From positions 1 through 64,000 of the forward strand of contig NZ_BBJT01000003.1 of NCBI RefSeq assembly GCF_000739915.1: a stretch of DNA of 64,000 bases, read 5' to 3'. Under the pieces are notes generated by a model, which did not search any database, was not told the DNA's origin, and worked only from the letters and a program-made list of their open reading frames with translations. The stretch's first letter is position 1. Each line of letters begins with the position of its first letter. The translations under genes were made by a program, and so were the position numbers. Below are positions 1 through 64,000 of the stretch, in pieces. The stretch is from Paenibacillus chitinolyticus NBRC 15660. GTDB taxonomy: Bacteria; Bacillota; Bacilli; Paenibacillales; NBRC-103111.

Positions 1-83
1 CAGCCCTGTGGTTTTCGTTTTGTAAATCGGCCTTGCGAATCTCTGTGCATACTTACAGCGCGTCTGCTGCCAGCCCGTTCTTA

Positions 84-485
84 CTAGGCGTTCGCCTTCC
101 CGCGGGAAAACACGTTTTCCAAAGCCAGGAATTGCTTGCCCGTAAAGAACAGGCCCAGGGACATGCCGAGCAGCGCCAGCTCCAGCTCATAGCCTCCTGT
201 GAATCCTAGGCTTAGCTTCGCCGTGAAGATCGCCACCAGCATGATAACGGCAAATGCCGCCGCAATCCAGCGCGTTCCAAGCCCGATCAGCATAAGGATG
301 CCGCCCGCCAGCTCGATAACCGCCACCACATACGCCATAAATCCGGGAAGACCGAGACTGCCGAAAAATCCGGCGACACCGCTCAATCCGCCTTCAAATT
401 TCTGATAGCCGTGAACGAGAAAGATCAAACCGAGAACAATCCGTAAAATAAACGCTCCATACTGCCATTTGTTAAGTGAATTCAT
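84..485 (-). CDS. DoxX family membrane protein
   Basis: A 133-residue protein with four hydrophobic helices and the N-terminal RIVLGLIFLVHGYQK pattern of the DoxX family, small integral membrane proteins often linked to thiol or oxidative-stress functions. The exact reaction is unknown. An AAGGAGG-like ribosome binding site lies just upstream of the ATG. Two ACTAC/GTAGT dyads lie between this gene and the M56 peptidase gene, so it probably has its own promoter repressed by the neighbouring BlaI-type regulator. Family is clear; role is inference. Confidence 0.85.
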   Translation of the reverse strand: MNSLNKWQYGAFILRIVLGLIFLVHGYQKFEGGLSGVAGFFGSLGLPGFMAYVVAVIELAGGILMLIGLGTRWIAAAFAVIMLVAIFTAKLSLGFTGGYELELALLGMSLGLFFTGKQFLALENVFSRGKANA

Positions 486-508
486 TTTTTAATTTCCTCC
501 TTGGTTTT

Positions 509-527
509 ACACTACATCTTGTAGTGT
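509..527. promoter_or_regulatory. BlaI-type operator 1 (upstream of doxX)
   Basis: Perfect inverted repeat ACACTACA-TCT-TGTAGTGT, 24 bp before the DoxX start. It matches the ACTACA/TGTAGT half-sites recognised by BlaI/MecI repressors. The same half-site recurs at 542-560 and 1860-1876. Confidence 0.8.
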
Positions 528-541
528 TTATGGTCGCAAGA

Positions 542-560
542 ACACTACGAAATGTAGTGT
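542..560. promoter_or_regulatory. BlaI-type operator 2 (upstream of doxX)
   Basis: Inverted repeat ACACTAC-GAAAT-GTAGTGT. Its centre is 33 bp from operator 1, about three helical turns, which suits cooperative binding of two repressor dimers. Confidence 0.75.
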
Positions 561-577
561 CTGTGCTTAAAAATTTT

Positions 578-1426
578 TCAGAACAAGATCTGGACGAAAA
601 GCCACGTCATTACAACCAGCACATAACCGGAAATCATGGTCGGTGTCAGTGGCGGGCGAAATGAAATCGGGGATTCCGGATCGACGATTCTTCTGATTCT
701 GTAATTGATCGAGGTATCCGCGAACGATGCGTATGCGAATGGCATGGCAACCGTACCGCCTCTGCGGAGCAGTTTCAGCAATGCGCTGCCGAGATCGCGG
801 GAAGAGCCTTGGCGCGAAATCGCGTAATTGTCCGCAAGTATCTCGCGCGCGATTTTGTACTGGTGGTGGAACCATTTCAGTACGGGAAGATACCACAGCA
901 CCGAAGCTAATAACGAGAGGAAGAACATACTGCGCGGATCTCCCGTCTGCTGATGATGCAGCTCATGGTGGATAACGGCCTCCGCCTCACTCGCATCCAG
1001 CATATCCAAGAGTCCGGTGGACAGGACAACCGCCGGTTTGCCGAATCCCATCGTCAGCGCGATCGGCTCGTCCGACACGACCACGACGATGTTTCCCCGC
1101 GCTTCGGGATACATCCGGTTCAACTCCGCAGACAGCTTCGTATGCCGGTATGCGTCCAGCTTGGCGAAAATTCTCCGCGATAGGACGAACTGCCGGAGGA
1201 TTTGCCACATACTGTACACGAACGTGCCGATCACAAAGACGTCCAGCAGATGGGCGATGGAGAAAATCCCCTTCGAACGCATCCATTCGGTGCAGACATT
1301 CAGCACGTTAAACCCGATTCGGATACCGAACAGGACATGCAGGGCATACATGGTCATCTGAAACAGGACAACGCCCGCAATCAAAACCGACGAACGGAAA
1401 ATGAATCTGGACCGGGACTGCCACAT
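578..1426 (-). CDS. M56 (BlaR1-like) membrane zinc metallopeptidase
   Basis: An integral membrane peptidase of about 282 residues. It carries HELHH (the HExxH zinc motif) in its middle, followed by a REILADNYA segment that suits the third ligand region, and about four hydrophobic helices. The ATG at 1426 follows the BlaI stop by one base, so the two are translationally coupled. It lacks the roughly 250-residue extracellular penicillin-sensor domain of BlaR1/MecR1, so it should sense something else or need a partner. By analogy with BlaR1 it would relieve repression by the adjacent BlaI-type protein. A longer in-frame start at 1504 would run into the regulator gene and is less likely. Confidence 0.85.
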   Translation of the reverse strand: MWQSRSRFIFRSSVLIAGVVLFQMTMYALHVLFGIRIGFNVLNVCTEWMRSKGIFSIAHLLDVFVIGTFVYSMWQILRQFVLSRRIFAKLDAYRHTKLSAELNRMYPEARGNIVVVVSDEPIALTMGFGKPAVVLSTGLLDMLDASEAEAVIHHELHHQQTGDPRSMFFLSLLASVLWYLPVLKWFHHQYKIAREILADNYAISRQGSSRDLGSALLKLLRRGGTVAMPFAYASFADTSINYRIRRIVDPESPISFRPPLTPTMISGYVLVVMTWLFVQILF

Positions 1427-1427
1427 G

Positions 1428-1844
1428 TTACTTGTCCTTCCGCAGATCCAGGATTTTCTGTTGCAGCTTCTCAATGAGCATGGGATCCACCTCTTCCAGG
1501 GCATCGAGCATATGGTTGACCACCAGAGACGATCCGAATTCCTCCATAAGCTCGTGGGTCAATTCTTTCGACTGGCATTCGAGAAACTCGTCTCTGGATT
1601 GGACTGGCTTGTAAAGCGATGTCCTCCTGTCCATTCTTTTCGACAAAATTCCTTTATCCAAAAGCCGGTTCATGACCGTCATAACAGTGTTGAAGTTCAC
1701 AAGCTTCTCGCGTTCCAGCGAGTGCTGGACATCCTTGATCGCCATCTCGGGCCCGTCCCACAAAATGTTCATGATCTTGGCTTCCAGAGGTCCGAAAAAC
1801 CGGTTAAGCCCGCTTTCGTTCGTTTTAAACGTATGAATTTTCAC
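1428..1844 (-). CDS. BlaI/MecI-family transcriptional repressor
   Basis: A 138-residue winged-helix repressor. The segments LEAKIMNILW, TVMTVMNRLLDKGIL and the acidic C-terminal dimerisation part are typical of BlaI/MecI. I chose the GTG at 1844 because an AAGGGGGT ribosome binding site lies eight bases upstream; a longer start at 1862 would overlap operator 3. It forms an operon with the M56 peptidase and probably represses itself and doxX through the three matching dyads. Confidence 0.9.
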   Translation of the reverse strand: MKIHTFKTNESGLNRFFGPLEAKIMNILWDGPEMAIKDVQHSLEREKLVNFNTVMTVMNRLLDKGILSKRMDRRTSLYKPVQSRDEFLECQSKELTHELMEEFGSSLVVNHMLDALEEVDPMLIEKLQQKILDLRKDK

Positions 1845-1859
1845 GAGGCCACCCCCTTC

Positions 1860-1876
1860 CACTACCCATTGTAGTG
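1860..1876. promoter_or_regulatory. BlaI-type operator 3 (autoregulatory)
   Basis: Inverted repeat CACTAC-CCATT-GTAGTG directly upstream of the BlaI-type gene, with the same half-sites as the two doxX operators. Confidence 0.75.
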
Positions 1877-1953
1877 TTAGCGGCCTAACGGTGTCAAGTG
1901 TACATGCGCAGAGCCTTATATACGGGGCTTGAGGCAGTAGAAGCGAAGATATG

Positions 1954-1978
1954 CTATAGTAATAAAAAAGGTACTGTG
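1954..1978. promoter_or_regulatory. Operator-like element before the HxlR regulator
   Basis: The 3' part, ATAAAAAAGGTACTGT, recurs almost unchanged at 3336-3360 upstream of the azoreductase. AGTA and TACT ends flank an A-rich centre, as in binding sites of HxlR/DUF24 regulators. Shared occurrence suggests autoregulation plus control of the azoreductase. Confidence 0.6.
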
Positions 1979-1993
1979 AAAGGAGGCCGTCCC

Positions 1994-2374
1994 ATGGAAA
2001 TTATCCCCGAGCAGTGCAAAGTGGTCGTGGCTCTGGACATGATTGTCGGCAAATGGAAACCTCTGGTCATTCAACATTTAATCAGCAAAGATACGCTGCG
2101 GTTTAACGAGCTCAGAAGATTGATGCCCGATATTACCCAGCGTATGCTGACCCTGCATCTCCGTGAGCTTGAAGAACAGGACATCGTCCGGCGGGTCGTA
2201 TATCCGCAAGTTCCTCCTAAGGTGGAATACTCCATCACGGAGTATGGCCGGACCCTGGAGCCGATCCTTCACTCCATGCACGTCTGGGGCGCGGCCCACG
2301 TCGAGCATATGAAGCAGCGGAACGCGGAAGCCGCCGCAGACGCGGAAAGCCGGGCGGCTTCGGCCAGACCGTAG
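1994..2374 (+). CDS. HxlR (DUF24) family transcriptional regulator, YodB-like
   Basis: A 126-residue winged-helix regulator. It shows the family pattern of an N-terminal Cys (residue 8) followed by ALDMIVGKWKPLVI, and later RFNELRRLMPDITQRMLTLHLRELE. The start at 1994 follows AGGAGG by seven bases. In the Bacillus YodB group this Cys senses quinones and diamide, and the targets are an azoreductase and a nitroreductase, which are exactly the next two genes here. The Ala/Glu-rich tail is probably disordered. Regulation of the neighbours is inference, supported by the repeated operator-like element. Confidence 0.88.
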   Translation: MEIIPEQCKVVVALDMIVGKWKPLVIQHLISKDTLRFNELRRLMPDITQRMLTLHLRELEEQDIVRRVVYPQVPPKVEYSITEYGRTLEPILHSMHVWGAAHVEHMKQRNAEAAADAESRAASARP

Positions 2375-2500
2375 CGCCCGGCCCATCGCCTCGGCGCAGA
2401 CGCGTACGCGCGCACTGCGCGCTGTTCCCGCCGCGCGATGCGGCGTCTCAAGTGGCGTGTGCGGCCTGCCGCGGACGCGGGACGCCTCGCGCCTGAGCTC

Positions 2501-2557
2501 GCGCAGCAAAAATAACCTCCGTCCCTGACAGGGAAACGGAGGTTATTTTTGCTGCGC
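2501..2557. terminator. Bidirectional terminator
   Basis: A 22-bp near-perfect stem (arms 2501-2522 and 2536-2557) with A and T runs on the two arms, between the convergent HxlR and azoreductase genes. Confidence 0.9.
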
Positions 2558-2605
2558 CGGCCGGGCCATTCCCGGCCGGACGCTCCGGCTCCCCGCCGGG
2601 AGCGA

Positions 2606-3241
2606 TTAGAAGCGTTTCGCCGCTTCTTTCGCTTTCGCGATGGCCGCTTCTTTGATCGCCGGAGCTTTATCCGGCATAGCCGCCATGCCTTCCACGAAGA
2701 TGCCTTCGAAAGAAGGTACGCCGTGGAACATCATGATTTTTTTCAGGAAGCTGTGTCCGCTCTCGAAGCCCGCGGCAGGACCTTCGGAGTAGACGCCGCC
2801 GCTTGCTTGGATATGAATGGCTTTCTTGTCGGTCAGCAGGCCGACCGGGCCGTTTTCCGTGTACTTGAACGTTTTGCCGGCGATGCAGATGGCATCGATG
2901 TAAGCTTTAAGAACCGGAGGGAACGAGAAGTTCCACATCGGGGATACATAAACATATTTGTCGGCCGCAATGTACTGCTCCACGATGTCGTTCAGACGCT
3001 GAACTTTCGCCTGCTCGGAAGCGGAAAGCTGGTCGAACGAGGAACCGGAGCGCAGCTTGCCCCAGCCGCTGAATACGTCCGCGTCGATTTGCGGAACATC
3101 CGAGTTGTAAAGATCAAGGGCGATCACTTCATCGGACGGATTCGCTTCGCGGTACGCCTCGATAAATTCTTTTCCTACCGCCATGCTGTAAGAAGTTTGG
3201 TGATCGTGCGGGTGAGCCGTAATGTATAGGACTGTTGCCAT
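2606..3241 (-). CDS. azoR: FMN-dependent NADH-azoreductase
   Basis: A 211-residue flavodoxin-like oxidoreductase. The N-terminal [16 protein letters not shown], the FMN-binding [17 protein letters not shown] loop and the SGGVYSEG loop are typical of AzoR. The enzyme reduces azo bonds and quinones with NADH through bound FMN and protects against electrophiles. An operator-like element shared with the HxlR gene lies about 100 bp upstream. Confidence 0.93.
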
Positions 3242-3335
3242 AATTGAATTCTTCCCTTCTTATCGGAAATTATCTTGACTTCAAAGTAATTATGTCTCAT
3301 ATTTTCCGTTCTGGGAAGTAGGCACATCTATGTGG

Positions 3336-3360
3336 GTTAGGATAAAAAAAGGTACTGTAA
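3336..3360. promoter_or_regulatory. Operator-like element before azoR
   Basis: Carries ATAAAAAAAGGTACTGT, the same core as the element before the HxlR gene at 1954-1978. It lies between the azoreductase start and the nitroreductase terminator, so it belongs to azoR. Confidence 0.6.
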
Positions 3361-3381
3361 ACGTGCGGATAACAGAATAAA

Positions 3382-3412
3382 CCCCATTTCTGTGGGAGAA
3401 ATGGGGCTTCTG
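3382..3412 (-). terminator. Terminator of the nitroreductase gene
   Basis: CCCCATTTCT / AGAAATGGGG stem with a five-base loop, followed on the minus strand by a short T-rich stretch. Confidence 0.8.
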
Positions 3413-3430
3413 GTTCGGGACCGCCGATAT

Positions 3431-4033
3431 TTATTTGGCTAGTTTGACCCGATCCTCAACCGGTTTAAATTCCTTGTCGCCCGCAGGCGCGGTCGGCTTG
3501 CCGAATGGCATCTGGGCGATCAGTTTCCACGATTCTGGCAGGTTCCAGGTGCTTTTTACCTTCTCGTCGATCAAAGGATTGTAGTGCTGAAGCGTCGCTC
3601 CGAGCCCTTCGCTCTCCAGCGCCGTCCAGATGACATATTGCAGCATGCCGCTTGACTGTTGGGACCAATTCGGGAAATGGTCCTGGTAGCTCGGAAACTG
3701 CGCCTGCAAACCCTCGATGACAGACATATCCTCGAAAAACACAACCGAACCGTGACCGCTGCGGAAACTGTTCACCTTCTGTTCCGTGGCGGCAAACTGT
3801 TCTTCCTTGACGATCGTACGAAGAATATCTTTGACGATATCCCACAGCTTATGATGCTGCTCACCGAGAAGTACGAGCACTCGCGCGCTTTGGGAGTTAA
3901 AGGCCGAAGGCGTGTGTTTGACCGCTTCCTTCACGATTTCCACAATCTTGTCGTCCGAAACCGGGGATTCTCCGCTGATTGAATAAATAGAGCGTCTTTC
4001 CCGGACCGCTTGCAAAAATGATTCCGCTGACAT
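3431..4033 (-). CDS. Nitroreductase family protein
   Basis: A 200-residue FMN-dependent nitroreductase of the small YodC/HBN1-like type: AVRERRSIYSI at the N-terminus, HTPSAFNSQSARVLVLLG for FMN binding, and a C-terminal region ending with a MPFGKP loop. It would reduce nitro compounds or quinones with NAD(P)H. The ATG at 4033 follows a GGAGGG site; an upstream in-frame start lacks one. The gene order HxlR regulator, azoreductase, nitroreductase matches the YodB regulon of Bacillus. Confidence 0.9.
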   Translation of the reverse strand: MSAESFLQAVRERRSIYSISGESPVSDDKIVEIVKEAVKHTPSAFNSQSARVLVLLGEQHHKLWDIVKDILRTIVKEEQFAATEQKVNSFRSGHGSVVFFEDMSVIEGLQAQFPSYQDHFPNWSQQSSGMLQYVIWTALESEGLGATLQHYNPLIDEKVKSTWNLPESWKLIAQMPFGKPTAPAGDKEFKPVEDRVKLAK

Positions 4034-4218
4034 ACGTATCCCTCCGTTATTCGTAGAAGTGAAGTGATTGTAATTTGCCGCGTTGTACCCGTTTTTATGC
4101 AAAGCCTATTATTCACGGCGGGTTAAAGGACAATCTTCCCTTATTACCCGCGGCGCCGCGTTAGGAATCTTCTTGACCAATACCGGGAAGGACGGCATTC
4201 AAAACGTAGGCAGCACGT

Positions 4219-4842
4219 TCAAATTCTCGCTCCGCAGGAGGCCGATCCCAGCCAAGTATGGGGATTGCCCGCCCAGCACCAGCCCAGCTTCGGCTTGCCG
4301 CCGCTAATCCACAGCGCGCTTACCCTCCGGTCGCCGCATCTGGAGCCGCATAAAGAAAACCCGTGATTTTTCTGCAAAACGTCCGGCAAATGGGTAATCA
4401 CGGCAATTCCCTCCTCGATCGTCAGCGGAGAACGGTTCCATTCCGCAAATGATTTCATCGCTTCATTCGGCGTCCGGTTCAGTGTTTCCGAGCCCGTATC
4501 CACATCCAGGAGCAAGTATGCTTCTCCTTCGGGAAGCTCCACGCCTTCGATAGGTTCGAACCTCGCGAGATCTTCGGCTTCCATGACGCTGAAGCCGTTT
4601 TTCCCGCTGCGTTCCACCCGCCGCATCATCTCATCCCGTGGAAGTGTCCCGGTCGTCACGACCAGGACGAAAGGCAGACTGCCCTCTCCCGGCTTGAAAT
4701 CTTCCCGCATCCGCTCGGCGGCTCTTTCTTTTAACGGGGCGAAAAGCTCGCGGAAAGCCGCTTCCTCCATTCCCATGAAACCGGGGTAGCCTTTGTCTAT
4801 TAAATTTCGGATCTGTCTTTCAAATTCTTCTTCAAATCTCAT
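4219..4842 (-). CDS. DUF5701-type protein
   Basis: A 207-residue soluble protein beginning MRFEEEFERQIRNLIDKG after a GAGGAG site, and ending in a conserved-looking Trp/Gly/Cys-rich tail (LWISGGKPKLGWCWAGNPHTW). It resembles the DUF5701 family of unknown function. No catalytic motif is recognised. It is monocistronic and divergent from the MerR-type gene. Confidence 0.65.
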   Translation of the reverse strand: MRFEEEFERQIRNLIDKGYPGFMGMEEAAFRELFAPLKERAAERMREDFKPGEGSLPFVLVVTTGTLPRDEMMRRVERSGKNGFSVMEAEDLARFEPIEGVELPEGEAYLLLDVDTGSETLNRTPNEAMKSFAEWNRSPLTIEEGIAVITHLPDVLQKNHGFSLCGSRCGDRRVSALWISGGKPKLGWCWAGNPHTWLGSASCGARI

Positions 4843-4986
4843 CAGTCCGCTCCTCTCCCGCCGGTAGCTTTTTTTAAACTCTCCGGCTCTCCATATTCTC
4901 ATTTTCATTGTATAACATGCGTGCGAATTCCAAGTTTTCAACAATTAGATCCTTTGAAACCTCACTTTTTTGATAGAATACTTATA

Positions 4987-5001
4987 ACCTTACTTGAAGG
5001 T
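4987..5001. promoter_or_regulatory. MerR-type dyad ACCTT-N5-AAGGT
   Basis: Inverted repeat ACCTTACTTGAAGGT about 25 bp upstream of the tandem-MerR gene start. MerR regulators bind such dyads inside their own promoters, so autoregulation is likely. I cannot assign -35 and -10 boxes with confidence. Confidence 0.5.
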
Positions 5002-5026
5002 TTAGATTGCTGTGGAGGTCATTCCC

Positions 5027-5755
5027 ATGAATTTCAGACCCATCGATATCGCCCGAAAATTGCGCGTCAGCACAAGTGCTTTAAGAAATTACGAAGCCGC
5101 CGGACTCGTCCCTCCCGCAAATCGGACCCCTTCCGGTCACCGGACATACACAGAGCTGCATGCGGCTTATTTCGAGTGCATCCAGGCGATGTCGCCCGGC
5201 TTCGGCATGGACATCACCGCGGAAGTACTGCGCCGGCTCCAAAAAGGAGAGTGGGCCTCCGCCCTCTGGTGCATGACCGAAGCGCAAACCGCTCTCTTCC
5301 GGGACAAACGGAGAGCCGACGACACGCTGGCTTATCTGGAAAGCGGGGAAGCCGCAACGGCTCAGGAAGCGCAGGACCCGGGCGGCCAAAGCATCGGCCA
5401 GGTGTCGGCGGAAACCGGCATCCCGCGCTCCGCTATCCGTCACTGGGAGAAGACGGGGCTCATCACCGCCAACCGGAATCCCGCCAACGGCTACCGGACG
5501 TTTAACCGCCTGCAGGTGCGCAAAATCCGGCTGATCCACACGCTCCGGCAGGCCGTTTATTCGCAGGAGCTCGCGGAGCTGAAAAAAGCGATCGGGCTTC
5601 TCGACCCTGACAATCTCGAAGCGGCCATAGCCATCGCGCGCGATTCGCTCCGGTATCTGGAGCGGATGAATCTGCATCAGTTGAAGGGCGCGTACTGTGT
5701 CTACCGGCTGTGCGAAAGGCTGAATGTGCCGCTTTCCCCCTCCCATAGAGAATAA
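5027..5755 (+). CDS. Regulator with two MerR DNA-binding domains
   Basis: A 242-residue protein with two MerR-like winged helix-turn-helix units: RPIDIARKLRVSTSALRNYEAAGLVPP near the N-terminus and SIGQVSAETGIPRSAIRHWEKTGLI near residue 130. Each is followed by a RT.SGHRTY or NGYRTF wing. Most MerR proteins have one such domain and dimerise; here a tandem copy might act within one chain. There is no recognisable metal or drug-binding tail. The start follows GGAGG. The stop runs directly into the Ger operon region, but the effect on those genes is unknown. Confidence 0.8.
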   Translation: MNFRPIDIARKLRVSTSALRNYEAAGLVPPANRTPSGHRTYTELHAAYFECIQAMSPGFGMDITAEVLRRLQKGEWASALWCMTEAQTALFRDKRRADDTLAYLESGEAATAQEAQDPGGQSIGQVSAETGIPRSAIRHWEKTGLITANRNPANGYRTFNRLQVRKIRLIHTLRQAVYSQELAELKKAIGLLDPDNLEAAIAIARDSLRYLERMNLHQLKGAYCVYRLCERLNVPLSPSHRE

Positions 5756-5808
5756 TGGCAATCCCGTTTGAACACATTAGGGGTATCGAATCCAAAGGTG
5801 TGTATTGC

Positions 5809-7344
5809 ATGAGTCTCTACCGCAAGCTTCTCCGGGCTGCCCGGAACTCAGGACCGGGTGAAAATTTCCATGAACCGGAAAATTCCCTCCAGGCTTCCGA
5901 TTCCATTGCCATCAATATCGGTTATCTTCACCATAGTCTATGCCATACGGAAGATATGAAGCAGAAGCCTCTCCCCTTCGCCGGAACGGACGGGATGCTG
6001 GTTTACCTCGAATCCCTCGTGGATCAGGACAAAATACAGCTTCATGTGATCCAGCCTCTGCACGAGAACACCGGCCAAGAGCCGGACAACCTGTTTAATA
6101 TTTTGGAAACGACCCGTGAAACTGCGCTGGATAACGCCGTCAAGGCTTTGATTCTGGGAAAATGCGTTTATTTTCTGGAAGGTCTTCAAGAGTTTTATAT
6201 TTTGGCAACCGAAGCGGTCTGCAAACGGAGCGTGGAAGAACCCGAGAACGAAGGCGTGATCCGGGATCCGCATTACGGCTTCATCGAAGTTCTGAACGTA
6301 AATTTGTTTCTGATCCGCAAGCTGATCGCAAGCCCGTATTTGACGGTCCGCTACTATAAGGCCGGTACGCATACGCAAACCCGGATAGCTATCGTTTATA
6401 TGAAAAATATCGCCAATGCCGAGCTCGTTCAGGAAGTCGAGGAACGGATCCGGGCCATTTCCACCGACACCGTGCTTACCACGGGAATTATTCAGGAGAT
6501 GACGGAGGATCACCCGTTCTCCATGTTCCCCCAGCATTTGGCCACCGAGCGTCCGGACCGGACCGCTTCCAATATAATGGAAGGACGCGTCGCGATTCTT
6601 ACGGAAGGAAGTCCGACCGTTCTTATCGTTCCCGTCACCTTCTTCGCCTTCTACCAATCGCCGGACGATTATAACGGCCGCTGGATCGTCAGTTCTTTTG
6701 TCCGGATGATTCGGATGTTCAGTTTCCTGCTGGCATTCACGCTCCCGGCCATTTACATCGGGACCGTTTCCTTTCATCCGGATATTTTGCCGCTGGAGCT
6801 TGTTCATACGATCAAAAGCTCGCTGGAACGCGTGCCGTTTCCCGCTATCGTCGAAGCCATGCTGCTCGAACTCATCTTCGAGCTGCTCCGCGAAGCGGGA
6901 ATCCGGCTGCCCAGCCGGGTCGGACAGACGATCGGTATCGTCGGCGGCTTGGTCATCGGGGATGCCATCGTGCGGGCGGGACTCGTTTCCTACACGATGA
7001 TCATCGTCGTTTCGCTCACCGCGATCGCCTCTTTTCTCGTCCCGTCCCACGAAATGAGCTCGGCCGTGCGGATTTTGCGCTTTCCGCTGATGATCGCCGC
7101 TTCGATTTTCGGATATGTGGGAATCGCTTTCGGTCTCATGCTTCTGACGATCCACTTGTGCAAACTGGAATCTTACGGAACGCCTTACTTCTCTCCTTTC
7201 GCACCGCTGAGAATAAAAGATATGAAGGATGTGTTTGTCCGCTTCCCTTCTTGGCTGCTCAACGCGCGTCCCCATGACGCCAATCCTAAAATCATGAAGC
7301 AAGAAGAGGCGACCTCAAGGAGCTGGAAACGGGATGAAGATTGA
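5809..7344 (+). CDS. Spore germination protein, GerA (subunit A) family
   Basis: A 511-residue subunit A of a nutrient germinant receptor in the inner spore membrane. It has a hydrophilic N-terminal half, then about five hydrophobic segments including the diagnostic PFPAIVEAMLLELIFELLREAG stretch and GIVGGLVIGDAIV. The ATG at 5809 follows an AAAGGTG site; an upstream in-frame start at 5755 is within the previous stop region and is unlikely. The gene overlaps the B-subunit gene by 11 bases. Germinant specificity cannot be read from sequence. Confidence 0.93.
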   Translation: MSLYRKLLRAARNSGPGENFHEPENSLQASDSIAINIGYLHHSLCHTEDMKQKPLPFAGTDGMLVYLESLVDQDKIQLHVIQPLHENTGQEPDNLFNILETTRETALDNAVKALILGKCVYFLEGLQEFYILATEAVCKRSVEEPENEGVIRDPHYGFIEVLNVNLFLIRKLIASPYLTVRYYKAGTHTQTRIAIVYMKNIANAELVQEVEERIRAISTDTVLTTGIIQEMTEDHPFSMFPQHLATERPDRTASNIMEGRVAILTEGSPTVLIVPVTFFAFYQSPDDYNGRWIVSSFVRMIRMFSFLLAFTLPAIYIGTVSFHPDILPLELVHTIKSSLERVPFPAIVEAMLLELIFELLREAGIRLPSRVGQTIGIVGGLVIGDAIVRAGLVSYTMIIVVSLTAIASFLVPSHEMSSAVRILRFPLMIAASIFGYVGIAFGLMLLTIHLCKLESYGTPYFSPFAPLRIKDMKDVFVRFPSWLLNARPHDANPKIMKQEEATSRSWKRDED

Positions 7345-8431
7345 ACCCAAGGACACCATTTCGCAAGGCCAGCTTTTTCTGCTCATTATCAAACTCCAGA
7401 TCGGTGTCGGAATTTTGTCGCTGCCGTACCGTCTTCACCAGCTCGCCAAAGGCGGAGGCTGGATTTCGGTCCTGATCGCCGGTGTCTTCCTGCAGTTGAT
7501 CCTCGTTATGATGTGGATGCTGATGAAACGATTCCCCTCCTACAGCGTGTTCCGGATCGCGTCCGTCGTAACGGGCCGATATGCGGGCGCTTTGATCGGA
7601 GCCGCCTACGTCGCATACTTTCTTCTGGTCGGGGGCGTCGTCATGATGGGCGCGTTCGATATCATCAACCGCTGGATTCTCCAGAACACCCCGCGCTGGG
7701 CGGTGTTATTCTTGTTTATGCTGACCGGCGTTTATTTGATCCGGGGCACGTTTCGCACCATTTCGCGCATCTTTATCCTGTTCACGTTTCTCATCGGGCC
7801 GATGATGTTCCTTATCGGATACGGTGTGCACCGTGCAAATTTCCTGTACCTGCTTCCGCTTGACGAGGCGGGAATCTGGAATATCGTTGTAAGCTCGAAA
7901 GAAACGATAACCGCCATGTACGGGTTCGAGCTGATTCTCATCATTTATCCTTTTGTAAAAGGAAGCCATGGGGGCAAACTGAAAGCCGTTTCGGCCGGCA
8001 CCTGGTTTGTCGTTTTGTTTTACGCCTTCACGGTATTTACCTGCATGACCGTTTTCAGTCCCCAGCAGCTGAACATGATTCCGGAGCCGGTCATGTATCT
8101 GCTGCGTTCGCTGCCGTTCGGGGCGATGGACCGCGCGGATCTGCTGTTCCTCCCCATCTGGATGATCTCCATGGTAGCCTCCATGACCGGCTACTGTTAT
8201 GCGGCCGCATTTGGCATCGGTCATCTGCTGAAGCATAAGGATCATAAAAAAGCCGCGCCCTTTGCGGTAATTATTTCCTGTATCATCGCGTATCTGCCGC
8301 AGACGAAGGAGCAGTTCGAGCTATTCTCGTATATCGCCGACGCGTCGGCTTATTTTTTCCTCATCGGATTCCCGGTTCTGCTCCTCCTGCTGTCCTACGC
8401 ACTCAAGAAGAAAGAAGGTGATCCCGCATGA
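7334..8431 (+). CDS. Spore germination permease, GerB (subunit B) family
   Basis: A 365-residue APC-superfamily membrane protein with about ten helices. The N-terminal QLFLLIIKLQIGVGILSLP motif is typical of GerB-type germinant-binding subunits. It overlaps both neighbours, so the three Ger proteins are co-translated and should form one receptor. Confidence 0.93.
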   Translation: MKIEPKDTISQGQLFLLIIKLQIGVGILSLPYRLHQLAKGGGWISVLIAGVFLQLILVMMWMLMKRFPSYSVFRIASVVTGRYAGALIGAAYVAYFLLVGGVVMMGAFDIINRWILQNTPRWAVLFLFMLTGVYLIRGTFRTISRIFILFTFLIGPMMFLIGYGVHRANFLYLLPLDEAGIWNIVVSSKETITAMYGFELILIIYPFVKGSHGGKLKAVSAGTWFVVLFYAFTVFTCMTVFSPQQLNMIPEPVMYLLRSLPFGAMDRADLLFLPIWMISMVASMTGYCYAAAFGIGHLLKHKDHKKAAPFAVIISCIIAYLPQTKEQFELFSYIADASAYFFLIGFPVLLLLLSYALKKKEGDPA

Positions 8432-9552
8432 AACGGGCCGGACGTATCGGGACCGTGCTGCTCCTGCTCGCCGTGCTGCCGGGCTGCTGGGATGAGGACA
8501 GTTTGAGAAATGCCAGACTTGGATACGGGGCGGGGTATGATCTCACACCCGACGGCAGGCTGATGCAGACGATGGAAGTTGTGGATGAGTCCAAACAACC
8601 CGAGCAGCAGGGCTCGGCGAAGAACGAGGTCGAATCCGGCGTCGGTTATTCCGTCAGGCAGACGAGTGACATCATCCGCACCAAGGTAACCGGGGATATC
8701 CGGTACTTCAAATACGGCTTTATGCTGCTCGGCAAAAGCGTAGCGGAAAAAGATCTTTATCCGTACCTGGATGTTTTGTACCGCGACCCGCGCAACCCGA
8801 CTTCCCGGGTTAAAATTGCCGTCGTGGACGGCTCCACAAACGAAATGCTGCGGCTGAAACAGATCGGAAACATTCTCATCGGCGAATTTATTACAAGGAA
8901 AATCGAAAGCCTGGAAGAGATGAGCATTTTCCCCGAATTATCGCTGGAAACGATGCTCACGCTGCTGCTGGACCCCGGTCAGGACTTCGTACTCCCCTAT
9001 CTTAAACAAGTCGGTAAAAACGTCGAAGCCACAGGGGTCGCTCTGTTTAACGGTCAACGGATGACAGGCAGCCTGAATGTGGAGGAAGCCATTCTGTACT
9101 CGCTTCTCTCGGGATCTCACAAAGATACGGCAAGATTTGTACGGAAAATTAAAGAGGGGGACCGGAGTAACTTGGAGAATTACATCACGTTCGATGCCGG
9201 GGGAAAGAAAAGCAAGCGCAAATTGAAAATCCAGGTCCGGGACCGTAAAGTGGATGTTTATTTGGACCTGAACCTTCCCGTAAGAGTGACGGAATTTGCA
9301 GAGGATCATCTGCATAAAAAAGACACGGTGAACCGGCTGAACAAAGACTTGTCCGCTCTCCTGACCGAGGACGCCGAAGCCTTGATCGAGAAGCTGCAGG
9401 AAAGCGGCTGTGACGCATTCGGGATCGGCAGACGGCTGATGGCCCGACATACAAAGTTGTGGAAGTCCATGGATTGGCTACAGGAGTATAGAAATGTCCG
9501 TTTCCATCCGAAAGTCAACGTGGAAATTGTGGGTTCGGGCGTCTTTAACTGA
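8428..9552 (+). CDS. Spore germination lipoprotein, Ger(x)C family
   Basis: A 374-residue lipoprotein with a signal peptide ending in a VLPGC lipobox at about residue 22, followed by WDE as in GerC subunits. The rest is the Ger(x)C fold. It overlaps the B-subunit stop by four bases (ATGA), which marks it as the third gene of the receptor operon. It is presumably anchored in the inner spore membrane. Confidence 0.92.
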   Translation: MKRAGRIGTVLLLLAVLPGCWDEDSLRNARLGYGAGYDLTPDGRLMQTMEVVDESKQPEQQGSAKNEVESGVGYSVRQTSDIIRTKVTGDIRYFKYGFMLLGKSVAEKDLYPYLDVLYRDPRNPTSRVKIAVVDGSTNEMLRLKQIGNILIGEFITRKIESLEEMSIFPELSLETMLTLLLDPGQDFVLPYLKQVGKNVEATGVALFNGQRMTGSLNVEEAILYSLLSGSHKDTARFVRKIKEGDRSNLENYITFDAGGKKSKRKLKIQVRDRKVDVYLDLNLPVRVTEFAEDHLHKKDTVNRLNKDLSALLTEDAEALIEKLQESGCDAFGIGRRLMARHTKLWKSMDWLQEYRNVRFHPKVNVEIVGSGVFN

Positions 9553-9579
9553 CCCGCCGGTCTTGTAGACCTATGCCCG

Positions 9580-10374
9580 TTATACGCCCGGATTCCAAGA
9601 GGCGCTGCCGTCTTCCGGCATTCCCGGCAGGATCAAGCCGCCGTCTATCCGCAGAGAGACGCCGGTCACGTACGACGCCTGCCCGGATGCCAGCCACACC
9701 GCCGCATGGCCGATATCGTCCGGCAGCCCTATCCGGCCCAGGGGGACCGTCTCGGCGAACTTGTCCGGCTCCGGCTCCGGTTCCCGCACAAGGACGGCAC
9801 CGGGAGCAAGGCAGTTGACGCGTATGCCGTAAGGCGCCAGATCGAGCGCGGCGGCTTCCGCTGCCCGCTTCAAACCCGCCTTGAGTCCTCCGTAGGCGAC
9901 ATCCTTCGGATAAGCCCGTTCGGCCCGCGAGGAGGTAATGTTCAGGATGCAGCCGCGAATGCCTCGCTCAATCATGTGGCGGGAGGCATCCCGCATCAGA
10001 AGCAGCGGAGCGCGGAAATTCAGCCCGTATAAGCTGTCCAGGTTTTCCGCGGGCAGCTCCTGTATGCGGCCGTACAAGCCGATGCCGGCATTGTTCACGA
10101 GAACGTCGAGGCGGCCGAGGATTCGCAAGGCCTCCGGCACGGTCGCTTCGGCCGTTTCAAGCTTCCTCAGGTCGCCTTCGATAACTCCGCATGGGACTCC
10201 CGACAAGCGTGAAATCTCCTCGGCGGCTGCCGCCGCGGACTCCCCATCCTGATAATGGGTAATCGCGACCCGGTAGCCTGCCGCCGCAAATGCAAGGGCA
10301 ATGCCCCGGCCGATTCCGGTGCTTCCTCCCGTTACGAGTACGGCGGGGGGTTGTCCGTTCTGTTTCTCTGGCAT
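9580..10374 (-). CDS. Short-chain dehydrogenase/reductase
   Basis: A 264-residue classical SDR: NAD(P)-binding TGGSTGIG, NNAG, catalytic Ser followed by YGGLK (YxxxK), and a C-terminal DGG motif. The substrate is unknown; the overall pattern resembles glucose 1-dehydrogenase or 3-oxoacyl reductase relatives. The ATG at 10374 follows AAGGAGGAG. It lies 22 bases after the Nudix gene and is probably co-transcribed with it. The RGYNLPGGH-type partner upstream offers no hint of substrate. Confidence 0.88.
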   Translation of the reverse strand: MPEKQNGQPPAVLVTGGSTGIGRGIALAFAAAGYRVAITHYQDGESAAAAAEEISRLSGVPCGVIEGDLRKLETAEATVPEALRILGRLDVLVNNAGIGLYGRIQELPAENLDSLYGLNFRAPLLLMRDASRHMIERGIRGCILNITSSRAERAYPKDVAYGGLKAGLKRAAEAAALDLAPYGIRVNCLAPGAVLVREPEPEPDKFAETVPLGRIGLPDDIGHAAVWLASGQASYVTGVSLRIDGGLILPGMPEDGSASWNPGV

Positions 10375-10396
10375 GCCATTCTCCTCCTTCGTCTTT

Positions 10397-10915
10397 TCAA
10401 TCGTCAAGCGGCCTGCTTACGGGCCCGCAGTCCAGCGCCGCTTCCACGGCGCAGATTATGAGCTCGTGATCCTCGATCACATGCGGCAGCTCCCCGGGCT
10501 CGACCCAGATGCGGGCCGTACACTCGTTATCCCGGGTGAAAGGGTGACAGGCGGTTATATCCATCCGGTAAAAAACCTGATAGCCGACGAGCGGATACTT
10601 GCCGCCCGGAACGAAATTCGGGTTGTTCTCATGGCTCACCTCGATCATCCCGACCGGACGGATCACTCCTTCCGCGCAAGCCTCCTCCAGGCATTCGCGG
10701 TGCAGGGCCTCCCCGGGTGTCTCGCCCGCCTCCACGTGCCCGCCCGGCAAGTTATAACCGCGTGTTTTGACGCGGACGAGCACTATTTTGCCTTCGTAAA
10801 AGCAGACGCCATGCACACTCGTGACATCCTTTTCGGGAGGCGCTGCGGCAGCAATCCAGGTCAATTTTACAAGATGGCCTCCCCAATCGGCCTCGATCGT
10901 CTTCGGTTTTAACAT
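10397..10915 (-). CDS. Nudix hydrolase
   Basis: A 172-residue protein with a full Nudix box (GGHVEAGETP...REClEEAC pattern, G-x5-E-x7-RE-x2-EE) near residue 60-80. It should hydrolyse a nucleoside-diphosphate-linked substrate with Mg2+. It is the first gene of a two-gene leftward operon with the SDR. Substrate unknown. Confidence 0.88.
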   Translation of the reverse strand: MLKPKTIEADWGGHLVKLTWIAAAAPPEKDVTSVHGVCFYEGKIVLVRVKTRGYNLPGGHVEAGETPGEALHRECLEEACAEGVIRPVGMIEVSHENNPNFVPGGKYPLVGYQVFYRMDITACHPFTRDNECTARIWVEPGELPHVIEDHELIICAVEAALDCGPVSRPLDD

Positions 10916-10970
10916 CGTTTACCTCCGTTTGTCCGCTGTCGGTACCGGCACCTGCACCGGTGCCAAATTC

Positions 10971-11075
10971 TCAAAGCGGCTGCTTGTGATTTTGCGGCAG
11001 CCTATAGTCCAGCCATTTCTGCCAAGCCAAGTCAAGCTGGCTCAGCACGATACCGATATCGACGGGTTTCTTCAT
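10971..11075 (-). CDS. Possible 34-residue small protein
   Basis: A short frame, MKKPVDIGIVLSQLDLAWQ..., preceded by a GGAGGG site at good spacing. It is amphipathic and has no recognised family. It lies between the Nudix operon and a terminator, in an otherwise empty 400-base stretch. It is only supported by the ribosome binding site and its plausible composition. Confidence 0.4.
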   Translation of the reverse strand: MKKPVDIGIVLSQLDLAWQKWLDYRLPQNHKQPL

Positions 11076-11221
11076 TCCGGTCCCTCCGCTTCAAGGTTTC
11101 TATTAAAGGAAGCGCCTTCATTTAAGTTCTCTATTAAATATAGCGGTTTCTGCCGAAAAAAAGAATCTGCCCGGGGTTAAAACAGGTTCGGTTTCTGTAA
11201 ACCGGCCCTGTTCAGCCCGCT

Positions 11222-11266
11222 GCAAAAAGCCCCAGTCCCTATAAAAGAGGACTGAGGCTGCTTTTG
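11222..11266. terminator. Terminator, probably of the VanZ-RDD gene
   Basis: GCAAAAAGCC..CAGTCC / GGACTG..GGCTGCTTTTG hairpin with an A run on one side and a T run on the other. It can work leftward for the VanZ-RDD gene. Confidence 0.75.
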
Positions 11267-11323
11267 TTTTGAAAAACCGGGGAAGCGGAAGATGGGATGA
11301 GTCTCCGCGCGTTTTCCGCTTCC

Positions 11324-12451
11324 CTACTTGATGACGTGCCGCGTACCGCTTTTCTTCTCGTAAAACAGCTGCCGGTTGCGGTTGAATACACAGCGCAGGA
11401 CGTGAATAGCGAACCAGGCATTAAACAGGAACATGGCGAACGTCGCGATGACCATCAGGATATCCGGAAGATTCTCGATCCCCGCCCGGATGTACAACTG
11501 ATTCAGGCCCCCGACGAAGAGATACAACAGCCCGTACCGAACGAAAAGTTCGTACAGCGTTATTTTATCGGATTTGCCTGTGAGACGGATACGGACGATC
11601 CATTTGCCGAGCGTCTGGCCGTTCGTGAAATAAGGCAGCACGATAAAATACAGCACGACGCCCGCCGCATAAGGAAGAGGTACGTTCAGTACAGCCAGAA
11701 TGGCAAGTATCGGACTCATCACGAACCAGTCGAACAGGAACGCCAGCCCGCGGCGGGTGTAGGTGACGCGTTTGGCCGCCAAGTCCACTTTGTCATCGAG
11801 CGATTCGATCTTCGGCAGCAGGGAAGAAAGCCATTCCGCCGCCACATATCCGATCATGCCCCCCGCCGTATTCATCATAATATCGTCGACATCGAAGAGC
11901 CGGTATGGGTAATCGTAAATCCCGTACAGGCCCGTGACCTGCGTGATTTCGAAAAACAGAGACAGACCTATGGAGAACAATAGGCATTTGACCCAGCTTG
12001 TACGGAAATAATACCGCAGAAAAATACCGAACGGCACCGTCAGCAGCACGTTAAAGAACACTTGAAGGAACGCCCGTTCCTTCAGCAGATGGAGATAGGT
12101 GCGCGGTTGGTCCGCCACTACGGCCGTCTCCTTGAGGATATCTTCCAGGAAGTGGAACGGAATCCACTGGGCATACGACTCCACCGCCGGAGGCGCGTTG
12201 TGGATGCTTGGAGGAAGCGGCAGAATGATCAGGAATACGGCATTCATCATGTACAGAAGAAACAAGTAAAGCAGCAAAGCCCTGTAAAAGTGTACATACC
12301 CGTACTTGCGGTACTGGACAATCAGAAAAGGAAGCGTAAACAGGACCGCCGCAATCGGAAACGTCAGAAAAGCATACGAAATCGGAAACAAATAGAAACT
12401 GAACACGGAAACACCTGCTGTCAGAGATTTGGTAAGATCTGATTTTAGCAC
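11324..12451 (-). CDS. VanZ-RDD domain fusion membrane protein
   Basis: A 375-residue membrane protein. The first part (about residues 1-215) has VanZ-like helices with the SLFFEITQ...DVDDIMMNTAGG signature. The second part (about 225-370) is an RDD domain with RRGLAFLFDWF and GQTLGKWIVRIRL. VanZ-like proteins affect teicoplanin or lipoglycopeptide susceptibility in some bacteria; RDD proteins have been linked to ion transport. The fusion is found in bacilli, but its function is unknown. The GTG start at 12451 has no clear ribosome binding site, so the start is uncertain. Confidence 0.8.
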   Translation of the reverse strand: MLKSDLTKSLTAGVSVFSFYLFPISYAFLTFPIAAVLFTLPFLIVQYRKYGYVHFYRALLLYLFLLYMMNAVFLIILPLPPSIHNAPPAVESYAQWIPFHFLEDILKETAVVADQPRTYLHLLKERAFLQVFFNVLLTVPFGIFLRYYFRTSWVKCLLFSIGLSLFFEITQVTGLYGIYDYPYRLFDVDDIMMNTAGGMIGYVAAEWLSSLLPKIESLDDKVDLAAKRVTYTRRGLAFLFDWFVMSPILAILAVLNVPLPYAAGVVLYFIVLPYFTNGQTLGKWIVRIRLTGKSDKITLYELFVRYGLLYLFVGGLNQLYIRAGIENLPDILMVIATFAMFLFNAWFAIHVLRCVFNRNRQLFYEKKSGTRHVIK

Positions 12452-12786
12452 AAGTCATGCCGCTATGCACATCATGCCAAGAGCAGCGTCTTCATATACG
12501 CGTACATGCCCTTTTCACATCGAAACATTCACCAGGCATCGCTAAAAAGCCGGGCATCACCGGAAGCCGGAATGAAGATATGCGTGTATTCATTTCCGTT
12601 TATACCTTAAAATGGTTGAATATACAAGACGCCAGTCATGTCGAATAGAATCGAAATTATTCGGAAACCCTTCGCCGGACAGGATGGAAACCCCTTCTCA
12701 AAACGATCCAAAAACGTCCAAAAAGCTTGATTTTCAGCCTTTTTGTGTGATTTTTGTGACACTTGCGGGAACTTGAAAATAACTGT

Positions 12787-12813
12787 TAACTTTATGAGTA
12801 CCCTTGTCGATAT
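12787..12813 (+). promoter_or_regulatory. Sigma-D-like flagellar promoter of motAB
   Basis: TAAC, 15 bases, then GTCGATAT, close to the sigma-D consensus TAAA-N15-GCCGATAT. It is 36 bases before motA. The rest of the roughly 400-base gap upstream (12452-12786) shows no gene or clear structure. Confidence 0.8.
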
Positions 12814-12849
12814 AGGTCATACAACCTACAACAAAGAGGTGCGCGAATT

Positions 12850-13647
12850 TTGGAGAAATCTTCTATCATTGGTATCATTCTGGCGATTATCGCCGTAGGC
12901 GTCGGCATGGTTTTAAAAGGGGCCAGCCTGACTGCTCTGTTCAATCCCGCCGCTTTACTCATTATTTTTGTCGGAACGGCGGCCACTCTCTTTATCGGAT
13001 TTTCGGGCGAAGAACTTAAAAATTTTCCTAAATTGATGAAAATCGTTTTCACCGAACAAAAGCTTATGCCCAAAAAAGACCTCATTAACATGGTCGCGGA
13101 CTGGACGGCTCTCACACGTCGCGAAGGCCTTCTTTCTCTCGAGGAAAAAGTGAACGATATCGACGATCCCTTCCTTAAAAGCGGAATGCGGATGATTATC
13201 GATGCAAACGATCAGGACTTCGTACGCGAAGTGTTGATGGAAGATATTGCGGCTATGGAAGAGCGGCACCGGAACGGCGCTCAAATCTTTACACAGGCGG
13301 GAACGTACGCCCCTACTCTGGGGGTATTGGGAGCGGTTGTCGGCCTGATCGCAGCGCTGAGCAACCTGAACGAAATCGAGAAACTCGGCCATCTGATCTC
13401 CGCGGCGTTCGTCGCGACTCTTCTCGGTATTTTTTCCGGTTACGTTCTCTGGCATCCCATCGCCAATAAACTGAAGCAGAAATCCAAAAAAGAAGTCACG
13501 CTGAAGCTCATGATGGTGGAAGGACTCCTATCCATTCAGGCCGGTATTTCTTCTTCCGCCGTCAAGCAGAAACTGCTCGTATTCGTACCAAGCTCCCAGC
13601 GTGAAGATGAGGATTCCTCGAAGCAACCGGGTATGGACAATGAGTAA
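12850..13647 (+). CDS. motA: Flagellar motor stator protein MotA
   Basis: A 265-residue stator subunit with four membrane helices. The cytoplasmic loop carries TRREGLLSLEEK, and the third and fourth helices carry TYAPTLGVLGAVVGL and AFVATLLGIFSGYVLWHP. It forms the ion channel with MotB. Start is TTG, with AAAGAGGTG upstream. It overlaps motB by eight bases. Ion choice (proton or sodium) cannot be fixed from sequence. Confidence 0.93.
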   Translation: MEKSSIIGIILAIIAVGVGMVLKGASLTALFNPAALLIIFVGTAATLFIGFSGEELKNFPKLMKIVFTEQKLMPKKDLINMVADWTALTRREGLLSLEEKVNDIDDPFLKSGMRMIIDANDQDFVREVLMEDIAAMEERHRNGAQIFTQAGTYAPTLGVLGAVVGLIAALSNLNEIEKLGHLISAAFVATLLGIFSGYVLWHPIANKLKQKSKKEVTLKLMMVEGLLSIQAGISSSAVKQKLLVFVPSSQREDEDSSKQPGMDNE

Positions 13648-14440
13648 AAAGCACCGGAGAGAACATCATGAGGAACATATCGACGAGACCTGGCTCATCC
13701 CTTATGCCGACCTTTTGACGCTTCTGCTGGCCCTGTTCATTATTTTGTTCGCTTCCAGCCAGGTGGATTCGAAAAAATACGACAGTATTATGCGGGCTTT
13801 GAACTCCGCTTTTACCGGGGGAACCGGGACGTTCGAATCGTCCGCCAAAATCCCGTTGAACCGGGACTCCAGTACCGCGCTCAAGAAGCATGACAACCCG
13901 AACCCTTCGGAAAGCGAAGCGCTTCAAAAGCAGTACGAGGCCGAGCAGGCCGATCTTGAGAAGCTTAAACAGAAGCTCGATCAATACATCACGGACAACA
14001 AGCTGGGCTCCGAGCTGACAACGACCCTGACTGACGACCAGCTCATGATCACCATCCAGGACAAAGCTTTATTCGCCTCCGGGTCTGCCGTCATCAAACC
14101 GGAATCGCGCCTTCTGGCCCAGGCCATGACCGATATGCTGAGCCAATATCCGAAATATCGGATCGAAGTGGCCGGACATGCCGATAATGTGCCGATCAAC
14201 AACAAGGAGTTTGATTCGAACTGGGATTTAAGCTCCAAGCGGGCCCTGAATTTCATGAAAATTTTGCTCGAAAATAACGCTATCGACCCGAGCCGGTTCC
14301 GTTCGATCGGATACGGCGAGTACCGGCCGGTGGATTCAAACGTCACAACCGAAGGCCGGTCCAAAAACCGCCGCGTCGAGGTCAGCATTATGCGCGGCAT
14401 CAAAGCGTCGGAAGTGAAAAAAACCGCCGAGGGCGAATAG
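13640..14440 (+). CDS. motB: Flagellar motor stator protein MotB
   Basis: A 266-residue protein with a single N-terminal membrane helix containing the essential ion-binding Asp (PYAD, residue 24), a linker, and a C-terminal OmpA-like peptidoglycan-binding domain (VAGHADNVPI, WDLSSKRA). The ATG at 13640 overlaps the motA stop, so the two are coupled. Confidence 0.94.
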   Translation: MSKKHRREHHEEHIDETWLIPYADLLTLLLALFIILFASSQVDSKKYDSIMRALNSAFTGGTGTFESSAKIPLNRDSSTALKKHDNPNPSESEALQKQYEAEQADLEKLKQKLDQYITDNKLGSELTTTLTDDQLMITIQDKALFASGSAVIKPESRLLAQAMTDMLSQYPKYRIEVAGHADNVPINNKEFDSNWDLSSKRALNFMKILLENNAIDPSRFRSIGYGEYRPVDSNVTTEGRSKNRRVEVSIMRGIKASEVKKTAEGE

Positions 14441-14450
14441 CACACTCGAA

Positions 14451-14491
14451 AAAAAGCAGGTTCCCGATTGATGAGGGGAACCTGCTTTTTT
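14451..14491 (+). terminator. Terminator of motAB
   Basis: AAAGCAGGTTCCC / GGGAACCTGCTTT stem with a short loop and a T run. Confidence 0.9.
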
Positions 14492-14644
14492 CTGCTGCCT
14501 GGGGGACGGTGTGCGGTTTTTGAGCGGCTGCGATGCAGAGCCGGCCCGCACGGCCCTCATCGCTGCTTTTCGCTCCGGCGACCATACCGTTACACATGCT
14601 TCACGGTGCTCGTTTCGATTTCTGTGGAGTCCGGCAATTCCGGA

Positions 14645-15647
14645 TCAAGGCGATTCGGCCAGCGCCACTCCGTAAGACTGCATGGCAGCCGGCACACCTT
14701 TGAACCTTAGCCGTCCGTCGCTGATCAACGTCCACAGCCGGTATTCGATAAACTCCACCATAACGGCGCCGCCCCAGCTCTCCAGCGCTTCCATAATCAC
14801 CCGGCTGGCCCGGACGAACCCCTCTTCGTCATCGCTGGCGTCACGCTGCATTTGACCGACAAAAACCGTCCGACCAGATATGAAGCTTCGCATCGGAAGC
14901 CGACAGCTCTTCCCAGTCCCGGATGTACGCTTCCCGTGTCTGCGCCGGCAAAGGCCGCTTTCCCTCTTCATGCAGCCGCACGATTTCTTCAATCGCTTCC
15001 GTGGAGAGGAAACCGAACGCGTAAGAATGCGGCACCGGGTCGAATCGGTGGGCTATCCTTTCATACAGCTGCGAAACATGGCCGATATAGACGGTATTCG
15101 GAGCATCGCGGAGGACAGCCAGGGCTAGACGCATCCCGATCTGCTCATGGGCGTGATCACCGGTCCAGATTGTAATGTCCTTGTCGGCGGGTAAGCCGCG
15201 TATAGCCTCCAGAATGAGATCTGAACCGTGCCGGATCCCTGTTAACTGGGCGTACCCATACCCCTTGAAACGTTCGAACATCCATTCCAGCCGGAACTTC
15301 CGCCCTTCCTCCGTCTCCAGCCCCCGGATCGGCCCTTCGGAAAAACAATCGTTGAACGCGAGGATCTCGCTTTCTTTCCTTCTGCCCAGGCTGCTGAGCG
15401 CACACTTCAAAGCTCCCGCGTCGGACAGTCCCATCACGATGTGGACATGGCTTGCTCTTCCCTCGTTCTCCGCCCGTTTTCGGGACACATGTCCATTCCA
15501 TATTTCTAAAATTTGTTTTTGAAAACCATGTTCTTTCTCGGAATGCTCGTCGTAACGCCGCGCTTGCTCCAGCATTTGCAGCAGCAGCCCTTTGGCTTCA
15601 TTGGGATGAAGGGCGTGAATTTCGTCAAGCATATCCGGGCGTTTCAT
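14645..15647 (-). pseudogene. DUF1835-type protein, split by a frameshift
   Basis: The first frame (from an ATG at 15647 behind GAGGTG) has the DUF1835 pattern HVHIVMGLSDAGALK...NDCFSEGPI and stops near 14841. Its C-terminal continuation (EEGFVRASRVIMEAL...EFIEYRLWTLISDGRLRFKG), which fits the DUF3658 tail usually fused to DUF1835, lies in another frame. The two join cleanly if one T is removed from the T5 run read at 14861-14865, giving HIWSDG-FVGQMQRD. It is either a true mutation or a sequencing error in a homopolymer. The family's function is unknown. Confidence 0.75.
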
Positions 15648-15813
15648 TCCGCACACCTCACTTAGCGGGGTTATGTAAAATAATGGTACTCTATTTTATT
15701 TTAGCATAGCACCCTTCCGGAAATCCGGCTATACTCCCGACTATGGCTGCCTGAGGTTCACTAAACTCAAACCCTTCGGTCCCTACATAGGGAGTTCCGC
15801 TTTCGGCGGATAT

Positions 15814-15843
15814 AAAAAAGACCGCCGACAAGGCAGTCTTTTT
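15814..15843 (-). terminator. Terminator of the DMT transporter gene
   Basis: AAAAAGACTGCC / GGCGGTCTTTTT stem with a five-base loop, just after the transporter stop on the minus strand. Confidence 0.88.
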
Positions 15844-15855
15844 GATGCGTTGCAA

Positions 15856-16854
15856 TTAAACGGTCGAAGCGTCAAGCTTTTCGTTGGCGCCGGACGCGGC
15901 GGCTTTGCTTTCCGGAGTGCGTCCCATAAACCACAGCGTGGACCAGATCAGTAGGAAGCCGATCAACTGTCCGATTGTCAGGGCCTGATCGAATACGAGC
16001 CAGTTGATCAGAACACCGACGGCGGGGAAGGACAGCTCCGCGATCGTCGCGAGAAACGCCTTGGTCGAGGACAAACCTTTATAGTAGAGCAGCATGCTGA
16101 TCAGCCCCGGGAAAAACGCCTGGAACAGCAAGTTCACCACAATGAGCGCCCACTCGCCCGTAGCTTTATGAAGCTGCCAGGCGTCCCCACTCGCCATCAG
16201 CACGATAAACAGCAGCGGAATGGCCAGTAAAAACCGGAGCGAAGTTACGATCGGGAAATCGAGATTTTTTTGCAGCAAATATTTGCCCATGACCGTGGAT
16301 CCGCCCCAGAGAATTGCGGCCAGAATCGACAGCAGACAGCTCAGGGTACCCAGATCTTTGAGCCCCAGCGACGGGGATTGAAACCCGAACGTCAGCAAAT
16401 AGGTGCCCGCAAGCGCGAAAAAGATGTATTTAAAAAATCGGGCCGGCAGAGCTTCTTTCAGCAGTACACGCGCCAAGGTAATCGCAAATAAGGGCTGAAG
16501 CTTTTGTAAAAGCAGCACGGCATTCGCGCTTCCATGAGCAAACGCCGACGTGAATAAAATCGTGGCGATCGCCGATCCGCCCCACGAAATGAACAGCAGC
16601 GCGCCGATAACAGCCAGCGTCAGCTTCCCGGTCAATTGTTCGCGGTACCGGATCAGGACCGGAAGCGCGTAGCAGGCGAGCAGCAGGTGCTCGATGAACA
16701 CGATCTGCGCCGATGTTAAGCTTTTCAGCAGCAGGATACGGAAAAGCGGATCGAGCCCCCACAAAGTGGCGCCCATCGCGACATACCAAATGCCGTTAAT
16801 CCCTTTTCCTTTCGTTAATACGGACTTTCCGTTAAGACCTAAAGCATTTTCCAA
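15856..16854 (-). CDS. DMT/EamA family transporter under FMN riboswitch control (candidate riboflavin or flavin transporter)
   Basis: A protein of about 332 residues with ten membrane helices and two EamA repeats (WYVAMGATLWGLDPLFR, ILAAILWGGSTVMGKYLL). The start is set at the TTG at 16854, eight bases after AGGAGG; a longer frame back to 16941 would overlap the riboswitch terminator and is rejected. It is the only gene behind an FMN riboswitch. Since FMN riboswitches control riboflavin synthesis and uptake, and DMT-type flavin transporters such as ImpX are known, riboflavin import is the best guess. Direction and substrate are inference. Confidence 0.85.
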   Translation of the reverse strand: MENALGLNGKSVLTKGKGINGIWYVAMGATLWGLDPLFRILLLKSLTSAQIVFIEHLLLACYALPVLIRYREQLTGKLTLAVIGALLFISWGGSAIATILFTSAFAHGSANAVLLLQKLQPLFAITLARVLLKEALPARFFKYIFFALAGTYLLTFGFQSPSLGLKDLGTLSCLLSILAAILWGGSTVMGKYLLQKNLDFPIVTSLRFLLAIPLLFIVLMASGDAWQLHKATGEWALIVVNLLFQAFFPGLISMLLYYKGLSSTKAFLATIAELSFPAVGVLINWLVFDQALTIGQLIGFLLIWSTLWFMGRTPESKAAASGANEKLDASTV

Positions 16855-16903
16855 TTCAAAAACCTCCTGTGGAATGTTTTGAATTGAACCTTCCGAAAAG
16901 AGA

Positions 16904-16937
16904 CGATGCCCCCGCTGGAATTTCAACGGGGGCATCG
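16904..16937 (-). terminator. Riboswitch expression-platform terminator
   Basis: Perfect 11-bp stem CGATGCCCCCG / CGGGGGCATCG with a 12-base loop, followed on the minus strand by TCTCTTTT. It lies between the FMN aptamer and the transporter ribosome binding site, as expected for transcription attenuation when FMN is bound. Confidence 0.85.
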
Positions 16938-16984
16938 ACAAACAGACTTCATTAAAATAAAAATTTTAATGAAGCTGCTTTTCA

Positions 16985-17119
16985 CCTTCTCCCATCCGGA
17001 CTTTACCGTCGGCCTTGGAGTCGCACCAAGTCAGTCCCGGCCTTAACAGCCGGGAGTCGCGGGCTTAAGGTACTTGCGTACCCATCACCGCCGGTTGGGA
17101 CTTTCACCCTACCCCGAAG
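16985..17119 (-). promoter_or_regulatory. FMN riboswitch (RFN element) aptamer
   Basis: Read on the minus strand, the conserved blocks occur in order: GGGTGAAAGTCCCAACCGGCGG, then AGCCCGCGAC, then GACTTGGTGCGACTCCAAGG, and finally CCGACGGTAAAGTCCGGATG followed by GGAGAAGG. These are the signature strands of the RFN element. It is followed by a terminator and the DMT transporter. The phage-like DNA begins within a few dozen bases of its 5' end, and I see no obvious promoter in between. Confidence 0.95.
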
Positions 17120-17262
17120 GTTCAATATTCAATTTCGTATGTTCTTCTGGTGACCTTTAGCAGTCGTTTCGGTGCTGAAACCCTTGATATCACTGAATTT
17201 GTGGCAATCTTCGTTTTCCGTTGATGACCTAATGTTACCGCTAAGATCATCCGGTTTCAGAA

Positions 17263-17357
17263 CGAAATCCTGCCGAAATCCTGCCAGAAAACCTGCCAGA
17301 ATCCTACCGAAATACTGGCAGAACTCATATGAGCTCCTGCTGAAATCCTGCCACAAT
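17263..17357. repeat. Cluster of short degenerate direct repeats at the host-phage junction
   Basis: About six copies of an 11-12 bp unit close to CCTGCC(A)GAAAT run head to tail, with some single-base differences. They sit between the FMN riboswitch and the excisionase-like gene. They do not have the spacing of a CRISPR array. They might be recombinase arm sites or leftover coding repeats. No gene is supported in 17120-17400. Confidence 0.55.
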
Positions 17358-17403
17358 TTCACCCAAGAACACTTAACTGTAATTGAAATATTAACACTCT
17401 AAA

Positions 17404-17436
17404 ATAAAAAAAGCAAGGGCTTTATGCCCCGCTTTC
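17404..17436 (-). terminator. Terminator after the excisionase-like gene
   Basis: GGGC-ATAAA-GCCC centred stem with flanking AGC/GCT and a T7 run on the minus strand, overlapping the gene end. Confidence 0.75.
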
Positions 17437-17634
17437 TTTGCTTTCTAACCAATTGAAAAGCGCATCTCTTGACGCTTTAATTATTCCTCTTTTTCCCAAT
17501 CGTCTTACTGGAAACGGCGGAGCCTTCAATAATTCGTAACCGGCCCTCCTACCAATGCCTAAAACCTGAATTATTTGTTCCGCTGTTAAAACTAGAGGCA
17601 GATCTGTTTTGTTAATATTAAATTTATTCTCCAT
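17422..17634 (-). CDS. Excisionase-like helix-turn-helix protein
   Basis: A 70-residue protein whose core, LTAEQIIQVLGIGRRAGYELLK then RLGKRGIIKASRDALFNWLE, is the HTH_17/MerR-like fold used by Xis proteins and by small phage regulators. GGAGAA precedes the ATG. Its position as the outermost gene of the prophage, next to the junction, suggests a recombination directionality factor, but no integrase is in the window to test that. Confidence 0.7.
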   Translation of the reverse strand: MENKFNINKTDLPLVLTAEQIIQVLGIGRRAGYELLKAPPFPVRRLGKRGIIKASRDALFNWLESKESGA

Positions 17635-17664
17635 ATGTATTCTCCTTTTTTATCAATGTTTGAT

Positions 17665-17883
17665 CTAATCATTCTTTAGCATCTTGGCACAATATATTAA
17701 ACGAGTTATTGAACCATCCCTATTATATTTGGGTTGCTCCCATTTTTGCACTACTTTAAAGCCTCTACGTTCATTATCATTAATCGCTTGATCTAACTGC
17801 GCGCTTTCGTATCTTTTCATTATTATCGGCTGCAAATATTCACCTACATTCTTGTAATATACTTCTACTTCTTTATGAAACAA
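17665..17883 (-). CDS. Small phage protein, paralogue of the gene at 18148
   Basis: A 72-residue protein without known domain. Its core matches the 54-residue protein at 18148-18312: PI-M-RY--AQL--AI-DN--RG--VV--W--PK---D. Each copy follows the 3' end of a DNA polymerase gene (here only a remnant), so both arose by one tandem duplication. Function unknown. Confidence 0.65.
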   Translation of the reverse strand: MFHKEVEVYYKNVGEYLQPIIMKRYESAQLDQAINDNERRGFKVVQKWEQPKYNRDGSITRLIYCAKMLKND

Positions 17884-18010
17884 CTAATGATCCATTCTTC
17901 GAATTGGTTTTCAATCTTACCCCATTTGCCGTCAATTTTTTTACTTTTTTGTCTCATCTCAGTTAAAGTGATCTTTATTAAGTTGCCAACTTTTGAGGCC
18001 TCCCCGCAAC
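17865..18010 (-). pseudogene. Remnant duplicate of the DNA polymerase III alpha C-terminus
   Basis: Translated on the minus strand, this stretch gives a C-terminal tail ending TEMRQKSKKIDGKWGK followed by IENQFEEWIISCFIKK. The intact polymerase at 18410 ends TEMRPKSKLVDGKWVK then SADQFDEWLVSCKIKK. Upstream of about 18010 the frame has stops and the match fades. A 50-residue frame with a TTG start and AAGGAGAG site (17959-18111) overlaps it out of frame and may be accidental. This is a decayed 3' fragment left by a tandem duplication. Confidence 0.75.
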
Positions 18011-18147
18011 CATTTAGCTGTATCTTTTAATCTCAAAAAGAAGTGCTCGGTTTTGTTTACACTTTCCTTATAGTTTTGTTCGCATATCTTACCCTCATTT
18101 TTCTTGTTCAACCGATCTCTCCTTAAATATTTTTGTATACTTTAATT

Positions 18148-18312
18148 TTATAACTTCATCATCCTTGCATAGTTGTTGTACCTCACCAATCTATCTTTAT
18201 CTAGTTTTGGATGATTCCAAATTTTAACCACATGATATCCTCTATTGATATTATCCATAATTGCTTTATTTAGTTGAGCTTCGGTATATCTACTCATTGT
18301 GATTGGACCCAT
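18148..18312 (-). CDS. 54-residue phage protein, paralogue of the gene at 17665
   Basis: MGPITMSRYTEAQLNKAI... with AGGAGAG seven bases upstream. It matches the 72-residue protein at 17665-17883 in most of its length. It lies directly downstream of the intact polymerase gene. No known domain. Confidence 0.65.
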   Translation of the reverse strand: MGPITMSRYTEAQLNKAIMDNINRGYHVVKIWNHPKLDKDRLVRYNNYARMMKL

Positions 18313-18409
18313 ATAGTCTCTCCTTTACTGTTATATGAAATTGATATTTTATTGCTTCATTGGCTTTGTATAATTGAGTATTAGCGAGCATTAAGCAGTA
18401 CTAGCGAGT

Positions 18410-21400
18410 TCATTTTTTGATTTTACAACTCACTAGCCATTCATCGAATTGGTCTGCTGATTTTACCCACTTTCCATCAACCAACTTGCTTTTTGGCCTC
18501 ATTTCAGTTTGCGATAGGTGTAAAAGGTCGCCAATTTTAAAATTATCATTACCGTTGCTGTAGAACTTCTTTTTATCTACTTTAATTTGTTTTTCAATAC
18601 CCCTCATAAGATCGTATATTGTTAATCTTGGAGTATATTTCTTATCCATATCTACAATACAATACCAGTCTATTGCATTTGGATATCTAATACCTGCATA
18701 TCCCATTAACTCTTTTTCATAAAGAACAGTTTCGTGGATTGGATATCTTTTTTCCTTAAGACTACTTCTTATCTCCGCCTCTCTTTTCTTTTTCATATTT
18801 AATCTTTTTAGTTTAGTTATATCTTTCAAAGTTTTCTTGTAAGCGTCTTTCCCTCCGACAAACTCATCATATATACTAATGAGTTCTTTGTTTTCACCAA
18901 ATTCCTTGAAAAAATTGAGTCGTATTAATATTTGTAATTGCCTTGAGTCGCACGTTGTATTCTCAAGGATATCTACCAGTAGATCACAAAAAGATTCATA
19001 TGTATTATCTCTTAATTCATAAAGTTCCTTGGCTATTTGTTCATTGAGATACTTGATTGACTTAATGCCTTTATAAATTGCATTTTCTTCTTTTGCCATC
19101 ATATATTCGCTTACAGATTTTCTAAACATAATTGGTTTAATACTTACTCCTATGCTATTTGCATATTCAGCAATTTTACCCACCTTGTCTAGATTCTCTG
19201 CAATATTCAGCATTACAGTTAGAAATTCTAAAGAATAGTAATGTCTTAAATAGCCGTTTCCATATCCAATATGACTATATGGGTTAGAGTGATTATCTGA
19301 AAACCCGTAATACTGAGCATCCAATATTACCTGTAAGAAAGGCTCAATGATTGCTTTTGAATGTTCTTCATCTTCAGAAAATTTTTCTCTCATGTTACTG
19401 ACGAACCGATCTCGAATTAATGGGATGTACTGTTCAGTTCCTTCCTTTTTCGAAAGTCCTCGACGTACAGTATCGCTTTCAGCCATAGAGTAACCACAAA
19501 AATCAACCAAGAAGTTCATGATTTGCTCTTGGCTAATTAGATAGCCATGAGTATTATTTAATGAGTTGTTGAGTTCTTTGTGTCCATGATCTTTAAAGAT
19601 ACCGGCAGCTAGACTTTCTCTATAGGACGATCCAGAAGGACGAATTGCACCGTTACCGATTGAGAAGAGCTCAATTAAACTGATTTCAGGATTAACTTCT
19701 CTAATCTTCTTTATTGTCTCTTGTTTGAACAGTTCTTTGTAATAACGGTGTGCCGATTCGCTCTCCCACTGAAATATGCCTAACCCCGAATCTTTCATGG
19801 ATTCCCATACTACCTCGTCATTCACATTCATATTGTCAGGAACCAAACGTTCAATACCTGCAAGCCTACAAGTCTCATTAATAATCTCAATGTTGTCTAA
19901 GCCGAGTATATCCAGCTTCACAAAATTGCAGCTATCCAGCTCTTTCATGTTTACTTGGCTCACAGGATACTTGCTTTCTTTTGTATAGCATAGACCAATT
20001 GAATCATCTAAGTTCACTGGTGAAACTACATATCCCGAAGGGTGGGAGCCCACACTTATGATTACTCCACTTACCAAATCTACATATTTAAATAGTTCAG
20101 GATATTTTTTTCTGTAGCTATCAGGTATACAATCTTTCTTTTCTTCATCTTTAAAGACGGCTTTTGCAGTTTCGTCAACCAATGAAGCGTCTAACTGAAG
20201 TGCGCGGCCAACCTCTCTAATTGCCCCCTTTAAAGCAACGGTGTTGAATGTGATAATTTCAGAAAAGTGAATGTTTGGAATGCTTGCTACATAATCAATA
20301 ACTTCTTGTCTTCGCGAAGGTGGAAAATCGATATCTATATCTGCAAGACTTATTCGTTCAGGATTCAAAAACCGGAAAAAATTTAATTTATGCTTTATGC
20401 TATCCATTTCGGTAATTCTCAATAAATAAGCAATTAAGCTTCCATTAACTGAGCCTCGACCATATCCTGGATAAATCTCTTTGGTATAACAGTAGTCGAT
20501 AATATTTTTCTGCAAAAGCATGTAGTCAATCGTTCCCAATTTCTTATATGTATCAAACTCTTCCCTAACTCTCTCGTAGTATCTCTTTTTCTGTTCGGAA
20601 GGCAGTTTATTAGTGCCTCTCGCGACAATCCCTTCGTTTATTTTCTCTTTAAAGACTTTTTCAGAGTCTTCGTATAGCTTTGGATATTTCGGGCTAGAGT
20701 CAAGGGTAAACTCTTCAACCATATCTGCCATTACGTTTGTGTTATGAATAGCTTCTAAATAAGCATGACGAGGAATAGCAGACTGTTCTTCAAATTTATC
20801 AACCAGTTCTTCATAACTTTTAAAAGTTAAATCAAATAAATCCTCATCGCCGTATGTTGCTCCCTTAGCTTTCATCATTATCTTTCTGGCTGCTGCATGA
20901 TCTTGGTTCAATGAGTGTGTATCAGTTCCAGCAATGAGAGGTATACCGGTTGATTTTGAAAAATCAAAAAGCCATTGATTGAATTTTATTTGTTCTGGAT
21001 GTAAGTGGTATTGAATTTCTAAAAAAACCCTATGTTTGTTTCTTGTTAAAAACTCTAAGAGTTTATTAAGCATCGCTGCGTTGTTCTTTTGTAAAGCTCT
21101 CCATAGTGGGGACGCTAGGCAGGCAGTTGTCATAATTATATTGTCTGATGTATTGATCACTTCATCTAATGACAGTCTAGGGTTAAAGTAATAATGACCA
21201 TCTTTACGATTGTTAGATAACGTTGTTAGTTTATTTAATTCTTTCACTCCATACTCATTCTTTGCAATAAGCATGTAGTGCATATTGTCTCGGATTAAAC
21301 CTTTTTCTCTATCTATGTATTCGGTGACGTAAATCTCATTGGCATGTATGTATTTCATACCGTATTTTTCGACAGTCTGTTTTTTCTTGATCCAATTCAT

Positions 21401-21559
21401 AATCGATCCGTGTTCTGAAAAGCAGAAAGAATTCATTTCTAATTCGTTTGCCACTTTTAAATACTGTTCAAACTTAGTTGTAGAATCCATTGACATACTC
21501 GTTGTCGGATTACTTAGATCGCTGTGGCAATGGTAGACCGTATAATTATCTCTCAGCAA
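18410..21559 (-). CDS. dnaE: Phage DNA polymerase III alpha subunit (DnaE/SPbeta YorL type)
   Basis: About 1,049 residues. The N-terminal PHP domain starts NYTVYHCHSDLSN and includes FCFSEHGS. The polymerase core has the catalytic Asp pair in ADIDIDFPPSRR near residue 400 and a third Asp in KLDILGLD. RYGRGSVNGSL-type and SHPSGYVV-type palm and finger motifs are present. It should copy the phage genome. I prefer the TTG at 21559 behind AAGGAGG to the ATG at 21577, which lies inside that ribosome binding site. A decayed copy of its 3' end lies just downstream. Confidence 0.93.
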   Translation of the reverse strand: MLRDNYTVYHCHSDLSNPTTSMSMDSTTKFEQYLKVANELEMNSFCFSEHGSIMNWIKKKQTVEKYGMKYIHANEIYVTEYIDREKGLIRDNMHYMLIAKNEYGVKELNKLTTLSNNRKDGHYYFNPRLSLDEVINTSDNIIMTTACLASPLWRALQKNNAAMLNKLLEFLTRNKHRVFLEIQYHLHPEQIKFNQWLFDFSKSTGIPLIAGTDTHSLNQDHAAARKIMMKAKGATYGDEDLFDLTFKSYEELVDKFEEQSAIPRHAYLEAIHNTNVMADMVEEFTLDSSPKYPKLYEDSEKVFKEKINEGIVARGTNKLPSEQKKRYYERVREEFDTYKKLGTIDYMLLQKNIIDYCYTKEIYPGYGRGSVNGSLIAYLLRITEMDSIKHKLNFFRFLNPERISLADIDIDFPPSRRQEVIDYVASIPNIHFSEIITFNTVALKGAIREVGRALQLDASLVDETAKAVFKDEEKKDCIPDSYRKKYPELFKYVDLVSGVIISVGSHPSGYVVSPVNLDDSIGLCYTKESKYPVSQVNMKELDSCNFVKLDILGLDNIEIINETCRLAGIERLVPDNMNVNDEVVWESMKDSGLGIFQWESESAHRYYKELFKQETIKKIREVNPEISLIELFSIGNGAIRPSGSSYRESLAAGIFKDHGHKELNNSLNNTHGYLISQEQIMNFLVDFCGYSMAESDTVRRGLSKKEGTEQYIPLIRDRFVSNMREKFSEDEEHSKAIIEPFLQVILDAQYYGFSDNHSNPYSHIGYGNGYLRHYYSLEFLTVMLNIAENLDKVGKIAEYANSIGVSIKPIMFRKSVSEYMMAKEENAIYKGIKSIKYLNEQIAKELYELRDNTYESFCDLLVDILENTTCDSRQLQILIRLNFFKEFGENKELISIYDEFVGGKDAYKKTLKDITKLKRLNMKKKREAEIRSSLKEKRYPIHETVLYEKELMGYAGIRYPNAIDWYCIVDMDKKYTPRLTIYDLMRGIEKQIKVDKKKFYSNGNDNFKIGDLLHLSQTEMRPKSKLVDGKWVKSADQFDEWLVSCKIKK

Positions 21560-21695
21560 TATCGCCTCCTTAATCATATATTATCACATTCTTTTATTTT
21601 ATTCAACTGAATTTCATTTGTCTGTTTCTCTAATTTAACCTTTACATTATTACCAATATATAGTACATTCAATACGGTTCAATAATCATCTCAAA

Positions 21696-21722
21696 AGCCC
21701 TGTGAAATGTACTCACAGGGCT
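21696..21722 (-). terminator. Terminator upstream of the polymerase gene
   Basis: Perfect 10-bp stem AGCCCTGTGA / TCACAGGGCT with a T4 run on the minus strand. It closes the leftward cREC-macro-UvrX operon. The 130 bases between it and the polymerase start hold no gene and probably the polymerase promoter. Confidence 0.85.
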
Positions 21723-21734
21723 CCCCTATTTCCT

Positions 21735-21752
21735 ATAAAAACATAGTTTTAT
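21735..21752. repeat. Palindrome copy 1
   Basis: Perfect. Contains the stop codon of the 54-residue gene at 21749 and precedes a terminator. Confidence 0.8.
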
Positions 21753-21913
21753 CGTCTAAATTTTTCATCGTCCTGTTGTAAAATCCTGTATTTTGCATGA
21801 TGAACTTCTCTTTTTTCATCATGATAAAACTTTGACCTGTTGTGATATCCTACCCAATATAAATGGTACATCTTTTTAATTCTAACTAATAAATCATTAT
21901 TAAAAACCTTCAA
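21749..21913 (-). CDS. 54-residue phage protein
   Basis: A basic, aromatic-rich small protein (core MYHLYWVGYHNRSKFYHDEK). The probable start is the TTG at 21913, five bases after AGGAGG and overlapping the end of the cREC gene. An internal ATG at 21871 is the alternative. Its TAA stop falls inside an ATAAAA-N6-TTTTAT repeat. No known family. Confidence 0.5.
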   Translation of the reverse strand: MKVFNNDLLVRIKKMYHLYWVGYHNRSKFYHDEKREVHHAKYRILQQDDEKFRR

Positions 21914-22271
21914 CAAAGCCTCCTGTAGCTAAGTTGTATTCGGGCATTGGTGAATTATAGACTTTAACTTCACCTGGATTATATCTATGGAGTATTTGAC
22001 GCATGTTATCGCGCCCAACAGGGTTTGATGTATGCAAGAATATTGCTTCAGGTAAAGCTGAATAATCGCCTAAAACCCACTTCTCAACCAACCACTTGCA
22101 AAAATCATACCCTGTGAGAGTATAATTTCCTTCAACCCCTCCCAAATCATGGTCTAAGGAAAGCCTGCGTATATTATTAGATTCGCAAATTGAGACAGCT
22201 TCTTCAACAGTCCTAGCGATATGGAACCCTTTAGGGCAAGGTCTCAAATCGTCCAAGAATAAATCAATCAT
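21900..22271 (-). CDS. Cyclic-phosphate-processing receiver (cREC) domain protein
   Basis: A 123-residue single-domain protein: LFLDDLRPCPKGF at the N-terminus, LSLDHDLGG in the middle, GYDFCKWL, and HTSNPVGRDNM near the end. This set is characteristic of the cREC family, receiver-like domains proposed to act on cyclic-phosphate ends or cyclic nucleotides. It sits beside a macro-domain gene in an SOS-type operon, so a role in nucleotide or RNA-end processing under damage is possible. Activity has not been shown by anything in the sequence. Confidence 0.75.
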   Translation of the reverse strand: MIDLFLDDLRPCPKGFHIARTVEEAVSICESNNIRRLSLDHDLGGVEGNYTLTGYDFCKWLVEKWVLGDYSALPEAIFLHTSNPVGRDNMRQILHRYNPGEVKVYNSPMPEYNLATGGFVEGF

Positions 22272-22285
22272 ATTTCCACCCCAAA

Positions 22286-22732
22286 TTATTCGAATTTATA
22301 TAGAGTCGCATCATAATCTATAAAAACTTCTTCAATAATTTGCTCTACTATATCCCAATCTCCACCGGCTAAACCGCAACCAATATTGTACGGTAGAGCA
22401 ATAGACTGATTCGACTTCATCGCCAAAGACTTTAATTCATTTAATGCACCACGCAATGCAATATAGTCTGTATGTCTTTTTTGAACTCCATATCCGTATT
22501 GTCCAAACAAATTAGCAATGTATTTTTCACATTGCGTTGATACAATTTGACAACGACCCAATAACTCTCCTTTGTTACCGCACGATAGTTTATATTGTTT
22601 AAAAGCTTCTGGGTAGTCGCGCTTAATTAATTTAGCTAGTCCTGCTCCCATAACCCCCATACAATTTACCTGATGACCAATAATATCCTCGTTGGCCTCC
22701 ATTAAATTACCTTGAACAATTTTTACACCCAC
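22286..22732 (-). CDS. Macro domain protein (ADP-ribose processing)
   Basis: A 148-residue macro domain. It shows IVQGNLMEANEDIIGHQVNCMGVMGAGLAK at the ligand-binding loop and PYNIGCGLAGGDW at the second loop, the arrangement of TARG1/Poa1-like de-ADP-ribosylating enzymes. Likely removes ADP-ribose or ADP-ribose phosphates. A phage copy could reverse host ADP-ribosylation defence, but that is inference. It is one base from the YolD gene. Confidence 0.88.
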   Translation of the reverse strand: MGVKIVQGNLMEANEDIIGHQVNCMGVMGAGLAKLIKRDYPEAFKQYKLSCGNKGELLGRCQIVSTQCEKYIANLFGQYGYGVQKRHTDYIALRGALNELKSLAMKSNQSIALPYNIGCGLAGGDWDIVEQIIEEVFIDYDATLYKFE

Positions 22733-22733
22733 G

Positions 22734-23078
22734 TTAACTCTCCTCTCGCAAGTCAGCTTTAATCACCTCTGCAAAATCGATAAATTCGAAGCCATCAACC
22801 AGCTCGATCTTAAAATTTTGCCTATATGGATTAATTGATGTAACAACGCCGATTAAATCCTGAAACTCATACTCCCCATATATCGTTACACATATTTCAG
22901 TTTTTCTCTTAAAGGAAATGCTGATATTCTCCATTACTATCTGCAGCTCATCTTCATGAAGCTCCGGCTTTCCCTTTAACCCAATTTCTTTTATTTGCTG
23001 GTTTATCGCCTCTTTATGTTGTGGTAACATCATACGACTACTCTCCCAACGCCCATTTCCACTTAGTTTTATGCTCAT
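22734..23078 (-). CDS. YolD-like protein
   Basis: A 114-residue protein with the YolD signature GNGRWESSRMMLPQHKEAIN and a small beta domain after it. YolD proteins are found paired with UvrX-type polymerases and are thought to assist or regulate them. It overlaps the polymerase stop by four bases (ATGA). Confidence 0.88.
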   Translation of the reverse strand: MSIKLSGNGRWESSRMMLPQHKEAINQQIKEIGLKGKPELHEDELQIVMENISISFKRKTEICVTIYGEYEFQDLIGVVTSINPYRQNFKIELVDGFEFIDFAEVIKADLREES

Positions 23079-24319
23079 CTATAATGACCTCCGATCTTAG
23101 CCGCCCTATCTTTGGCTTGACCAGCAGAAGTTACAGAGCTTGCTCTCAGAATTGCTAATTCCCCAAATTTATCTTTGATACTATCCATCACACTATCTAA
23201 TGTTCTCTTTTTTTCACAGTCATCAAACAGCGATAGCTGATAAGTGTTAGCGTCAGAAAGATCTGATAGTGATACACTTAATTTCCTGACTGGTTGCCGA
23301 TCCCAATGAGTATAAAATATCCTTTTGACAACACTGTAAATATCGCCAGAAACATTAGTAGGATCGGGCATTTTCATTTGTCTGTGGAAGCCAGTCGGAT
23401 GATCCCAGTCGGCACCCATGCAACCAACCGAAACAACAGACCCCATTAGATTCTTATTCCTAGCTCGTTTAGTCACTTCGTTCGTTATGTCCAACAAAAC
23501 GACTTCTATCTCCCAGGGTTCGCAATAGTCACGCGGAAGAGTCATTCCGTTACCAATTACCTTTTGAGACATGTGAGTGCTCGGTGTAACCGGGGAGTCA
23601 TCCATTCCATTTGCTGTCATCCAAATGAGTTGACCGTTTACTCCCCATCTTTTAGTGAGTCTAGGTAACGGTGTATTGGCAAGGTCGCCAATTGTTTTTA
23701 TACCCATTCTGAGTAGATGTTTCTCCATTCTCGATCCAATTCCCCACATATCTCTAATTGGCATATCCCATATGTATTTATAAAGTTCATTCTTACGCAA
23801 AATAAAAATTCCATCATTGTTTTTCTTGGCAATCATGTCACAGCATAGCTTTGATAACGTTTTGTTTTCTCCAATACCAGCTCTCGCATGTACACCGGTT
23901 TCGATTCTAATTTTGCGTTGAATTTCTTTAGCCATTTCTTCGGGTGTGTTAGCGAATAGATGCATTGTATTTGTGCAATCAATAAAAATTTCGTCAATAC
24001 TGTAAGGTTCAACTAGATCACTGTATTGCTGAAGTATGTTAGAAATCTGCATTGACACTGCTATGTATGTTTCCATATGAGGACGAATGACAACTAGCCC
24101 AGGACACTTTCTTAACGCATCGCCCAAGGTCTCTGCATTTTTAACACCATACTGTTTAGCTAATGGGCAAGCTGCCAATACAACCCCAGACCTTCTTGAT
24201 GGATCTCCAGCAACAACAATTGGTTTGTTTGTCAGCGTAGGATCTTTGGCTTTCTCTACGCTGGCGTAAAATGATTGCATATCGAAAAGCATTATAATGG
24301 ATTTCGTCTTAGAAGTCAT
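23075..24319 (-). CDS. uvrX: Y-family DNA polymerase, UvrX type
   Basis: A 414-residue translesion polymerase: LFDMQSFYASVE at the start of the palm, YSIDEIFID with the catalytic SIDE motif near residue 110, a helix-hairpin-helix near DMWGIGSRMEKHLLRMGI, and a little-finger domain. It copies past damaged bases. Two LexA boxes lie in its promoter, so it is SOS-induced. It starts the operon with YolD, macro and cREC genes. Start follows AAGGAGGAG. Confidence 0.93.
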   Translation of the reverse strand: MTSKTKSIIMLFDMQSFYASVEKAKDPTLTNKPIVVAGDPSRRSGVVLAACPLAKQYGVKNAETLGDALRKCPGLVVIRPHMETYIAVSMQISNILQQYSDLVEPYSIDEIFIDCTNTMHLFANTPEEMAKEIQRKIRIETGVHARAGIGENKTLSKLCCDMIAKKNNDGIFILRKNELYKYIWDMPIRDMWGIGSRMEKHLLRMGIKTIGDLANTPLPRLTKRWGVNGQLIWMTANGMDDSPVTPSTHMSQKVIGNGMTLPRDYCEPWEIEVVLLDITNEVTKRARNKNLMGSVVSVGCMGADWDHPTGFHRQMKMPDPTNVSGDIYSVVKRIFYTHWDRQPVRKLSVSLSDLSDANTYQLSLFDDCEKKRTLDSVMDSIKDKFGELAILRASSVTSAGQAKDRAAKIGGHYR

Positions 24320-24338
24320 TTTGCTCCTCCTTTATATG

Positions 24339-24352
24339 CGAACGTGCGTTTG
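24339..24352. promoter_or_regulatory. LexA (DinR) box, downstream
   Basis: CGAACGTGCGTTTG fits the Bacillus SOS consensus CGAACRNRYGTTYG. It lies between the -10 box and the uvrX start. Confidence 0.85.
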
Positions 24353-24360
24353 TATTATTC

Positions 24361-24366
24361 ATTATA
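24361..24366 (-). promoter_or_regulatory. -10 box of the uvrX promoter
   Basis: TATAAT on the minus strand directly downstream of the second LexA box; the order CGAACATGTGTTTG then TATAAT recurs at the gene starting at 44108. Confidence 0.7.
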
Positions 24367-24369
24367 CAC

Positions 24370-24383
24370 CAAACACATGTTCG
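24370..24383. promoter_or_regulatory. LexA (DinR) box, promoter core
   Basis: CAAACACATGTTCG, read on the minus strand as CGAACATGTGTTTG, an exact consensus match. It lies just upstream of the uvrX -10 box and about 100 bases upstream of the divergent small gene at 24483, so it may control both. Confidence 0.9.
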
Positions 24384-24482
24384 TTAATCAAGAGGTAATT
24401 CGTTCCTTAGAAAAAAATTTTTATTTAGGGGTTGGATTTTTTCTCTCTCATCGCTTTGTACATTGAAGGAGATGAGAATCGG

Positions 24483-24644
24483 ATGAAAAAAATAAAGCAA
24501 TTGGCATTATGGATATTAATTAACAAGGAGGGTATTGCAGACATTACCTTAGAGCTACTGAAAAATCCTGCGATTGACGAGTTTATTATGGCTGCGCTAA
24601 AATTCTTCATTTTGAAAAAATCTGCAGACAATCGAAAAAATTAA
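24483..24644 (+). CDS. 53-residue possibly SOS-controlled small protein
   Basis: MKKIKQLALWILINKEGIAD... with GAAGGAGATG upstream. It is short, with a hydrophobic centre and basic ends. It is divergent from uvrX and shares its LexA-box region, so damage induction is likely. It could be a small checkpoint or toxin-like peptide, but nothing identifies it. Confidence 0.6.
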   Translation: MKKIKQLALWILINKEGIADITLELLKNPAIDEFIMAALKFFILKKSADNRKN

Positions 24645-24693
24645 ACTTGCGAACAATGTTGACTTGAGACAACAGACAACAATATTAGAGATT

Positions 24694-24720
24694 GGAGTCC
24701 GAATGGACTCCTTTATTCTT
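24694..24720 (+). terminator. Terminator of the small gene at 24483
   Basis: GGAGTCC-GAAT-GGACTCC stem followed by TTTATTCTTTCTT. Confidence 0.8.
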
Positions 24721-24746
24721 TCTTAAAGAGTAATAAAACATGAATT

Positions 24747-24965
24747 TTATAGTCCAATTATATTTGCCGAATGCTTGTCTGTGCTCAACACTTTAACCAA
24801 ACCGCTGTCTCTCATCTCGTCCAAAACAGTCTCTGTAAACTTATACTTCATTTCATTTATTAGATAAATTTGGTTAAATAACGGTTTAATTACTCGCGGC
24901 TCTCTACCGCAGTAACATCTACTTATGAAGGCTGCAGAGGCTGGTGAAATTTTATACTCACTCAT
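24747..24965 (-). CDS. 72-residue phage protein downstream of thyA
   Basis: MSEYKISPASAAFISRCYCG..., start one base after the thyA stop and so coupled to it. It has no known family. The pattern EMKYKFTETVLDEMRDSGLV could be a winged-helix recognition region, but this is weak. Confidence 0.6.
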   Translation of the reverse strand: MSEYKISPASAAFISRCYCGREPRVIKPLFNQIYLINEMKYKFTETVLDEMRDSGLVKVLSTDKHSANIIGL

Positions 24966-24966
24966 G

Positions 24967-25779
24967 TTAAATTGCCACCGGCGCTTTAATGCCTGGATGG
25001 GGATTGTAGTCATCAAGAATAAAATCAAGCATAGAGAAATCATCAATCTTCTTAATATTACTGTTTAGATAAACTTTTGGAAGAGATTTTGGCTCTCTAG
25101 CCAGTTGTTTATTTACCTGATCTACGTGGTTGCTATATATATGTATGTCTCCTCCTGAATAAATCAACTCTCCTAATTGTAAACTACATACCTGCGCAAT
25201 CATCATAGTTAATAAGGCGTATGATGCAATATTAAAAGGTAATCCTAGAAAATAGTCTGTAGATCGCATTTGAAACATACATGACAACTTACCGTCTGCC
25301 ACGTAGAACTGGAACGCGTAGTGGCAGGGCGGAAGTGATGCAGAGTCCAACTCTCCAACATTCCAGGCGCTCACGAGATGCCTCCGTGAATCGGGGTTGC
25401 CCTTAATTTGGTTGATTACATTTGCTATCTGGTCAATAGTTCGACCATTAGGCGCTTGCCAAGTACGCCACTGAGACCCATACACTCTCCCCAGTTCTCC
25501 TGTCTCATCGTCTCCCCACTCATCCCAAATTGTTACACCGTAATTCCTACTCAACTCAAATTTATTTGTAGATCCAGACAGAAACCATAGGAGTTCGCCC
25601 AAAATCGAGCGAAAATGAACACGTTTTGTTGTAAGTAAAGGAAAGCCTTCATTCAAATCGAAGCGTAGCTGTCTAGCAAAAATAGATTTTGTTCCTGTAC
25701 CGGTACGATCATTTTTTTCAATTCCATTTACAAGAATGTCTCTTCCTAGGTTGAGATACACTTTGTCTACATTGTTCAT
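24967..25779 (-). CDS. thyA: Thymidylate synthase
   Basis: A 270-residue ThyA. It has [10 protein letters not shown] for dUMP phosphate binding, [12 protein letters not shown] with the catalytic Cys, [17 protein letters not shown] and the C-terminal PVAI tail. It makes dTMP from dUMP with methylene-tetrahydrofolate and works with the phage thymidylate kinase (56942) and ribonucleotide reductase. AAGGAGC precedes the ATG. Confidence 0.96.
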
Positions 25780-25845
25780 TATTGTATGCTCCTTGTTAAT
25801 AAAGTTAAGACGGCAGAATTATCTATCTACCGTCTGTTATTTAAA

Positions 25846-26349
25846 TTATTTACTTGACACTTGTTGTCGTTCGATTTCTTTTTTGATCATAGGTTCTGGG
25901 CTTACAAAAGTGTCGGACTTAATAATTTTACCGTCTTCCTCACGAAACTTGGGAACTCCATTCCAGAGTTTACTCATGTTTGAATTATGAACTGCCTCCA
26001 CAACTCTGTCAGGCTTAACACCCATCATCACAAATGATCCCTGATTGAAATATTCTTTGTCACAAAGGGCGTCCACTTGAGCTGAAAGTCTATCTTCAGG
26101 AAATTCAGTTTTCAGTAATTGTTCGTATGTATTTTTCATATTGGCGAGAAGTTTGAGATATAAAAATTGGAATTCTTCGATTGTCTCAGAGCTGGCGTGA
26201 AGAAGCTCAAGCGACTCTTCTGCATCCCAAGACATGCGATTTAAAGCAGTTTCGACATCCATGATAGTTGGTTGCTCTGCTACAGGATGATTGAATGCCT
26301 TATGAAATTCTCGCACCATCTGATAATACATGTTTTCGTTAATGTTCAA
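25846..26349 (-). CDS. All-alpha NTP pyrophosphohydrolase (MazG/HisE-like)
   Basis: A 167-residue helical protein. EESLELLHAS and DALCDKEYFNQGSFVMMG supply the E-x2-E and D-x3-D type metal ligands of MazG-like enzymes, and NMSKLWNG...DGKIIKS is the C-terminal pattern of phage members. It probably cleaves a non-standard nucleoside triphosphate, or keeps pools clean within the nrd-thy cluster. Confidence 0.78.
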   Translation of the reverse strand: MNINENMYYQMVREFHKAFNHPVAEQPTIMDVETALNRMSWDAEESLELLHASSETIEEFQFLYLKLLANMKNTYEQLLKTEFPEDRLSAQVDALCDKEYFNQGSFVMMGVKPDRVVEAVHNSNMSKLWNGVPKFREEDGKIIKSDTFVSPEPMIKKEIERQQVSSK

Positions 26350-26366
26350 ATTGCAATAGCTCCCTT

Positions 26367-27077
26367 TTATATTGATTCACCAAAGTAATCTTTCCACCAA
26401 TTGCAATAAATTTTTTTATGTCTTATTCTACTGCCTGTGCCCGATGATAAGTTGAACTCTCTTTCTATAGATGCATTCGAAACGCCATTCTTAATTTTTT
26501 TGACTACTTGAACAAACTGCTGAGGGCTCAATGATTTGTTTCTGTCGTTTCCATTTGACATCTCGGCATTAATAGAACCGAATTCGCTCCAAAGCTTTTT
26601 CCATCGCTTCTTATGTCTGACTAAACTTATGTATCGATCATGTAGATTGTATTTTATTGCTAGTTCTCCGTTTGCTAAGCCTTTTATGATGTCATTGATC
26701 AAGTTTCTGGCCTGAGAATTTGTAAGCTTACTCATGCTATTTTCTTCGCCACAAAGTGGAACCATTAATCCATGATCAAAAGCATGACGTGTATTTTCCT
26801 TATATGTAACTATTTCAAGGTTGTCAACGTGGTTATTGGTTTTGTTTCCGTCCTTATGGTTCACAACCATACCCTTAGGGATTGGATCGATAAAGTATTG
26901 TGCTACGAGCCTATGTGTAAGATAGGTTTTGCTATTATAACTGACAAAGTAGTATCCCGAAGTCCCCATGTATTGAATTTTTTCTGCATTGGTTTTTAGC
27001 GACTTTATTCTTCCCTTATTGGAAATCATCCAAGGGCATTTGTCTACTTTCTTTAATATCTCTCCATCTTTTAACAC
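26367..27077 (-). CDS. HNH homing endonuclease (NUMOD4-HNH)
   Basis: A 236-residue protein: an N-terminal NUMOD4-like WMISNKGRIKSL, then an HNH nuclease core HRLVAQYFIDP...VNHKDGNKTNNHVDNLEIVT, then two helix-turn-helix-like segments that would read DNA. Such free-standing nucleases insert between conserved phage genes and cut alleles lacking them. It lies between nrdF and the MazG-like gene. The start (GTG at 27077) lacks a clear ribosome binding site, typical of an inserted element. Confidence 0.88.
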   Translation of the reverse strand: MLKDGEILKKVDKCPWMISNKGRIKSLKTNAEKIQYMGTSGYYFVSYNSKTYLTHRLVAQYFIDPIPKGMVVNHKDGNKTNNHVDNLEIVTYKENTRHAFDHGLMVPLCGEENSMSKLTNSQARNLINDIIKGLANGELAIKYNLHDRYISLVRHKKRWKKLWSEFGSINAEMSNGNDRNKSLSPQQFVQVVKKIKNGVSNASIEREFNLSSGTGSRIRHKKIYCNWWKDYFGESI

Positions 27078-27103
27078 AAAACGATTTAGTTTGGCCGTAT
27101 TAA

Positions 27104-28081
27104 TTATTTATAATATCCTTTCATGAGTTCGTTTAAATATTCAAAATCACCATTTCTAATTGGCTCGACCTTAGCTTTCACATAGCTTCCGCCTTTAAGC
27201 GAAAAGAAATCGAAGGTTCCCCCGGATGAGAGTCCATTTAGAACAATCTGATCGATTTCTTCTGCCGGAAAATAAGGTTCATAACCTAAATTCATTAAAG
27301 CTTTATTTGCATTATGTCTAACGAACTTTTTTACTTCCGAAGCAATACCGATATCATCATAAATATCTTCAGAGTATCTGCACTCAATTTCATAAAGCTC
27401 ATTAAGTAGGACATGTATGGATTCATCGATTCGCTTCTTATCTGTTTTTGTTAACTTTGATTTTATTTTTTGAAAAAGTAAACCCACAAATACACCATGA
27501 ATAGCCTCATCGCGGGTAATAAGAAAAATTATCTCGCCTGAATTTTTTAACTTGCCCTGCCCTGCCAAATATAGCGGATAATAAAAACCGCTATAAAACA
27601 AAAACGATTCAAGAAATACTGAAGCAATCAACGCTTTTGCCAATGTGTAGTCATCTTTGATGTCTTCATAAATAGAATCTATTTTCATTGCTTTTGCCTG
27701 CAGCCATTTGTTTTCTTCTGCCCATTTAAAAGCATCATCAATCTGCTTCTTTGTTGCCAGAGTTGTGAAAATGGTGCTGTAGCTCTTTGCGTGAACTTGT
27801 TCCATTGCGGCCATAAAAGCAAGTACCGCCTTCTCTTGCAAATCATCAACATGTTGCAATACTTTCGGCATACCCACTCCCCCCTGCTCAGTATCAAGCA
27901 GGGTGAGTCCAGCAAGAACTTTCATATAAACTTCTTGTTCCGTATTGGTTAAGGACTCCCACACTTTTTTATCTTTGCTTACAGGAATCTCCGTGTCCAA
28001 CCAGAATTGCTTTGTGTTTTGCTCCCAAAATATATTCGCATAATCACTTGTTTGTTCATTCCAATTTACTGGCTTAATCAA
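27104..28081 (-). CDS. nrdF: Class Ib ribonucleotide reductase small subunit NrdF
   Basis: A 325-residue ferritin-like subunit carrying the metal-tyrosyl radical cofactor. Ligand motifs are LDTE near residue 70, MEQVHAKSY with the radical-forming Tyr nearby, and ITRDEAIHG. It partners NrdE and needs NrdI for cofactor assembly, both encoded just upstream. Start is TTG after GGGTGA. Confidence 0.95.
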   Translation of the reverse strand: MIKPVNWNEQTSDYANIFWEQNTKQFWLDTEIPVSKDKKVWESLTNTEQEVYMKVLAGLTLLDTEQGGVGMPKVLQHVDDLQEKAVLAFMAAMEQVHAKSYSTIFTTLATKKQIDDAFKWAEENKWLQAKAMKIDSIYEDIKDDYTLAKALIASVFLESFLFYSGFYYPLYLAGQGKLKNSGEIIFLITRDEAIHGVFVGLLFQKIKSKLTKTDKKRIDESIHVLLNELYEIECRYSEDIYDDIGIASEVKKFVRHNANKALMNLGYEPYFPAEEIDQIVLNGLSSGGTFDFFSLKGGSYVKAKVEPIRNGDFEYLNELMKGYYK

Positions 28082-28106
28082 TTAATCACCCATTCTTTCA
28101 TTTTGA

Positions 28107-30206
28107 TTACACAACGCAACTAACGCACGAGTCATCAATTTGCGTCATCTTCATTCGACTGTAATACAGTGTCTTCAAGCCCTTTTTCCAAGCATAAATG
28201 TAATACAAGGAAATATCTCTTGTAGTCATTGTGTCTTTGAGATATAGCGTGCAGCTAATTCCTTGATCAACATGATTTTGAATAGCTGCATACAGATCGA
28301 TCATATTAAACATATCGATGTCGTAGGCTTCTTTGTAATAAAAGAAGCTTGATTCATCCAGATAAGGCATCGGATAATAGGTATCGCTGTCTCCATAAGT
28401 ACGATGCTCAATTTTTTCAGTGATTGGAGCTATGCTAGCTGTACTTGATTGTACATAGCTAATGCTTCCCGTAGGAGCAATTGCCAAACGATAGCTATTG
28501 GCAATCCCATATTCCATTACATCGCCCTTCAGCATTGACCAATCTTCTCTGGTTGGTAATTTGATGTCTTGAAACAGCAATCGCACCTTGTCTGACTTTG
28601 GCAAAAAATCATTACTAAGATATTGATCAAAATAATTACCGCCGTTATATGATGAATTTCTGAATCCTTTGAAATTAAACCCCGTTTCTTTGGCGATCAG
28701 CATTGATTCTTTTAGAGAATAATAATTCACTGCGGCAAAAAAAACATTGGCAAATTCAATAGCTTCTTTTGATTCATAAGAAATCTTATTCTTTGCCAAG
28801 AACCCATGTAAGTTCATCGCTCCAAGTCCAACAGAACGCATCTGTCTGTTTGCCTTATCTACACTTGGTACAGACTTAATGTTGGTCATCCGCGAAACCA
28901 CGTCGAGCATTCTAATTCCAGCAGAAACCGCACCAGCAAGATCCTTATTCTCCATCACGTTGACGATATTCAATGAGCCAAGATTACACGAGATGTCTCG
29001 TTTAATTTCATCTTGTTCATGATAATCGTTAATTGTCGATGTTTCAGATAATTGGATTATTTCTGTGCAGATATTTGAGAATTTCACTTTGCCTTCTTCG
29101 CTTAACGGATGTACGGAGTTAGCATTGTCCTCAAAAAACAGGTATGGATATCCGCTCTCCACTTGAATTTGCGCAATCATAGTCAACATATCACGAGCAG
29201 AAATCTTCTTCTTTCTGATGTTCGGGTTTTCGACCAATTCATCATATTTTTCACTGATGTTGATTTCACTCATCCGCTTTCCATATTCCTTGTAGATTCC
29301 ATACGGTGAAAACAGGTACATGTCATAATCTTTTTCAACGAGTTCAAAAAACTTGTCGGGAACAATCACGCCAAGCGACAAAGTTTTAATCCTCGATTTT
29401 TCATCTGCATTGATTTTTTTTGTTGATAAGAAGTCTAGGATATCTAAATGGAATATGTTCAGCCATGCAGCTCCGGCACCATCTCTTACCCCTAATTGAT
29501 TCGAATAGGAGTAACTGTCTTCCAGAAGTTTCATCACTGGGATGACACCACTACATTTGTCCTCAATACCTTTAATAGGGTCTCCTAATGCACGAAGGTC
29601 GGTTAGGTTATGTGACACACCGCCGCCCCGCTTTGACAATTGAAGAGCATTGTTGATGGAATGAGAAATGGAGTTCATCGAATCGTCCGTCATCAAGAGA
29701 AAGCAGCTAACAAGTTCTCCTCGTCGTTTCTTACCTGCAGATAAGAATGTTGGTGTGGCAGGCTGATACTCTCTCTTAATCATCTTGTCTGCAAACCAAA
29801 AAGCCTTATCGGTATCCCCTTCGGCCAAGGTAAGTGCGACAATACAAATCCTATCCTCATAACGCTCTAGGTATTTTTTATTGTCTTCAGTCCTCAGCGC
29901 GTAATTATTGTAGAATTTGAACGCCGACATAAAAGAGGGGAACCTAAATTTCATGCCATATACATGTTTGTACAATTTCTTGATATCTTCCAATTCGTAC
30001 TGATTAATGATTTCATGTTCGTAATAATCGTTTTCAATCAGGTAATCTAATTTTTCTTTTAAATTGTGAAAGAATACAGTGTTCTGATTGATATGATCGA
30101 CAAAATAACTCTTAACGGCTTCTTTGTCTTTTTCGAATTGATACTTGCCGTCTTTTTGAACCATTATTTGATTGTTAAGTTGAATCCATTTTGATGCATC
30201 AGACAA
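28107..30206 (-). CDS. nrdE: Class Ib ribonucleotide reductase large subunit NrdE
   Basis: A 699-residue catalytic subunit of normal length, without intein or intron. It has LVSCFLLMTDD and DISCNLGSLN with the redox Cys pair, FSNICTEI with the thiyl-radical Cys, and a C-terminal DDSCVSCVV shuttle pair. It reduces NDPs to dNDPs for phage replication. It overlaps nrdI by eight bases. Confidence 0.96.
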   Translation of the reverse strand: MSDASKWIQLNNQIMVQKDGKYQFEKDKEAVKSYFVDHINQNTVFFHNLKEKLDYLIENDYYEHEIINQYELEDIKKLYKHVYGMKFRFPSFMSAFKFYNNYALRTEDNKKYLERYEDRICIVALTLAEGDTDKAFWFADKMIKREYQPATPTFLSAGKKRRGELVSCFLLMTDDSMNSISHSINNALQLSKRGGGVSHNLTDLRALGDPIKGIEDKCSGVIPVMKLLEDSYSYSNQLGVRDGAGAAWLNIFHLDILDFLSTKKINADEKSRIKTLSLGVIVPDKFFELVEKDYDMYLFSPYGIYKEYGKRMSEINISEKYDELVENPNIRKKKISARDMLTMIAQIQVESGYPYLFFEDNANSVHPLSEEGKVKFSNICTEIIQLSETSTINDYHEQDEIKRDISCNLGSLNIVNVMENKDLAGAVSAGIRMLDVVSRMTNIKSVPSVDKANRQMRSVGLGAMNLHGFLAKNKISYESKEAIEFANVFFAAVNYYSLKESMLIAKETGFNFKGFRNSSYNGGNYFDQYLSNDFLPKSDKVRLLFQDIKLPTREDWSMLKGDVMEYGIANSYRLAIAPTGSISYVQSSTASIAPITEKIEHRTYGDSDTYYPMPYLDESSFFYYKEAYDIDMFNMIDLYAAIQNHVDQGISCTLYLKDTMTTRDISLYYIYAWKKGLKTLYYSRMKMTQIDDSCVSCVV

Positions 30207-30552
30207 AATTCATTACCTCCAACATAAATTTAGCAACATCCTTCTCAGTTCCAGAAAGTTCAAACTTGAGTATTGCTGGTACTTTGTATGTATCTGCGAT
30301 TATGTCCGCAGCCTTAGCAAATTTAACTCCCCAATTTCGGTTACCGCTCGAAGCTACACCTTTTAGATGAACATGATTAGCTTCTAAAAAATCTTTGGTC
30401 GACCTAGAAACCTCTCCAAAGCCGGTTGTATATGTAACAAGAATAAAAGAAGTACTCACTTTAAGCTGCGGAACAATCCGATAGCATTCCAGATTTAATT
30501 TTTTAACAAAACGTTCAACATTACCCGTTTTCGAATCATATATTATAATCAT
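30199..30552 (-). CDS. nrdI: NrdI flavodoxin-like protein
   Basis: A 117-residue FMN protein with DSKTGNVERF, TYTTGFGEVS and SSGNRNWGVKFA loops. It supplies the oxidant that builds the Mn-tyrosyl cofactor of NrdF. First gene of the nrdI-nrdE-nrdF set, preceded by an ATAAAA-N6-TTTTAT repeat. Confidence 0.93.
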   Translation of the reverse strand: MIIIYDSKTGNVERFVKKLNLECYRIVPQLKVSTSFILVTYTTGFGEVSRSTKDFLEANHVHLKGVASSGNRNWGVKFAKAADIIADTYKVPAILKFELSGTEKDVAKFMLEVMNFV

Positions 30553-30574
30553 TTGCTTTAAACCTTTTCAGCGG

Positions 30575-30592
30575 ATAAAATAACAGTTTTAT
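30575..30592. repeat. Palindrome copy 2
   Basis: Perfect. Between the 79-residue gene and nrdI; an operator here could control the whole nrd-thy block. Confidence 0.8.
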
Positions 30593-30645
30593 TGCCTAAA
30601 TAGCTATAAAAAAGCTTGTAGGTATAACGTTTTTAAAATTGTCTT

Positions 30646-30885
30646 TTACATAAAAGAAGCATATCTTTTGCCATTCTTGCCGGTTCGCTTACGATCCTTG
30701 AAAAATTTTGTATTTACTCCGCCTTGTTTCTGGCTTCCTTGAAGAAGGTGAAGATGTTTAAATTTATACCCTCTATCTTTGCACTGAGCAAGTACATCCT
30801 TCTCTGCCAATTGTCTTGTATTCTCTGTAGATTCCAAGATAACAGACTTACCCTCTTCGTTATTAACAATTGCGTAAAATTTCAT
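30646..30885 (-). CDS. 79-residue phage protein, viroplasmin-like N-terminus
   Basis: MKFYAIVNNEEGKSVILEST..., start at 30885 behind AGGAGAA. The FYAIVNN...G..I..S..E pattern and basic C-terminus loosely resemble the caulimovirus viroplasmin/RNase H N-terminal fold that binds RNA-DNA hybrids; this is a guess. Function unknown. Confidence 0.6.
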   Translation of the reverse strand: MKFYAIVNNEEGKSVILESTENTRQLAEKDVLAQCKDRGYKFKHLHLLQGSQKQGGVNTKFFKDRKRTGKNGKRYASFM

Positions 30886-30907
30886 GTATTTATATTCTCC
30901 TTTTATT

Positions 30908-31705
30908 TTAATATGGTGTGAATTCATTTCTATGTACACATGAATACCTGAAAGCACATTGGTTTCTCAAGTTGCATAACTGTGATGCGAAGAAATCCTT
31001 TTTACCATCGACAGTTTTACATCGCGGCGTCCAAGTATCTTTATGATTTAAGACTTTACATACAGTGTCTCTAACCCATTGCTTTGTTCTTTCCAGTTCT
31101 TCAATTTCAAACTTAAATACACGTTCACGATTTTCCTTTTCCCGCGGGAATATGTATACTAAATTATCGGGATAGACTCCGAATTCATTGTAGTAAGGAA
31201 TAGAATATAGATATAATTGCATGATATTGTGCTTCATTTTCTTCGTATCGTATACGCGGCTAGTTTTATAGTCTCCAATCACCTTCCCGTATTCTCTATG
31301 CTGTGCAAACATATCAGGAAACCCCTTGAGCTTAATCTTGTCGACTTCGAAATTCTTTAATTCTTCGGCCTGGGTAATTGTATAATCCTTGAATACATCC
31401 TCAAACTCATCGAAGAATTTAAATAATGAATTCTCGTAAGAAGCCCTCATTTTCTGAAATGGCACTTTGTAATGAAAATTTTTGAGTCCTCGTTTTAGTT
31501 CGTCTTCAATATCCCAGGCAATTAAACTCCCGTTATGCAGCCGTTCAGTCATCTCGTGAACCAAAGTTCCGTACTCGGCGAAATAGTTGTTTTCCCCACG
31601 GTTACCTATGTTGTACTGTTGGTTAAAAAGGTGAAAGCATCCATCTCCTTCAAGTGCCGAATGATATGTATTTAGTCTACTCCAACTCCAAATTATTTCT
31701 GACAA
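30908..31705 (-). CDS. PD-(D/E)XK nuclease with C-terminal cysteine cluster (Cas4/RecB-like)
   Basis: About 265 residues. The start is set at the TTG at 31705, nine bases after AAGGAG, which gives the usual SEIIWSWSRLNTYHSA opening. Catalytic signature: LKGFPDMFAQ...KVIGDYKTSR, where the D and DYK act in metal binding. The C-terminus has CNLRNQCAFRYSC plus an upstream Cys, the pattern of iron-sulphur Cas4/AddB-type nucleases. It probably processes DNA ends in phage recombination or replication. Confidence 0.85.
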   Translation of the reverse strand: MSEIIWSWSRLNTYHSALEGDGCFHLFNQQYNIGNRGENNYFAEYGTLVHEMTERLHNGSLIAWDIEDELKRGLKNFHYKVPFQKMRASYENSLFKFFDEFEDVFKDYTITQAEELKNFEVDKIKLKGFPDMFAQHREYGKVIGDYKTSRVYDTKKMKHNIMQLYLYSIPYYNEFGVYPDNLVYIFPREKENRERVFKFEIEELERTKQWVRDTVCKVLNHKDTWTPRCKTVDGKKDFFASQLCNLRNQCAFRYSCVHRNEFTPY

Positions 31706-31785
31706 TGCATCACACTCCTTATTAGAATCAAGCGCTAAGAAATTTCCCATCCCGATTATCATCAACTATCAGTTATTAATATTTT

Positions 31786-32313
31786 TTATATTAATTCGTC
31801 GATAATGCCTAGTTCCAACCCCTGTTCGGCGGTAATGTACCAATCATCTTTCATTTTCCTAACTTCATCTAACTTGCTCATTGGAATCTTCGTTTTGGTC
31901 AGCAATACATCATCATACATATTTTTTACTCTTCGCAGCTCTCCCAAGGTGTCATGAACGTGCCCAAGTTTACCCTCAAGATTCGTTAGGCTATCGTGAT
32001 ACATGAATGTTGCCAACTTGTGAGCGTAACGTTTATGTGCAGCGGCTGCTGCAAGCAGTGCCATTGACATAGCATATCCATAAACATATGAATGAATCGG
32101 TGTCTTACTTGATAACATGGTTGCTACAATTGCCATTCCATCATAGATTTGTCCGCCATAGGAATTAATAATTAGTTTAATCGGCTGTCGATCGACAATT
32201 TTCTCTTCGTCGTCTCTTTCATTAATATTGATAATTTGTTCAATTAATTTGCCAGCAGCCTCAGGGCAAATTTTATCGTATAAATATAGCGTTCTATCAT
32301 TTGTTTTAATCAT
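31786..32313 (-). CDS. ClpP-like serine protease
   Basis: A 175-residue protein of the ClpP fold. The catalytic Ser is in YGYAMSMALLAA, the His in FMYHDSLT, and the C-terminal TAEQGLELGIIDEL matches ClpP. No Clp ATPase is in the window, so it may borrow the host ClpX/ClpC or act alone. ClpP-like genes in phages usually sit in head-maturation clusters; here it is among replication genes, so another role such as regulator turnover is possible. Confidence 0.88.
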   Translation of the reverse strand: MIKTNDRTLYLYDKICPEAAGKLIEQIININERDDEEKIVDRQPIKLIINSYGGQIYDGMAIVATMLSSKTPIHSYVYGYAMSMALLAAAAAHKRYAHKLATFMYHDSLTNLEGKLGHVHDTLGELRRVKNMYDDVLLTKTKIPMSKLDEVRKMKDDWYITAEQGLELGIIDELI

Positions 32314-32639
32314 TTTTCCCGGTCAACTATATAGCGAGTTGTTCTTTCCGTTATTTTAGTAATTTCAAATGTATCTAACCCATTTTCTTTTGCCAGATTC
32401 TCAATCCTTTTAATGGTAGGGAGATCGGTCAGATTATCTATAGTTTTTATAACCTGAGACCCTTTGTCGCTAACTTCCTTGGCATTATAGATATCTATCC
32501 TAAAGGATTCACTTTTTACCCCATCATATTTTCGAGCTATTTTTTTCACCTCATTATTCGAATTGAGTGAGCAAATAAACAATCTAACTTTTATCAACAA
32601 AATGTATTCATTTGTGTACATTTGCACACATACGTACAC
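32310..32639 (-). CDS. Phage protein upstream of the ClpP-like gene
   Basis: A protein of up to 109 residues with a C-terminal part FEITKITERTTRYIVDREK. It overlaps the ClpP-like gene by four bases. No clear ribosome binding site precedes any start, so the true N-terminus is uncertain (internal starts are possible). It is the first gene leftward from the divergent promoter region with paired palindromes. Confidence 0.55.
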   Translation of the reverse strand: MYVCVQMYTNEYILLIKVRLFICSLNSNNEVKKIARKYDGVKSESFRIDIYNAKEVSDKGSQVIKTIDNLTDLPTIKRIENLAKENGLDTFEITKITERTTRYIVDREK

Positions 32640-32650
32640 ACTCGTTTACC

Positions 32651-32662
32651 ACTGTATACAGT
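32651..32662. promoter_or_regulatory. Palindromic operator ACTGTATACAGT
   Basis: Perfect 12-bp palindrome. Its centre is 31 bp (three helical turns) from the related palindrome at 32682-32693. It lies between two divergent genes. Confidence 0.65.
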
Positions 32663-32674
32663 AGGAACATTTGT

Positions 32675-32703
32675 TTGACATACTATATATAGTGTGATAT
32701 TGT
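32675..32703 (+). promoter_or_regulatory. Sigma-A promoter of the small gene at 32744
   Basis: TTGACA, 17 bases, TATTGT. The spacer contains the palindrome at 32682, which would block RNA polymerase when bound. Confidence 0.8.
32682..32693. promoter_or_regulatory. Palindromic operator ACTATATATAGT in the promoter spacer
   Basis: Perfect 12-bp palindrome, matching the 32651 site as ACTRTATAYAGT. It sits between the -35 and -10 boxes, a classic repression position. Confidence 0.7.
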
Positions 32704-32743
32704 CTATATGTAGAAAATATTTACAAGAAGGAGGGTCATTATT

Positions 32744-32887
32744 ATGGCTAAAAGCAGCACTCGAAAAGTGTCTTCGTCAGCAATGTCTACTAAGGCTTCC
32801 TCAGTACTAAGATCTAGTTCTTCAAGTAAGACAGCAAAGTCACTTGCCGGTTCCGTACTGGCGCAATCTCGTGCAGGTAGAAAATAG
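32744..32887 (+). CDS. 47-residue Ser/Lys-rich basic protein
   Basis: MAKSSTRKVSSSAMSTKASS..., rich in Ser, Lys, Ala and Arg, with AGGAGGG seven bases upstream. Similar small basic Ser-rich proteins occur in phages and plasmids of bacilli; the family has no assigned role, and nucleic-acid binding is a guess. It stands alone on the plus strand behind a strong, operator-overlapped promoter and is closed by a terminator, which suggests it is made from the prophage. Confidence 0.75.
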   Translation: MAKSSTRKVSSSAMSTKASSVLRSSSSSKTAKSLAGSVLAQSRAGRK

Positions 32888-32905
32888 TACGTTATTTATT
32901 CATTT

Positions 32906-32940
32906 CTCCAGGCACACTAGTCTGGAGTTTCTGTTTTTTA
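32906..32940 (+). terminator. Terminator of the small basic protein gene
   Basis: CTCCAG / CTGGAG stem followed by TTTCTGTTTTTTA. Confidence 0.8.
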
Positions 32941-33022
32941 CGGAAGTGTTAGCCATGTTGCAAGGATGCGAATTCATTCATCCGAGCATATGGCCCCTCT
33001 TTCTTTCCATAAAAGATTGATT

Positions 33023-33295
33023 TTATTGGTCCGTATCAAAGACTCTTCTTCTTCCTCGGTCATAATTGTCTAGCGGGTCTGAAATAAATCTACCGTTCTT
33101 GTCGCGCACTTTTACTAAATAGTCCATCCAATTTTTTGGCATTAACTCGGTTCGCCAATTTGTATCATCGACCTCTTCGAGCAATTCAACAAATTTAATC
33201 TGCCATTCCATAGGCATAGATTGGAGAACAGTACGAGGCAAAACTAGATAGTTTGCATAGGACAGCCCAAAATAACTATGAATATCTTGGTTCAT
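33023..33295 (-). CDS. 90-residue phage protein
   Basis: MNQDIHSYFGLSYANYLVLPRTVLQSMP...; a pattern I know from other Bacillus phage hypothetical proteins but with no assigned function. The gene overlaps the upstream one by four bases (ATGA). It may be structural-fold helical. Confidence 0.7.
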   Translation of the reverse strand: MNQDIHSYFGLSYANYLVLPRTVLQSMPMEWQIKFVELLEEVDDTNWRTELMPKNWMDYLVKVRDKNGRFISDPLDNYDRGRRRVFDTDQ

Positions 33296-33768
33296 ACAGT
33301 AATTCCGTTTCTCGCAGCAACTTTATCAAAGTCTCTACGTGCATGTTCATTGTATTTTTTATAATTATCGTTTTTTAGACCGTATTCTAAAAATTCATCG
33401 TCATTACGTTTTAACACTCTTTCAAAAACTTTCATCGCATTGTCATTAATAAACTTTGGATTGCTTTCGTCTTCAACGGTAGGCCTAATATTAGCTGCTT
33501 CCCAGATCTCATACATGTCGGCTGAAAAATATGTTCTAAAAGGACTGTAAGCGGAAATCTGTTTGTGACCAAATGTTTCAAGTAATTCCATCATTTCCTC
33601 TTCATAAAACTCATACTCAGGAACATAGTCTGCAATCTTGTACATCCATACTTTAATCAACATCGTAAGATCTTCATCCGACCATGTTGTTTTAAAATAT
33701 ATCTTCGGATCTTGCCCTGCTTCAACGACTGCTAAGTGTTCAAGTTTATAAACTCTTGGTCTTGGCAT
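33292..33768 (-). CDS. 158-residue phage protein
   Basis: An acidic, aromatic-rich protein starting MPRPRVYKLEHLAVVEAGQD with GGGAGG upstream. It has no recognised motif. It is coupled to the 90-residue gene downstream and probably acts with it. Confidence 0.65.
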   Translation of the reverse strand: MPRPRVYKLEHLAVVEAGQDPKIYFKTTWSDEDLTMLIKVWMYKIADYVPEYEFYEEEMMELLETFGHKQISAYSPFRTYFSADMYEIWEAANIRPTVEDESNPKFINDNAMKVFERVLKRNDDEFLEYGLKNDNYKKYNEHARRDFDKVAARNGITV

Positions 33769-33810
33769 AAATCAGCCTCCCTTTTGTAAAATTATTCATT
33801 TCAAATACTC

Positions 33811-33975
33811 TTAACCTAATTTCATTTTCACATTGATGTAGAAAACAATATCTTCATAACTGAAATTCTCTGTAATTGCAGGATGCATGTAATACTTCCA
33901 AGCTTTTTTAAATGTACAATTAAATATAGCCGCCTGATTAGCTAATGTGTCAGCAACTTTAGAGATCTCAAGCAC
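33811..33975 (-). CDS. 54-residue phage protein
   Basis: Starts with GTG seven bases after AGGAGG: (M)LEISKVADTLANQAAIFN... It has a mixed helical character and no known family. It fills the gap between the genes at 33292 and 34003. Confidence 0.6.
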   Translation of the reverse strand: MLEISKVADTLANQAAIFNCTFKKAWKYYMHPAITENFSYEDIVFYINVKMKLG

Positions 33976-34002
33976 ACTCACTCCTCCTATGAAATTAAAC
34001 TT

Positions 34003-34347
34003 TTATTCATTAATTCTCAGATTTAATCTATTTCTTTGAGAATTGTCCAACCCAAACCGAATCGCTTCTTCAAGGCTTCCTGTTACTTCCGCACTTCCCC
34101 ACGCCTGACAGTCCCAACCTGTATAGTCGCAGCCTGCATCAATAATCGCGTACCTGCCATCTTTAAGTTTGAAAATACCAATCCAATTAGACGTATCGTT
34201 CTCTCCGTCATCCATTGCGATAATTTCAACAACATCTTCCCTACTAAATGGCCTCGTAGATACTGGTTTTGCAAAGTGAACAGTAAATACTGAATTAGCG
34301 TAGCCGAATGCTTCCTTCCAATCATATGTATTGATTTCTTCTAACAT
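34003..34347 (-). CDS. 114-residue conserved-looking phage protein
   Basis: Begins MLEEINTYDWKEAFGYA and has GRYAIIDAGCDYTGWDCQAWG, a motif seen in many hypothetical proteins of phages and bacteria. No function is known. Its TAA stop lies in an imperfect ATAAAA-type repeat. Confidence 0.7.
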   Translation of the reverse strand: MLEEINTYDWKEAFGYANSVFTVHFAKPVSTRPFSREDVVEIIAMDDGENDTSNWIGIFKLKDGRYAIIDAGCDYTGWDCQAWGSAEVTGSLEEAIRFGLDNSQRNRLNLRINE

Positions 34348-34360
34348 TTCATCGTCTCCT

Positions 34361-34378
34361 ATAAAATGAACTTTTTAT
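34361..34378. repeat. Palindrome copy 3
   Basis: Perfect. Between the genes at 34378 and 34003. Confidence 0.8.
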
Positions 34379-34584
34379 CAACTAACAGTTCTAATATGCT
34401 TGACAGGTATACCGCCAATTATCTCACGTTGCTTAGCCTCAAATGATGTATTGTCATTTACTAATAAGCGAATTTTTATATAACCATATTCATTTTCTTC
34501 TTCTACAATTTCACAAATTCGTCCCCTATGCCTTCTCCACCAATTCAGAGGTGAATCACAACTAATAATAACAGCCTTTTTCAT
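34378..34584 (-). CDS. 68-residue phage protein
   Basis: MKKAVIISCDSPLNWWRRHRG...; start at 34584 behind a weak AGG site. A longer frame reaches back into the upstream gene. It looks like a small beta-barrel (KOW or SH3-like spacing GRICEIVEEENEYGYIKIRLL), as in binding modules, but this is weak. Confidence 0.5.
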   Translation of the reverse strand: MKKAVIISCDSPLNWWRRHRGRICEIVEEENEYGYIKIRLLVNDNTSFEAKQREIIGGIPVKHIRTVS

Positions 34585-34594
34585 ATACCTGTTT

Positions 34595-35095
34595 TCATCC
34601 TGACTTTTTGAGATCTTCAAGGTATTTTTCTTGATACTCGATTTCAGTAATCAGATCGAAGTTACCTTGAGATCGTTTTTCTAAATTAAAGTCTGCTTTA
34701 TAGTAAATCTCCTTATCTAATGAAATATACCTTTCTAAGGACTCACCTCCCAAGGAGCATATACCGTGCTTAAACTCGACCAGTTTAATGTCTTCATAAT
34801 TTGATAATCCAAATCGATTTAGAATTTTTATGTATTCAGAATTATAATCTTTTGCTTTTTTATCGTTCTTTCTCAATCTACCTTCATTGGTGAATAGCTT
34901 TTTGTTTTCATCCTTAGACAGTTCTCTTACATCTAAGCATAGAATATTGGTCGATGGCCAAATGCTTTTTACTGACTCTCCAAGCAACTTATTCACTTCA
35001 TTAATCACTTTTTTCCATTCGCCTCTTTGGGTCATACTTTTTCTTGCATCTAAATAGAACTCGCTTCCCGATTTAGCCTTGTAACAAAAGCCCAC
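34595..35095 (-). CDS. 166-residue phage protein
   Basis: Starts with GTG behind AGAGG. A hydrophilic Lys/Glu-rich protein with an aromatic SGSEFYLDARKS segment near the N-terminus. No family recognised. Confidence 0.55.
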   Translation of the reverse strand: MGFCYKAKSGSEFYLDARKSMTQRGEWKKVINEVNKLLGESVKSIWPSTNILCLDVRELSKDENKKLFTNEGRLRKNDKKAKDYNSEYIKILNRFGLSNYEDIKLVEFKHGICSLGGESLERYISLDKEIYYKADFNLEKRSQGNFDLITEIEYQEKYLEDLKKSG

Positions 35096-35148
35096 ACAAT
35101 CAATCCTCTCGAAAATTCATTCATTTGCTGCATGATATTTAATGGTAA

Positions 35149-35412
35149 CTATAAAAACTTATAGCCACCAAGCAAATTCTTCTTGGCCATGACCGGTTTA
35201 CCATCAACAAACAATTCGGCAACTTTTACATCATCACTAAGCCATTGTTCATTCGGATTCTTTTCTGAGTTAGGCTGAGTGAACTCGCACATTAATCTTC
35301 CTCCGTACTCTTTAAGAATGAGGCATCGATCATCGTAAATTTTTGAAACAACTCCGTATTCCCAACCGCCTGGATGTTTGTAACTGATTTCCACCAACTG
35401 TCCCTTCTTCAT
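35149..35412 (-). CDS. 87-residue phage protein
   Basis: Start MKKGQLVEISYKHPGGWEYG at 35412, five bases after GGAGG; a longer frame overlaps the upstream lipoprotein gene. The beta-rich opening (GQLVEIS...WEYGVVSKIYDDR) suggests an SH3-like barrel. Function unknown. Confidence 0.55.
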   Translation of the reverse strand: MKKGQLVEISYKHPGGWEYGVVSKIYDDRCLILKEYGGRLMCEFTQPNSEKNPNEQWLSDDVKVAELFVDGKPVMAKKNLLGGYKFL

Positions 35413-35444
35413 ATCTCCCTCCAAAAAATCATTCGTATTATTAT

Positions 35445-35735
35445 TCATTGCTTTGATAGAATCGCATCATTTACAAAATCCTTTTCCTGAATCGCACTTC
35501 TGATTGTAACAGTTACATCGTAACTTTTACCTTTTTCTAAATTATATGACTGACTAGGATCAACAAAGTAGTTAATCTTATACCCTTCGATATCAATAAA
35601 TTGAAGGATGTCTCCTCTGCTAGTCTTAATTTGTTCAACATATTCTAAATCTTTGATTATTTTTACAGGTTTAGCCTTACATCCAGCGGCTAACAATAGT
35701 GCGCTCAACGCCAAAACTATAGTCCATTTAATCAT
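35445..35735 (-). CDS. Phage lipoprotein
   Basis: A 96-residue protein with an N-terminal signal peptide and LLAAGC lipobox at about residue 19, then an OB-like beta domain (YDVTVTIRSA). It should be attached to the outer face of the cell membrane. It may be a lysogeny-expressed surface protein such as a superinfection exclusion factor; that is inference. Confidence 0.75.
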   Translation of the reverse strand: MIKWTIVLALSALLLAAGCKAKPVKIIKDLEYVEQIKTSRGDILQFIDIEGYKINYFVDPSQSYNLEKGKSYDVTVTIRSAIQEKDFVNDAILSKQ

Positions 35736-35768
35736 TATCGTCCCCTATAATATAAGTATTTCCTTAGT

Positions 35769-35978
35769 TCAATGATTCAGCTTTTTAGAATTTCTTTCAT
35801 TTCGAACAATTCCATTATTAATGACATTGAGAAGAGACAATTTGTTCTTCTTTTGATTGTTTACAATTGAATTAATAAATGCGTCGATCATGCATTCGGC
35901 TTCATCTAAACTCACATTCTGAACCACAGAGATAGTCTTTGCTATATCCTTGAAAATCCGATTATTTTCAAAGTCCAA
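35769..35978 (-). CDS. 69-residue phage protein
   Basis: A helical protein (FKDIAKTISVVQNVSLDEAECMIDAF) without recognised family. Good spacing to the next gene. The helix pattern loosely recalls HU-like dimers, but key residues are missing. Confidence 0.5.
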   Translation of the reverse strand: MDFENNRIFKDIAKTISVVQNVSLDEAECMIDAFINSIVNNQKKNKLSLLNVINNGIVRNERNSKKLNH

Positions 35979-36010
35979 TTGGGCACCTCATGAAATGTAA
36001 TTTTTATCGT

Positions 36011-36430
36011 CTAGTCAATCGTGTTTCCATAACCAGTACACCATGTTTTACAATATCCTTCTTCAATGATTTCTCCTCCACGAATGAGCCAATACTTACT
36101 TTTAGAGTCCTGATCGCGGAAATCTTCAATTTCATATTGAAAATCAATTCTGCCTTCTGCGTTTGGGAAACGAGCAATTAAATACTTAATCCATTCCTCT
36201 GCGTCATCATCATAGTTTTTCAACTCTGTTCCTATAAACAAAAAGATTGAATTATTCGCTCCCAAATGAATATTGGTGTCCTCACTAATACAAGCTCGGC
36301 CTTCTGCAAAGTCGAGGTAATCTTTTCTGACCTCATTCAATTTATTTCTCAACGCTCTGTAGTTTTCTTTGTTGAAATCTCCAATACTATCTATGTTCAA
36401 CCAACCTCTGACCTGTGTGAACATTCCCAC
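36011..36430 (-). CDS. 139-residue phage protein
   Basis: Starts MGMFTQVRGWLNIDSIGDF. It has a C-terminal KYWLIRGGEIIEEGYCKTW segment. Similar hypothetical proteins are common in phages of bacilli. No function known. Confidence 0.6.
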   Translation of the reverse strand: MGMFTQVRGWLNIDSIGDFNKENYRALRNKLNEVRKDYLDFAEGRACISEDTNIHLGANNSIFLFIGTELKNYDDDAEEWIKYLIARFPNAEGRIDFQYEIEDFRDQDSKSKYWLIRGGEIIEEGYCKTWCTGYGNTID

Positions 36431-36459
36431 CGTTTCGCTCTCCTTATGAAATCCGTATT

Positions 36460-36564
36460 TTATTCTCCCTTAAATAAGTCGATTGCCTCTTCTTTGATTT
36501 CCTCAACACTCTTTTGTAAACCTCTTTCTTCTGCTGCACCAAGAACCTCATTTAATGACTTCAT
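36460..36564 (-). CDS. 34-residue phage peptide
   Basis: MKSLNEVLGAAEERGLQKSV..., a single charged helix. No ribosome binding site is visible, but its TAA stop falls inside an ATAAAA-type repeat, as with many real genes here, which supports it. Confidence 0.4.
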   Translation of the reverse strand: MKSLNEVLGAAEERGLQKSVEEIKEEAIDLFKGE

Positions 36565-36579
36565 GTGTATTCGTATAAT

Positions 36580-36816
36580 CTATGTATTATTTTGTTTATA
36601 ATACTTAGTCTTTATAAATGCCCATACACCGTGCATTCTTTCTCCATTGTCATCTATAATGTAGTGCTCGTCTTCACCACACGATATGCCAATTGGTTTA
36701 CCAACATATAGCTCGTATATTTTATCCTTGGTGATATTGCTAAGATCCTTGTCTACTGAGATATGAGTTGCCTCGTCAAAACTATTTACTCCAACCAATT
36801 GGCTTATCTCAATCAT
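36580..36816 (-). CDS. 78-residue phage protein
   Basis: MIEISQLVGVNSFDEATHISV... behind AGAAGGTG. The beta-rich KIYELYVGKPIGISCGEDEHYIIDDNGE pattern suggests a small barrel. No family recognised. Confidence 0.6.
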   Translation of the reverse strand: MIEISQLVGVNSFDEATHISVDKDLSNITKDKIYELYVGKPIGISCGEDEHYIIDDNGERMHGVWAFIKTKYYKQNNT

Positions 36817-36919
36817 AAAGCACCTTCTTTTTTATTATATTCTTTTACTTTGTAAGAATAGCACCAACCTCTTATTCAGTCAATCAATAATTTATTTTTC
36901 ATGTAATCACATCTATTTC

Positions 36920-36948
36920 TTGTAATTTCTGGAATATGAGGTTAATAT
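36920..36948 (+). promoter_or_regulatory. Sigma-A promoter of the secreted protein gene
   Basis: TTGTAA, 17 bases, TAATAT, about 60 bases before the start. Confidence 0.7.
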
Positions 36949-37011
36949 GTATAGGTCGACAGTAATTGCAGTTTGTACAAACGAGCACTTCATTATCTGG
37001 AGGTCAGTATT

Positions 37012-37821
37012 TTGAAAAAGCTTGCTTTGTCTTTAACAATTTGCAGTGTTGTTCTTAGTTCTATTGTACCTGTTGCCGCAGCTAGTTCAATTTCCGAAAC
37101 TACACTAAATGATTATCTTTCAAAGGCGCGCTACCCTAAGAATGTAATTAATATCTTAGACAAAGAGCAGAAGGAGACTATTTACAATAATAAGGCGGAA
37201 TTCGCTTTTGTTAAAAGTGGTTCTGAACTATTAACTGATGGTCAAGAAAAGTCTTTGATTACACCGCAAGAATTAGCCAATTTTTCTGCACAATTAGTTG
37301 GCAGCCAAATATCATCTCCTAGTGGTTATGCAAAAATTATTCTAGATTTTAACTTCGATTGGAACTACATGCCTGTCTTTACTTCAAAAGATAAATTCGG
37401 AATAGCCTGGTCTGATGATTTCACTGCGTTACCAGAAACCGCAAAGTATAATTACAAGGCTGTTAATAACGCATCAGGTTTGTATGCGGAACTGGGTAAC
37501 ACTTCCGACTACAGCGATTATAATATTAAAAAAGGCATTGGGTGGGAAATCAACCTAACTGCAGGCTTTACAAGAAACGGCACTTTTTATCCTGTCGGCA
37601 GGCACAAGGGATGGGGTCAGGTAATTATTCAACGTCCCAAAGATAAGCCTGGAACCCCAATGACAACCGCAGCAGTTGGAAACTATTTCCACAAAGAAAT
37701 CGCAGGTAATGGATCGCTCTCTTTCGGTCTTTTTGATGGCAAGCCTCAAATTTCGATCAGTCCATCAATCAGCTTTGATAAGTCTAATGATTATGCCGAT
37801 GTTGTAAACTGGACTCAATAA
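37012..37821 (+). CDS. Secreted phage-encoded protein (lysogenic-conversion candidate)
   Basis: A 269-residue protein. The start is the TTG at 37012, eight bases after GGAGG. The signal peptide MKKLALSLTICSVVLSS runs to an AAA-SS cleavage site near residue 25. The mature part is beta-rich with many Trp/Tyr/Gly and has no recognised catalytic motif. It has its own rightward promoter and no phage-cluster repeat, so it is probably expressed from the resident prophage and changes the host surface or surroundings. Confidence 0.75.
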   Translation: MKKLALSLTICSVVLSSIVPVAAASSISETTLNDYLSKARYPKNVINILDKEQKETIYNNKAEFAFVKSGSELLTDGQEKSLITPQELANFSAQLVGSQISSPSGYAKIILDFNFDWNYMPVFTSKDKFGIAWSDDFTALPETAKYNYKAVNNASGLYAELGNTSDYSDYNIKKGIGWEINLTAGFTRNGTFYPVGRHKGWGQVIIQRPKDKPGTPMTTAAVGNYFHKEIAGNGSLSFGLFDGKPQISISPSISFDKSNDYADVVNWTQ

Positions 37822-37831
37822 TTGTATTCTT

Positions 37832-37875
37832 ATTGTAGCAAAGGAATATATAGAACATTTTTCCTTTGCTACAAT
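37832..37875 (+). terminator. Long hairpin after the secreted protein gene
   Basis: Perfect 15-bp stem, ATTGTAGCAAAGGAA / TTCCTTTGCTACAAT, with a 14-base loop. The T run after it is weak, and the ribosome binding site of the next gene follows within 10 bases, so it may be a partial terminator or mRNA-end stabiliser. Confidence 0.7.
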
Positions 37876-37893
37876 ATTTAGGGGAGGTATTAT

Positions 37894-38052
37894 ATGCTAG
37901 GTGTATCAGTTGCATTTATGATATTTTTTTCGCTTTTTGCCATCCGTTCAGCAGTTTTGAAAGAAGGCCTCGGAAAGTTTATAGTCTACGCTCTTCTTGC
38001 AGCAATTCCAATATCTATCTTAGCAGAGATAATGCTCATAAATTATAAGTGA
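37894..38052 (+). CDS. 52-residue membrane peptide
   Basis: MLGVSVAFMIFFSLFAIRSA... with GGGGAGG seven bases upstream. Two membrane helices joined by a short basic loop (LKEGLGK). Co-transcribed with the secreted protein if the hairpin reads through. It could serve as an export or immunity partner, but nothing proves this. Confidence 0.65.
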   Translation: MLGVSVAFMIFFSLFAIRSAVLKEGLGKFIVYALLAAIPISILAEIMLINYK

Positions 38053-38063
38053 TCAATTAGAGG

Positions 38064-38091
38064 CTCTACTTTTGTAGAGTTTTATTTTTTT
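38064..38091 (+). terminator. Terminator of the rightward two-gene unit
   Basis: CTCTAC-TTTT-GTAGAG stem followed by TTTTATTTTTTT. Confidence 0.88.
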
Positions 38092-38096
38092 AAAAT

Positions 38097-38447
38097 TCAC
38101 TGCCATTTAATGCGCCGACTAAAACCAAGAGTTTCTTTGTAATATTTTCTCACGTATTTTTTTGCTCTCCACAGCGAAATAGGCGAGCTAAGAACCATCC
38201 CTTTGGACTCAAATTCGATGATGCTAGCAAAGAATTTGCAATTGTTTTGTCTATCCCAAAGACTTTTTCCGTCAGTCCAATTTTCGCGAGACCAAGTGTA
38301 TTTATTAAATTCTTTTATAAAATTATTGTAATTACCCCAACCGTATTGATTGGTGAAATCTCTTGTCATAATAATGTGGGTAAGCCAATCAACTGAAAGA
38401 ACAGCCGCAACAAATATAACAAAATTCGTAATTAAAAAGGTAATTAT
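38097..38447 (-). CDS. 116-residue membrane-anchored phage protein with apparent AUA start
   Basis: The frame from ATG 38369 is open 26 codons further upstream, and those codons encode a membrane helix (TFLITNFVIFVAAVLSVDWL). Upstream of it an AGAGGG site is six bases before ATA (38447) and nine before ATT (38444); no ATG, GTG or TTG is available there. The soluble part is basic and Trp-rich (NKYTWSRENWTDGKSLWD). Family unknown. Start assignment is inference. Confidence 0.5.
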   Translation of the reverse strand: MITFLITNFVIFVAAVLSVDWLTHIIMTRDFTNQYGWGNYNNFIKEFNKYTWSRENWTDGKSLWDRQNNCKFFASIIEFESKGMVLSSPISLWRAKKYVRKYYKETLGFSRRIKWQ

Positions 38448-38480
38448 ATTTTTCCCTCTTTTCTTGTATTTTCTTTAAAG

Positions 38481-38498
38481 ATAAAACCTACATTTTAT
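38481..38498. repeat. Palindrome copy 4
   Basis: Perfect. Before the membrane-anchored gene at 38097-38447. Confidence 0.8.
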
Positions 38499-38517
38499 TG
38501 GTTAGCTGCTTTCATAT

Positions 38518-38802
38518 TCAGCTTGATAACATCTTTAACTCGCGCTGACGCCGTTCAAATTGGGTCATGCAAGTTGATTCGATCTGCTCCCACTCACTAA
38601 AGTCTTTGTCATTGACCTCTATTACGATGTAATGAGGAACGACCAAGAATTCTTTCCCGCACTCGCTACAATGTGGTCTGTCGAATGCGTAGCATCCGTA
38701 CTTTTCGTCCAATGGTATGTCTTTAAGGTCAAAATCTGCATTCTCGATCAAGACAAACCCCTTACATTCTGGTTGGTTGCATTTATGCGCTTCAATAGCC
38801 AA
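38518..38802 (-). CDS. Zinc-ribbon phage protein
   Basis: A 94-residue protein with CNQPECKG near the N-terminus and HCSECG about 30 residues later, suggesting one zinc site. Probably nucleic-acid or protein binding. GGGAGGG precedes the start. Confidence 0.65.
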   Translation of the reverse strand: MAIEAHKCNQPECKGFVLIENADFDLKDIPLDEKYGCYAFDRPHCSECGKEFLVVPHYIVIEVNDKDFSEWEQIESTCMTQFERRQRELKMLSS

Positions 38803-38836
38803 TATAAACCCTCCCTTAGTTGATGTTACTCCATGG

Positions 38837-39031
38837 TCAATTGGTGTTTATTGATTTTGACCTCTTGGCCATTTCAAAGACATGTTGCATATGACGCAAA
38901 TCCTTTTCTGTAATGCTTATGTCCACCTCGTCGATTGGTTCATCTCGCAAATGTTTAGGGATTTTAATCAGTACAGATATTTCGCCTTTGCTATTCAAAC
39001 TTAAATCGAATAAAAAATTATCGATGTACAT
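38837..39031 (-). CDS. 64-residue phage protein
   Basis: MYIDNFLFDLSLNSKGEIS..., start at 39031 behind GGGAGGG. Small alpha-beta protein, family unknown. Confidence 0.55.
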   Translation of the reverse strand: MYIDNFLFDLSLNSKGEISVLIKIPKHLRDEPIDEVDISITEKDLRHMQHVFEMAKRSKSINTN

Positions 39032-39070
39032 ATGCCCATTCCCTCCCATGTATTTCTGTGTTACGAATGA

Positions 39071-39361
39071 TCAATCTACATTTCCGTTGATTTCATCCGC
39101 GAAGTAAGCAGATAAAGCCTTTGCTAGATTTGAAAGTCTAGCTGCAGAATCTGCCAAACTATAAGATGATTTTGCTAGGTCCCCCAATTCCTTTAGAGCG
39201 TGTTCTTGTTTTGAATCATCTTCAAAATTCCCCTTCGTTATATTCATCCAAAGGAACGATATGTCAAGCCTCGTTCTCTCCAAAAGCTCCTTTGCCTTTT
39301 CTTGCTCTTCTAGGATGTAAGCATACGCTTCTCGACTTGAATTAAAGGTTGTTCTGCTCAT
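39071..39361 (-). CDS. 96-residue coiled-coil phage protein
   Basis: MSRTTFNSSREAYAYILEEQ..., start at 39361 behind GGAGG. Mostly helical with heptads (AYILEEQEKAKELLERT, LADSAARLSNLAKAL). No family recognised; probably oligomeric. Confidence 0.6.
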   Translation of the reverse strand: MSRTTFNSSREAYAYILEEQEKAKELLERTRLDISFLWMNITKGNFEDDSKQEHALKELGDLAKSSYSLADSAARLSNLAKALSAYFADEINGNVD

Positions 39362-39390
39362 TTTATATAGACCTCCATGTATTTCGCTAT

Positions 39391-39759
39391 TCAGACATGA
39401 CCAGTGCACTTTTCGTACTTTTTTGCCCTATACTCCGAATCTCGCTTAATACCGGAGCTAAGTCCATGCCGTTTCCCTGTAACACCGCAACGCTCGCAGC
39501 GCATTTTATCGTAAATGTGCGCCCCTCTGATGATGGTAATTGTGTTTTGTTTCTCCCATAGGTGTTCGACTATGCTCTCTTCGGGCAACACTTCCACATC
39601 CACAAGCTCGCGGGGATTCTCGCCTGGCCTCAATTTGCTATTAAACCTGTCGATCATAGCCTGCGCCCATGCCTGCGGATCTCCTTCGTGAAAATCGTAT
39701 TTTTCCTTCCATGTTGACATCGAACCTACTTGTCGCACTTCAATCTCTATTCTTGGCAT
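39391..39759 (-). CDS. 122-residue phage protein with zinc-finger-like centre
   Basis: MPRIEIEVRQVGSMSTWKEK... with GGGAG upstream. Near residue 87 it has MRCERCGVTGKRHG, half of a possible zinc site, with a Cys near the end. The frame is fairly G+C-rich compared with its neighbours, which may mean recent acquisition. Function unknown. Confidence 0.6.
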   Translation of the reverse strand: MPRIEIEVRQVGSMSTWKEKYDFHEGDPQAWAQAMIDRFNSKLRPGENPRELVDVEVLPEESIVEHLWEKQNTITIIRGAHIYDKMRCERCGVTGKRHGLSSGIKRDSEYRAKKYEKCTGHV

Positions 39760-39806
39760 ATATAAACCCTCCCAAGTTCGTCAATATTCATCGGTGTTCA
39801 TAAAAA

Positions 39807-39992
39807 CTATCTTTCTTGTCGTATGTCAATTACCATAAACAACCCATTCTTCAATTCTAGTTTCAACGCAGTACTATAATGGTCATCAACTACAGATGTC
39901 GTTACATCTACAACCTTGGCACCTCTTACATCAGGCGTACCATGGTACAAATCCTGTCCAAGAAAATTAGAATATGTAATCAAGGTTTTCAT
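39807..39992 (-). CDS. 61-residue phage protein
   Basis: MKTLITYSNFLGQDLYHGTP..., start at 39992 behind AAGGA; a start at 40016 overlapping the upstream gene is the alternative. Small beta-rich protein, no family known. Confidence 0.55.
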   Translation of the reverse strand: MKTLITYSNFLGQDLYHGTPDVRGAKVVDVTTSVVDDHYSTALKLELKNGLFMVIDIRQER

Positions 39993-40012
39993 TTTCTCAT
40001 GTCCTTCCGTAT

Positions 40013-40426
40013 TCACTTTGTTGTATGGACTACTTCCTCAATATCTGGATGGTTGAAGAAGAAAAAGTATGGAGAAAAACTCTTGTCTTGACTTACAGTC
40101 CATTGAAAGCCCTTAGTAGAAACCGAAACATAATCCCATGCAATGAGTGATTTTGGACTGACGATCCGCCTGCCGATAATAATCCACTCCTGCTGTTCAT
40201 CGTTATCTGGAGCGACCTTCACAACACTTCCGATATTAAGTAAGCACTCTTCCATTTGATCCTCCGTTTTGTTATTTATTTTTTCGTGTTTATATTTACT
40301 GTTTGGATGTTCTAATTGCCATTGAGCGTAATATATCTCATCTTCTATTCGCTCTTGTTCAGATAAATAATTCATCAAATCGCTGACTCTCTCAAATTTA
40401 ATCCTGTATCCATACGATAAAATCAA
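40013..40426 (-). CDS. Phage protein with DUF4176-like barrel
   Basis: Up to 137 residues. The segment LLNIGSVVKVAPDNDEQQEW followed by IIIGRRI and AWDYVSV matches the look of DUF4176 (small beta-barrel proteins of unknown role). The annotated TTG start lies inside a perfect ATAAAA-N6-TTTTAT repeat without a ribosome binding site, so the true start may be further in, for instance at the Met near residue 18. Confidence 0.5.
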   Translation of the reverse strand: MILSYGYRIKFERVSDLMNYLSEQERIEDEIYYAQWQLEHPNSKYKHEKINNKTEDQMEECLLNIGSVVKVAPDNDEQQEWIIIGRRIVSPKSLIAWDYVSVSTKGFQWTVSQDKSFSPYFFFFNHPDIEEVVHTTK

Positions 40427-40434
40427 TATTTTAT
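40417..40434. repeat. Palindrome copy 5
   Basis: Perfect. Overlaps the annotated TTG start of the gene at 40013, which argues that the real start is further in. Confidence 0.75.
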
Positions 40435-40518
40435 ATGTATTTCTAAAAACATCTTCTTACATATTTATTGTATTCTTTTATTATTATAATGTCAATACAC
40501 ATATTTCCTTTTTCGCAT

Positions 40519-41592
40519 CTAACTAATCCTATAGTTATAATGATCCTTATAGAGATCCATAAATGACTGAAAACCTAAATCCGTTGGTGAGTGCTTTGCT
40601 TCAACCGTAAAGACACTTTTTCCATCCCACATCACAAAAATACTGCGACTCTTACCAAACTTCTGAGCTTGCAGTTTAATCTCTTCAGGTTTCTTATCCC
40701 GGTCAAAAGCCAATACAATTTTTATATCGATGCCAAGCGATTTAATCATTCTTGCTTGGTAATCGGTTACCTCGCTGCCACCAAGAGCTACACAATTCCT
40801 TACACCAAATTGTGTAGATAGCCAACAGGTTTTTTCGGCTTCATATATAATTATCTCTTTGCTCTCAATGATATACCATAAAGCCCGATGCCAGTTATAA
40901 AGCTCCCACATGTTATTGAAATTATGCAAATATAAATACTTAGGTATATCTTTTATTTTGTAGTCCGGGTCTGTCGTTCGTCCTTTAATCGATACTATCT
41001 CTCCGTAACTGTTGTGTATCGGAAATATAATTCTTTCCGACTTCAGATCGAAACCAACTTGAAACTCCTGCTGTATACCATACTCAATTCCTTCTTCAAT
41101 AAGCGCAGCATGTGGGAACATTACAAATCGATCTAGGGAGTCATCACTAAGTACTTTATTCTCTTTAACTTCCAGAATTGATTTACTTCTATTTTTCTTT
41201 ATATCCTTCAGCCATTTCAAGGGGTCATTAAAAACTACAACCTGTTCGCCAGTCAAATACTCATGGTAGCCTAATTGTTCGCAGATCCACCTTTTAGACT
41301 TTGGCAGGCATTTATGTATGTCTAAAGCCTCGATTTTATCAAATACAATGTATGAAATGAGATCAAATATATCACTACCGAGAAAAGTCCTGTTTCTGAT
41401 CTTACACGTCAAGGATTCGTTGAGATAGACCTGTAAACCGCGACTATTGTCAGACTCAAATTTGTCAGGCAACATTGATTCATACCGATTGCTCTTTTCT
41501 TTAATGTTTTCACAACCGGCTTTAGACAGTATTTCTTCAATACGATTTTCCGTGATAATTCGCTTCTTAATCAGCATTAAATCATTTATCAT
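40519..41592 (-). CDS. Phage DNA primase (Toprim domain)
   Basis: A 357-residue DnaG-type primase. The Toprim fold has its catalytic Glu in EIIIYEAEKTCWL and the DxD pair in VLAFDRDKKP. The N-terminal part resembles a zinc-binding domain (RNRTFLGSDIFDLISYI) but lacks the usual CHC2 cysteines. It lies 20 bases after the helicase gene and should make primers for the phage polymerase. Confidence 0.88.
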   Translation of the reverse strand: MINDLMLIKKRIITENRIEEILSKAGCENIKEKSNRYESMLPDKFESDNSRGLQVYLNESLTCKIRNRTFLGSDIFDLISYIVFDKIEALDIHKCLPKSKRWICEQLGYHEYLTGEQVVVFNDPLKWLKDIKKNRSKSILEVKENKVLSDDSLDRFVMFPHAALIEEGIEYGIQQEFQVGFDLKSERIIFPIHNSYGEIVSIKGRTTDPDYKIKDIPKYLYLHNFNNMWELYNWHRALWYIIESKEIIIYEAEKTCWLSTQFGVRNCVALGGSEVTDYQARMIKSLGIDIKIVLAFDRDKKPEEIKLQAQKFGKSRSIFVMWDGKSVFTVEAKHSPTDLGFQSFMDLYKDHYNYRIS

Positions 41593-41612
41593 TAAACTCC
41601 CCCGTGGGAATG

Positions 41613-43115
41613 CTACCTGCCGTTATTTGGAACTTTTACATATGCAACTTCGCGCCAAATATTAAAATCGTAATTAACTTCAAAAACAATCTGTTCATCT
41701 TCCGAGCCTTCACGATTTTTAGGGAGAAACAGAATTAAGTACTTCTTTTTAGGATCTAGTTTATATGGTATTGGAATCCATTCGCCACTAAAATCATCTT
41801 TTTTCCAATTGTAAGGATATAGTCTATTCTTATGACCATCCTCTTTATATTCGTCATCAAACATCAGTCTGCCAGCCATCACTACGGCCGCAACCTCAAC
41901 AATTTCCAATGATTTTCCAATACAGTCAAGATCGATAAATCGATACTCTCTACCGATTTTTAGCTGTACGGTGGCCAAGCAATGGCAATTATACGCCTCC
42001 TCTTTAATACAATCGTACAGATCCTGTGCCGAATTACTAAAGGCCAACCATCTTTCTATTTGCTGTGACAAATCTGGTTTAAATGTATCGAACAAAATAT
42101 GTTTGTAGCCGCGCGCGCGATAAAGCTCAATTCGACCGATTACGTCCTGCACTCTGTACTTCTTTAAATTGATGAAAAGAATATTCTCTTTTCTATGTTT
42201 TTCGATCCACTCTCTTGCTTCGTTAAGAATTGCCTCCCCTTCATCCGTAAACGTTCCTCTTTCAATTATATCTCTTGCGAGAGGTTTCTTTAATATCCTG
42301 GAGGCAACCGTTGCTAGAAGCCTTGATCTCCAACGCCTGATTCCTTCTTCGTTTGCGAATACAATAGCTTTCTCATCAGATTCATAAATGCCTAGTACGG
42401 CCTTTTCGGTGAGAATACTCGATTTGCCTACTCCCGATGGTAGGACCAAGTAATTGAGATTACCAAGCTTAAGCCCGTTTATCTTCTTATTTAACCGAGG
42501 TGAATCAAAGAATGGAATGCCTGACTGGATACCCTTTTTTAACTCCTCAATGGTTTCATTTAAATTATCGCCTAGATAATACTCGACAACTTCACCGGCG
42601 TTTATTTGTGCAAACGAGGATTTAAATTTAGTCTGATAGAAAGTCTGCAGTTGACTTAATGACATACTTGTTAACTTATGTATCAGTTCAAGATTCAAGA
42701 CATTGATAAAGCCCTCGTCTTGGAGTTTTCTCAGACTCTCATATTTTTGGATTTCTGCGAGATGATAATCTTCGTTACCTTTCTCCGGATTGCACTCTTC
42801 AACAAGTTCAGCTATGGTGCTGTATGCACCAAACTCATTGTATACTTCAAGCCAATCCGCCTTTCCTTTTTCTTTTGGCTTTGAAGAAAGAAACGAATAT
42901 ACAGAAGTGTCTTCAAAACTCCGTAAGCCACTCTCGAACATTTCTTTTCCAACATAATAATAAAAGTACCATATCGGCCTTGTAAATGTGGTTTTATCGA
43001 TCTTATGTATTTTATATTTCGAATACAGTGTCGGAGTTTTCCAAAGATAACCCACAAACAATGATTCGTGAACTTCCGAAGGCGCAATAAATTCTGTGAT
43101 ATGTTTTGTGCTCAA
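41613..43115 (-). CDS. Replicative DNA helicase, DnaB-like
   Basis: A 500-residue protein with a RecA-like C-terminal motor: Walker A LPSGVGKSSILTEKA, a following FANEEGIRRWRSR segment, and HILFDTFKPDLSQQ as Walker B region. The N-terminal 190 residues form the primase-interaction part. It unwinds the phage fork together with the adjacent primase. Confidence 0.88.
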   Translation of the reverse strand: MSTKHITEFIAPSEVHESLFVGYLWKTPTLYSKYKIHKIDKTTFTRPIWYFYYYVGKEMFESGLRSFEDTSVYSFLSSKPKEKGKADWLEVYNEFGAYSTIAELVEECNPEKGNEDYHLAEIQKYESLRKLQDEGFINVLNLELIHKLTSMSLSQLQTFYQTKFKSSFAQINAGEVVEYYLGDNLNETIEELKKGIQSGIPFFDSPRLNKKINGLKLGNLNYLVLPSGVGKSSILTEKAVLGIYESDEKAIVFANEEGIRRWRSRLLATVASRILKKPLARDIIERGTFTDEGEAILNEAREWIEKHRKENILFINLKKYRVQDVIGRIELYRARGYKHILFDTFKPDLSQQIERWLAFSNSAQDLYDCIKEEAYNCHCLATVQLKIGREYRFIDLDCIGKSLEIVEVAAVVMAGRLMFDDEYKEDGHKNRLYPYNWKKDDFSGEWIPIPYKLDPKKKYLILFLPKNREGSEDEQIVFEVNYDFNIWREVAYVKVPNNGR

Positions 43116-43127
43116 TAAATCGCTCCT

Positions 43128-43661
43128 TTATAACAAGTGAGAGATATCCATCTCGTCTTTTACTTTAGATCTTGCCGCAGCTCCCAATGACATATCGGCT
43201 CTCGTTTTAACCTCATACATTTCTTTTTGATGTATCTCTTGTTTGGCTTTATTTTTTCTCTCTTGAAAAGCCGGATTAATTCCGTGTTTCAGCATCAATG
43301 TAATGCATGCGTTAATTCCTTCCGAATCGTTTCTGTAATCAAGCACATTTGAGATAAACCATTTTATCTTCTCTTCGCTTATCTTATAAGCTTCTAAAAT
43401 TAACTTGTACTCTATATTTTTGTTTTCTTTTATTTCTTTTAATCTCAAGAGATTCCGTGCCGGTATTTCTATAGCATTGTGCAAGCATAATAAATAACTG
43501 TATAATTCTCTTCGCTGTTCTTGTTCGACTGCTTTTTTCTTTTCATTATCACGGAAATCAACAATGCAATTTTTATGTATGTAGCCCTTTTTATGTATTC
43601 CCTTTTCCATCAAGGTTTTATCGCCTTTTACTAGGCAATACTGACACTTCACCATACCCAT
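43128..43661 (-). CDS. Phage protein with N-terminal zinc knuckle
   Basis: A 177-residue protein: VKCQYCLVKG...KGYIHKNCI supplies three or four zinc ligands, then a long basic helical part. AGGAGGTGA precedes the start. It lies directly upstream of the helicase gene, so a helicase loader or accessory role is plausible but unproven. Confidence 0.6.
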   Translation of the reverse strand: MGMVKCQYCLVKGDKTLMEKGIHKKGYIHKNCIVDFRDNEKKKAVEQEQRRELYSYLLCLHNAIEIPARNLLRLKEIKENKNIEYKLILEAYKISEEKIKWFISNVLDYRNDSEGINACITLMLKHGINPAFQERKNKAKQEIHQKEMYEVKTRADMSLGAAARSKVKDEMDISHLL

Positions 43662-43681
43662 GATTAGCCAATCACCTCCTC

Positions 43682-43699
43682 ATAAAATAGTTATTTTAT
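43682..43699. repeat. Palindrome copy 6
   Basis: Perfect. Between the LexA-box gene and the zinc-knuckle gene that leads to the helicase and primase. Confidence 0.8.
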
Positions 43700-43724
43700 T
43701 GCTTGGGTAATCGCAATTTCAACA

Positions 43725-44108
43725 CTATATCTCTGTCTTATCATCCTTCAAGTCCATGGCAAGATAAGCTGCAAGCCTTAATTCTACCTCGCTTTTAATT
43801 AGTACTCCCAACATGCTAAATTCATGATGATATCCGCGGCATAAAAACTTCGCATAAACACCTTTTGAGTCGCGCTTATATTCATAAATTTTCAGTCCTC
43901 GGTTTTTCAGATCCTTTTTTGTATCAACAAAGTCTTCACTAATAAGGTTCTGAATGTGCTTGAGCTTTCTAGCATAAATTTGTTTCATCTTGATTTCAGA
44001 ATCCATCATCAATTTGATATCTCTTTCTAAGACATCAAGCAATATCGGATTTAAGGCTGCCTCTTTGATACAGGATAGATCCTCATGATTACAGGATGCG
44101 GCGACCAT
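43725..44108 (-). CDS. 127-residue phage protein under a LexA box
   Basis: MVAASCNHEDLSCIKEAALN..., start at 44108 eight bases after GAAGGTGA. Two helical regions surround a GLKIYEYKRDSKGVYAKFLCRGYHHEFSML segment. The promoter has CGAACATGTGTTTG followed by TATAAT, the same arrangement as uvrX, so this gene should be SOS-induced and leads the helicase-primase genes. Family unknown. Confidence 0.65.
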   Translation of the reverse strand: MVAASCNHEDLSCIKEAALNPILLDVLERDIKLMMDSEIKMKQIYARKLKHIQNLISEDFVDTKKDLKNRGLKIYEYKRDSKGVYAKFLCRGYHHEFSMLGVLIKSEVELRLAAYLAMDLKDDKTEI

Positions 44109-44149
44109 ACGCTTCACCTTCGATTATATGTTTGTGTACTTATTATAAC

Positions 44150-44163
44150 CAAACACATGTTCG
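44150..44163. promoter_or_regulatory. LexA (DinR) box
   Basis: CAAACACATGTTCG, identical to the uvrX promoter box at 24370-24383, with TATAAT just downstream on the minus strand. It controls the gene at 43725 and perhaps the helicase and primase behind it. Confidence 0.88.
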
Positions 44164-44191
44164 TGGTAAACCGGAAAAATTTATGCTATAT

Positions 44192-44362
44192 TCAATCTTC
44201 ATCAATATGCTCAACTTCCTCATTGCTAATCTCTTCAAGTTCCCATTCTAAAATTCCATCTACATTAAATAACTCGTGATCGATCTGCCCGATAATGTTA
44301 TTCCCATGATTGAGCTTATCTTCGTTAAATATTATATACCCTTTCAATTCTGCCCTTCGCAT
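44192..44362 (-). CDS. 56-residue acidic phage protein
   Basis: MRRAELKGYIIFNEDKLNHG..., with AAGGAGG seven bases upstream and an acidic tail (EEISNEEVEHIDED). Similar to the C-terminal acidic mimics of some phage proteins, but no family is recognised. Confidence 0.6.
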   Translation of the reverse strand: MRRAELKGYIIFNEDKLNHGNNIIGQIDHELFNVDGILEWELEEISNEEVEHIDED

Positions 44363-44377
44363 TTCATGTCCTCCTTG

Positions 44378-45031
44378 CTAAGACCCAAAGTGATCTGCAT
44401 CGGGTTTCTCCTTACAAGCAATCAATGTTTCCACTTCTTTCTCGCTAAAGCCTACATTCTTGAGTCGGAGTAGCATCTTTGCCATTTCTTTTTGTGAAAT
44501 CTTCATGCCTCTGGCTACAAATTTGCTGCTTCTAAATACGCTGCCACAGATATCTCTGGCTCTATCTTCGTTGTACTTTAAATCCCTGCTGTCCAGGAAG
44601 TCATATTGTGTAACAGTCTCGATTCCATTACCTACGTAGTAAAATTGTAAGTGTCTGAAGTCGAACTCTTTTACGACCTCTTTTGGCTGGCCAATCCAAC
44701 GAGTAATAATTTGATACCTGCCGATAGAAATTGCATTCTCAGTAATCGTCAACGGGTAATCAAGATACATCCCTCCGGAAACTTCTTTTCCGTGATACCC
44801 CGACTCTTTCTCCAAGAAGTGCTTTCTTAATTGGCTTGCGAATGACTCATCCGTAAGAAAAAAGTCATAATCTTTTGGTTCCTGGCTTTGATAAATACTG
44901 TATATACAGCCTCCCGCTATATATGAATGTTTTAAAAAATCCAAACGAAGATGGGACGGCATTAATTCGGCAAGAATTTTCTTTTCTAAATCCAGTCGGA
45001 ATTCTACGTATTTTAGTTTAGTTTTATTCAT
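44378..45031 (-). CDS. Nucleotidyltransferase-fold phage protein (short)
   Basis: A 217-residue protein. YIAGGCIYSIYQSQEPKDYDFFL matches the GG-x6-S plus DxDxF-type catalytic strand of polymerase beta-like nucleotidyltransferases, as found in several large phages. The target (tRNA, protein or nucleotide) is unknown. A second, longer member is at 52368. Confidence 0.75.
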   Translation of the reverse strand: MNKTKLKYVEFRLDLEKKILAELMPSHLRLDFLKHSYIAGGCIYSIYQSQEPKDYDFFLTDESFASQLRKHFLEKESGYHGKEVSGGMYLDYPLTITENAISIGRYQIITRWIGQPKEVVKEFDFRHLQFYYVGNGIETVTQYDFLDSRDLKYNEDRARDICGSVFRSSKFVARGMKISQKEMAKMLLRLKNVGFSEKEVETLIACKEKPDADHFGS

Positions 45032-45275
45032 ATTCAGATCTTCCTCCTCCGCTTTTTTTCATAAGCACCATACTTAGTCTAGCTATGTAAATACCATACT
45101 TAGTAATTTCATTTCCCATCGTTTTCCGGATATCAAACAGTCTTACGTTTTGAGGAGAGTCCTTCCACCACCAATCTCCTTTATTTCGGCTCCATCCAAA
45201 ACCAATCGTAAACCGATTGTTCAATCGTAGCCCTCTTATAATAGCATAGGTATTGTCAGCATTAACCAATTTCAT
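45024..45275 (-). CDS. 83-residue phage protein
   Basis: MKLVNADNTYAIIRGLRLNN... behind a weak GAG site. It overlaps the nucleotidyltransferase gene by eight bases. The GFGWSRNKGDWWWKDSPQNV segment is Trp-rich. No family recognised; probably works with its coupled neighbour. Confidence 0.55.
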   Translation of the reverse strand: MKLVNADNTYAIIRGLRLNNRFTIGFGWSRNKGDWWWKDSPQNVRLFDIRKTMGNEITKYGIYIARLSMVLMKKSGGGRSEYE

Positions 45276-45300
45276 CTAGCAACTCCTTATTTATAATTCC

Positions 45301-45483
45301 CTATTTCTTTGGTCGCTCTATTTCTTCAAGATACATCAGCTCATTTGTTTGAAACGCAAACTTATCAAAAATATTCCAATTTGCTTTTAGTAGATGGTTT
45401 GATGCTTCTCTGAAATTAGAGTAGTTGTCCATGTTGAAGTCTAAAGTTTTTCCACTCTTAAATGTCGCTTTGATTCTAACTAT
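45301..45483 (-). CDS. 60-residue phage protein with apparent AUA start
   Basis: The frame opens right after a stop and begins ATA-GTT-AGA, nine bases after AAGGAG; no ATG, GTG or TTG is available until an internal ATG without ribosome binding site. The N-terminal (M)VRIKATFKSGKTLDFNM and C-terminal NELMYLEEIE look like a complete known type of small phage protein, so the N-terminal codons seem coding. Either AUA initiates or an ATG has mutated. Confidence 0.55.
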   Translation of the reverse strand: MVRIKATFKSGKTLDFNMDNYSNFREASNHLLKANWNIFDKFAFQTNELMYLEEIERPKK

Positions 45484-45505
45484 TCAATTCGTCTCCTTTT
45501 AGCAA

Positions 45506-45523
45506 ATAAAATTCCTATTTTAT
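45506..45523. repeat. Palindrome copy 7
   Basis: Perfect. Contains the TAA stop of the Rha gene and precedes the AUA-start gene. Confidence 0.8.
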
Positions 45524-46392
45524 TGGGTTAAATTATAAAAGTATTCATAGGTTTTCTTGTTAAACTGCCAGTTCTTATTGTTAAGTTTAAAGATAAATTC
45601 TTTCGGTTCTCCTTTTTTAAACCCTCCTGTGCTTCGCTGGTAAAGAATTACTTCAAGTTTAAAGTTTTCTGCAAGATATTCCTTAATTAATTGGACTGCA
45701 ACCTCAGTATAATATACGGCAATTCCAGAATTTCCATTGTGAGTATTGTCCATAATTACATTTACATATTCATTTTTATCTCCTAAAATACCACTATAAA
45801 TGTTAAGTTTCTTTGCTACAGCATCAACAAAATTAAAATGTGGATTATCACTGGAAGAAAAGAGTTTCAACTCTCTTGCGACAATGTATCCTGATTTGTC
45901 TCCAATTCTAATTGTGTATTTTTCAAAATCTTCTCTAAGGCTGTTAATATCCTGTGTTAGCATCAAACCATTTTCTTTGAGACTATCAATTTCTTTACCA
46001 TGATTCTTTATTTCTTTTTCATGATCAACAAGCTGATTGATTGCTAACTGCATTACTTCTAATGGCGATAACTGGCTTAACTTCTTTTCCATTTCCTCGA
46101 ACTTAGTTACGTAGGTCGCTGTAAATAGCGTTCCCTTTTCCCCAGTCATCTTATTTGCAACCATATCGCACCCTTTGCGTGTTAGAAAGTAACAAGGGAG
46201 AGTCCTACCTGTGGTATCTTGATATGTACTTTCTATAAAGAAATTACTGAGGGAGATATTCCCCTGAGTAAGATATTGTGCATAGATACGGATACTCTTC
46301 ATTAGATCATTATGTGGTTTTTCAATCATCTCAGAGACCTGACGGCTCTCAATATACAAATTACCGTTGTGGTTAATAATATTAAAATCCAA
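45520..46392 (-). CDS. Rha-type phage regulatory protein
   Basis: A 290-residue protein. The N-terminal pRha domain is clear (ESRQVSEMIEKPHNDLMKSIRIY, CYFLTRKGCDMVANKMTG). It is followed by a coiled coil near residues 110-160 and a C-terminal DNA- or effector-binding part. Rha proteins regulate phage lysogeny and late development. Its TAA stop lies in a perfect ATAAAA-N6-TTTTAT copy. Confidence 0.85.
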   Translation of the reverse strand: MDFNIINHNGNLYIESRQVSEMIEKPHNDLMKSIRIYAQYLTQGNISLSNFFIESTYQDTTGRTLPCYFLTRKGCDMVANKMTGEKGTLFTATYVTKFEEMEKKLSQLSPLEVMQLAINQLVDHEKEIKNHGKEIDSLKENGLMLTQDINSLREDFEKYTIRIGDKSGYIVARELKLFSSSDNPHFNFVDAVAKKLNIYSGILGDKNEYVNVIMDNTHNGNSGIAVYYTEVAVQLIKEYLAENFKLEVILYQRSTGGFKKGEPKEFIFKLNNKNWQFNKKTYEYFYNLTQ

Positions 46393-46420
46393 AATACCAT
46401 TCTCCTTTATATGAATAAAA

Positions 46421-46600
46421 TTACATTTTCATCTGTTCTACTTTGGTAGCAATCATTCTTGTTCCGCTTGCTAAGATATGAAAAATTTCCTCTAAATCCT
46501 CAATTGAATCATTAAATCCTTCTGCTTCTAATTGCACCTTGTCGTTCTGGTCAATATATAGAACAATTTTGTTAATGCTTTCACTCTCCCTTTCTCCCAT
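46421..46600 (-). CDS. Small acidic phage protein, start uncertain
   Basis: Up to 59 residues: ...NKIVLYIDQNDKVQLEAEGF and a helical end. The ATG at 46600 lies inside a perfect intergenic repeat with no ribosome binding site, while an in-frame ATT at 46576 follows AAAGGGAG by nine bases and gives a natural start. This may be a third non-standard start codon in this phage. Confidence 0.5.
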   Translation of the reverse strand: MGERESESINKIVLYIDQNDKVQLEAEGFNDSIEDLEEIFHILASGTRMIATKVEQMKM

Positions 46601-46616
46601 AAAATCACAATTTTAT
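46599..46616. repeat. Palindrome copy 8
   Basis: Perfect. The ATG at 46600 falls inside it, which favours the later ATT start of that gene. Confidence 0.8.
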
Positions 46617-46617
46617 A

Positions 46618-46932
46618 TTAATCTTCCCAAGCTTTTTTAATTCTATTGATCTTGAAATTATTGTTATCATCAATATCAAACGTGAGCTTAGCACACTTCT
46701 CAACCTCGACATACTCTTGTTTAAATTCATACCTTGTATCGCAACAAGGACATATGAGCCATAACTCTTGAGCGGTACAATCTGAATCAATTACTTTCAA
46801 GATTCCATCCTCGCCAATTTTATATTGTGTAGTTTGGGCCTCTTCAACATTGAGAATCAGTTCAATATCTTCCCATTCTGTCTCATGCAGCTCAATGCAC
46901 TCAGGATCTTTACACTTCAATTTTTCCATCAT
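46618..46932 (-). CDS. Zinc-ribbon-like phage protein
   Basis: A 104-residue protein with LKCKDPECIELHE at the N-terminus and LICPCCDTRY in the middle, enough for one zinc site. GAGGAGC precedes the start. Function unknown. Confidence 0.6.
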   Translation of the reverse strand: MMEKLKCKDPECIELHETEWEDIELILNVEEAQTTQYKIGEDGILKVIDSDCTAQELWLICPCCDTRYEFKQEYVEVEKCAKLTFDIDDNNNFKINRIKKAWED

Positions 46933-46948
46933 TCATGCTCCTCGTATC

Positions 46949-47431
46949 TTAACAATCCCAAAATAGCATATATTCTAAGCAGGCCGTGTCTTCCAGATCA
47001 TATGGGAATTCATCTTCAATATTTTTATTTTTATTAATTACTATGAATAGATCGCCATGTTCGTTTATGTATGTGTGTTGGTAATCATTTTTATATTCTG
47101 AATCTCCCCAAGGTACATATAACTCCTCTTCGGTATAATCATTATAAATAATATGGATCGAAGTAATGTCGTTTCCTTTGAGCCTAGTATATTTACTGCT
47201 GGTACTCATAAAATCATTGGGTAATTTATATTGCTCATCACCATCTCGAAATGAAGCAAGCGCAAAATGATCGCATTCATTAAACTTGCATGTAGAGTTC
47301 CTTGTAGCTACGATAGAAGTTTTTATATCAAGTATTGATATTCTACCAATATGCTTGTTCTCAATTTCAATGCAATCTGTGTTTTCTAGAACAAGGTTCA
47401 GTTTTAGAATTTCCTTTTTTATTTGCTCCAC
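46949..47431 (-). CDS. 160-residue phage protein
   Basis: MEQIKKEILKLNLVLENTDC...; acidic, with a HTYINEHGDLFIVINK beta segment. No family recognised. First leftward gene next to the rightward HEPN/zinc-finger cassette. Confidence 0.6.
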   Translation of the reverse strand: MEQIKKEILKLNLVLENTDCIEIENKHIGRISILDIKTSIVATRNSTCKFNECDHFALASFRDGDEQYKLPNDFMSTSSKYTRLKGNDITSIHIIYNDYTEEELYVPWGDSEYKNDYQHTYINEHGDLFIVINKNKNIEDEFPYDLEDTACLEYMLFWDC

Positions 47432-47602
47432 CTCACTTACAGAATAAAATTCTCATTGTATTTGTCAATGCTTAAAATTTTTATACCTTCTTAAATTACG
47501 TCCATAATTTATTAAGACTCAGTGCTTGATTACTCATTTTCTCGCTGATTATCATTTGAGAAAAAATTTTTGAGATGGTGTAAGGTATCTTATATAGGAC
47601 GG

Positions 47603-47758
47603 ATGAACATGGAAAAGACCATATACTTGATGTTAAATGAAAACTATAACGGACGTGTAGAGTGTAACGAATGGTTTCTTAATGAACGGTGCGCGATGGG
47701 GTTTCGTAATTGTATCTACTCGCTCCGGAAAATTGAAAGAAGATTAATGATTAAATAA
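47603..47758 (+). CDS. Possible 51-residue small protein
   Basis: MNMEKTIYLMLNENYNGRVE..., with AGGACGG upstream. Cys/Arg-rich end. It precedes the HEPN-like gene by 80 bases on the same strand. No family; support is modest. The 170 bases before it (47432-47602) show no gene. Confidence 0.4.
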   Translation: MNMEKTIYLMLNENYNGRVECNEWFLNERCAMGFRNCIYSLRKIERRLMIK

Positions 47759-47838
47759 TTCTTATTGTTTGATGTTTTATTTACTTTTAGTTATTAACAT
47801 TATATTATAGATATATCTTAATCAAAGGATGGATAATC

Positions 47839-48513
47839 ATGTCAATTATTAAACGCGGTTTTATCTATGCTCTATCTGATATACATTTTCACACTCTAAG
47901 TAACTTTTCTTCCGATATTGAGCATTCAATAAAAACATCTAGTGCTGAATATATTGCTCATCTTGAAGCAATTTCTGAGAACTATAAAGATGATAACTTG
48001 GAAATGTTTTGGGAATATAACATAGACCAAGTTAATGATTTGCGCTATGAGTACCCTACATTACTACGTTCATCTGTCTTGATTTCTTGCTATTCTAATC
48101 TCGAAAAAACAATGGTAAATTTTCACGAGGATTTAAAGCTTAAAACAGGACTAAGTTTAAATTACAACAATAGAAGATTTTCAAGAAGAAGCACCATAGA
48201 AAAAGTCCTAGAAAGCTTGCAAGAATCAATACCTTTACCAAATTCCTCGGGGTCAATAGAGTGGACAAATATTCTCTTTTACAAAAGCCTTAGGAATAAG
48301 GTCGTTCATGATTTAGGTAAAATTAACAAAAGAAAGGATAGAGCGTTATTGAACCAAATTGAACAATCATCTTTTGTTTCTGTAAACGAAATTAATACTA
48401 TAACTTTCAATGAGCATTTTTCTGAAAAAGTAATTACAGATTGTAGGAACTTCATCGACTTGTTGTATACTGATATAAAACTATATACAGACAGTTTAAG
48501 ACCATCCTCCTAG
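47839..48513 (+). CDS. HEPN-like domain protein (candidate RNase, defence or lysogenic-conversion cassette)
   Basis: A 224-residue helical protein. SLRNKVVHDLG near residue 155 contains R-N-x3-H, the HEPN ribonuclease motif, preceded by the usual long helices (SVLISCYSNLEKTMVNFHEDL). AAAGGATGG precedes the start. It is the first gene of a rightward pair inside a leftward phage cluster, the arrangement of morons that protect the lysogen. HEPN proteins often cut RNA in abortive-infection or toxin systems. Assignment rests on motif and helix pattern only. Confidence 0.6.
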   Translation: MSIIKRGFIYALSDIHFHTLSNFSSDIEHSIKTSSAEYIAHLEAISENYKDDNLEMFWEYNIDQVNDLRYEYPTLLRSSVLISCYSNLEKTMVNFHEDLKLKTGLSLNYNNRRFSRRSTIEKVLESLQESIPLPNSSGSIEWTNILFYKSLRNKVVHDLGKINKRKDRALLNQIEQSSFVSVNEINTITFNEHFSEKVITDCRNFIDLLYTDIKLYTDSLRPSS

Positions 48514-48527
48514 TGAGGATTTTTTTA
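48504..48527 (+). terminator. Terminator overlapping the end of the HEPN-like gene
   Basis: ATCCTC / GAGGAT stem with a five-base loop and a T7 run; the stop codon lies in the loop. Confidence 0.75.
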
Positions 48528-48530
48528 TCG

Positions 48531-48548
48531 ATAAAATCCAAGTTTTAT
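48531..48548. repeat. Palindrome copy 9
   Basis: Perfect. The only copy between rightward genes: 16 bases upstream of the -35 box of the zinc-finger gene. Confidence 0.8.
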
Positions 48549-48564
48549 AATGATTCATCCGCTC

Positions 48565-48593
48565 TTGTTACTGTCTTCGTGTAAGGTTATAAT
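48565..48593 (+). promoter_or_regulatory. Sigma-A promoter of the zinc-finger gene
   Basis: TTGTTA, 17 bases, TATAAT. A perfect ATAAAA-N6-TTTTAT copy lies 16 bases upstream of the -35 box. Confidence 0.8.
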
Positions 48594-48635
48594 AGGAAAA
48601 TATGGTTGAAAACAGATGGTACAGAGGTGGCACAA

Positions 48636-49778
48636 TTGTTCGAAATGAATGATATCGATAGTCGGTTAAGACATTTAAATCACGATCAAATAAATAAACT
48701 TATTAGCCGGTATTATGACGGAGAAAAAATTGAAACTCTATTGAAGGAATATCAAATATCTGCTCGTGCGAGTGAGTTGTACAAAATGTTTCCGGCTACT
48801 ATTGAAAATATAAAATGTTTTTATTGCAATGTGCATCTTGTAACAATGATGCCCTCCCGCACCTCAAACGCAAAAAATTACGCTTTTTGCCCTCACTGTG
48901 ATCATAAAGAAACTCCGCTTTGTAGATGCACCAATTGTAAGAAGCTTGAGCAAGAAAAGATTCTTTCCGAAAATCAATATAAGAAAATAAAGATTGCAGA
49001 AACATACGATATTGCAAATTATAAATCCAACCAGATTAATGATTTAAATTTGCGCGATGTTTTATATCTGGCCTGTCTTCTTCGCAGTAGGCTTGATGAA
49101 AATTTCTCAATTATACAACCATTAGAAAATTATATAGAAAGCATAACTCCAACAAGCGATAAAACCAAAGAATTAGTTCTCTCGTTAGCTAATAAAAAGA
49201 TAATTGTACCTCATTCTTCATCACCGATTAATTCATTCAAGGAAGATGAAGATTTTCCAAACACCTATTATATTTACCGTGTAAATTACCAAGTTAACGT
49301 CGAAGAAGAATTAAGCGTTCTTCTAAATCCTGATTCTACTATTTTTTTAAATGACCCACATTTTGTTTATAAAATGTGGAGAGAAATAGCTTTAGAAGAA
49401 ACTAAGCAGTATCTTCTATATAGTATGAAAAAAGTTAAGTTTGATTTCTCTATCGGTGATAAAACAATCTCTGTATTTAACGATCTATTAGACCACTTCT
49501 CAACTTCTCAAATTCACGCGTTAATATACAGAGGGGTCTCTAACGCAACAAGATATTACCAGGAAGGACAAGTTCCAAAGCAACAAGCAGCAAACTCTGT
49601 AATAACAAATTGTCAACGTTTAGGCGAAAAGGCAATTGCGGAAAATTGGGATGTCAAAGGGTTTAATAGAAATTATGATTTGCCACAGTCAGTTTTGAGC
49701 GAATTATTTTTCAACAGAATTCTTAAGATTGGAAGTCGCGGATTTGATGAGGTTCCAGACATATTAATTGATAGTTAG
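48636..49778 (+). CDS. Zinc-finger protein of the rightward cassette
   Basis: About 380 residues; TTG start at 48636, behind AGAGGTGG. An N-terminal HTH-like part (LISRYYDGEKIETLLKEYQI) is followed by zinc fingers with CFYC, CPHC and CRCTNCK pairs near residues 60-110. The rest is helical and unlike any family I know. Independent promoter and terminator. With the HEPN-like gene it may form a regulated effector pair. Confidence 0.65.
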   Translation: MFEMNDIDSRLRHLNHDQINKLISRYYDGEKIETLLKEYQISARASELYKMFPATIENIKCFYCNVHLVTMMPSRTSNAKNYAFCPHCDHKETPLCRCTNCKKLEQEKILSENQYKKIKIAETYDIANYKSNQINDLNLRDVLYLACLLRSRLDENFSIIQPLENYIESITPTSDKTKELVLSLANKKIIVPHSSSPINSFKEDEDFPNTYYIYRVNYQVNVEEELSVLLNPDSTIFLNDPHFVYKMWREIALEETKQYLLYSMKKVKFDFSIGDKTISVFNDLLDHFSTSQIHALIYRGVSNATRYYQEGQVPKQQAANSVITNCQRLGEKAIAENWDVKGFNRNYDLPQSVLSELFFNRILKIGSRGFDEVPDILIDS

Positions 49779-49786
49779 GCCCTAAT

Positions 49787-49814
49787 GGAGAAAGATAGTT
49801 CTTTCTCCTTTTTT
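49787..49814 (+). terminator. Terminator of the zinc-finger gene
   Basis: Perfect stem GGAGAAAGA-TAGT-TCTTTCTCC plus T6. Confidence 0.92.
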
Positions 49815-49821
49815 ATTTAGG

Positions 49822-49839
49822 ATAAAATACAGGTTTTAT
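49822..49839. repeat. Palindrome copy 10
   Basis: Perfect. Contains the TAA stop of the leftward gene at 49836, abutting the terminator of the zinc-finger gene. Confidence 0.8.
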
Positions 49840-50033
49840 CGTAAATCAGAATATTTAATATTTCCCCAAACAGAATCTGATGTCAGAAACATACCCTGTG
49901 TATTTTTTCGTGCAAATTTCACTTCAGACCAACCAAATCCGGATTTATCCAAGTCGACCGCATACAAATACCATGATTGACCAAGTTTCAACTCTTCACG
50001 TCCGCGATCCTCAAGTCTTTGCCATAAGTTCAA
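49836..50033 (-). CDS. 65-residue phage protein
   Basis: Starts with TTG eight bases after GGAGG: (M)NLWQRLEDRGREELKLGQ..., with SWYLYAVDLDKSGFGWSEV. Beta-rich, no family known. Its TAA stop lies in a perfect intergenic repeat. Confidence 0.5.
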   Translation of the reverse strand: MNLWQRLEDRGREELKLGQSWYLYAVDLDKSGFGWSEVKFARKNTQGMFLTSDSVWGNIKYSDLR

Positions 50034-50069
50034 TAGTTCCACCTCCAATCATCCTATAAACTAAGATTT

Positions 50070-50312
50070 TCATTTGCCGAGTTCAATGTCCGCAAGACGT
50101 ATTCCATAGTTGCTGCCCCTTTTACAGAATGTCCAATGCGCTTTAACTCTCCCGTCAATAATATCTTTTGCTTTAATCAAATCTTCGGTATCAGTTAAAA
50201 ACATATTGTATTCAGCACCGGTACTACCACTAAAATGCATTACTGCGGAAGATCTTCCCCTACCATAACCAGTAAATGTTAAAACATCTTCGAAAACATA
50301 TTGTCGACCCAT
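50070..50312 (-). CDS. 80-residue phage protein
   Basis: MGRQYVFEDVLTFTGYGRGR...; it overlaps the upstream 65-residue gene out of frame and has no clear ribosome binding site, so the start is uncertain. The GRGRSSAVMHFSGSTGAEYNMF segment is beta-like. Function unknown. Confidence 0.5.
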   Translation of the reverse strand: MGRQYVFEDVLTFTGYGRGRSSAVMHFSGSTGAEYNMFLTDTEDLIKAKDIIDGRVKAHWTFCKRGSNYGIRLADIELGK

Positions 50313-50476
50313 TCGACATTTGCCTCTTTATCAATAACCGGCACGGAAGGATAGTTGTGCGAATATGAAAGTAGGCTGCCTTTGTAAGTATGAATTTCAC
50401 CATTTCTGTAGCTACCTTGCCAATATTTATTCTCATGAACAATCGGATACAGTATTCTTTTCTTAGATTTTGTCAT
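50279..50476 (-). CDS. 65-residue phage protein
   Basis: MTKSKKRILYPIVHENKYWQ... behind GGAGATG. Small beta-rich protein, coupled to the next gene by overlap. No family known. Confidence 0.55.
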   Translation of the reverse strand: MTKSKKRILYPIVHENKYWQGSYRNGEIHTYKGSLLSYSHNYPSVPVIDKEANVEWVDNMFSKMF

Positions 50477-50531
50477 TTAGCATCTCCTTGAATTTAATAT
50501 GTGTAAGCTCTATTTTTCTAATTACCAGCCT

Positions 50532-50633
50532 TCAATTTTCTAACGGCCAGTAATCTAGTTGCGTGAATTTCACGGATAACTCTCCAACCATCCCTAATAC
50601 AAGCCCTTTCATCGATTCAAATACAGCTTTCAT
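50532..50633 (-). CDS. Possible 33-residue coupled peptide
   Basis: MKAVFESMKGLVLGMVGELS..., whose ATG overlaps the stop of the upstream gene (ATGA). Another frame here encodes a basic helix (RVIREIHATRLLAVRKLK) behind GAAAGGG with an ATT at the start position; only one is likely real. Confidence 0.35.
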   Translation of the reverse strand: MKAVFESMKGLVLGMVGELSVKFTQLDYWPLEN

Positions 50634-50968
50634 TGCCAATGAGTTAAAACGATCAATTTAGGCTCCAATTCCACATCGAAGACTTCCTTTATTGCTTTGG
50701 TTACTTTTTCCTTGTGCTCTGCGTATCTGTTCTCTTCATAAATAAAAGGACTGAGCCCTTCGTATCCGTCTGGATCGTGCTCAACTATTACTCCAAAATA
50801 ATCATAATCCCCACTATTGTTATCTGGTAGATGAACGATCTCTCCATTTCGACGATTCCATCTATAATATCCATCGTAAAAATTATCTTTTCCTTCTTCG
50901 TCCATCTTGTCTACGAGCTGCTTAACATCACAGCCAATAATGATGTAATCAGAACGATCCGTTCCCAT
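50630..50968 (-). CDS. 112-residue phage protein
   Basis: MGTDRSDYIIIGCDVKQLVD... behind a GGAGG-type site. Contains DYDYFGVIVEHDPDGYEG and an end KLIVLTHWQ. Similar hypothetical proteins occur in Bacillus and Paenibacillus phages. Function unknown. Confidence 0.6.
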   Translation of the reverse strand: MGTDRSDYIIIGCDVKQLVDKMDEEGKDNFYDGYYRWNRRNGEIVHLPDNNSGDYDYFGVIVEHDPDGYEGLSPFIYEENRYAEHKEKVTKAIKEVFDVELEPKLIVLTHWQ

Positions 50969-50981
50969 TTGGCAACCTCCA

Positions 50982-50999
50982 ATAAAAATGAATTTTTAT
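50982..50999. repeat. Palindrome copy 11
   Basis: Perfect. Between the methyltransferase stop and the gene at 50630-50968. Confidence 0.8.
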
Positions 51000-51008
51000 T
51001 GCATATAA

Positions 51009-51749
51009 TCATTTTTTAGAAACTCTTTCTATAGATTTCTCCCAATATTCTCTTTCTTTTTCAAAGCATATGTAGTTTCTTTCTTCCTCTAGACATGCAA
51101 CCGCAGTAGTGCCACTTCCACTTGCATTATCCAGCACTATGTCGCCCTTATTTGTGTAAGTTCTTATAAAATATCTAAATAGATCAACGGGTTTTTGCGT
51201 GGGATGAATGGCTAGTTTTTGCTTGTCTGTTGAGAACTTTAGTACACTTCTAGGATAACGCTCTGTGCTGCCTCCGCCACAAATACCAATCGTTGTTTTA
51301 CCATAATTACTACCGTCGTCTTGGTGTTTTGTATAACTGTTGACCGGCTTATGCCCAATAGTTTTTTGAGGATTGTAAGTAGGTAAATTTTTATAAAACA
51401 CCAAGACATTCTCATGAGCCTTCATAGGCATTTTCTTAGCATTTAAGTGACCTGTTGCTGTAGTCTTTTCCCAGATCCATTCATATCTTAACCAATCCAG
51501 GTTGCTATTGCCCAACACCTTATCGAATGGGGTTTGAGCCGTCAAAACGATTGCTCCATTGTCTTTTATAATTCTCTTATAATGACGCCACAATACGTCT
51601 AAGGGAATAATGGAGTCCCATTTATTACGAGTTGTGCCATAAGGAAGGTCGCACAGAATCAAATCAATTGACTTGTTATTAATTAAACTCAGACCGTTCT
51701 CACCAAGACAATCTACATTATAAATCTTATTTAACTCTAGCAGTTTCAA
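51009..51749 (-). CDS. DNA methyltransferase (N4-cytosine/N6-adenine, beta class)
   Basis: About 246 residues: catalytic LILCDLPYG (DPPY-type), then a target-recognition part, and the AdoMet-binding DNASGSGTTAVAC near the C-terminus, the beta-class order. No partner endonuclease is seen, so it is an orphan methylase that likely shields phage DNA from host restriction or regulates it. Start is TTG 51749 (or CTG 51743) behind AAAGGAG. Confidence 0.88.
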   Translation of the reverse strand: MKLLELNKIYNVDCLGENGLSLINNKSIDLILCDLPYGTTRNKWDSIIPLDVLWRHYKRIIKDNGAIVLTAQTPFDKVLGNSNLDWLRYEWIWEKTTATGHLNAKKMPMKAHENVLVFYKNLPTYNPQKTIGHKPVNSYTKHQDDGSNYGKTTIGICGGGSTERYPRSVLKFSTDKQKLAIHPTQKPVDLFRYFIRTYTNKGDIVLDNASGSGTTAVACLEEERNYICFEKEREYWEKSIERVSKK

Positions 51750-51756
51750 ACTCCTT

Positions 51757-51936
51757 TCAAGAATTAGAAACAACAGCTATCACGGTTATAACAATAAAGC
51801 ATACTGAAATTAAAACTGTCATTAACACAGTTGACCTATTCATATTTTTTTCTATATACATTCCTAAGAACACTCCGATGAAAACTATGACGCTTACCAG
51901 TAGGCCCATCCAAAGAGGATACCATTTGTCATTCAT
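51757..51936 (-). CDS. 59-residue membrane protein
   Basis: MNDKWYPLWMGLLVSVIVFI... with TAGGAGAT upstream. Two membrane helices joined by a basic linker (EKNMNRS). It lies just upstream of the methylase gene. Function unknown. Confidence 0.65.
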   Translation of the reverse strand: MNDKWYPLWMGLLVSVIVFIGVFLGMYIEKNMNRSTVLMTVLISVCFIVITVIAVVSNS

Positions 51937-51959
51937 ACTTAATCTCCTAATGCATTTAG

Positions 51960-51977
51960 ATAAAAGCCTTCTTTTAT
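51960..51977. repeat. Palindrome copy 12
   Basis: Perfect. Between the gene at 51990 and the small membrane-protein gene that precedes the methyltransferase. Confidence 0.8.
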
Positions 51978-51989
51978 TAGATCTTATTC

Positions 51990-52337
51990 TTAAATTAGCC
52001 TATACAAAAAAGCAAGGTCGGCATCGAGCGATTCTAATGTTGGAGTTTCGGCAAATGAATCATCGTCTTCTGGATCTGAAAGGTTATTAGAATTGTCAAA
52101 TCGATAAAAAGACATCTGATCCATAATACTTTTGTTAGGGCTGAAACGATTATCATTTCCTGTCTGGTAGATAGCACTGTTTTGTATCATCCTATTTACT
52201 TGTTCTTGTGCAGTGGGTAAGTGCTCACTAAGAAAAAAGAACGCTTCCTGTGCTGTGTCGTTGCCTTTATATGAAATATCTAGAATGTTTTCAATCCCCC
52301 AGATAGCTTTTCGCTGTTTTTCTGTCATTGGTTTCAC
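51990..52337 (-). CDS. 115-residue phage protein
   Basis: MKPMTEKQRKAIWGIENILD... with a GTG start behind GGAGGGG. The opening looks like a small helical phage-protein family ending in an acidic tail. Function unknown. Confidence 0.6.
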   Translation of the reverse strand: MKPMTEKQRKAIWGIENILDISYKGNDTAQEAFFFLSEHLPTAQEQVNRMIQNSAIYQTGNDNRFSPNKSIMDQMSFYRFDNSNNLSDPEDDDSFAETPTLESLDADLAFLYRLI

Positions 52338-52367
52338 TGATTAATGCCCCTCCTTCTGAACATTCAC

Positions 52368-53531
52368 TTAATCGATCCAGCTCATGTATTCTTCTCGCGG
52401 TACTTCTCTTACTACAAAACACTTCTTTGCATGAACCTTAGCATCATCCTTATGGTCAAAGTGTTCGTAAGGAATGATCACTTCAATAAGCGCTCCTTGA
52501 TACCGATAGTTTGACTCGTTAATTTCCTTCTGTTCATTAAAATACAGATAGTCGTTTTTAGGTATTGCAAATTCGCCGATTTTATAAATGAAATTAGAGT
52601 CGTAGTGACTGCTGTAATTCCCATCTTTATTGTACTTTACAAACTTATAAAACCTTTTATTTTCTATGTATGTTTTTCCATCAAACTCGGTATACTTTTT
52701 AGGTATATCACTGATAAACTTAAGCGTCCCTTTTCTCGTTAGGCGATAATCGCGCTCATTAATATACGTTATCTGTACCGGCTCTTTTGAAATCTCTTTA
52801 ATAATGTCCTCTACACATTCAAATTTAACTTCCTCTGGCTTTTTAAAATAATCCTCGTGTAACGATAAATCGGCTATTTTATCAATCACATTATCCAGAC
52901 TAAACTCTTCGCCTTCCTCAAACTGAATCAGTTTGTCATAGTTGATTCCATACATTCCTCCGAGTTGCTCCTTCAGCTCATCGACGGATTTAATTTGTAG
53001 ATCCATACATTTGAGTGCAATCCGAATAAATTCCGGTTTTGAAATTGTGTATCCCTTTTCAGTGTACTTATGGACTCGAAGTAATGAAACTATTGGAAAA
53101 GCGGTATCTTTGTTGAATCTGAGCATTCTTTGAGCATTATCTTTCAGGAAATGTTTATGTAGCACAAACTCTTCAGTCTTAAAATCGAAAGCTCCCATAC
53201 ACGATGTGAAGTCAAAAGTATCAAAAATATCCTTGGCTTCTGGGAAGTACTTAAAGTGAATCAACTGTACATTCTTATCTCTGCCCATTCTAACCATAAT
53301 TGATTTGTTAGTGAGAATGTTAACCCAATCGCTACCTTCCCAGGCTTCCTCAACGAACTCAATAAGCGAGGCTTCATGTCGGAAATACACATCAATATCA
53401 TTAACTTTCCTGTTGCTGAACAGGCTTGTGATTGCTCCACCGGCTACGTAAACCTCGTGTCTTTTAAAAGCATTTACTACATGTTTACCAAGATAGTCAT
53501 ACAGTTTATTTTTCTCAAAAGTATACTTCAT
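52368..53531 (-). CDS. Nucleotidyltransferase-fold phage protein (long)
   Basis: A 387-residue protein. VYVAGGAITSLFSNRKVNDIDVYF is a polymerase-beta-like catalytic strand, related in pattern to the 217-residue protein at 44378. The C-terminal half is unknown. It could act as a tRNA or protein nucleotidyltransferase. GGAGGAAT precedes the start. Confidence 0.75.
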   Translation of the reverse strand: MKYTFEKNKLYDYLGKHVVNAFKRHEVYVAGGAITSLFSNRKVNDIDVYFRHEASLIEFVEEAWEGSDWVNILTNKSIMVRMGRDKNVQLIHFKYFPEAKDIFDTFDFTSCMGAFDFKTEEFVLHKHFLKDNAQRMLRFNKDTAFPIVSLLRVHKYTEKGYTISKPEFIRIALKCMDLQIKSVDELKEQLGGMYGINYDKLIQFEEGEEFSLDNVIDKIADLSLHEDYFKKPEEVKFECVEDIIKEISKEPVQITYINERDYRLTRKGTLKFISDIPKKYTEFDGKTYIENKRFYKFVKYNKDGNYSSHYDSNFIYKIGEFAIPKNDYLYFNEQKEINESNYRYQGALIEVIIPYEHFDHKDDAKVHAKKCFVVREVPREEYMSWID

Positions 53532-53615
53532 TTAATTCCTCCAATAATAATTTCCACATTCTTTTTACCAAGTTTCGCGAGTTCATTTCACAACTTACTA
53601 AAGTCAATAAATCGC

Positions 53616-53771
53616 TTACTCATCGTCATACATATTCATTAGCTCCATATCTCTGGAAAAACCTTTTTTAGCGCTATGGCACAATTTTCGTGCGTCTTCT
53701 TCACTTAAGTTAACTCCAACATCGTATACCTTTATACAGTCGTTTTTCCATTCATAAACTCGGTATAACAT
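53616..53771 (-). CDS. 51-residue phage protein
   Basis: MLYRVYEWKNDCIKVYDVGV..., with AAAGAG upstream. A short alpha-beta protein. No family recognised. Confidence 0.6.
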   Translation of the reverse strand: MLYRVYEWKNDCIKVYDVGVNLSEEDARKLCHSAKKGFSRDMELMNMYDDE

Positions 53772-53788
53772 ACTCTTTAAACCCCCGA

Positions 53789-53806
53789 ATAAAATCTACC
53801 TTTTAT
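53789..53806. repeat. Palindrome copy 13
   Basis: Perfect. Contains the stop codon of the DUF6440-like lipoprotein gene. Confidence 0.8.
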
Positions 53807-54069
53807 TCACAAAAAGGCTTTCCGCTCTGGTCGTAAATCTGTGCTAATGAACCGATACCATTCCTATCGGAAGTGCTTAGTGCAAAATAACATCCAGTCT
53901 TTTGATGTTTTACTGTAATTAATGACGCAGTGTCTGCTTGATCTACAGATACTACCGAAAATTCTTGACTATCAACTGTCGCCCGTTTAATTTCGGTTTC
54001 GGTCTGACCACAAGCAGCTATTAAGACTGATAGAAGACTTAGTACGGATACTATAAAATTTTTTTTCAT
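53803..54069 (-). CDS. Phage lipoprotein, DUF6440-like
   Basis: An 88-residue protein with signal peptide and LIAACG lipobox at about residue 20. The mature part, ITVKHQKTGCYFAL followed by GSLAQIYDQSGKPFC, looks like DUF6440. Surface-anchored. Its stop lies in a perfect intergenic repeat. Confidence 0.7.
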   Translation of the reverse strand: MKKNFIVSVLSLLSVLIAACGQTETEIKRATVDSQEFSVVSVDQADTASLITVKHQKTGCYFALSTSDRNGIGSLAQIYDQSGKPFCE

Positions 54070-54644
54070 TAACTCTCCTTCAGAATCTTTACTAGTTTAT
54101 TAGCTTCCCTAGATGTCTTATCAATCTCAAGTCCAATTTTACTGATGATAAACTTTACATGAGGGCTATACGTACGATTATCTACATATATATCCTTAGT
54201 CAAATAAGGATATGGATCTGCCGGATGCTTATAGTAGCTAGTCTCTGTAAAAAACCTATCTCCAAAATGATCTCCCCCTAGGGTCCTAACTAACAATCGA
54301 ACGTATTTATCCTTTCGCTGAGGAACCCAAGCATAATGATGCCAACAATATGAACCATCCGTTTCGTATGTATTATTTTCATCTATAAAATACATTATCT
54401 CCCCAACAGAATATAAAATTTTCTTTTCTAAACCACGATTGCTAAACGAGGTAGGAAGGTTATAAGTCACTCCCCCAATTTCCACTTTTTTTAAATTGCT
54501 GTTCACTCGGATTTCTTCCGCGTCTATTTTCTTTGTTAAAATATATAAGGCGTCTCTTATTCCATTCCTGGCCGTTGCAGATTTTGCATTTTGACGATCT
54601 TGCTTTGCCAATTCATACTCTTTTCTCATATCATCTAGATTCAT
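54069..54644 (-). CDS. 191-residue phage protein
   Basis: MNLDDMRKEYELAKQDRQNA...; helical N-terminus then a mixed domain with YAWVPQRKDKYVRLLV. No family known. The start overlaps the upstream frame (ATGA). Confidence 0.6.
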   Translation of the reverse strand: MNLDDMRKEYELAKQDRQNAKSATARNGIRDALYILTKKIDAEEIRVNSNLKKVEIGGVTYNLPTSFSNRGLEKKILYSVGEIMYFIDENNTYETDGSYCWHHYAWVPQRKDKYVRLLVRTLGGDHFGDRFFTETSYYKHPADPYPYLTKDIYVDNRTYSPHVKFIISKIGLEIDKTSREANKLVKILKES

Positions 54645-55006
54645 TTACATCTCCTTGTTCGTACTGACTTATTCAATAAATTTTCCACTTCATTGTCTAC
54701 AGTTTTCTTGTCATCCTCAAGATAATGGTCTTATTGTCGTAACCAACAATCTTCATTCGCGCTGCTGCTCTCAATATCTCGATGGCATCTTCGTGGCACA
54801 TAGGATAGGCATTAAGAATTTGTGCATACTCATTGGCATGCCCGATAGTACTCTTGAAACGATCTGATCGTGCTAAACCATTGATTAATTCCCTTCTTTA
54901 GGCTGAAACCTTCAATGTTACCATCCTTATCTAAGTGGATATCAGTAATTTCGACCTCGCGACCATCGATAATGTCATAAAAATTTTGATCGATTTTATA
55001 ATCCAC
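54641..55006 (-). pseudogene. Interrupted phage gene with two compensating frame changes
   Basis: Start is GTG at 55006 behind GGAGCG. The first frame reads DYKIDQNFYDIIDGREVEI...LKK. After a G3 run at 54891-54893 the coding pattern moves to another frame (LARSDRFKSTIGHANEYAQI...ILRAAARMKIVGYDNK). Near 54735 it returns (DDKKTVDNEVENLLNK) and ends in an ATGA overlap with the next gene. The total of 366 bases is a multiple of three. Either real damage or sequencing errors. Confidence 0.5.
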
Positions 55007-55019
55007 TTCTATCGCTCCT

Positions 55020-55037
55020 ATAAAAATCCGATTTTAT
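55020..55037. repeat. Palindrome copy 14
   Basis: Perfect. Between the gene at 55041 and the interrupted gene at 54641-55006. Confidence 0.8.
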
Positions 55038-55040
55038 CTC

Positions 55041-55337
55041 CTAATAATCAAATCCCTGTTTTATCATTTCTTCCTTGATCTCCTTCAAAGTCTCAATTAC
55101 AACATCTAACGAAGCTATGCGATCAAATAGCATGATTACATGAGCATCATGGTTATCAAGAGATGTACCTACAACTTCCTTCCATTCCTCGCCTATTTCT
55201 CGGGGCTTTGATTGTATAAACGCTGCTCCATATGTTAATTTAGAACCATCATCTTTTAATTCTGCTACGAAAATATCTCCATATCCAAATTGAAGATATT
55301 TTATATTGTTATCTGTTTTAATGGGCAAGAAGCTCAC
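55041..55337 (-). CDS. 98-residue phage protein
   Basis: MSFLPIKTDNNIKYLQFGYG..., AGGAGTG upstream. Beta-rich first half, then a long helix ending. No function known, but the form is common in phages of bacilli. Confidence 0.6.
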   Translation of the reverse strand: MSFLPIKTDNNIKYLQFGYGDIFVAELKDDGSKLTYGAAFIQSKPREIGEEWKEVVGTSLDNHDAHVIMLFDRIASLDVVIETLKEIKEEMIKQGFDY

Positions 55338-55358
55338 TCCTTTCCGATATTGTTTTTA

Positions 55359-55712
55359 TTAATGCCTAACCACGCGAACCTGTAGTTCATACTTATGCGC
55401 TAAGTCAATCATATGTTTTGTACCTTTGCTCGTTCCATCCCAGAAAGCGACTAAGGCATTAGACTTTTTCGCCATCTCTTCATTTCTTATGTATTCCGCA
55501 TTATTTCCGCACTTTTCCCAGTCTGCAGGGTGACTAGAAATTCTATAGCCCTTTTCAGTAGCGTACCTTTCGCCCAGCTTATCTGCTCCTTTTGCAGCTC
55601 CCGATACAATTACGATTTCATTGCGAGGTTGCAATGCAAGAAGTAAATCGAGCTTTCTTTTTAACATCTCATAGTCACTAAAGGTTCGTGAACCGGCAAC
55701 GATTACTTTCAA
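55359..55712 (-). CDS. DUF2493/SLOG-family protein
   Basis: A 117-residue Rossmann-type protein: KVIVAGSRTFSDYEMLKRKL, VSGAAKGADKLGERYA and AFWDGTSKGTKHMIDLA are the nucleotide-binding loops of the YspA/DUF2493 SLOG family. SLOG domains bind nucleotide ligands or break them down, some in defence signalling. TTG start at 55712 behind AGGAGGG. Confidence 0.8.
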   Translation of the reverse strand: MKVIVAGSRTFSDYEMLKRKLDLLLALQPRNEIVIVSGAAKGADKLGERYATEKGYRISSHPADWEKCGNNAEYIRNEEMAKKSNALVAFWDGTSKGTKHMIDLAHKYELQVRVVRH

Positions 55713-55725
55713 AATAGCCCTCCTT

Positions 55726-56097
55726 TCAGTTTCGATCTTCCACATCGATGCTATTTGCTTCTTCCGGTGTACTTATAATATGAACGAACATTGTCGCCTC
55801 GCATTCCGGGCAATCAAACTCTAAATAATCGGTCACACCCTCTAGATAGTCGCCTCCAACAGATTCACAAATGTTCTTTCCGCATCGAGGACAAAAGTTT
55901 ATTTGTCCATACCTCCACTGAAATTCTGTGCAGATAGGAATCAAAACAAATGGCTGATAATTTCCATTTGGTGCGATGATATCTTTCTGGGCCAGTGCTT
56001 TAGCTTCCAACTCTGTCATATCCGTAGTTGTATCAGCAGTTATCATCGCAGCTTCAGTTTGCGTTAAAATCCTATATAATTTTGGTATTTCGGACAT
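55726..56097 (-). CDS. Zinc-ribbon phage protein
   Basis: A 123-residue protein with NFCPRCGKNIC and DCPECEATMF, a four-Cys zinc ribbon near the C-terminus. AGGAGG lies upstream. Function unknown. Confidence 0.65.
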   Translation of the reverse strand: MSEIPKLYRILTQTEAAMITADTTTDMTELEAKALAQKDIIAPNGNYQPFVLIPICTEFQWRYGQINFCPRCGKNICESVGGDYLEGVTDYLEFDCPECEATMFVHIISTPEEANSIDVEDRN

Positions 56098-56109
56098 TAT
56101 GAAACCTCC

Positions 56110-56433
56110 TCATGTATTTCGATTATTCAGTTTTGATACTTCATGCAATCCTTCTAATTCTTCATCCCATTCTACCAAAGCCTTAACCCCGTCATGCATA
56201 CCCCAAGCATTTTTACATCTTCTACACCCAACTTTGCGAACTTCAGAACTGAATTACATGCTCGTTCTTGTCGGTTCGACGGATGCAATACAATTGCCTG
56301 AAATGAACACGTATATCCTTATGTCCCTTGTGTCCCGATAAAATGCCCATGCTTCAGAATCATTTCCCGTTACCATCTCCACCTTGCCGTTAATGACGCT
56401 TGTCAACACATAAACAATGTCGTGTTTTACCAT
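56110..56433 (-). pseudogene. Phage gene interrupted by an in-frame stop
   Basis: A 108-codon frame starting MVKHDIVYVLTSVINGKVEM (AGGGGTG upstream) has a TAA at 56254-56256, after which the same frame stays open and codes SSEVRKVGCRRCKNAWGMHD...NNRNT. The second half has no start codon of its own. It is either a nonsense mutation or two genes with an unrecognised start. If only the first part is made, the product is 59 residues (56254-56433). Confidence 0.5.
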
Positions 56434-56452
56434 TTGTTACGAACACCCCTAT

Positions 56453-56640
56453 TCATCTAGATACTTCGCGAAGCTTCGCGGCAACTTCTTTGCCAAGCTC
56501 TGTAATCCTGTATTGATCGGCTCTGTAAGATGTCTTCCTGTCCTGGCTCCCCTGCCCACGGTGATCGGAAGCTTGTGCCATTCATCAAGTTCCAAAGCTC
56601 GCTACTAACTCGTCCATACGAACGCTCCCTGGAACAATTT
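56453..56640 (-). pseudogene. Degenerate phage reading frame
   Basis: Coding-looking pieces occur in more than one frame. RBS CAGGGAGC precedes ATG-GAC-GAG, which stops after ten codons; then SYRADQYRITELGKEVAAKL is open in the same frame from an ATG at 56581, and another frame reads ELDEWHKLPITVGRG. It looks like a phage gene broken by small changes. No single intact product is supported. Confidence 0.4.
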
Positions 56641-56643
56641 TAT

Positions 56644-56868
56644 TCATCGAATTACTTCGCCTAGTTTCAGACATCCATCTTCTTCCCACGTAACAATAAC
56701 TACATCTTCGCCATTTTGACGTATGGACCCCGCATCAGCGTAATCGTCATAAATTAAGGCTTCTCCAAGATCAGGAGAATATGCGTCATCTGACGACTCA
56801 CTTCGCAAAAATTCACCGGTTTTTTCAACCGAATTACGTATTTCATAGAGCGCCTTCCTTTGCGACAA
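56644..56868 (-). CDS. 74-residue acidic phage protein
   Basis: ALYEIRNSVEKTGEFLRSES..., acidic, with a C-terminal beta segment EDVVIVTWEEDGCLKLGEVI. Start (TTG at 56868) lacks a clear ribosome binding site. No family known. Confidence 0.5.
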   Translation of the reverse strand: MSQRKALYEIRNSVEKTGEFLRSESSDDAYSPDLGEALIYDDYADAGSIRQNGEDVVIVTWEEDGCLKLGEVIR

Positions 56869-56927
56869 ATTTATTCAATATGTTGTACTGCCGTCGATGA
56901 ATCTTCTTTGTATCGTTTTACTTGCCT

Positions 56928-56945
56928 ATAAAATCAAGTTTTTAT
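56928..56945. repeat. Palindrome copy 15
   Basis: Perfect. Contains the tmk stop codon. Confidence 0.8.
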
Positions 56946-57559
56946 TGTCTGAATTCCTTGTTGACGATCTTTGCTATATCTTTATATATCTCCTCAACTG
57001 ATCTTAATCCATCAACAATCGCTTTAGCCGGTGCAGAGTAATTTGTAGATACATTTTTATAATTGCTACGTACTCTCGTGAGTAAGCCCAAATCTGATTC
57101 ATATCTGTCATTTTCACCATGCTTTCCTTTTCTTTTCATGCTCTCTTCTGCTGGAATGTCGATTATAATGTCTAGATCAGGCTTCCGCATATACTTCTGT
57201 AATTCCATGATCCAACGTCCATCTCGCCCGTTAGCAAGCCCATAAGCGACTTGACAGAGGCTATACCTATCCAGGATTAAGAATTCATATTTCTCATTCT
57301 CTAGCTCAGTAAACCAGTCCTGCTGAGCCTGCTTATCCGCAGCCATAATCAATTCAATCGTCTCTGCAGATACTTCCCATTCTTTACGTAACCACTTCAT
57401 AATCAGCTCACCAGTTGGTGTTTCGTAGCGGTGGAACTCGCTCGACATTACTTTAAATCCTTCGCTACGTAATCTCTCAGTAAGCAATTTTGATTGGGTG
57501 TGCTTTCCGCTTTTGTCTAATCCACCAATGCTGATGATCTTCATTTTATTATTGTTCAA
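56942..57559 (-). CDS. tmk: Thymidylate kinase
   Basis: A 205-residue dTMP kinase. P-loop GGLDKSGKHTQSKLL, FHRYETPTGELI, LDRYSLCQVAYG and a LID region near KGKHGENDRYE are visible. It makes dTDP from dTMP and completes the phage thymidine route with ThyA. Four-base overlap with the next gene upstream. Its stop lies in a perfect repeat. Confidence 0.92.
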   Translation of the reverse strand: MNNNKMKIISIGGLDKSGKHTQSKLLTERLRSEGFKVMSSEFHRYETPTGELIMKWLRKEWEVSAETIELIMAADKQAQQDWFTELENEKYEFLILDRYSLCQVAYGLANGRDGRWIMELQKYMRKPDLDIIIDIPAEESMKRKGKHGENDRYESDLGLLTRVRSNYKNVSTNYSAPAKAIVDGLRSVEEIYKDIAKIVNKEFRQ

Positions 57560-57834
57560 TTCTTCTTCTCACGCGCCTTCTTTAGTCTTAGTCCGGCCGC
57601 CTGCCGTTGTTCGTCGCTCATAGTCCTGGTGCTTTCATTCCGGAAAGAAACTCTGCCAAAATCAATTTCCTCATAATAATGGGCGCCGTCCTCATTGATT
57701 CTTACCGGTTCAATTCCAGCTTTTTTTAACTTTGATATTACTCTTGGCTGTAGGGTGTACAAGTTCCATTTCATTTTCTCGTCGTCACACTGAATTACGG
57801 TTTCTCTTTCATTAGCCACGTAACTCATACTCAT
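57556..57834 (-). CDS. 92-residue phage protein
   Basis: MSMSYVANERETVIQCDDEK..., containing LQPRVISKLKKAGIEPVRI and a basic helical end. Coupled at both sides (ATGA overlaps) to tmk and the 3D protein. This shape is frequent in phages; function unknown. Confidence 0.65.
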   Translation of the reverse strand: MSMSYVANERETVIQCDDEKMKWNLYTLQPRVISKLKKAGIEPVRINEDGAHYYEEIDFGRVSFRNESTRTMSDEQRQAAGLRLKKAREKKN

Positions 57835-58418
57835 TCACCTTTTTTCTCGATAATTTGGACTTCTAGCTTCCTTCGCCCGAACTTTACCGCCTTACTCTCG
57901 CTGCTCATAAACACATCTAATCTGCCCTCTTTGATTGCTCCTCCTCGGTCGGTACAAGTGTATGTATTATTAAAATAAGGTATGTAAATCTGCGTCCCAA
58001 ACGGCATGCTTTTAGGACACGCTATGGTAACACCTTCCTTGGTTGTTTGACCACTTGCTGTAACACCGTAGTATTTGTCGCCAGGGCTCTTGCCCGTTGA
58101 TTCTCGATTATTTGTATAAGCAGTAACTTCGAAATTCATATATTTGTCTTTATGTTTTACTTCTTTTGTTACTGTGTTCTTATCTTCAATCTCTATACTT
58201 TTAACATCAAATTCTGTAGCTGCGGGGATCGGTTCTAAAGATGGCGCCGGAGTGCTTTGAATCTCCAAATGCACTAGATTTCTTATTGGCTTTAGTGGCA
58301 TTTCAATTGTCGGTTGAGTTGTCTCTTTCGGATCTTTGACATTTTCATTGGCCTCACATCCAGTTAAAAAAATTAGCACAGCCATGAAAATGAAAGACAG
58401 CGTCTTATTCTCGCTCAT
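57831..58418 (-). CDS. 3D-domain lipoprotein (cell-wall enzyme-like)
   Basis: A 195-residue lipoprotein with an FLTGC lipobox at about residue 21, a spacer, and a C-terminal 3D domain: EVTAYTNNRESTGKSPGD and DRGGAIKEGRLDVFM carry its three Asp residues. Similar proteins (YuiC, Rpf-like, SPbeta YorM) act on peptidoglycan, as lytic transglycosylases. A lipoprotein form suggests action outside the cell membrane, perhaps in germination or wall turnover. Confidence 0.83.
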   Translation of the reverse strand: MSENKTLSFIFMAVLIFLTGCEANENVKDPKETTQPTIEMPLKPIRNLVHLEIQSTPAPSLEPIPAATEFDVKSIEIEDKNTVTKEVKHKDKYMNFEVTAYTNNRESTGKSPGDKYYGVTASGQTTKEGVTIACPKSMPFGTQIYIPYFNNTYTCTDRGGAIKEGRLDVFMSSESKAVKFGRRKLEVQIIEKKGE

Positions 58419-58451
58419 AACATTCCCTTCTTAATACTGTAATTTATCTAT

Positions 58452-58500
58452 ATAAAAATCGCTCCTCGCCTTACAGATTCAGTTTGGACAAGGAGCGATT
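58452..58500 (-). terminator. Terminator of the Sak4-like gene
   Basis: AATCGCTCCT / AGGAGCGATT arms with a T5 run on the minus strand. Confidence 0.82.
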
Positions 58501-58520
58501 CGACTAATGAAATGTTCGTT

Positions 58521-59747
58521 TTATTGATTTAAGGCATTCACAAAATCTAAAGCTTCTTTAAGTTTTTCTGTATCATCCGATTTTAGAAAATTAACCACTC
58601 CGAGCAGTTCTTTCATTTTAGGCGCCACGATATCACTCTTGACCTCGTTGGCAATATCCTTCAAGGCATTTTTCAGTTCATTATGATAGTCTTCAGCAGT
58701 TTTCTCATCTTCATCTTTCAAACTGTCGATCATGTCTTCGGAAAATCGCTTAGCTTTCTCTTCCAACACTTCAATTTCTTTCTTACGGATATCTTCAAAG
58801 GAATCACCTTCGTCAAGTTGTCCTTCAATTGCCTCTTTAAACACCCTTACATATGTATCAATTCCATACAACTCTTTTTCTGGCAACACTTTAAAGCGTC
58901 CACCGGCGATACCAATATAACTAGATTCTCTAAAGTACATATAAGTTTGTGATTCATGAAACTTCGTAGCAATCTCTTTGCCATTTTTGTTTTCTAGGTT
59001 TTTATTTAATTCATTTCCTTCTTTATCTAAAGCTGTAACTTCATTGTGTAGGCAACAAATTAGATCTGCTTGCGACTGGAATACTTTACGGCAAGTAGTA
59101 TTCATCATTAGCTCGATTGAGTTATATTTCACGCCATTGACGAGTTCTGTTGTTTTTTCTTTTGTCCAAGCTAAAAAAATCAAACCGTAGCCTGCAGCCC
59201 TTAATGTATCAATTGGGCGTTTAAGCTCGTCATATAGATTATTCCATACATTATCTTTATAAATCTTCGATTCTGATAATTCTTGAATTGATGTGAAATT
59301 ATTTCCGGGATACTTGTTATTCGCATTAACGATGATATAAGCAGAAGCGCAATCAATCATTCTGTCAACAGTGTCGAATCCTACCACTTTAGAAATACGA
59401 GAAACCTTTGATTCCTGTACTAGCCCAGTTACTATTTCTTGTTTGAAATAAATCCACCTGTCTGAATCCATCTCAATATCGGTCTTTATTTTTATCTTAC
59501 CATTTTTAATTTTTTCTTCTTCTTTTTTATATTCCACCAAATCGATTTTCGATTTCAGTTTCCACGTTTTATACCCAGGTTCCCAAGCTACAAGCAGTCC
59601 TGCTTCTGGTTCGTTAGGGAAAAAGTATTCAATGATTTCCTTCCACCAACGAGTCTTGCCTGATTTATAATTTCCAGCCGTTAATAAGATATAGGATTGT
59701 AAGTCTACCTTTGGAATATTCGCCGTAACGAGATTTCGAAAAGACAA
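58521..59747 (-). CDS. Sak4-like AAA/RecA-type ATPase
   Basis: A 408-residue protein. Walker A is AGNYKSGKTRWW near residue 25, with VVGFDTVDRM as a probable Walker B and LIFLAWTKEK further on. The fold suits the Sak4/RecA-like phage recombinases that anneal single strands or load helicases. The C-terminal part is a long charged helix. The next gene upstream encodes an SSB-like protein, a known partner of such ATPases. Confidence 0.75.
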   Translation of the reverse strand: MSFRNLVTANIPKVDLQSYILLTAGNYKSGKTRWWKEIIEYFFPNEPEAGLLVAWEPGYKTWKLKSKIDLVEYKKEEEKIKNGKIKIKTDIEMDSDRWIYFKQEIVTGLVQESKVSRISKVVGFDTVDRMIDCASAYIIVNANNKYPGNNFTSIQELSESKIYKDNVWNNLYDELKRPIDTLRAAGYGLIFLAWTKEKTTELVNGVKYNSIELMMNTTCRKVFQSQADLICCLHNEVTALDKEGNELNKNLENKNGKEIATKFHESQTYMYFRESSYIGIAGGRFKVLPEKELYGIDTYVRVFKEAIEGQLDEGDSFEDIRKKEIEVLEEKAKRFSEDMIDSLKDEDEKTAEDYHNELKNALKDIANEVKSDIVAPKMKELLGVVNFLKSDDTEKLKEALDFVNALNQ

Positions 59748-59806
59748 TTAGTTATTCTCCTTTGTTTTTTCTATTTCTAGACTTTAGTTTAATGTTTTAC
59801 TTCTAA

Positions 59807-60949
59807 TCAGAATGGCAAATCATCATCTGAAAAATCAATGGGATGAGCGTTATCGTCGAATGGATCTTTCTTATTTTCCGTCTTAAGAGGATCTTCTTGG
59901 GTTGTCGAGACTGATTTTACAAGTTCTGCTTCTGTTAAATATTCACGAATTAATGACCCTGCAACATAACCTGTAATTTCCAGTCCCTTCTTTGCTCCAT
60001 TCGTAACTTTTTCATAACTAACTTGCTTATTAGATTCATCTACATCCGCAAAGGGATCGTTGTCATCTAATTTTTCTTTAATTGGAAGCCAAGTAAATGT
60101 AGCTCGATTATTATCTTGACCTGTAACTTCAATAAAGTCGAACTCGTCAAGCGATTCAAACGCATCGGCGAGCGGTTTCTTGCCTTCTGAAGCCTCTTGT
60201 TGATATACAATCAAATGTACATTTTTGGGTTCAGAACTTGTTTTACCGTATGTAAGAAATACTCCATTTACATTTGTCATTCCTTTTTCTTTATCGGCGT
60301 ATGTGCTTCTGATACCGATTTGCATTTTAAAATTATTTACTTCTACAAAATCGGGCGATTTTAAATCGCAGATGTATGGGATATCTACTTTATTTACCTG
60401 AATTGCTCGGAGCTCATCTCCAATTTTGACTTTTCCATCAATAATGGGATTAATATAGCTAGGGATTCTTGAAACTCCTTTAATTTCATTATCTCTTTCA
60501 TCAGTGAACTCATATGGATTGTGTTTTCCTTTAACCTCGATCCAAGCATCTGTATAGATGAGCTCTTTAAATTTATCAATTTTATCCCACTCAGAATCAA
60601 TGTAATGATATGTATCGTCAGGATACTTTGCTTTGTCAAACCGATCTTCCCACGAAAGTTTAACTGACTTCTTTTTTGAACTACTGTAAGGATAAACAAA
60701 CGGCATTTCTCTACCCGATAACTTTACCTTGAGATCGTTACTCTCAGCAGTCTCAATAATGAATTCAAGAATTTTCTTAATCTTTCCATTATCATCAGTC
60801 TCTTCTCGATAATACGGAACATCAACCCAATTATCTGTACCGTTCTCTTGGTTTCTTACCGGCTTTACTTTTCCAACAAAGTGACAACTACTAGTAAATT
60901 CTTTACCTCCATGATCTTTATTAGTTTTTACTATCGATTTATCGGTCAT
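59807..60949 (-). CDS. SSB-like single-strand DNA-binding protein
   Basis: A 380-residue protein whose last residues are FSDDDLPF, the acidic tip that SSB proteins use to bind their partners. The middle has OB-like segments (LRAIQVNKVDIPYICDLKS, WIEVKGKHNPYEF). It is about twice the size of bacterial SSB, so it may carry two OB folds. It probably coats phage ssDNA and recruits the polymerase and Sak4-like ATPase. Confidence 0.7.
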   Translation of the reverse strand: MTDKSIVKTNKDHGGKEFTSSCHFVGKVKPVRNQENGTDNWVDVPYYREETDDNGKIKKILEFIIETAESNDLKVKLSGREMPFVYPYSSSKKKSVKLSWEDRFDKAKYPDDTYHYIDSEWDKIDKFKELIYTDAWIEVKGKHNPYEFTDERDNEIKGVSRIPSYINPIIDGKVKIGDELRAIQVNKVDIPYICDLKSPDFVEVNNFKMQIGIRSTYADKEKGMTNVNGVFLTYGKTSSEPKNVHLIVYQQEASEGKKPLADAFESLDEFDFIEVTGQDNNRATFTWLPIKEKLDDNDPFADVDESNKQVSYEKVTNGAKKGLEITGYVAGSLIREYLTEAELVKSVSTTQEDPLKTENKKDPFDDNAHPIDFSDDDLPF

Positions 60950-61007
60950 TTAAAAATATCATTCTCCTTTTATATTAATTTCTTTTACTTTATATGTGCA
61001 TTTCACT

Positions 61008-61025
61008 ATAAAATTCTTCTTTTAT
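61008..61025. repeat. Palindrome copy 16
   Basis: Perfect. Between the tRNA and the SSB-like gene. Confidence 0.8.
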
Positions 61026-61063
61026 TGCTGCTCTCTTCTCCTTTCTCAGAGTATCTATATAAT

Positions 61064-61075
61064 CACCATATGGTG
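61064..61075. promoter_or_regulatory. 12-bp palindrome CACCATATGGTG
   Basis: Perfect palindrome ten bases from the tRNA 3' end. It could be a processing or binding site; no role is shown. Confidence 0.3.
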
Positions 61076-61084
61076 TTATTTTAG

Positions 61085-61158
61085 TGGGCCCTGGGGGACT
61101 CGAACCCCCGACCAATCGGTTATGAGCCGACCGCTCTAACCAACTGAGCTAAGGGCCC
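61085..61158 (-). tRNA. tRNA with CAU anticodon, probably tRNA-Ile2 (AUA)
   Basis: A full cloverleaf of 74 bases on the minus strand: 7-bp acceptor GGGCCCT/AGGGCCC, D-arm GCTC-N9-GAGC, anticodon arm GTCGG-CTCATAA-CCGAT, T-arm GGGGG-TTCGAGT-CCCCC, no encoded CCA. The anticodon context GGCTCATAACCG matches lysidine-type tRNA-Ile2 rather than elongator tRNA-Met, so it would read AUA, a codon common in this A+T-rich phage and rare in the G+C-rich host. Confidence 0.93.
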
Positions 61159-61236
61159 TTACAATTCCAATATTATATCCTTTTGTTTTTATTGTCAACA
61201 TTTATTTTTATCTTCTTACCCGGGAGTTAATGAAAC

Positions 61237-61701
61237 TCACATTTTATCCGCTCTTTGAGTTTTAAACCCTTCGTATCTAGGCAAATATAAGCAATGTAAT
61301 ATTGACTCAATTAAATTTAAAGTAAAGACGCCCAGTTTCGCATCTATTTCTATGTCAATTCGATCAACATTGTTTTTAATCCAATCTCCTACTGTTGAAC
61401 TTGAAAGTGAGTAGAACTCCATTGCCGGATCTAAAATAATTGACTTCGCGAGATTACTCTGTGAACTCTCCGGATTATAGTGCTGACTATAAAATCTAGC
61501 CTTGCTATTGCTTCCTGCTTTCCCTATTTTTAAATAATCTCCATTAAAGCTAAAAGTATAAACATACATCTTGCCTTGTTTAAAGGTACATTTATGCGGT
61601 CTTCCTCTGTTTACTATAGCTATCTGTTCATCGGTTGGATATATATTGACCTCGTTCAACATCTTATATAAAAGCTGCTTAACATCTTTGTTCATATCCA
61701 C
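61237..61701 (-). CDS. GIY-YIG-like nuclease-fold protein
   Basis: A 154-residue protein. VYTFSFNGDYLKIGKAGSNSKARF is the GIY-YIG-related pattern of small phage and host proteins (T5orf172-like), followed by a helical end. Catalytic residues other than Tyr, Lys and Arg cannot be confirmed. It may bind or cut DNA. Confidence 0.72.
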   Translation of the reverse strand: MDMNKDVKQLLYKMLNEVNIYPTDEQIAIVNRGRPHKCTFKQGKMYVYTFSFNGDYLKIGKAGSNSKARFYSQHYNPESSQSNLAKSIILDPAMEFYSLSSSTVGDWIKNNVDRIDIEIDAKLGVFTLNLIESILHCLYLPRYEGFKTQRADKM

Positions 61702-61716
61702 GAACGATCACTTCCT

Positions 61717-61734
61717 ATAAAAGATTCGTTTTAT
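61717..61734. repeat. Palindrome copy 17
   Basis: Perfect. Between the 60-residue gene and the GIY-YIG-like gene. Confidence 0.8.
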
Positions 61735-61739
61735 TAGAT

Positions 61740-61922
61740 TTACTCAACCAAATGCCATTTCTGATTTATATATCCATATTTAAATTCATCAGTGGGATAC
61801 CATGACTTTCCATCATCTATAGAATCAACAAGTTGATCCCCTTTCTTTTTAAATAAGATCCCGTAATCATCTCGTACTGTATGACCTATTTCCATCATTC
61901 TGAACGCCTCAAATATGCTCAC
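61740..61922 (-). CDS. 60-residue phage protein
   Basis: MSIFEAFRMMEIGHTVRDDY..., ending INQKWHLVE. The N-terminal FEAFRMMEIGHTVRDD and the C-terminal W-x-L/I-V-E layout loosely recall the Tad2/DUF2829 anti-Thoeris fold, though the match is weak and short. Otherwise unknown. Confidence 0.55.
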   Translation of the reverse strand: MSIFEAFRMMEIGHTVRDDYGILFKKKGDQLVDSIDDGKSWYPTDEFKYGYINQKWHLVE

Positions 61923-61955
61923 TTCTTATCTCCCATTCCTCATAAAAGGCTAATT

Positions 61956-62318
61956 TTAACTAGATATGTTTTTAACACTGAAAGTACTGAAATATTTTAA
62001 TTCCAAACCAACTACTTTCAATTCGTCGGCATATACTTCAGATTTATTACCTTCAACAACAATACTAAATTCTATGTTTGAACCATCGAATTCTAAGCGT
62101 GTGACTTTATATTTTTTCTCAAGTATCTTTCTGATTTTTGGCTTTAATACACACCCTAAACAATGCGTTTCCCCTTTTACGGTTTTCCACCCGCTTTTTT
62201 TTGCCCATTTCAGACAGGATTTCTTATTATAAAATTGTGAAACGCCCCAATCCGTACTTGCCCAACAACCACACGAATCGCAATTCATGTCATATAAAGC
62301 TACTACTTTCATTGTCAC
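61956..62318 (-). CDS. 120-residue zinc-finger phage protein
   Basis: MTMKVVALYDMNCDSCGCWA..., with CDSCGC and HCLGC pairs about 40 residues apart, enough for one zinc site. Function unknown. Confidence 0.62.
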   Translation of the reverse strand: MTMKVVALYDMNCDSCGCWASTDWGVSQFYNKKSCLKWAKKSGWKTVKGETHCLGCVLKPKIRKILEKKYKVTRLEFDGSNIEFSIVVEGNKSEVYADELKVVGLELKYFSTFSVKNISS

Positions 62319-62329
62319 CGCCCTTTCTC

Positions 62330-62347
62330 ATAAAAGACTCATTTTAT
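62330..62347. repeat. Palindrome copy 18
   Basis: Perfect. The TGA stop of the gene at 62339 lies in its gap. Confidence 0.8.
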
Positions 62348-62623
62348 TTGCTCAATAATTGCTTCCATTTCATTAATGTTATGTTCTAAAATACTTTTCA
62401 GTTTATCTAATGATTCATTCTTTGCTTCATTAATATCCTTACTCTTTAGCTCTATTTTATCTAAATCGAGATATCTCGAACTTAGCAGCCACATGTCAGA
62501 ACCATAATGAATATGTCTGTGAACCATAATATCAGCCTTATTAATAACTGCGGTCCAAGATCTAGGCTCTGTGTCCTTTCTTTTTCTTTGACTATAAGAT
62601 GTAGTGTCTTTCCATGTAATCAT
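62339..62623 (-). CDS. 94-residue phage protein
   Basis: MITWKDTTSYSQRKRKDTEP... with GGAGGAG upstream. Lysine-rich, with a C-terminal coiled coil (DKLKSILEHNINEMEAIIEQ). The motif SWTAVINKADIMVHRHIHY is common in hypothetical proteins of phages. Function unknown. Confidence 0.6.
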   Translation of the reverse strand: MITWKDTTSYSQRKRKDTEPRSWTAVINKADIMVHRHIHYGSDMWLLSSRYLDLDKIELKSKDINEAKNESLDKLKSILEHNINEMEAIIEQIK

Positions 62624-62643
62624 ATGTTTCTCCTCCTTATCCG

Positions 62644-62661
62644 ATAAAAGAATTGTTTTAT
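62644..62661. repeat. Palindrome copy 19
   Basis: Perfect. Between the genes at 62697 and 62339. Confidence 0.8.
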
Positions 62662-62696
62662 CGTGTTTCTCCTGTATAAGGTTATTACTGCTCAGC

Positions 62697-63350
62697 TTAA
62701 CATAATTTAGGAGATCTAGTTAGCACAGAGTTTAATTGTTTGTTTTTAGTAATAACGATTGGTAATACACATTCTTCTACTAAATCAACCATAAACCTAT
62801 TTGTTTCTGAATCACTCTCCAAACTTTTATTTGTAATGATAAAATTGTTAAGCTCATCTTCTAATCTCTTTCCCCAATTGATACAATTATGCAAATGCGT
62901 TTTCCCATTGCTACCATATTCATTATTATCAATTGACGTAATCGTTTTATCGTTCCAGTATCCATAAGGTGTGATATATGGGAAAAGCCATCCGTCATTT
63001 TTATTTTTTTCATACCAATTGTTGAGATATTTTAATAAAAGGACAACATCAATCCCTAACTCTTTTTTCGTTATCAATGTTAATCTTTTTAACTTTAAAT
63101 TATCTAAACTAATTTCAAGTACGTTCTCATACTCCCTCATAAAAGAATGGTAGTCTGACTCATACGTAGAAATAAAATCATCAATTTCGAAAATTAATTC
63201 TTCTACCTGTTCTTCGGCATCATCATATGAAAGGCTGTTTATTCTATCAACAATTTCATTTCGATCTTCTTCTTGATCATTTATTATTTTGTCCCAGAAG
63301 GTCATTGAACGTTTATTTACACTTTTCTTCCTCATCTTCACATTTTTCAT
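62697..63350 (-). CDS. 217-residue phage protein
   Basis: MKNVKMRKKSVNKRSMTFWD..., helical and acidic (DDAEEQVEELIFEIDDFIS). The centre reads DGWLFPYITPYGYWND. No family recognised. Confidence 0.55.
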   Translation of the reverse strand: MKNVKMRKKSVNKRSMTFWDKIINDQEEDRNEIVDRINSLSYDDAEEQVEELIFEIDDFISTYESDYHSFMREYENVLEISLDNLKLKRLTLITKKELGIDVVLLLKYLNNWYEKNKNDGWLFPYITPYGYWNDKTITSIDNNEYGSNGKTHLHNCINWGKRLEDELNNFIITNKSLESDSETNRFMVDLVEECVLPIVITKNKQLNSVLTRSPKLC

Positions 63351-63389
63351 TAGCTAATCACTTCCCATAAAAGTATTATTTCATCTAAA

Positions 63390-63803
63390 TTAACTTATAG
63401 AAAGATCTCTAAATAACATTTTAATCAACTCATAATATAATGCGAAAGCAGCCGAAAGAACAGCAAATCCCAATCCCCAAAATAATACTATTGCAACAAA
63501 ATACCAATATGACAACTTCAAGTTCATGCGTTTGGGCGAAGCTACATATACCATTCCACCAATAATCAATAGTGTTATGGTGATCAAAAAAGTAGATAAT
63601 AATAATAGCGCAGCAACGCCCCACAATTCTAATTTCAACAATTTACCAATGGCGAAGTTGGAGTAAAAATAAACTCCAGAGACACCAAAAATGGTAAAGA
63701 TCCCACTAATGATCCCTAGTTTTGTGCTTGCGGGACCATCTTTAAATTCTTTCCAAAGTTCAGTCGCAAAGTTAATCTTTCCTTCACTCACTCTTAGCGC
63801 CAT
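63390..63803 (-). CDS. Phage membrane protein
   Basis: A 137-residue protein with three or four hydrophobic helices (GIISGIFTIFGVSGVYF, WGVAALLLLSTFLITITLLI, YWYFVAIVLFWGLGFAVL). No known family; possibly superinfection-exclusion-like. Confidence 0.65.
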   Translation of the reverse strand: MALRVSEGKINFATELWKEFKDGPASTKLGIISGIFTIFGVSGVYFYSNFAIGKLLKLELWGVAALLLLSTFLITITLLIIGGMVYVASPKRMNLKLSYWYFVAIVLFWGLGFAVLSAAFALYYELIKMLFRDLSIS

Positions 63804-63812
63804 CCATTTCCC

Positions 63813-63830
63813 ATAAAATATTTGTTTTAT
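63813..63830. repeat. Palindrome copy 20
   Basis: Perfect. Contains the stop codon of the partial gene at the window end. Confidence 0.8.
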
Positions 63831-64000
63831 TGTCTTTTGTACATTAAGACGCTCGAAGCCTTATTATCATAATAGAACTTCATATTTCGAGAGTCATCTT
63901 TAGACAGCGGTATAAGATGTATTTCAGCCCTGTGTTCATAATCTTTCTTTTTTAGAGTCCAATCTAGATTGTAATTCACAAAATCATAACCATCGCAGAG
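63827..64000 (-). CDS. Partial phage gene cut by the window end
   Basis: The last 57 residues of a leftward gene, ending FYYDNKASSVLMYKRQ. Its TAA stop lies in a perfect intergenic repeat. N-terminus is outside the window. Family unknown. Confidence 0.55.
   Translation of the reverse strand, partial: LCDGYDFVNYNLDWTLKKKDYEHRAEIHLIPLSKDDSRNMKFYYDNKASSVLMYKRQ

Follow-up and report, generated by a model that had tools for sequence, protein, structure and literature searches.

The dyad ATRAAA-N6-TTTYAT is a DNA element common to many SPbeta-like phages, among them the prophage of Paenibacillus chitinolyticus NBRC 15660. It is placed mostly at gene borders, and its edges are frequently the exact points at which the gene content of related phages diverges. 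What is new here is that homology often stops at the motif edge and that the 6-bp gap between the two arms usually travels with the neighbour that is kept. We tentatively propose that a phage-encoded dimer recognises the motif in double-stranded DNA, perhaps in the manner of a stoperator, and that the motif doubles as a joint for gene exchange (probability about 0.42). SPbeta is a long-studied model prophage with mosaic relatives, and a dyad at borders of changing gene content makes single-gene swapping in large temperate phages testable in Bacillus subtilis 168. The motif also points to a candidate further DNA-binding protein in SPbeta-like phages.

A motif array in the prophage

The window, as we call the whole 64-kb stretch of DNA analysed, contains 34 copies of ATAAAA-N6-TTTTAT with at most one mismatch, the first starting at 18335 and the last at 63813. 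Twenty-two are perfect and twelve have one mismatch, so that the array described in the sequence-only reading stands, with its numbers (20 perfect and 10 one-mismatch) slightly low. Coordinates are given without strand. Perfect copies lie at 24733..24750, 30575..30592, 34361..34378, 43682..43699, 45506..45523, 46599..46616, 53789..53806, 55020..55037, 56928..56945, 61008..61025, 61717..61734, 62330..62347, 62644..62661 and 63813..63830, and one-mismatch copies at 18335..18352, 33989..34006, 35990..36007, 36446..36463, 58507..58524, 61230..61247, 61942..61959 and 63367..63384; the others are described with their surroundings below.

All 34 copies are in the prophage, and none is in the host part (46-56% G+C), which spans 1 to about 18 kb. 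Shuffling the whole window gave a mean of 1.33 and a maximum of 8 copies with at most one mismatch, compared with the 34 present, and 200 dinucleotide shuffles of the prophage part gave a mean of 0.055 and a maximum of 1 perfect copy, compared with 22. Perfect arms from 18 kb on are separated by 6 bp in 22 cases and by any other gap from 0 to 20 in 0-1 cases each. These results agree with the sequence-only reading on the absence of copies in the host part, the constant 6-bp gap, the A+T content of about 64% and the expectation of well under one copy by chance; shuffled sequences, which it had named as a possible source of refutation, fall far below the real count. The gap itself is unconserved, T being slightly favoured at its first position and A at its last. 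Inverted arms around an unconserved gap of constant length, 6-8 bp, are also what is expected of a tyrosine-recombinase core site. In the complete genome, 37 of 39 perfect copies are on contig C30, between 21735 and 144273, and the motif is thus nearly limited to the prophage. The refined consensus is ATRAAA-N6-TTTYAT.

Distribution among SPbeta-like phages

This consensus is one of the top two six-base-arm dyads in all nine SPbeta-like records scanned, SPbeta included, which has 14 copies. A separate count over 13 records found only 1-4 copies in four of them. Carriers include phages of Paenibacillus, Bacillus, Geobacillus, Psychrobacillus, Alicyclobacillus, Staphylococcus and Mammaliicoccus. 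Partial sequences were used for SPbetaL1 and L2 (about 94 kb each), BUCT082 (60 kb), MT835469 (100 of 176 kb) and four records that lack their ends (E3, KKP3916, BcoS-136 and FADO). Among thirteen other Paenibacillaceae MrpR loci scanned, four have the array, the dyad again taking one of the top two places; no clear array was found at the other nine (G001, G004, G026, G055, G064, G066, G075, G090 and G098), several of which are short or of higher G+C, and all nine were dropped from later comparisons. One of these, G064, is AT-rich over 80 kb, yet the motif is merely weakly enriched there.

Placement relative to genes

Of the 69 consensus sites in the prophage, 60 are centred between called genes, intergenic sequence making up 17.5% of the stretch; the calls come from a simple script of our own, not a published caller, which misses small genes. 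Counted across 14 phages, tandem genes flank 453 sites, convergent genes 23 and divergent genes 17, and a further 75 sites are inside called genes. A stop codon falls in the left arm at 118 of the 453 tandem sites, which is an excess. In the window, 10 of the 34 copies contain the called stop of the preceding gene, as a TAA or TGA at left-arm bases 2-4. Two one-mismatch copies are inside called genes (52865..52882 and 55047..55064) and may be chance occurrences. Three copies are associated with a pair of opposite-strand genes, one on each flank (47444..47461, one mismatch, and 49822..49839, perfect) and a perfect one between the two genes (48531..48548). The perfect copy at 21735..21752 is followed by what appears, by eye, to be a terminator-like hairpin.

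The sites are distributed genome-wide and are most dense in the early region. Such a distribution would be consistent with a nucleoid-like, replication or packaging factor that binds at gene borders simply because sites are tolerated there. We consider this improbable, as it leaves unexplained both the excess of stop codons in the left arm and the exchange joints described below.

Start codons are also frequent nearby, a called start following the motif by 13-30 nt in 221 of the 453 tandem sites. When each site is read on both strands, 333 matches have a stop and/or a start near (175 both, 100 stop only and 58 start only) and 407 have neither. A further feature is that 66 strand-wise matches mark called gene ends that have neither a start codon nor a Shine-Dalgarno-like word in the vicinity, and such sites fit an operator poorly. 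A position profile from -70 to +67 over the 14 phages shows conservation in the 18 bp, weakly beside them and nowhere else, with no -10/-35 signal at a fixed position beside the motif.

These data bear on the suggestion that the copies are plain operators of a lysogeny repressor at promoters, as SPBRE sites are. The large number of copies, their symmetry and their near limitation to the prophage are in its favour, but there is no promoter signal at a fixed place, tandem sites far outnumber divergent ones, and SPBRE differs in sequence. We regard it as distinctly unlikely. Of the repressor or activator operator put forward in the sequence-only reading, the prophage-limited DNA dyad is retained, and the operator role is at most putative, given the missing -10/-35 signal, the tandem runs, the gene ends without a start and the exchange joints described below. 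The placement of the motif suggests that it perhaps has some regulatory role.

A strong left/right bias, our first impression in the window, became weaker once sites with a stop in the left arm were separated. Among sites without such a stop, G3 (102) and C16 (108) show no bias, and T1 (18) and A18 (54) do, a pattern frequent in SPBc2.

A dyad in double-stranded DNA

The two variable arm positions, R3 and Y16, vary independently within genomes (69 GC combinations observed, 63.9 expected, z 1.31), so that the compensatory changes expected of an RNA stem-loop are absent from the arms. Similarly, the gap bases are not complementary, and the pair-breaking combination A3-C16 (78) is more frequent than G3-T16 (58). 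These observations favour a double-stranded DNA dyad over an RNA stem, as had been argued from the conserved arms alone. An RNA stem-loop or mRNA processing signal ahead of the ribosome binding site would account for the location of most copies inside gene runs and for the start codons that follow about half of the tandem sites at 13-30 nt. Given the lack of covariation, the pair-breaking combinations and the 100 strand-wise matches that have a stop near but no start, it is the least credible explanation considered here, and very improbable.

Gene exchange at the motif edges

Homology between related phages often ends at the motif edge, and the motif and its 6-bp gap usually stay with the retained neighbour. 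In one comparison, 21 of 74 homology-block ends are no more than 25 bp away from the centre of a motif, where shifted positions give 2.0; the corresponding values in three others are 20/72 (1.7), 11/74 (0.9) and 9/74 (1.0). In the window, gene content breaks at the edge of the perfect copy at 33009..33026 in comparison with the G002 prophage; further breaks are found at the edges of the perfect copies at 38481..38498, 40417..40434, 50982..50999 and 51960..51977 and of the one-mismatch copy at 46415..46432. A role of the motif as an exchange joint had not been foreseen in the sequence-only reading.

The neighbour had changed at 186 of 261 motif junctions and at 349 of 946 others, after 214 motif and 580 other junctions without detectable homology were set aside; the changed fraction falls from.71 at motif junctions to.42 at near and.28 at far ones. 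Two results run counter to this: in the Paenibacillus pair, motif junctions are not enriched in switches (8/15 vs 18/31), and a first junction test with intergenic length matched gave p 0.08-0.16. These neighbour-change counts, like the gap-retention and border counts below, are ordered or all-against-all within related groups and are not independent. The edge is sharp. With each gap class and phage group represented by a single junction (61 in all), the kept flank has an identity of 0.89 and the motif 0.87-1.0; beyond it identity drops to 0.66 and on to about 0.3. Junctions whose kept flank was less than 60% identical over the 25 bp adjoining the motif had been left out.

The gap stays with either neighbour, upstream or downstream (116 junctions without clear orientation were set aside), which speaks against a motif that belongs to just one of the two genes, whether downstream or upstream. 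At borders with a copy in each phage, the gap is shared in 176 cases and differs in 2. When both neighbours are the same, the motif is retained with its gap unchanged in 53 comparisons of borders and is missing from one of the two phages in 11; when a neighbour has changed, both phages have it in 100 comparisons and just one of them in 101. The sequence-only reading would have been undermined by related phages with the same genes and no motif, and such genes mostly keep it, with the 11 comparisons as exceptions. If copies with unrelated gaps often recombined, roughly half of the gaps should be mismatched. In one count, 8 of 200 had two or fewer of the six bases in common, and in another 2 of 178 differed, which rejects that scheme.

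Since the same 18 bp occur at the same border in related phages, the motif can serve as a short-homology joint. Other short shared sequences also serve as joints: at 37 of 94 motif-free borders, homology ends close to the Shine-Dalgarno sequence, 12-30 bp ahead of the start codon.

A more elaborate possibility is dedicated site-specific exchange, in which a phage tyrosine recombinase reads the arms, the gap is the overlap or address, only sites with the same gap recombine and single genes behave as cassettes. Exchange by tyrosine recombinases demands a matching gap, and the near-identical gaps at shared borders are in keeping with this overlap-homology rule; plain homology-driven exchange predicts gap identity equally. 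The inverted arms around an unconserved gap, the sharp joints at the motif, which are again as expected of a core site, the several tyrosine-recombinase-fold proteins encoded in these phages and one apparent deletion between two different-gap copies (TTGAAG and AGACTG in SPBc2, AGACTG in phi3T) also speak for it. Against it, of the 27 insertions listed, 26 have the motif at one end, 1 has it at neither end and none has it at both, joints also occur at the motif-free borders just described, and none of the three recombinase-fold proteins considered below follows the distribution of the motif. We find this scheme rather unlikely, and a touch more doubtful still that SPbeta-like phages own an integron-like system of single-gene exchange in which a recombinase reads the arms and the gap is an address for the matching border only.

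SPBRE, MrpR and other candidate binders

The repeat SPBRE had been offered as a parallel. MrpR ChAP-seq in SPbeta gave ten peaks, at SPBRE-bearing promoters, as published (PMC10516654). Re-derived from the ten published target regions, the 15-bp SPBRE is CAAATAATATGTATA, found with at most two mismatches in nine of the ten (the yorM region has four) and 15-52 bp ahead of the start codon in seven of the nine well-matched regions. SPBRE sites resemble the present motif in being a repeated intergenic element of the same phage family, and differ from it in sequence and in their ten peaks at promoters (PMC10516654). Their protein MrpR has a homologue here (C30:68188-69189; phrog_5830, 4.3e-72; PF22822 and PF22823). 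SPbeta carries both elements, and the parallel in its strict sense is not supported. The present motif is near or in five of the ten published MrpR target genes (yorE, yosX, yorZ, yopV and yorM).

MrpR was rejected as the binder, as the SPBRE sequence differs, Sundance has MrpR yet only three copies, and MT835469, of which 100 of 176 kb were used, has the array without an MrpR match. The YomM-like TyrB was also set aside, since Lactococcus phages carry it at about 50% identity with one or two motif copies, and KKP3916, the sequence of which lacks its ends, has the array with no TyrB match found. The YopP-like TyrA has strong matches in Lactococcus phages and in Sundance, both without the array; conversely, G025 has the array and no strong TyrA match, and in MT835469 (100 of 176 kb used) the sole TyrA match is weak and falls on its TyrB. 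No other strong dyad was found in 49 kb of the TyrB-carrying Lactococcus phage 949 or in 49 kb of Sundance. None of these three tyrosine-recombinase-fold proteins co-occurs consistently with the motif. A ligase of most carriers was rejected as a correlate, being present in Sundance as well.

A proposed function and related systems

In the reading we prefer, a putative phage-encoded dimeric protein would recognise the nearly symmetric double-stranded site. This DNA-binding protein, perhaps of the tyrosine-recombinase fold already used for MrpR, would occupy many sites and, in the lysogen, may limit transcription through early gene runs in the manner of mycobacteriophage stoperators. The motif would at the same time offer ready-made short homology for swapping single genes at the joints observed, and swaps there would spare reading frames and ribosome binding sites.

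The stoperators of L5-type mycobacteriophages are 13-bp asymmetric repressor sites whose orientation follows transcription (PMC9283540). They share with the motif the presence of many copies in short intergenic gaps, here those of gene runs. The motif is longer, at 18 bp, and nearly symmetric around its constant 6-bp gap, with the mixed orientation signal given above (none at G3/C16, a bias at T1/A18). Integron attC arrays, reported in phages too (PMC9892861), likewise place recombination joints after single tandem genes. An attC site is long and folded and has an R box; in the motif the conserved part is only 18 bp, and the gap is the same where both phages keep it.

Other recombination sites and joints also offer parallels. 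Tyrosine-recombinase core sites such as dif, and the coupling sequences of Tn916, likewise pair inverted arms with a gap of about 6 bp; the motif differs in that no recombinase among MrpR, TyrA and TyrB is linked to it. In lambdoid phages, boundary or linker sequences are short conserved sequences at module borders that act as recombination joints, as the motif appears to do. The difference is that here a single dyad recurs at dozens of gene borders in each genome, and its gap varies from border to border.

A fixed-gap dyad throughout the prophage

Judged by G+C content, the window includes a prophage's left end; the whole prophage would measure about 130 kb, with G+C of about 36% between 18 kb and about 148 kb on the contig carrying the whole element (C30) and 46-56% in the window's host part. 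The prophage is SPbeta-like. Among its products are homologues of MrpR and YopQ of SPbeta, a DnaE polymerase, several proteins of tyrosine-recombinase fold and a YonO-like polymerase (54% to the SPBc2 yonO region over 756 residues). The YonO-like polymerase gene (C30:101031-103388; L017:17031-19388:+ in the stretch examined) also matches PF05183, a Pfam family of RNA-dependent RNA polymerases (5.5e-17). The nearest relative found is a prophage in Paenibacillus sp. HGH0039, with a 96% identical MrpR. An IMG/VR contig whose MrpR is identical probably represents the same prophage.

The dyad ATAAAA-N6-TTTTAT occurs in the window as 22 perfect and 12 one-mismatch copies, all at or after 18335. The array described in the sequence-only reading is thus upheld, as is its absence from the host part, with the numbers (20 and 10) revised upward. 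The 6-bp gap is in practice invariant, as proposed, since every other gap from 0 to 20 yields 0-1 perfect matches. Dinucleotide shuffles of the window's prophage part, a control of the shuffled-sequence kind named beforehand as a possible refutation, give a mean of 0.055 perfect copies (maximum 1), in line with the expectation of well under one. C30:1-164000 holds 37 perfect and 37 one-mismatch copies and the remainder of the 6.4-Mb genome only two perfect ones, so the host makes hardly any use of it. Across 453 sites between tandem genes in 14 phages the consensus becomes ATRAAA-N6-TTTYAT, base 3 often being G and base 16 often C. The gap, earlier called unconserved, is largely so, apart from a weak preference for T first and A last; a purine is weakly preferred before the left arm.

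RNA pairing of the arms would disfavour A3-C16 and tolerate G3-U16. The pairs counted at bases 3 and 16 are A-T 248, A-C 78, G-C 69 and G-T 58. Within genomes the G-C combination is not significantly enriched (69 observed, 63.9 expected, z 1.31), and the pooled R3/Y16 association is a product of between-genome differences. The lack of covariation within genomes and the excess of A-C over G-T support the earlier preference for a DNA site over an RNA stem-loop. Complementarity between gap bases 1 and 6 is rarer than expected (132 vs 149.7).

Distribution among related phages

When 13 other MrpR-bearing Paenibacillaceae loci are scanned de novo for dyads, the same dyad ranks top in three genomes (G002, G071 and G039), and in G025 a G/C variant ranks top, followed by the A/T form; no clear dyad array appears at the remaining nine loci. 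We also scanned nine of the 13 counted phage records, whole or nearly whole, for six-base-arm dyads. The motif ranks top in phi3T, the Staphylococcus SPbeta-like phage, SPBc2, E3, PJN02, BcoS-136 and phi6255, its G/C variant ranks top in KKP3916, and in Perkons it is second, close to an AT repeat. The search of related phages proposed earlier therefore finds the motif as first or second dyad in all nine SPbeta-like records.

Consensus counts per record, with the reversed-pattern control in brackets, are E3 24 (0), Sundance 3 (0), KKP3916 12 (0), PJN02 28 (0), Perkons 38 (2), BcoS-136 14 (0), phi3T 16 (2), phi6255 26 (0), Staphylococcus SPbeta-like 10 (0), LC76P1 4 (0), pCD1602_4 3 (1), LIBA6276 1 (0), SPBc2 14 (1), 949 2 (0), phiL47 2 (2), PMBT69 1 (0), phi116 26 (1), 6ec 6 (1), VPE25 4 (0), MT835469 18 (0), FADO 30 (1), Goe14 15 (2), SPbetaL2 17 (1), SPbetaL1 13 (1) and BUCT082 15 (0).

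Base 3 is almost always A in PJN02, BcoS-136, phi6255 and the Staphylococcus phage, and is G in 26 of 35 sites of MT835469. This variation by genome hints that the reader of the motif is phage-encoded. MT835469 (L204-L208), a gut phage from human faeces, carries the same array mostly as ATGAAA-N6-TTTCAT, and no MrpR match was found in it. Other dyads were also seen: ACGAA-N6-TTCGT near the MrpR gene of G055 (L083-L086; 6 copies vs 0.12 expected) and CGTTG-N1-CAACG in PJN02 (L146-L154; 11 vs 0.04).

Placement at gene borders

By our own gene calls, to which conclusions on placement are limited, 60 of 69 consensus sites in the prophage are centred between genes, against an intergenic share of 17.5%. 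Of the sites in 14 phages, 453 are flanked by tandem, 23 by convergent and 17 by divergent genes, and 75 fall inside called genes. The stop codon said often to lie within the motif coincides exactly with left-arm bases 2-4 at 118 of the 453 tandem sites. The called start follows 13-30 nt after the site in 221 and is more than 60 nt away in 162, and no -10/-35 pattern occurs at a fixed distance from these sites.

Among strand-wise matches in 13 phages, 175 have both a stop and a start near. Another 100 have a close upstream stop and no start within 60 nt, 66 of them also without a Shine-Dalgarno-like word; a further 58 have a start only. The motif thus marks gene borders more than gene starts, subject to the gene calls used.

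Exchange of neighbours at motif borders

Between this prophage and that of G002, 21 of 74 homology-block ends lie no more than 25 bp from a motif centre (2.0 for shifted positions), and 20 of 72 in the reverse comparison (1.7). SPBc2 with phi3T gives 11/74 (0.9) and 9/74 (1.0). Homology stops at the motif edge in several clean insertions or deletions, and some breakpoints lie away from motifs. Considering junctions with coding-sequence flanks, 20-120 bp of intergenic sequence and any homology, the neighbour is changed at 186 of 261 motif junctions vs 349 of 946 without the motif. The fractions are.76 vs.41 in B. subtilis phages,.53 vs.20 in PJN02/FADO and.71 vs.26 in Mammaliicoccus, with no excess in the Paenibacillus pair (.53 vs.58). 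Motif-less junctions are changed in.42 of cases within 1.5 kb of a motif and in.28 farther away. Taking one junction per gap class and group (61 in all), the kept flank shows an identity of 0.89 and the motif 0.87-1.0; beyond the motif, identity is 0.66, 0.52, 0.49 and then about 0.3.

The gap travels with the neighbour that is kept. If the upstream gene persists and the downstream one does not, the motif is retained in 95 of 128 cases (at least 5/6 gap bases equal in 85); if it is the downstream gene that persists, in 105 of 139 (99). At borders of orthologous genes with the motif in both phages, the gap is the same in 176 comparisons and different in 2; with a changed neighbour on the motif side the figures are 98 and 2, and 101 further comparisons have the motif in one phage only. 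The gap GATGCA is an instance: Goe14 shares it with SPBc2 on the upstream side of one gene (at 86114 in SPBc2), and SPbetaL2 shares it with SPBc2 on the downstream side of another (at 85666 in SPBc2), the far neighbour differing between phages. The motif is thus owned by neither the upstream nor the downstream gene alone.

From these comparisons, exchange takes place between borders having the 18 bp in common. Exchange by a tyrosine recombinase would fit, as this is the behaviour expected of the overlap-homology rule of these enzymes; it is equally expected of plain short-homology recombination. Two observations speak for the latter. Borders that lack the motif and have a changed upstream neighbour show joints of their own, as homology breaks off 12-30 bp ahead of the start codon, in the region of the Shine-Dalgarno sequence, in 37 of 94; and among 27 insertions listed the motif is at one end in 26 and at both in none. 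Moreover, none of MrpR, TyrA (YopP-like) and TyrB (YomM-like) tracks the array, which also speaks against the recombinase. The other motif-less borders end at once (16), reach the 69-bp limit (31, probably not true switches) or fall between (10). At motif borders, 17 of 29 lose homology 3-9 bp past the motif's far edge. The opposite insertion end sometimes has a degenerate copy; in FADO, for example, the copy opposite PJN02 115430 has a 5-bp gap.

Function and candidate readers

We keep a predicted site for a DNA-binding dimer as the primary function, with exchange as a second consequence, because the recurrence of the same arms, at dozens of borders unrelated to one another and in diverse phages, calls for a reader. 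Our best guess is that the motif would mediate silencing like that of stoperators, the repressor sites in many short intergenic gaps of L5-type mycobacteriophages. We found no description of the dyad in titles, opening parts of abstracts and text passages, including passages of PMC10516654, PMC8270828, PMC5467207, PMC9892861 and PMC9283540, and an earlier mention is possible.

Among the phages compared, neither MrpR nor TyrB marks the array, and TyrA does not do so in MT835469, G025, Sundance and the Lactococcus phages. The one reason to start with TyrA as a candidate reader is that PMC10516654 names yopP among core genes probably active in lysogeny.

A YomM-type tyrosine recombinase gene of this prophage (L018:14759-15742:+) lies just before the tape-measure gene, with one opposite-strand gene between. 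The Lactococcus phages 949, phiL47 and PMBT69 also have one just before the tape-measure gene (about 50% identity); these phages are not known to form lysogens. No literature linking YomM with an integrase was found.

Other genes of the prophage

A tRNA-Met gene (anticodon CAT; 61084-61158, - strand) is flanked by two motif copies. A 282-aa protein encoded opposite to its neighbours (36973-37821, + strand) has a signal-like start by eye and no match in a Pfam search. Within the leftward run, an opposite-strand gene pair (47839-49778, + strand) has motif copies on either side and between its genes (47444, 48531 and 49822). Its second gene has no match in Pfam or PADLOC and its first a weak match to the PADLOC HEPN model (E 6.7e-5); the two are possibly an inverted pair of defence modules.
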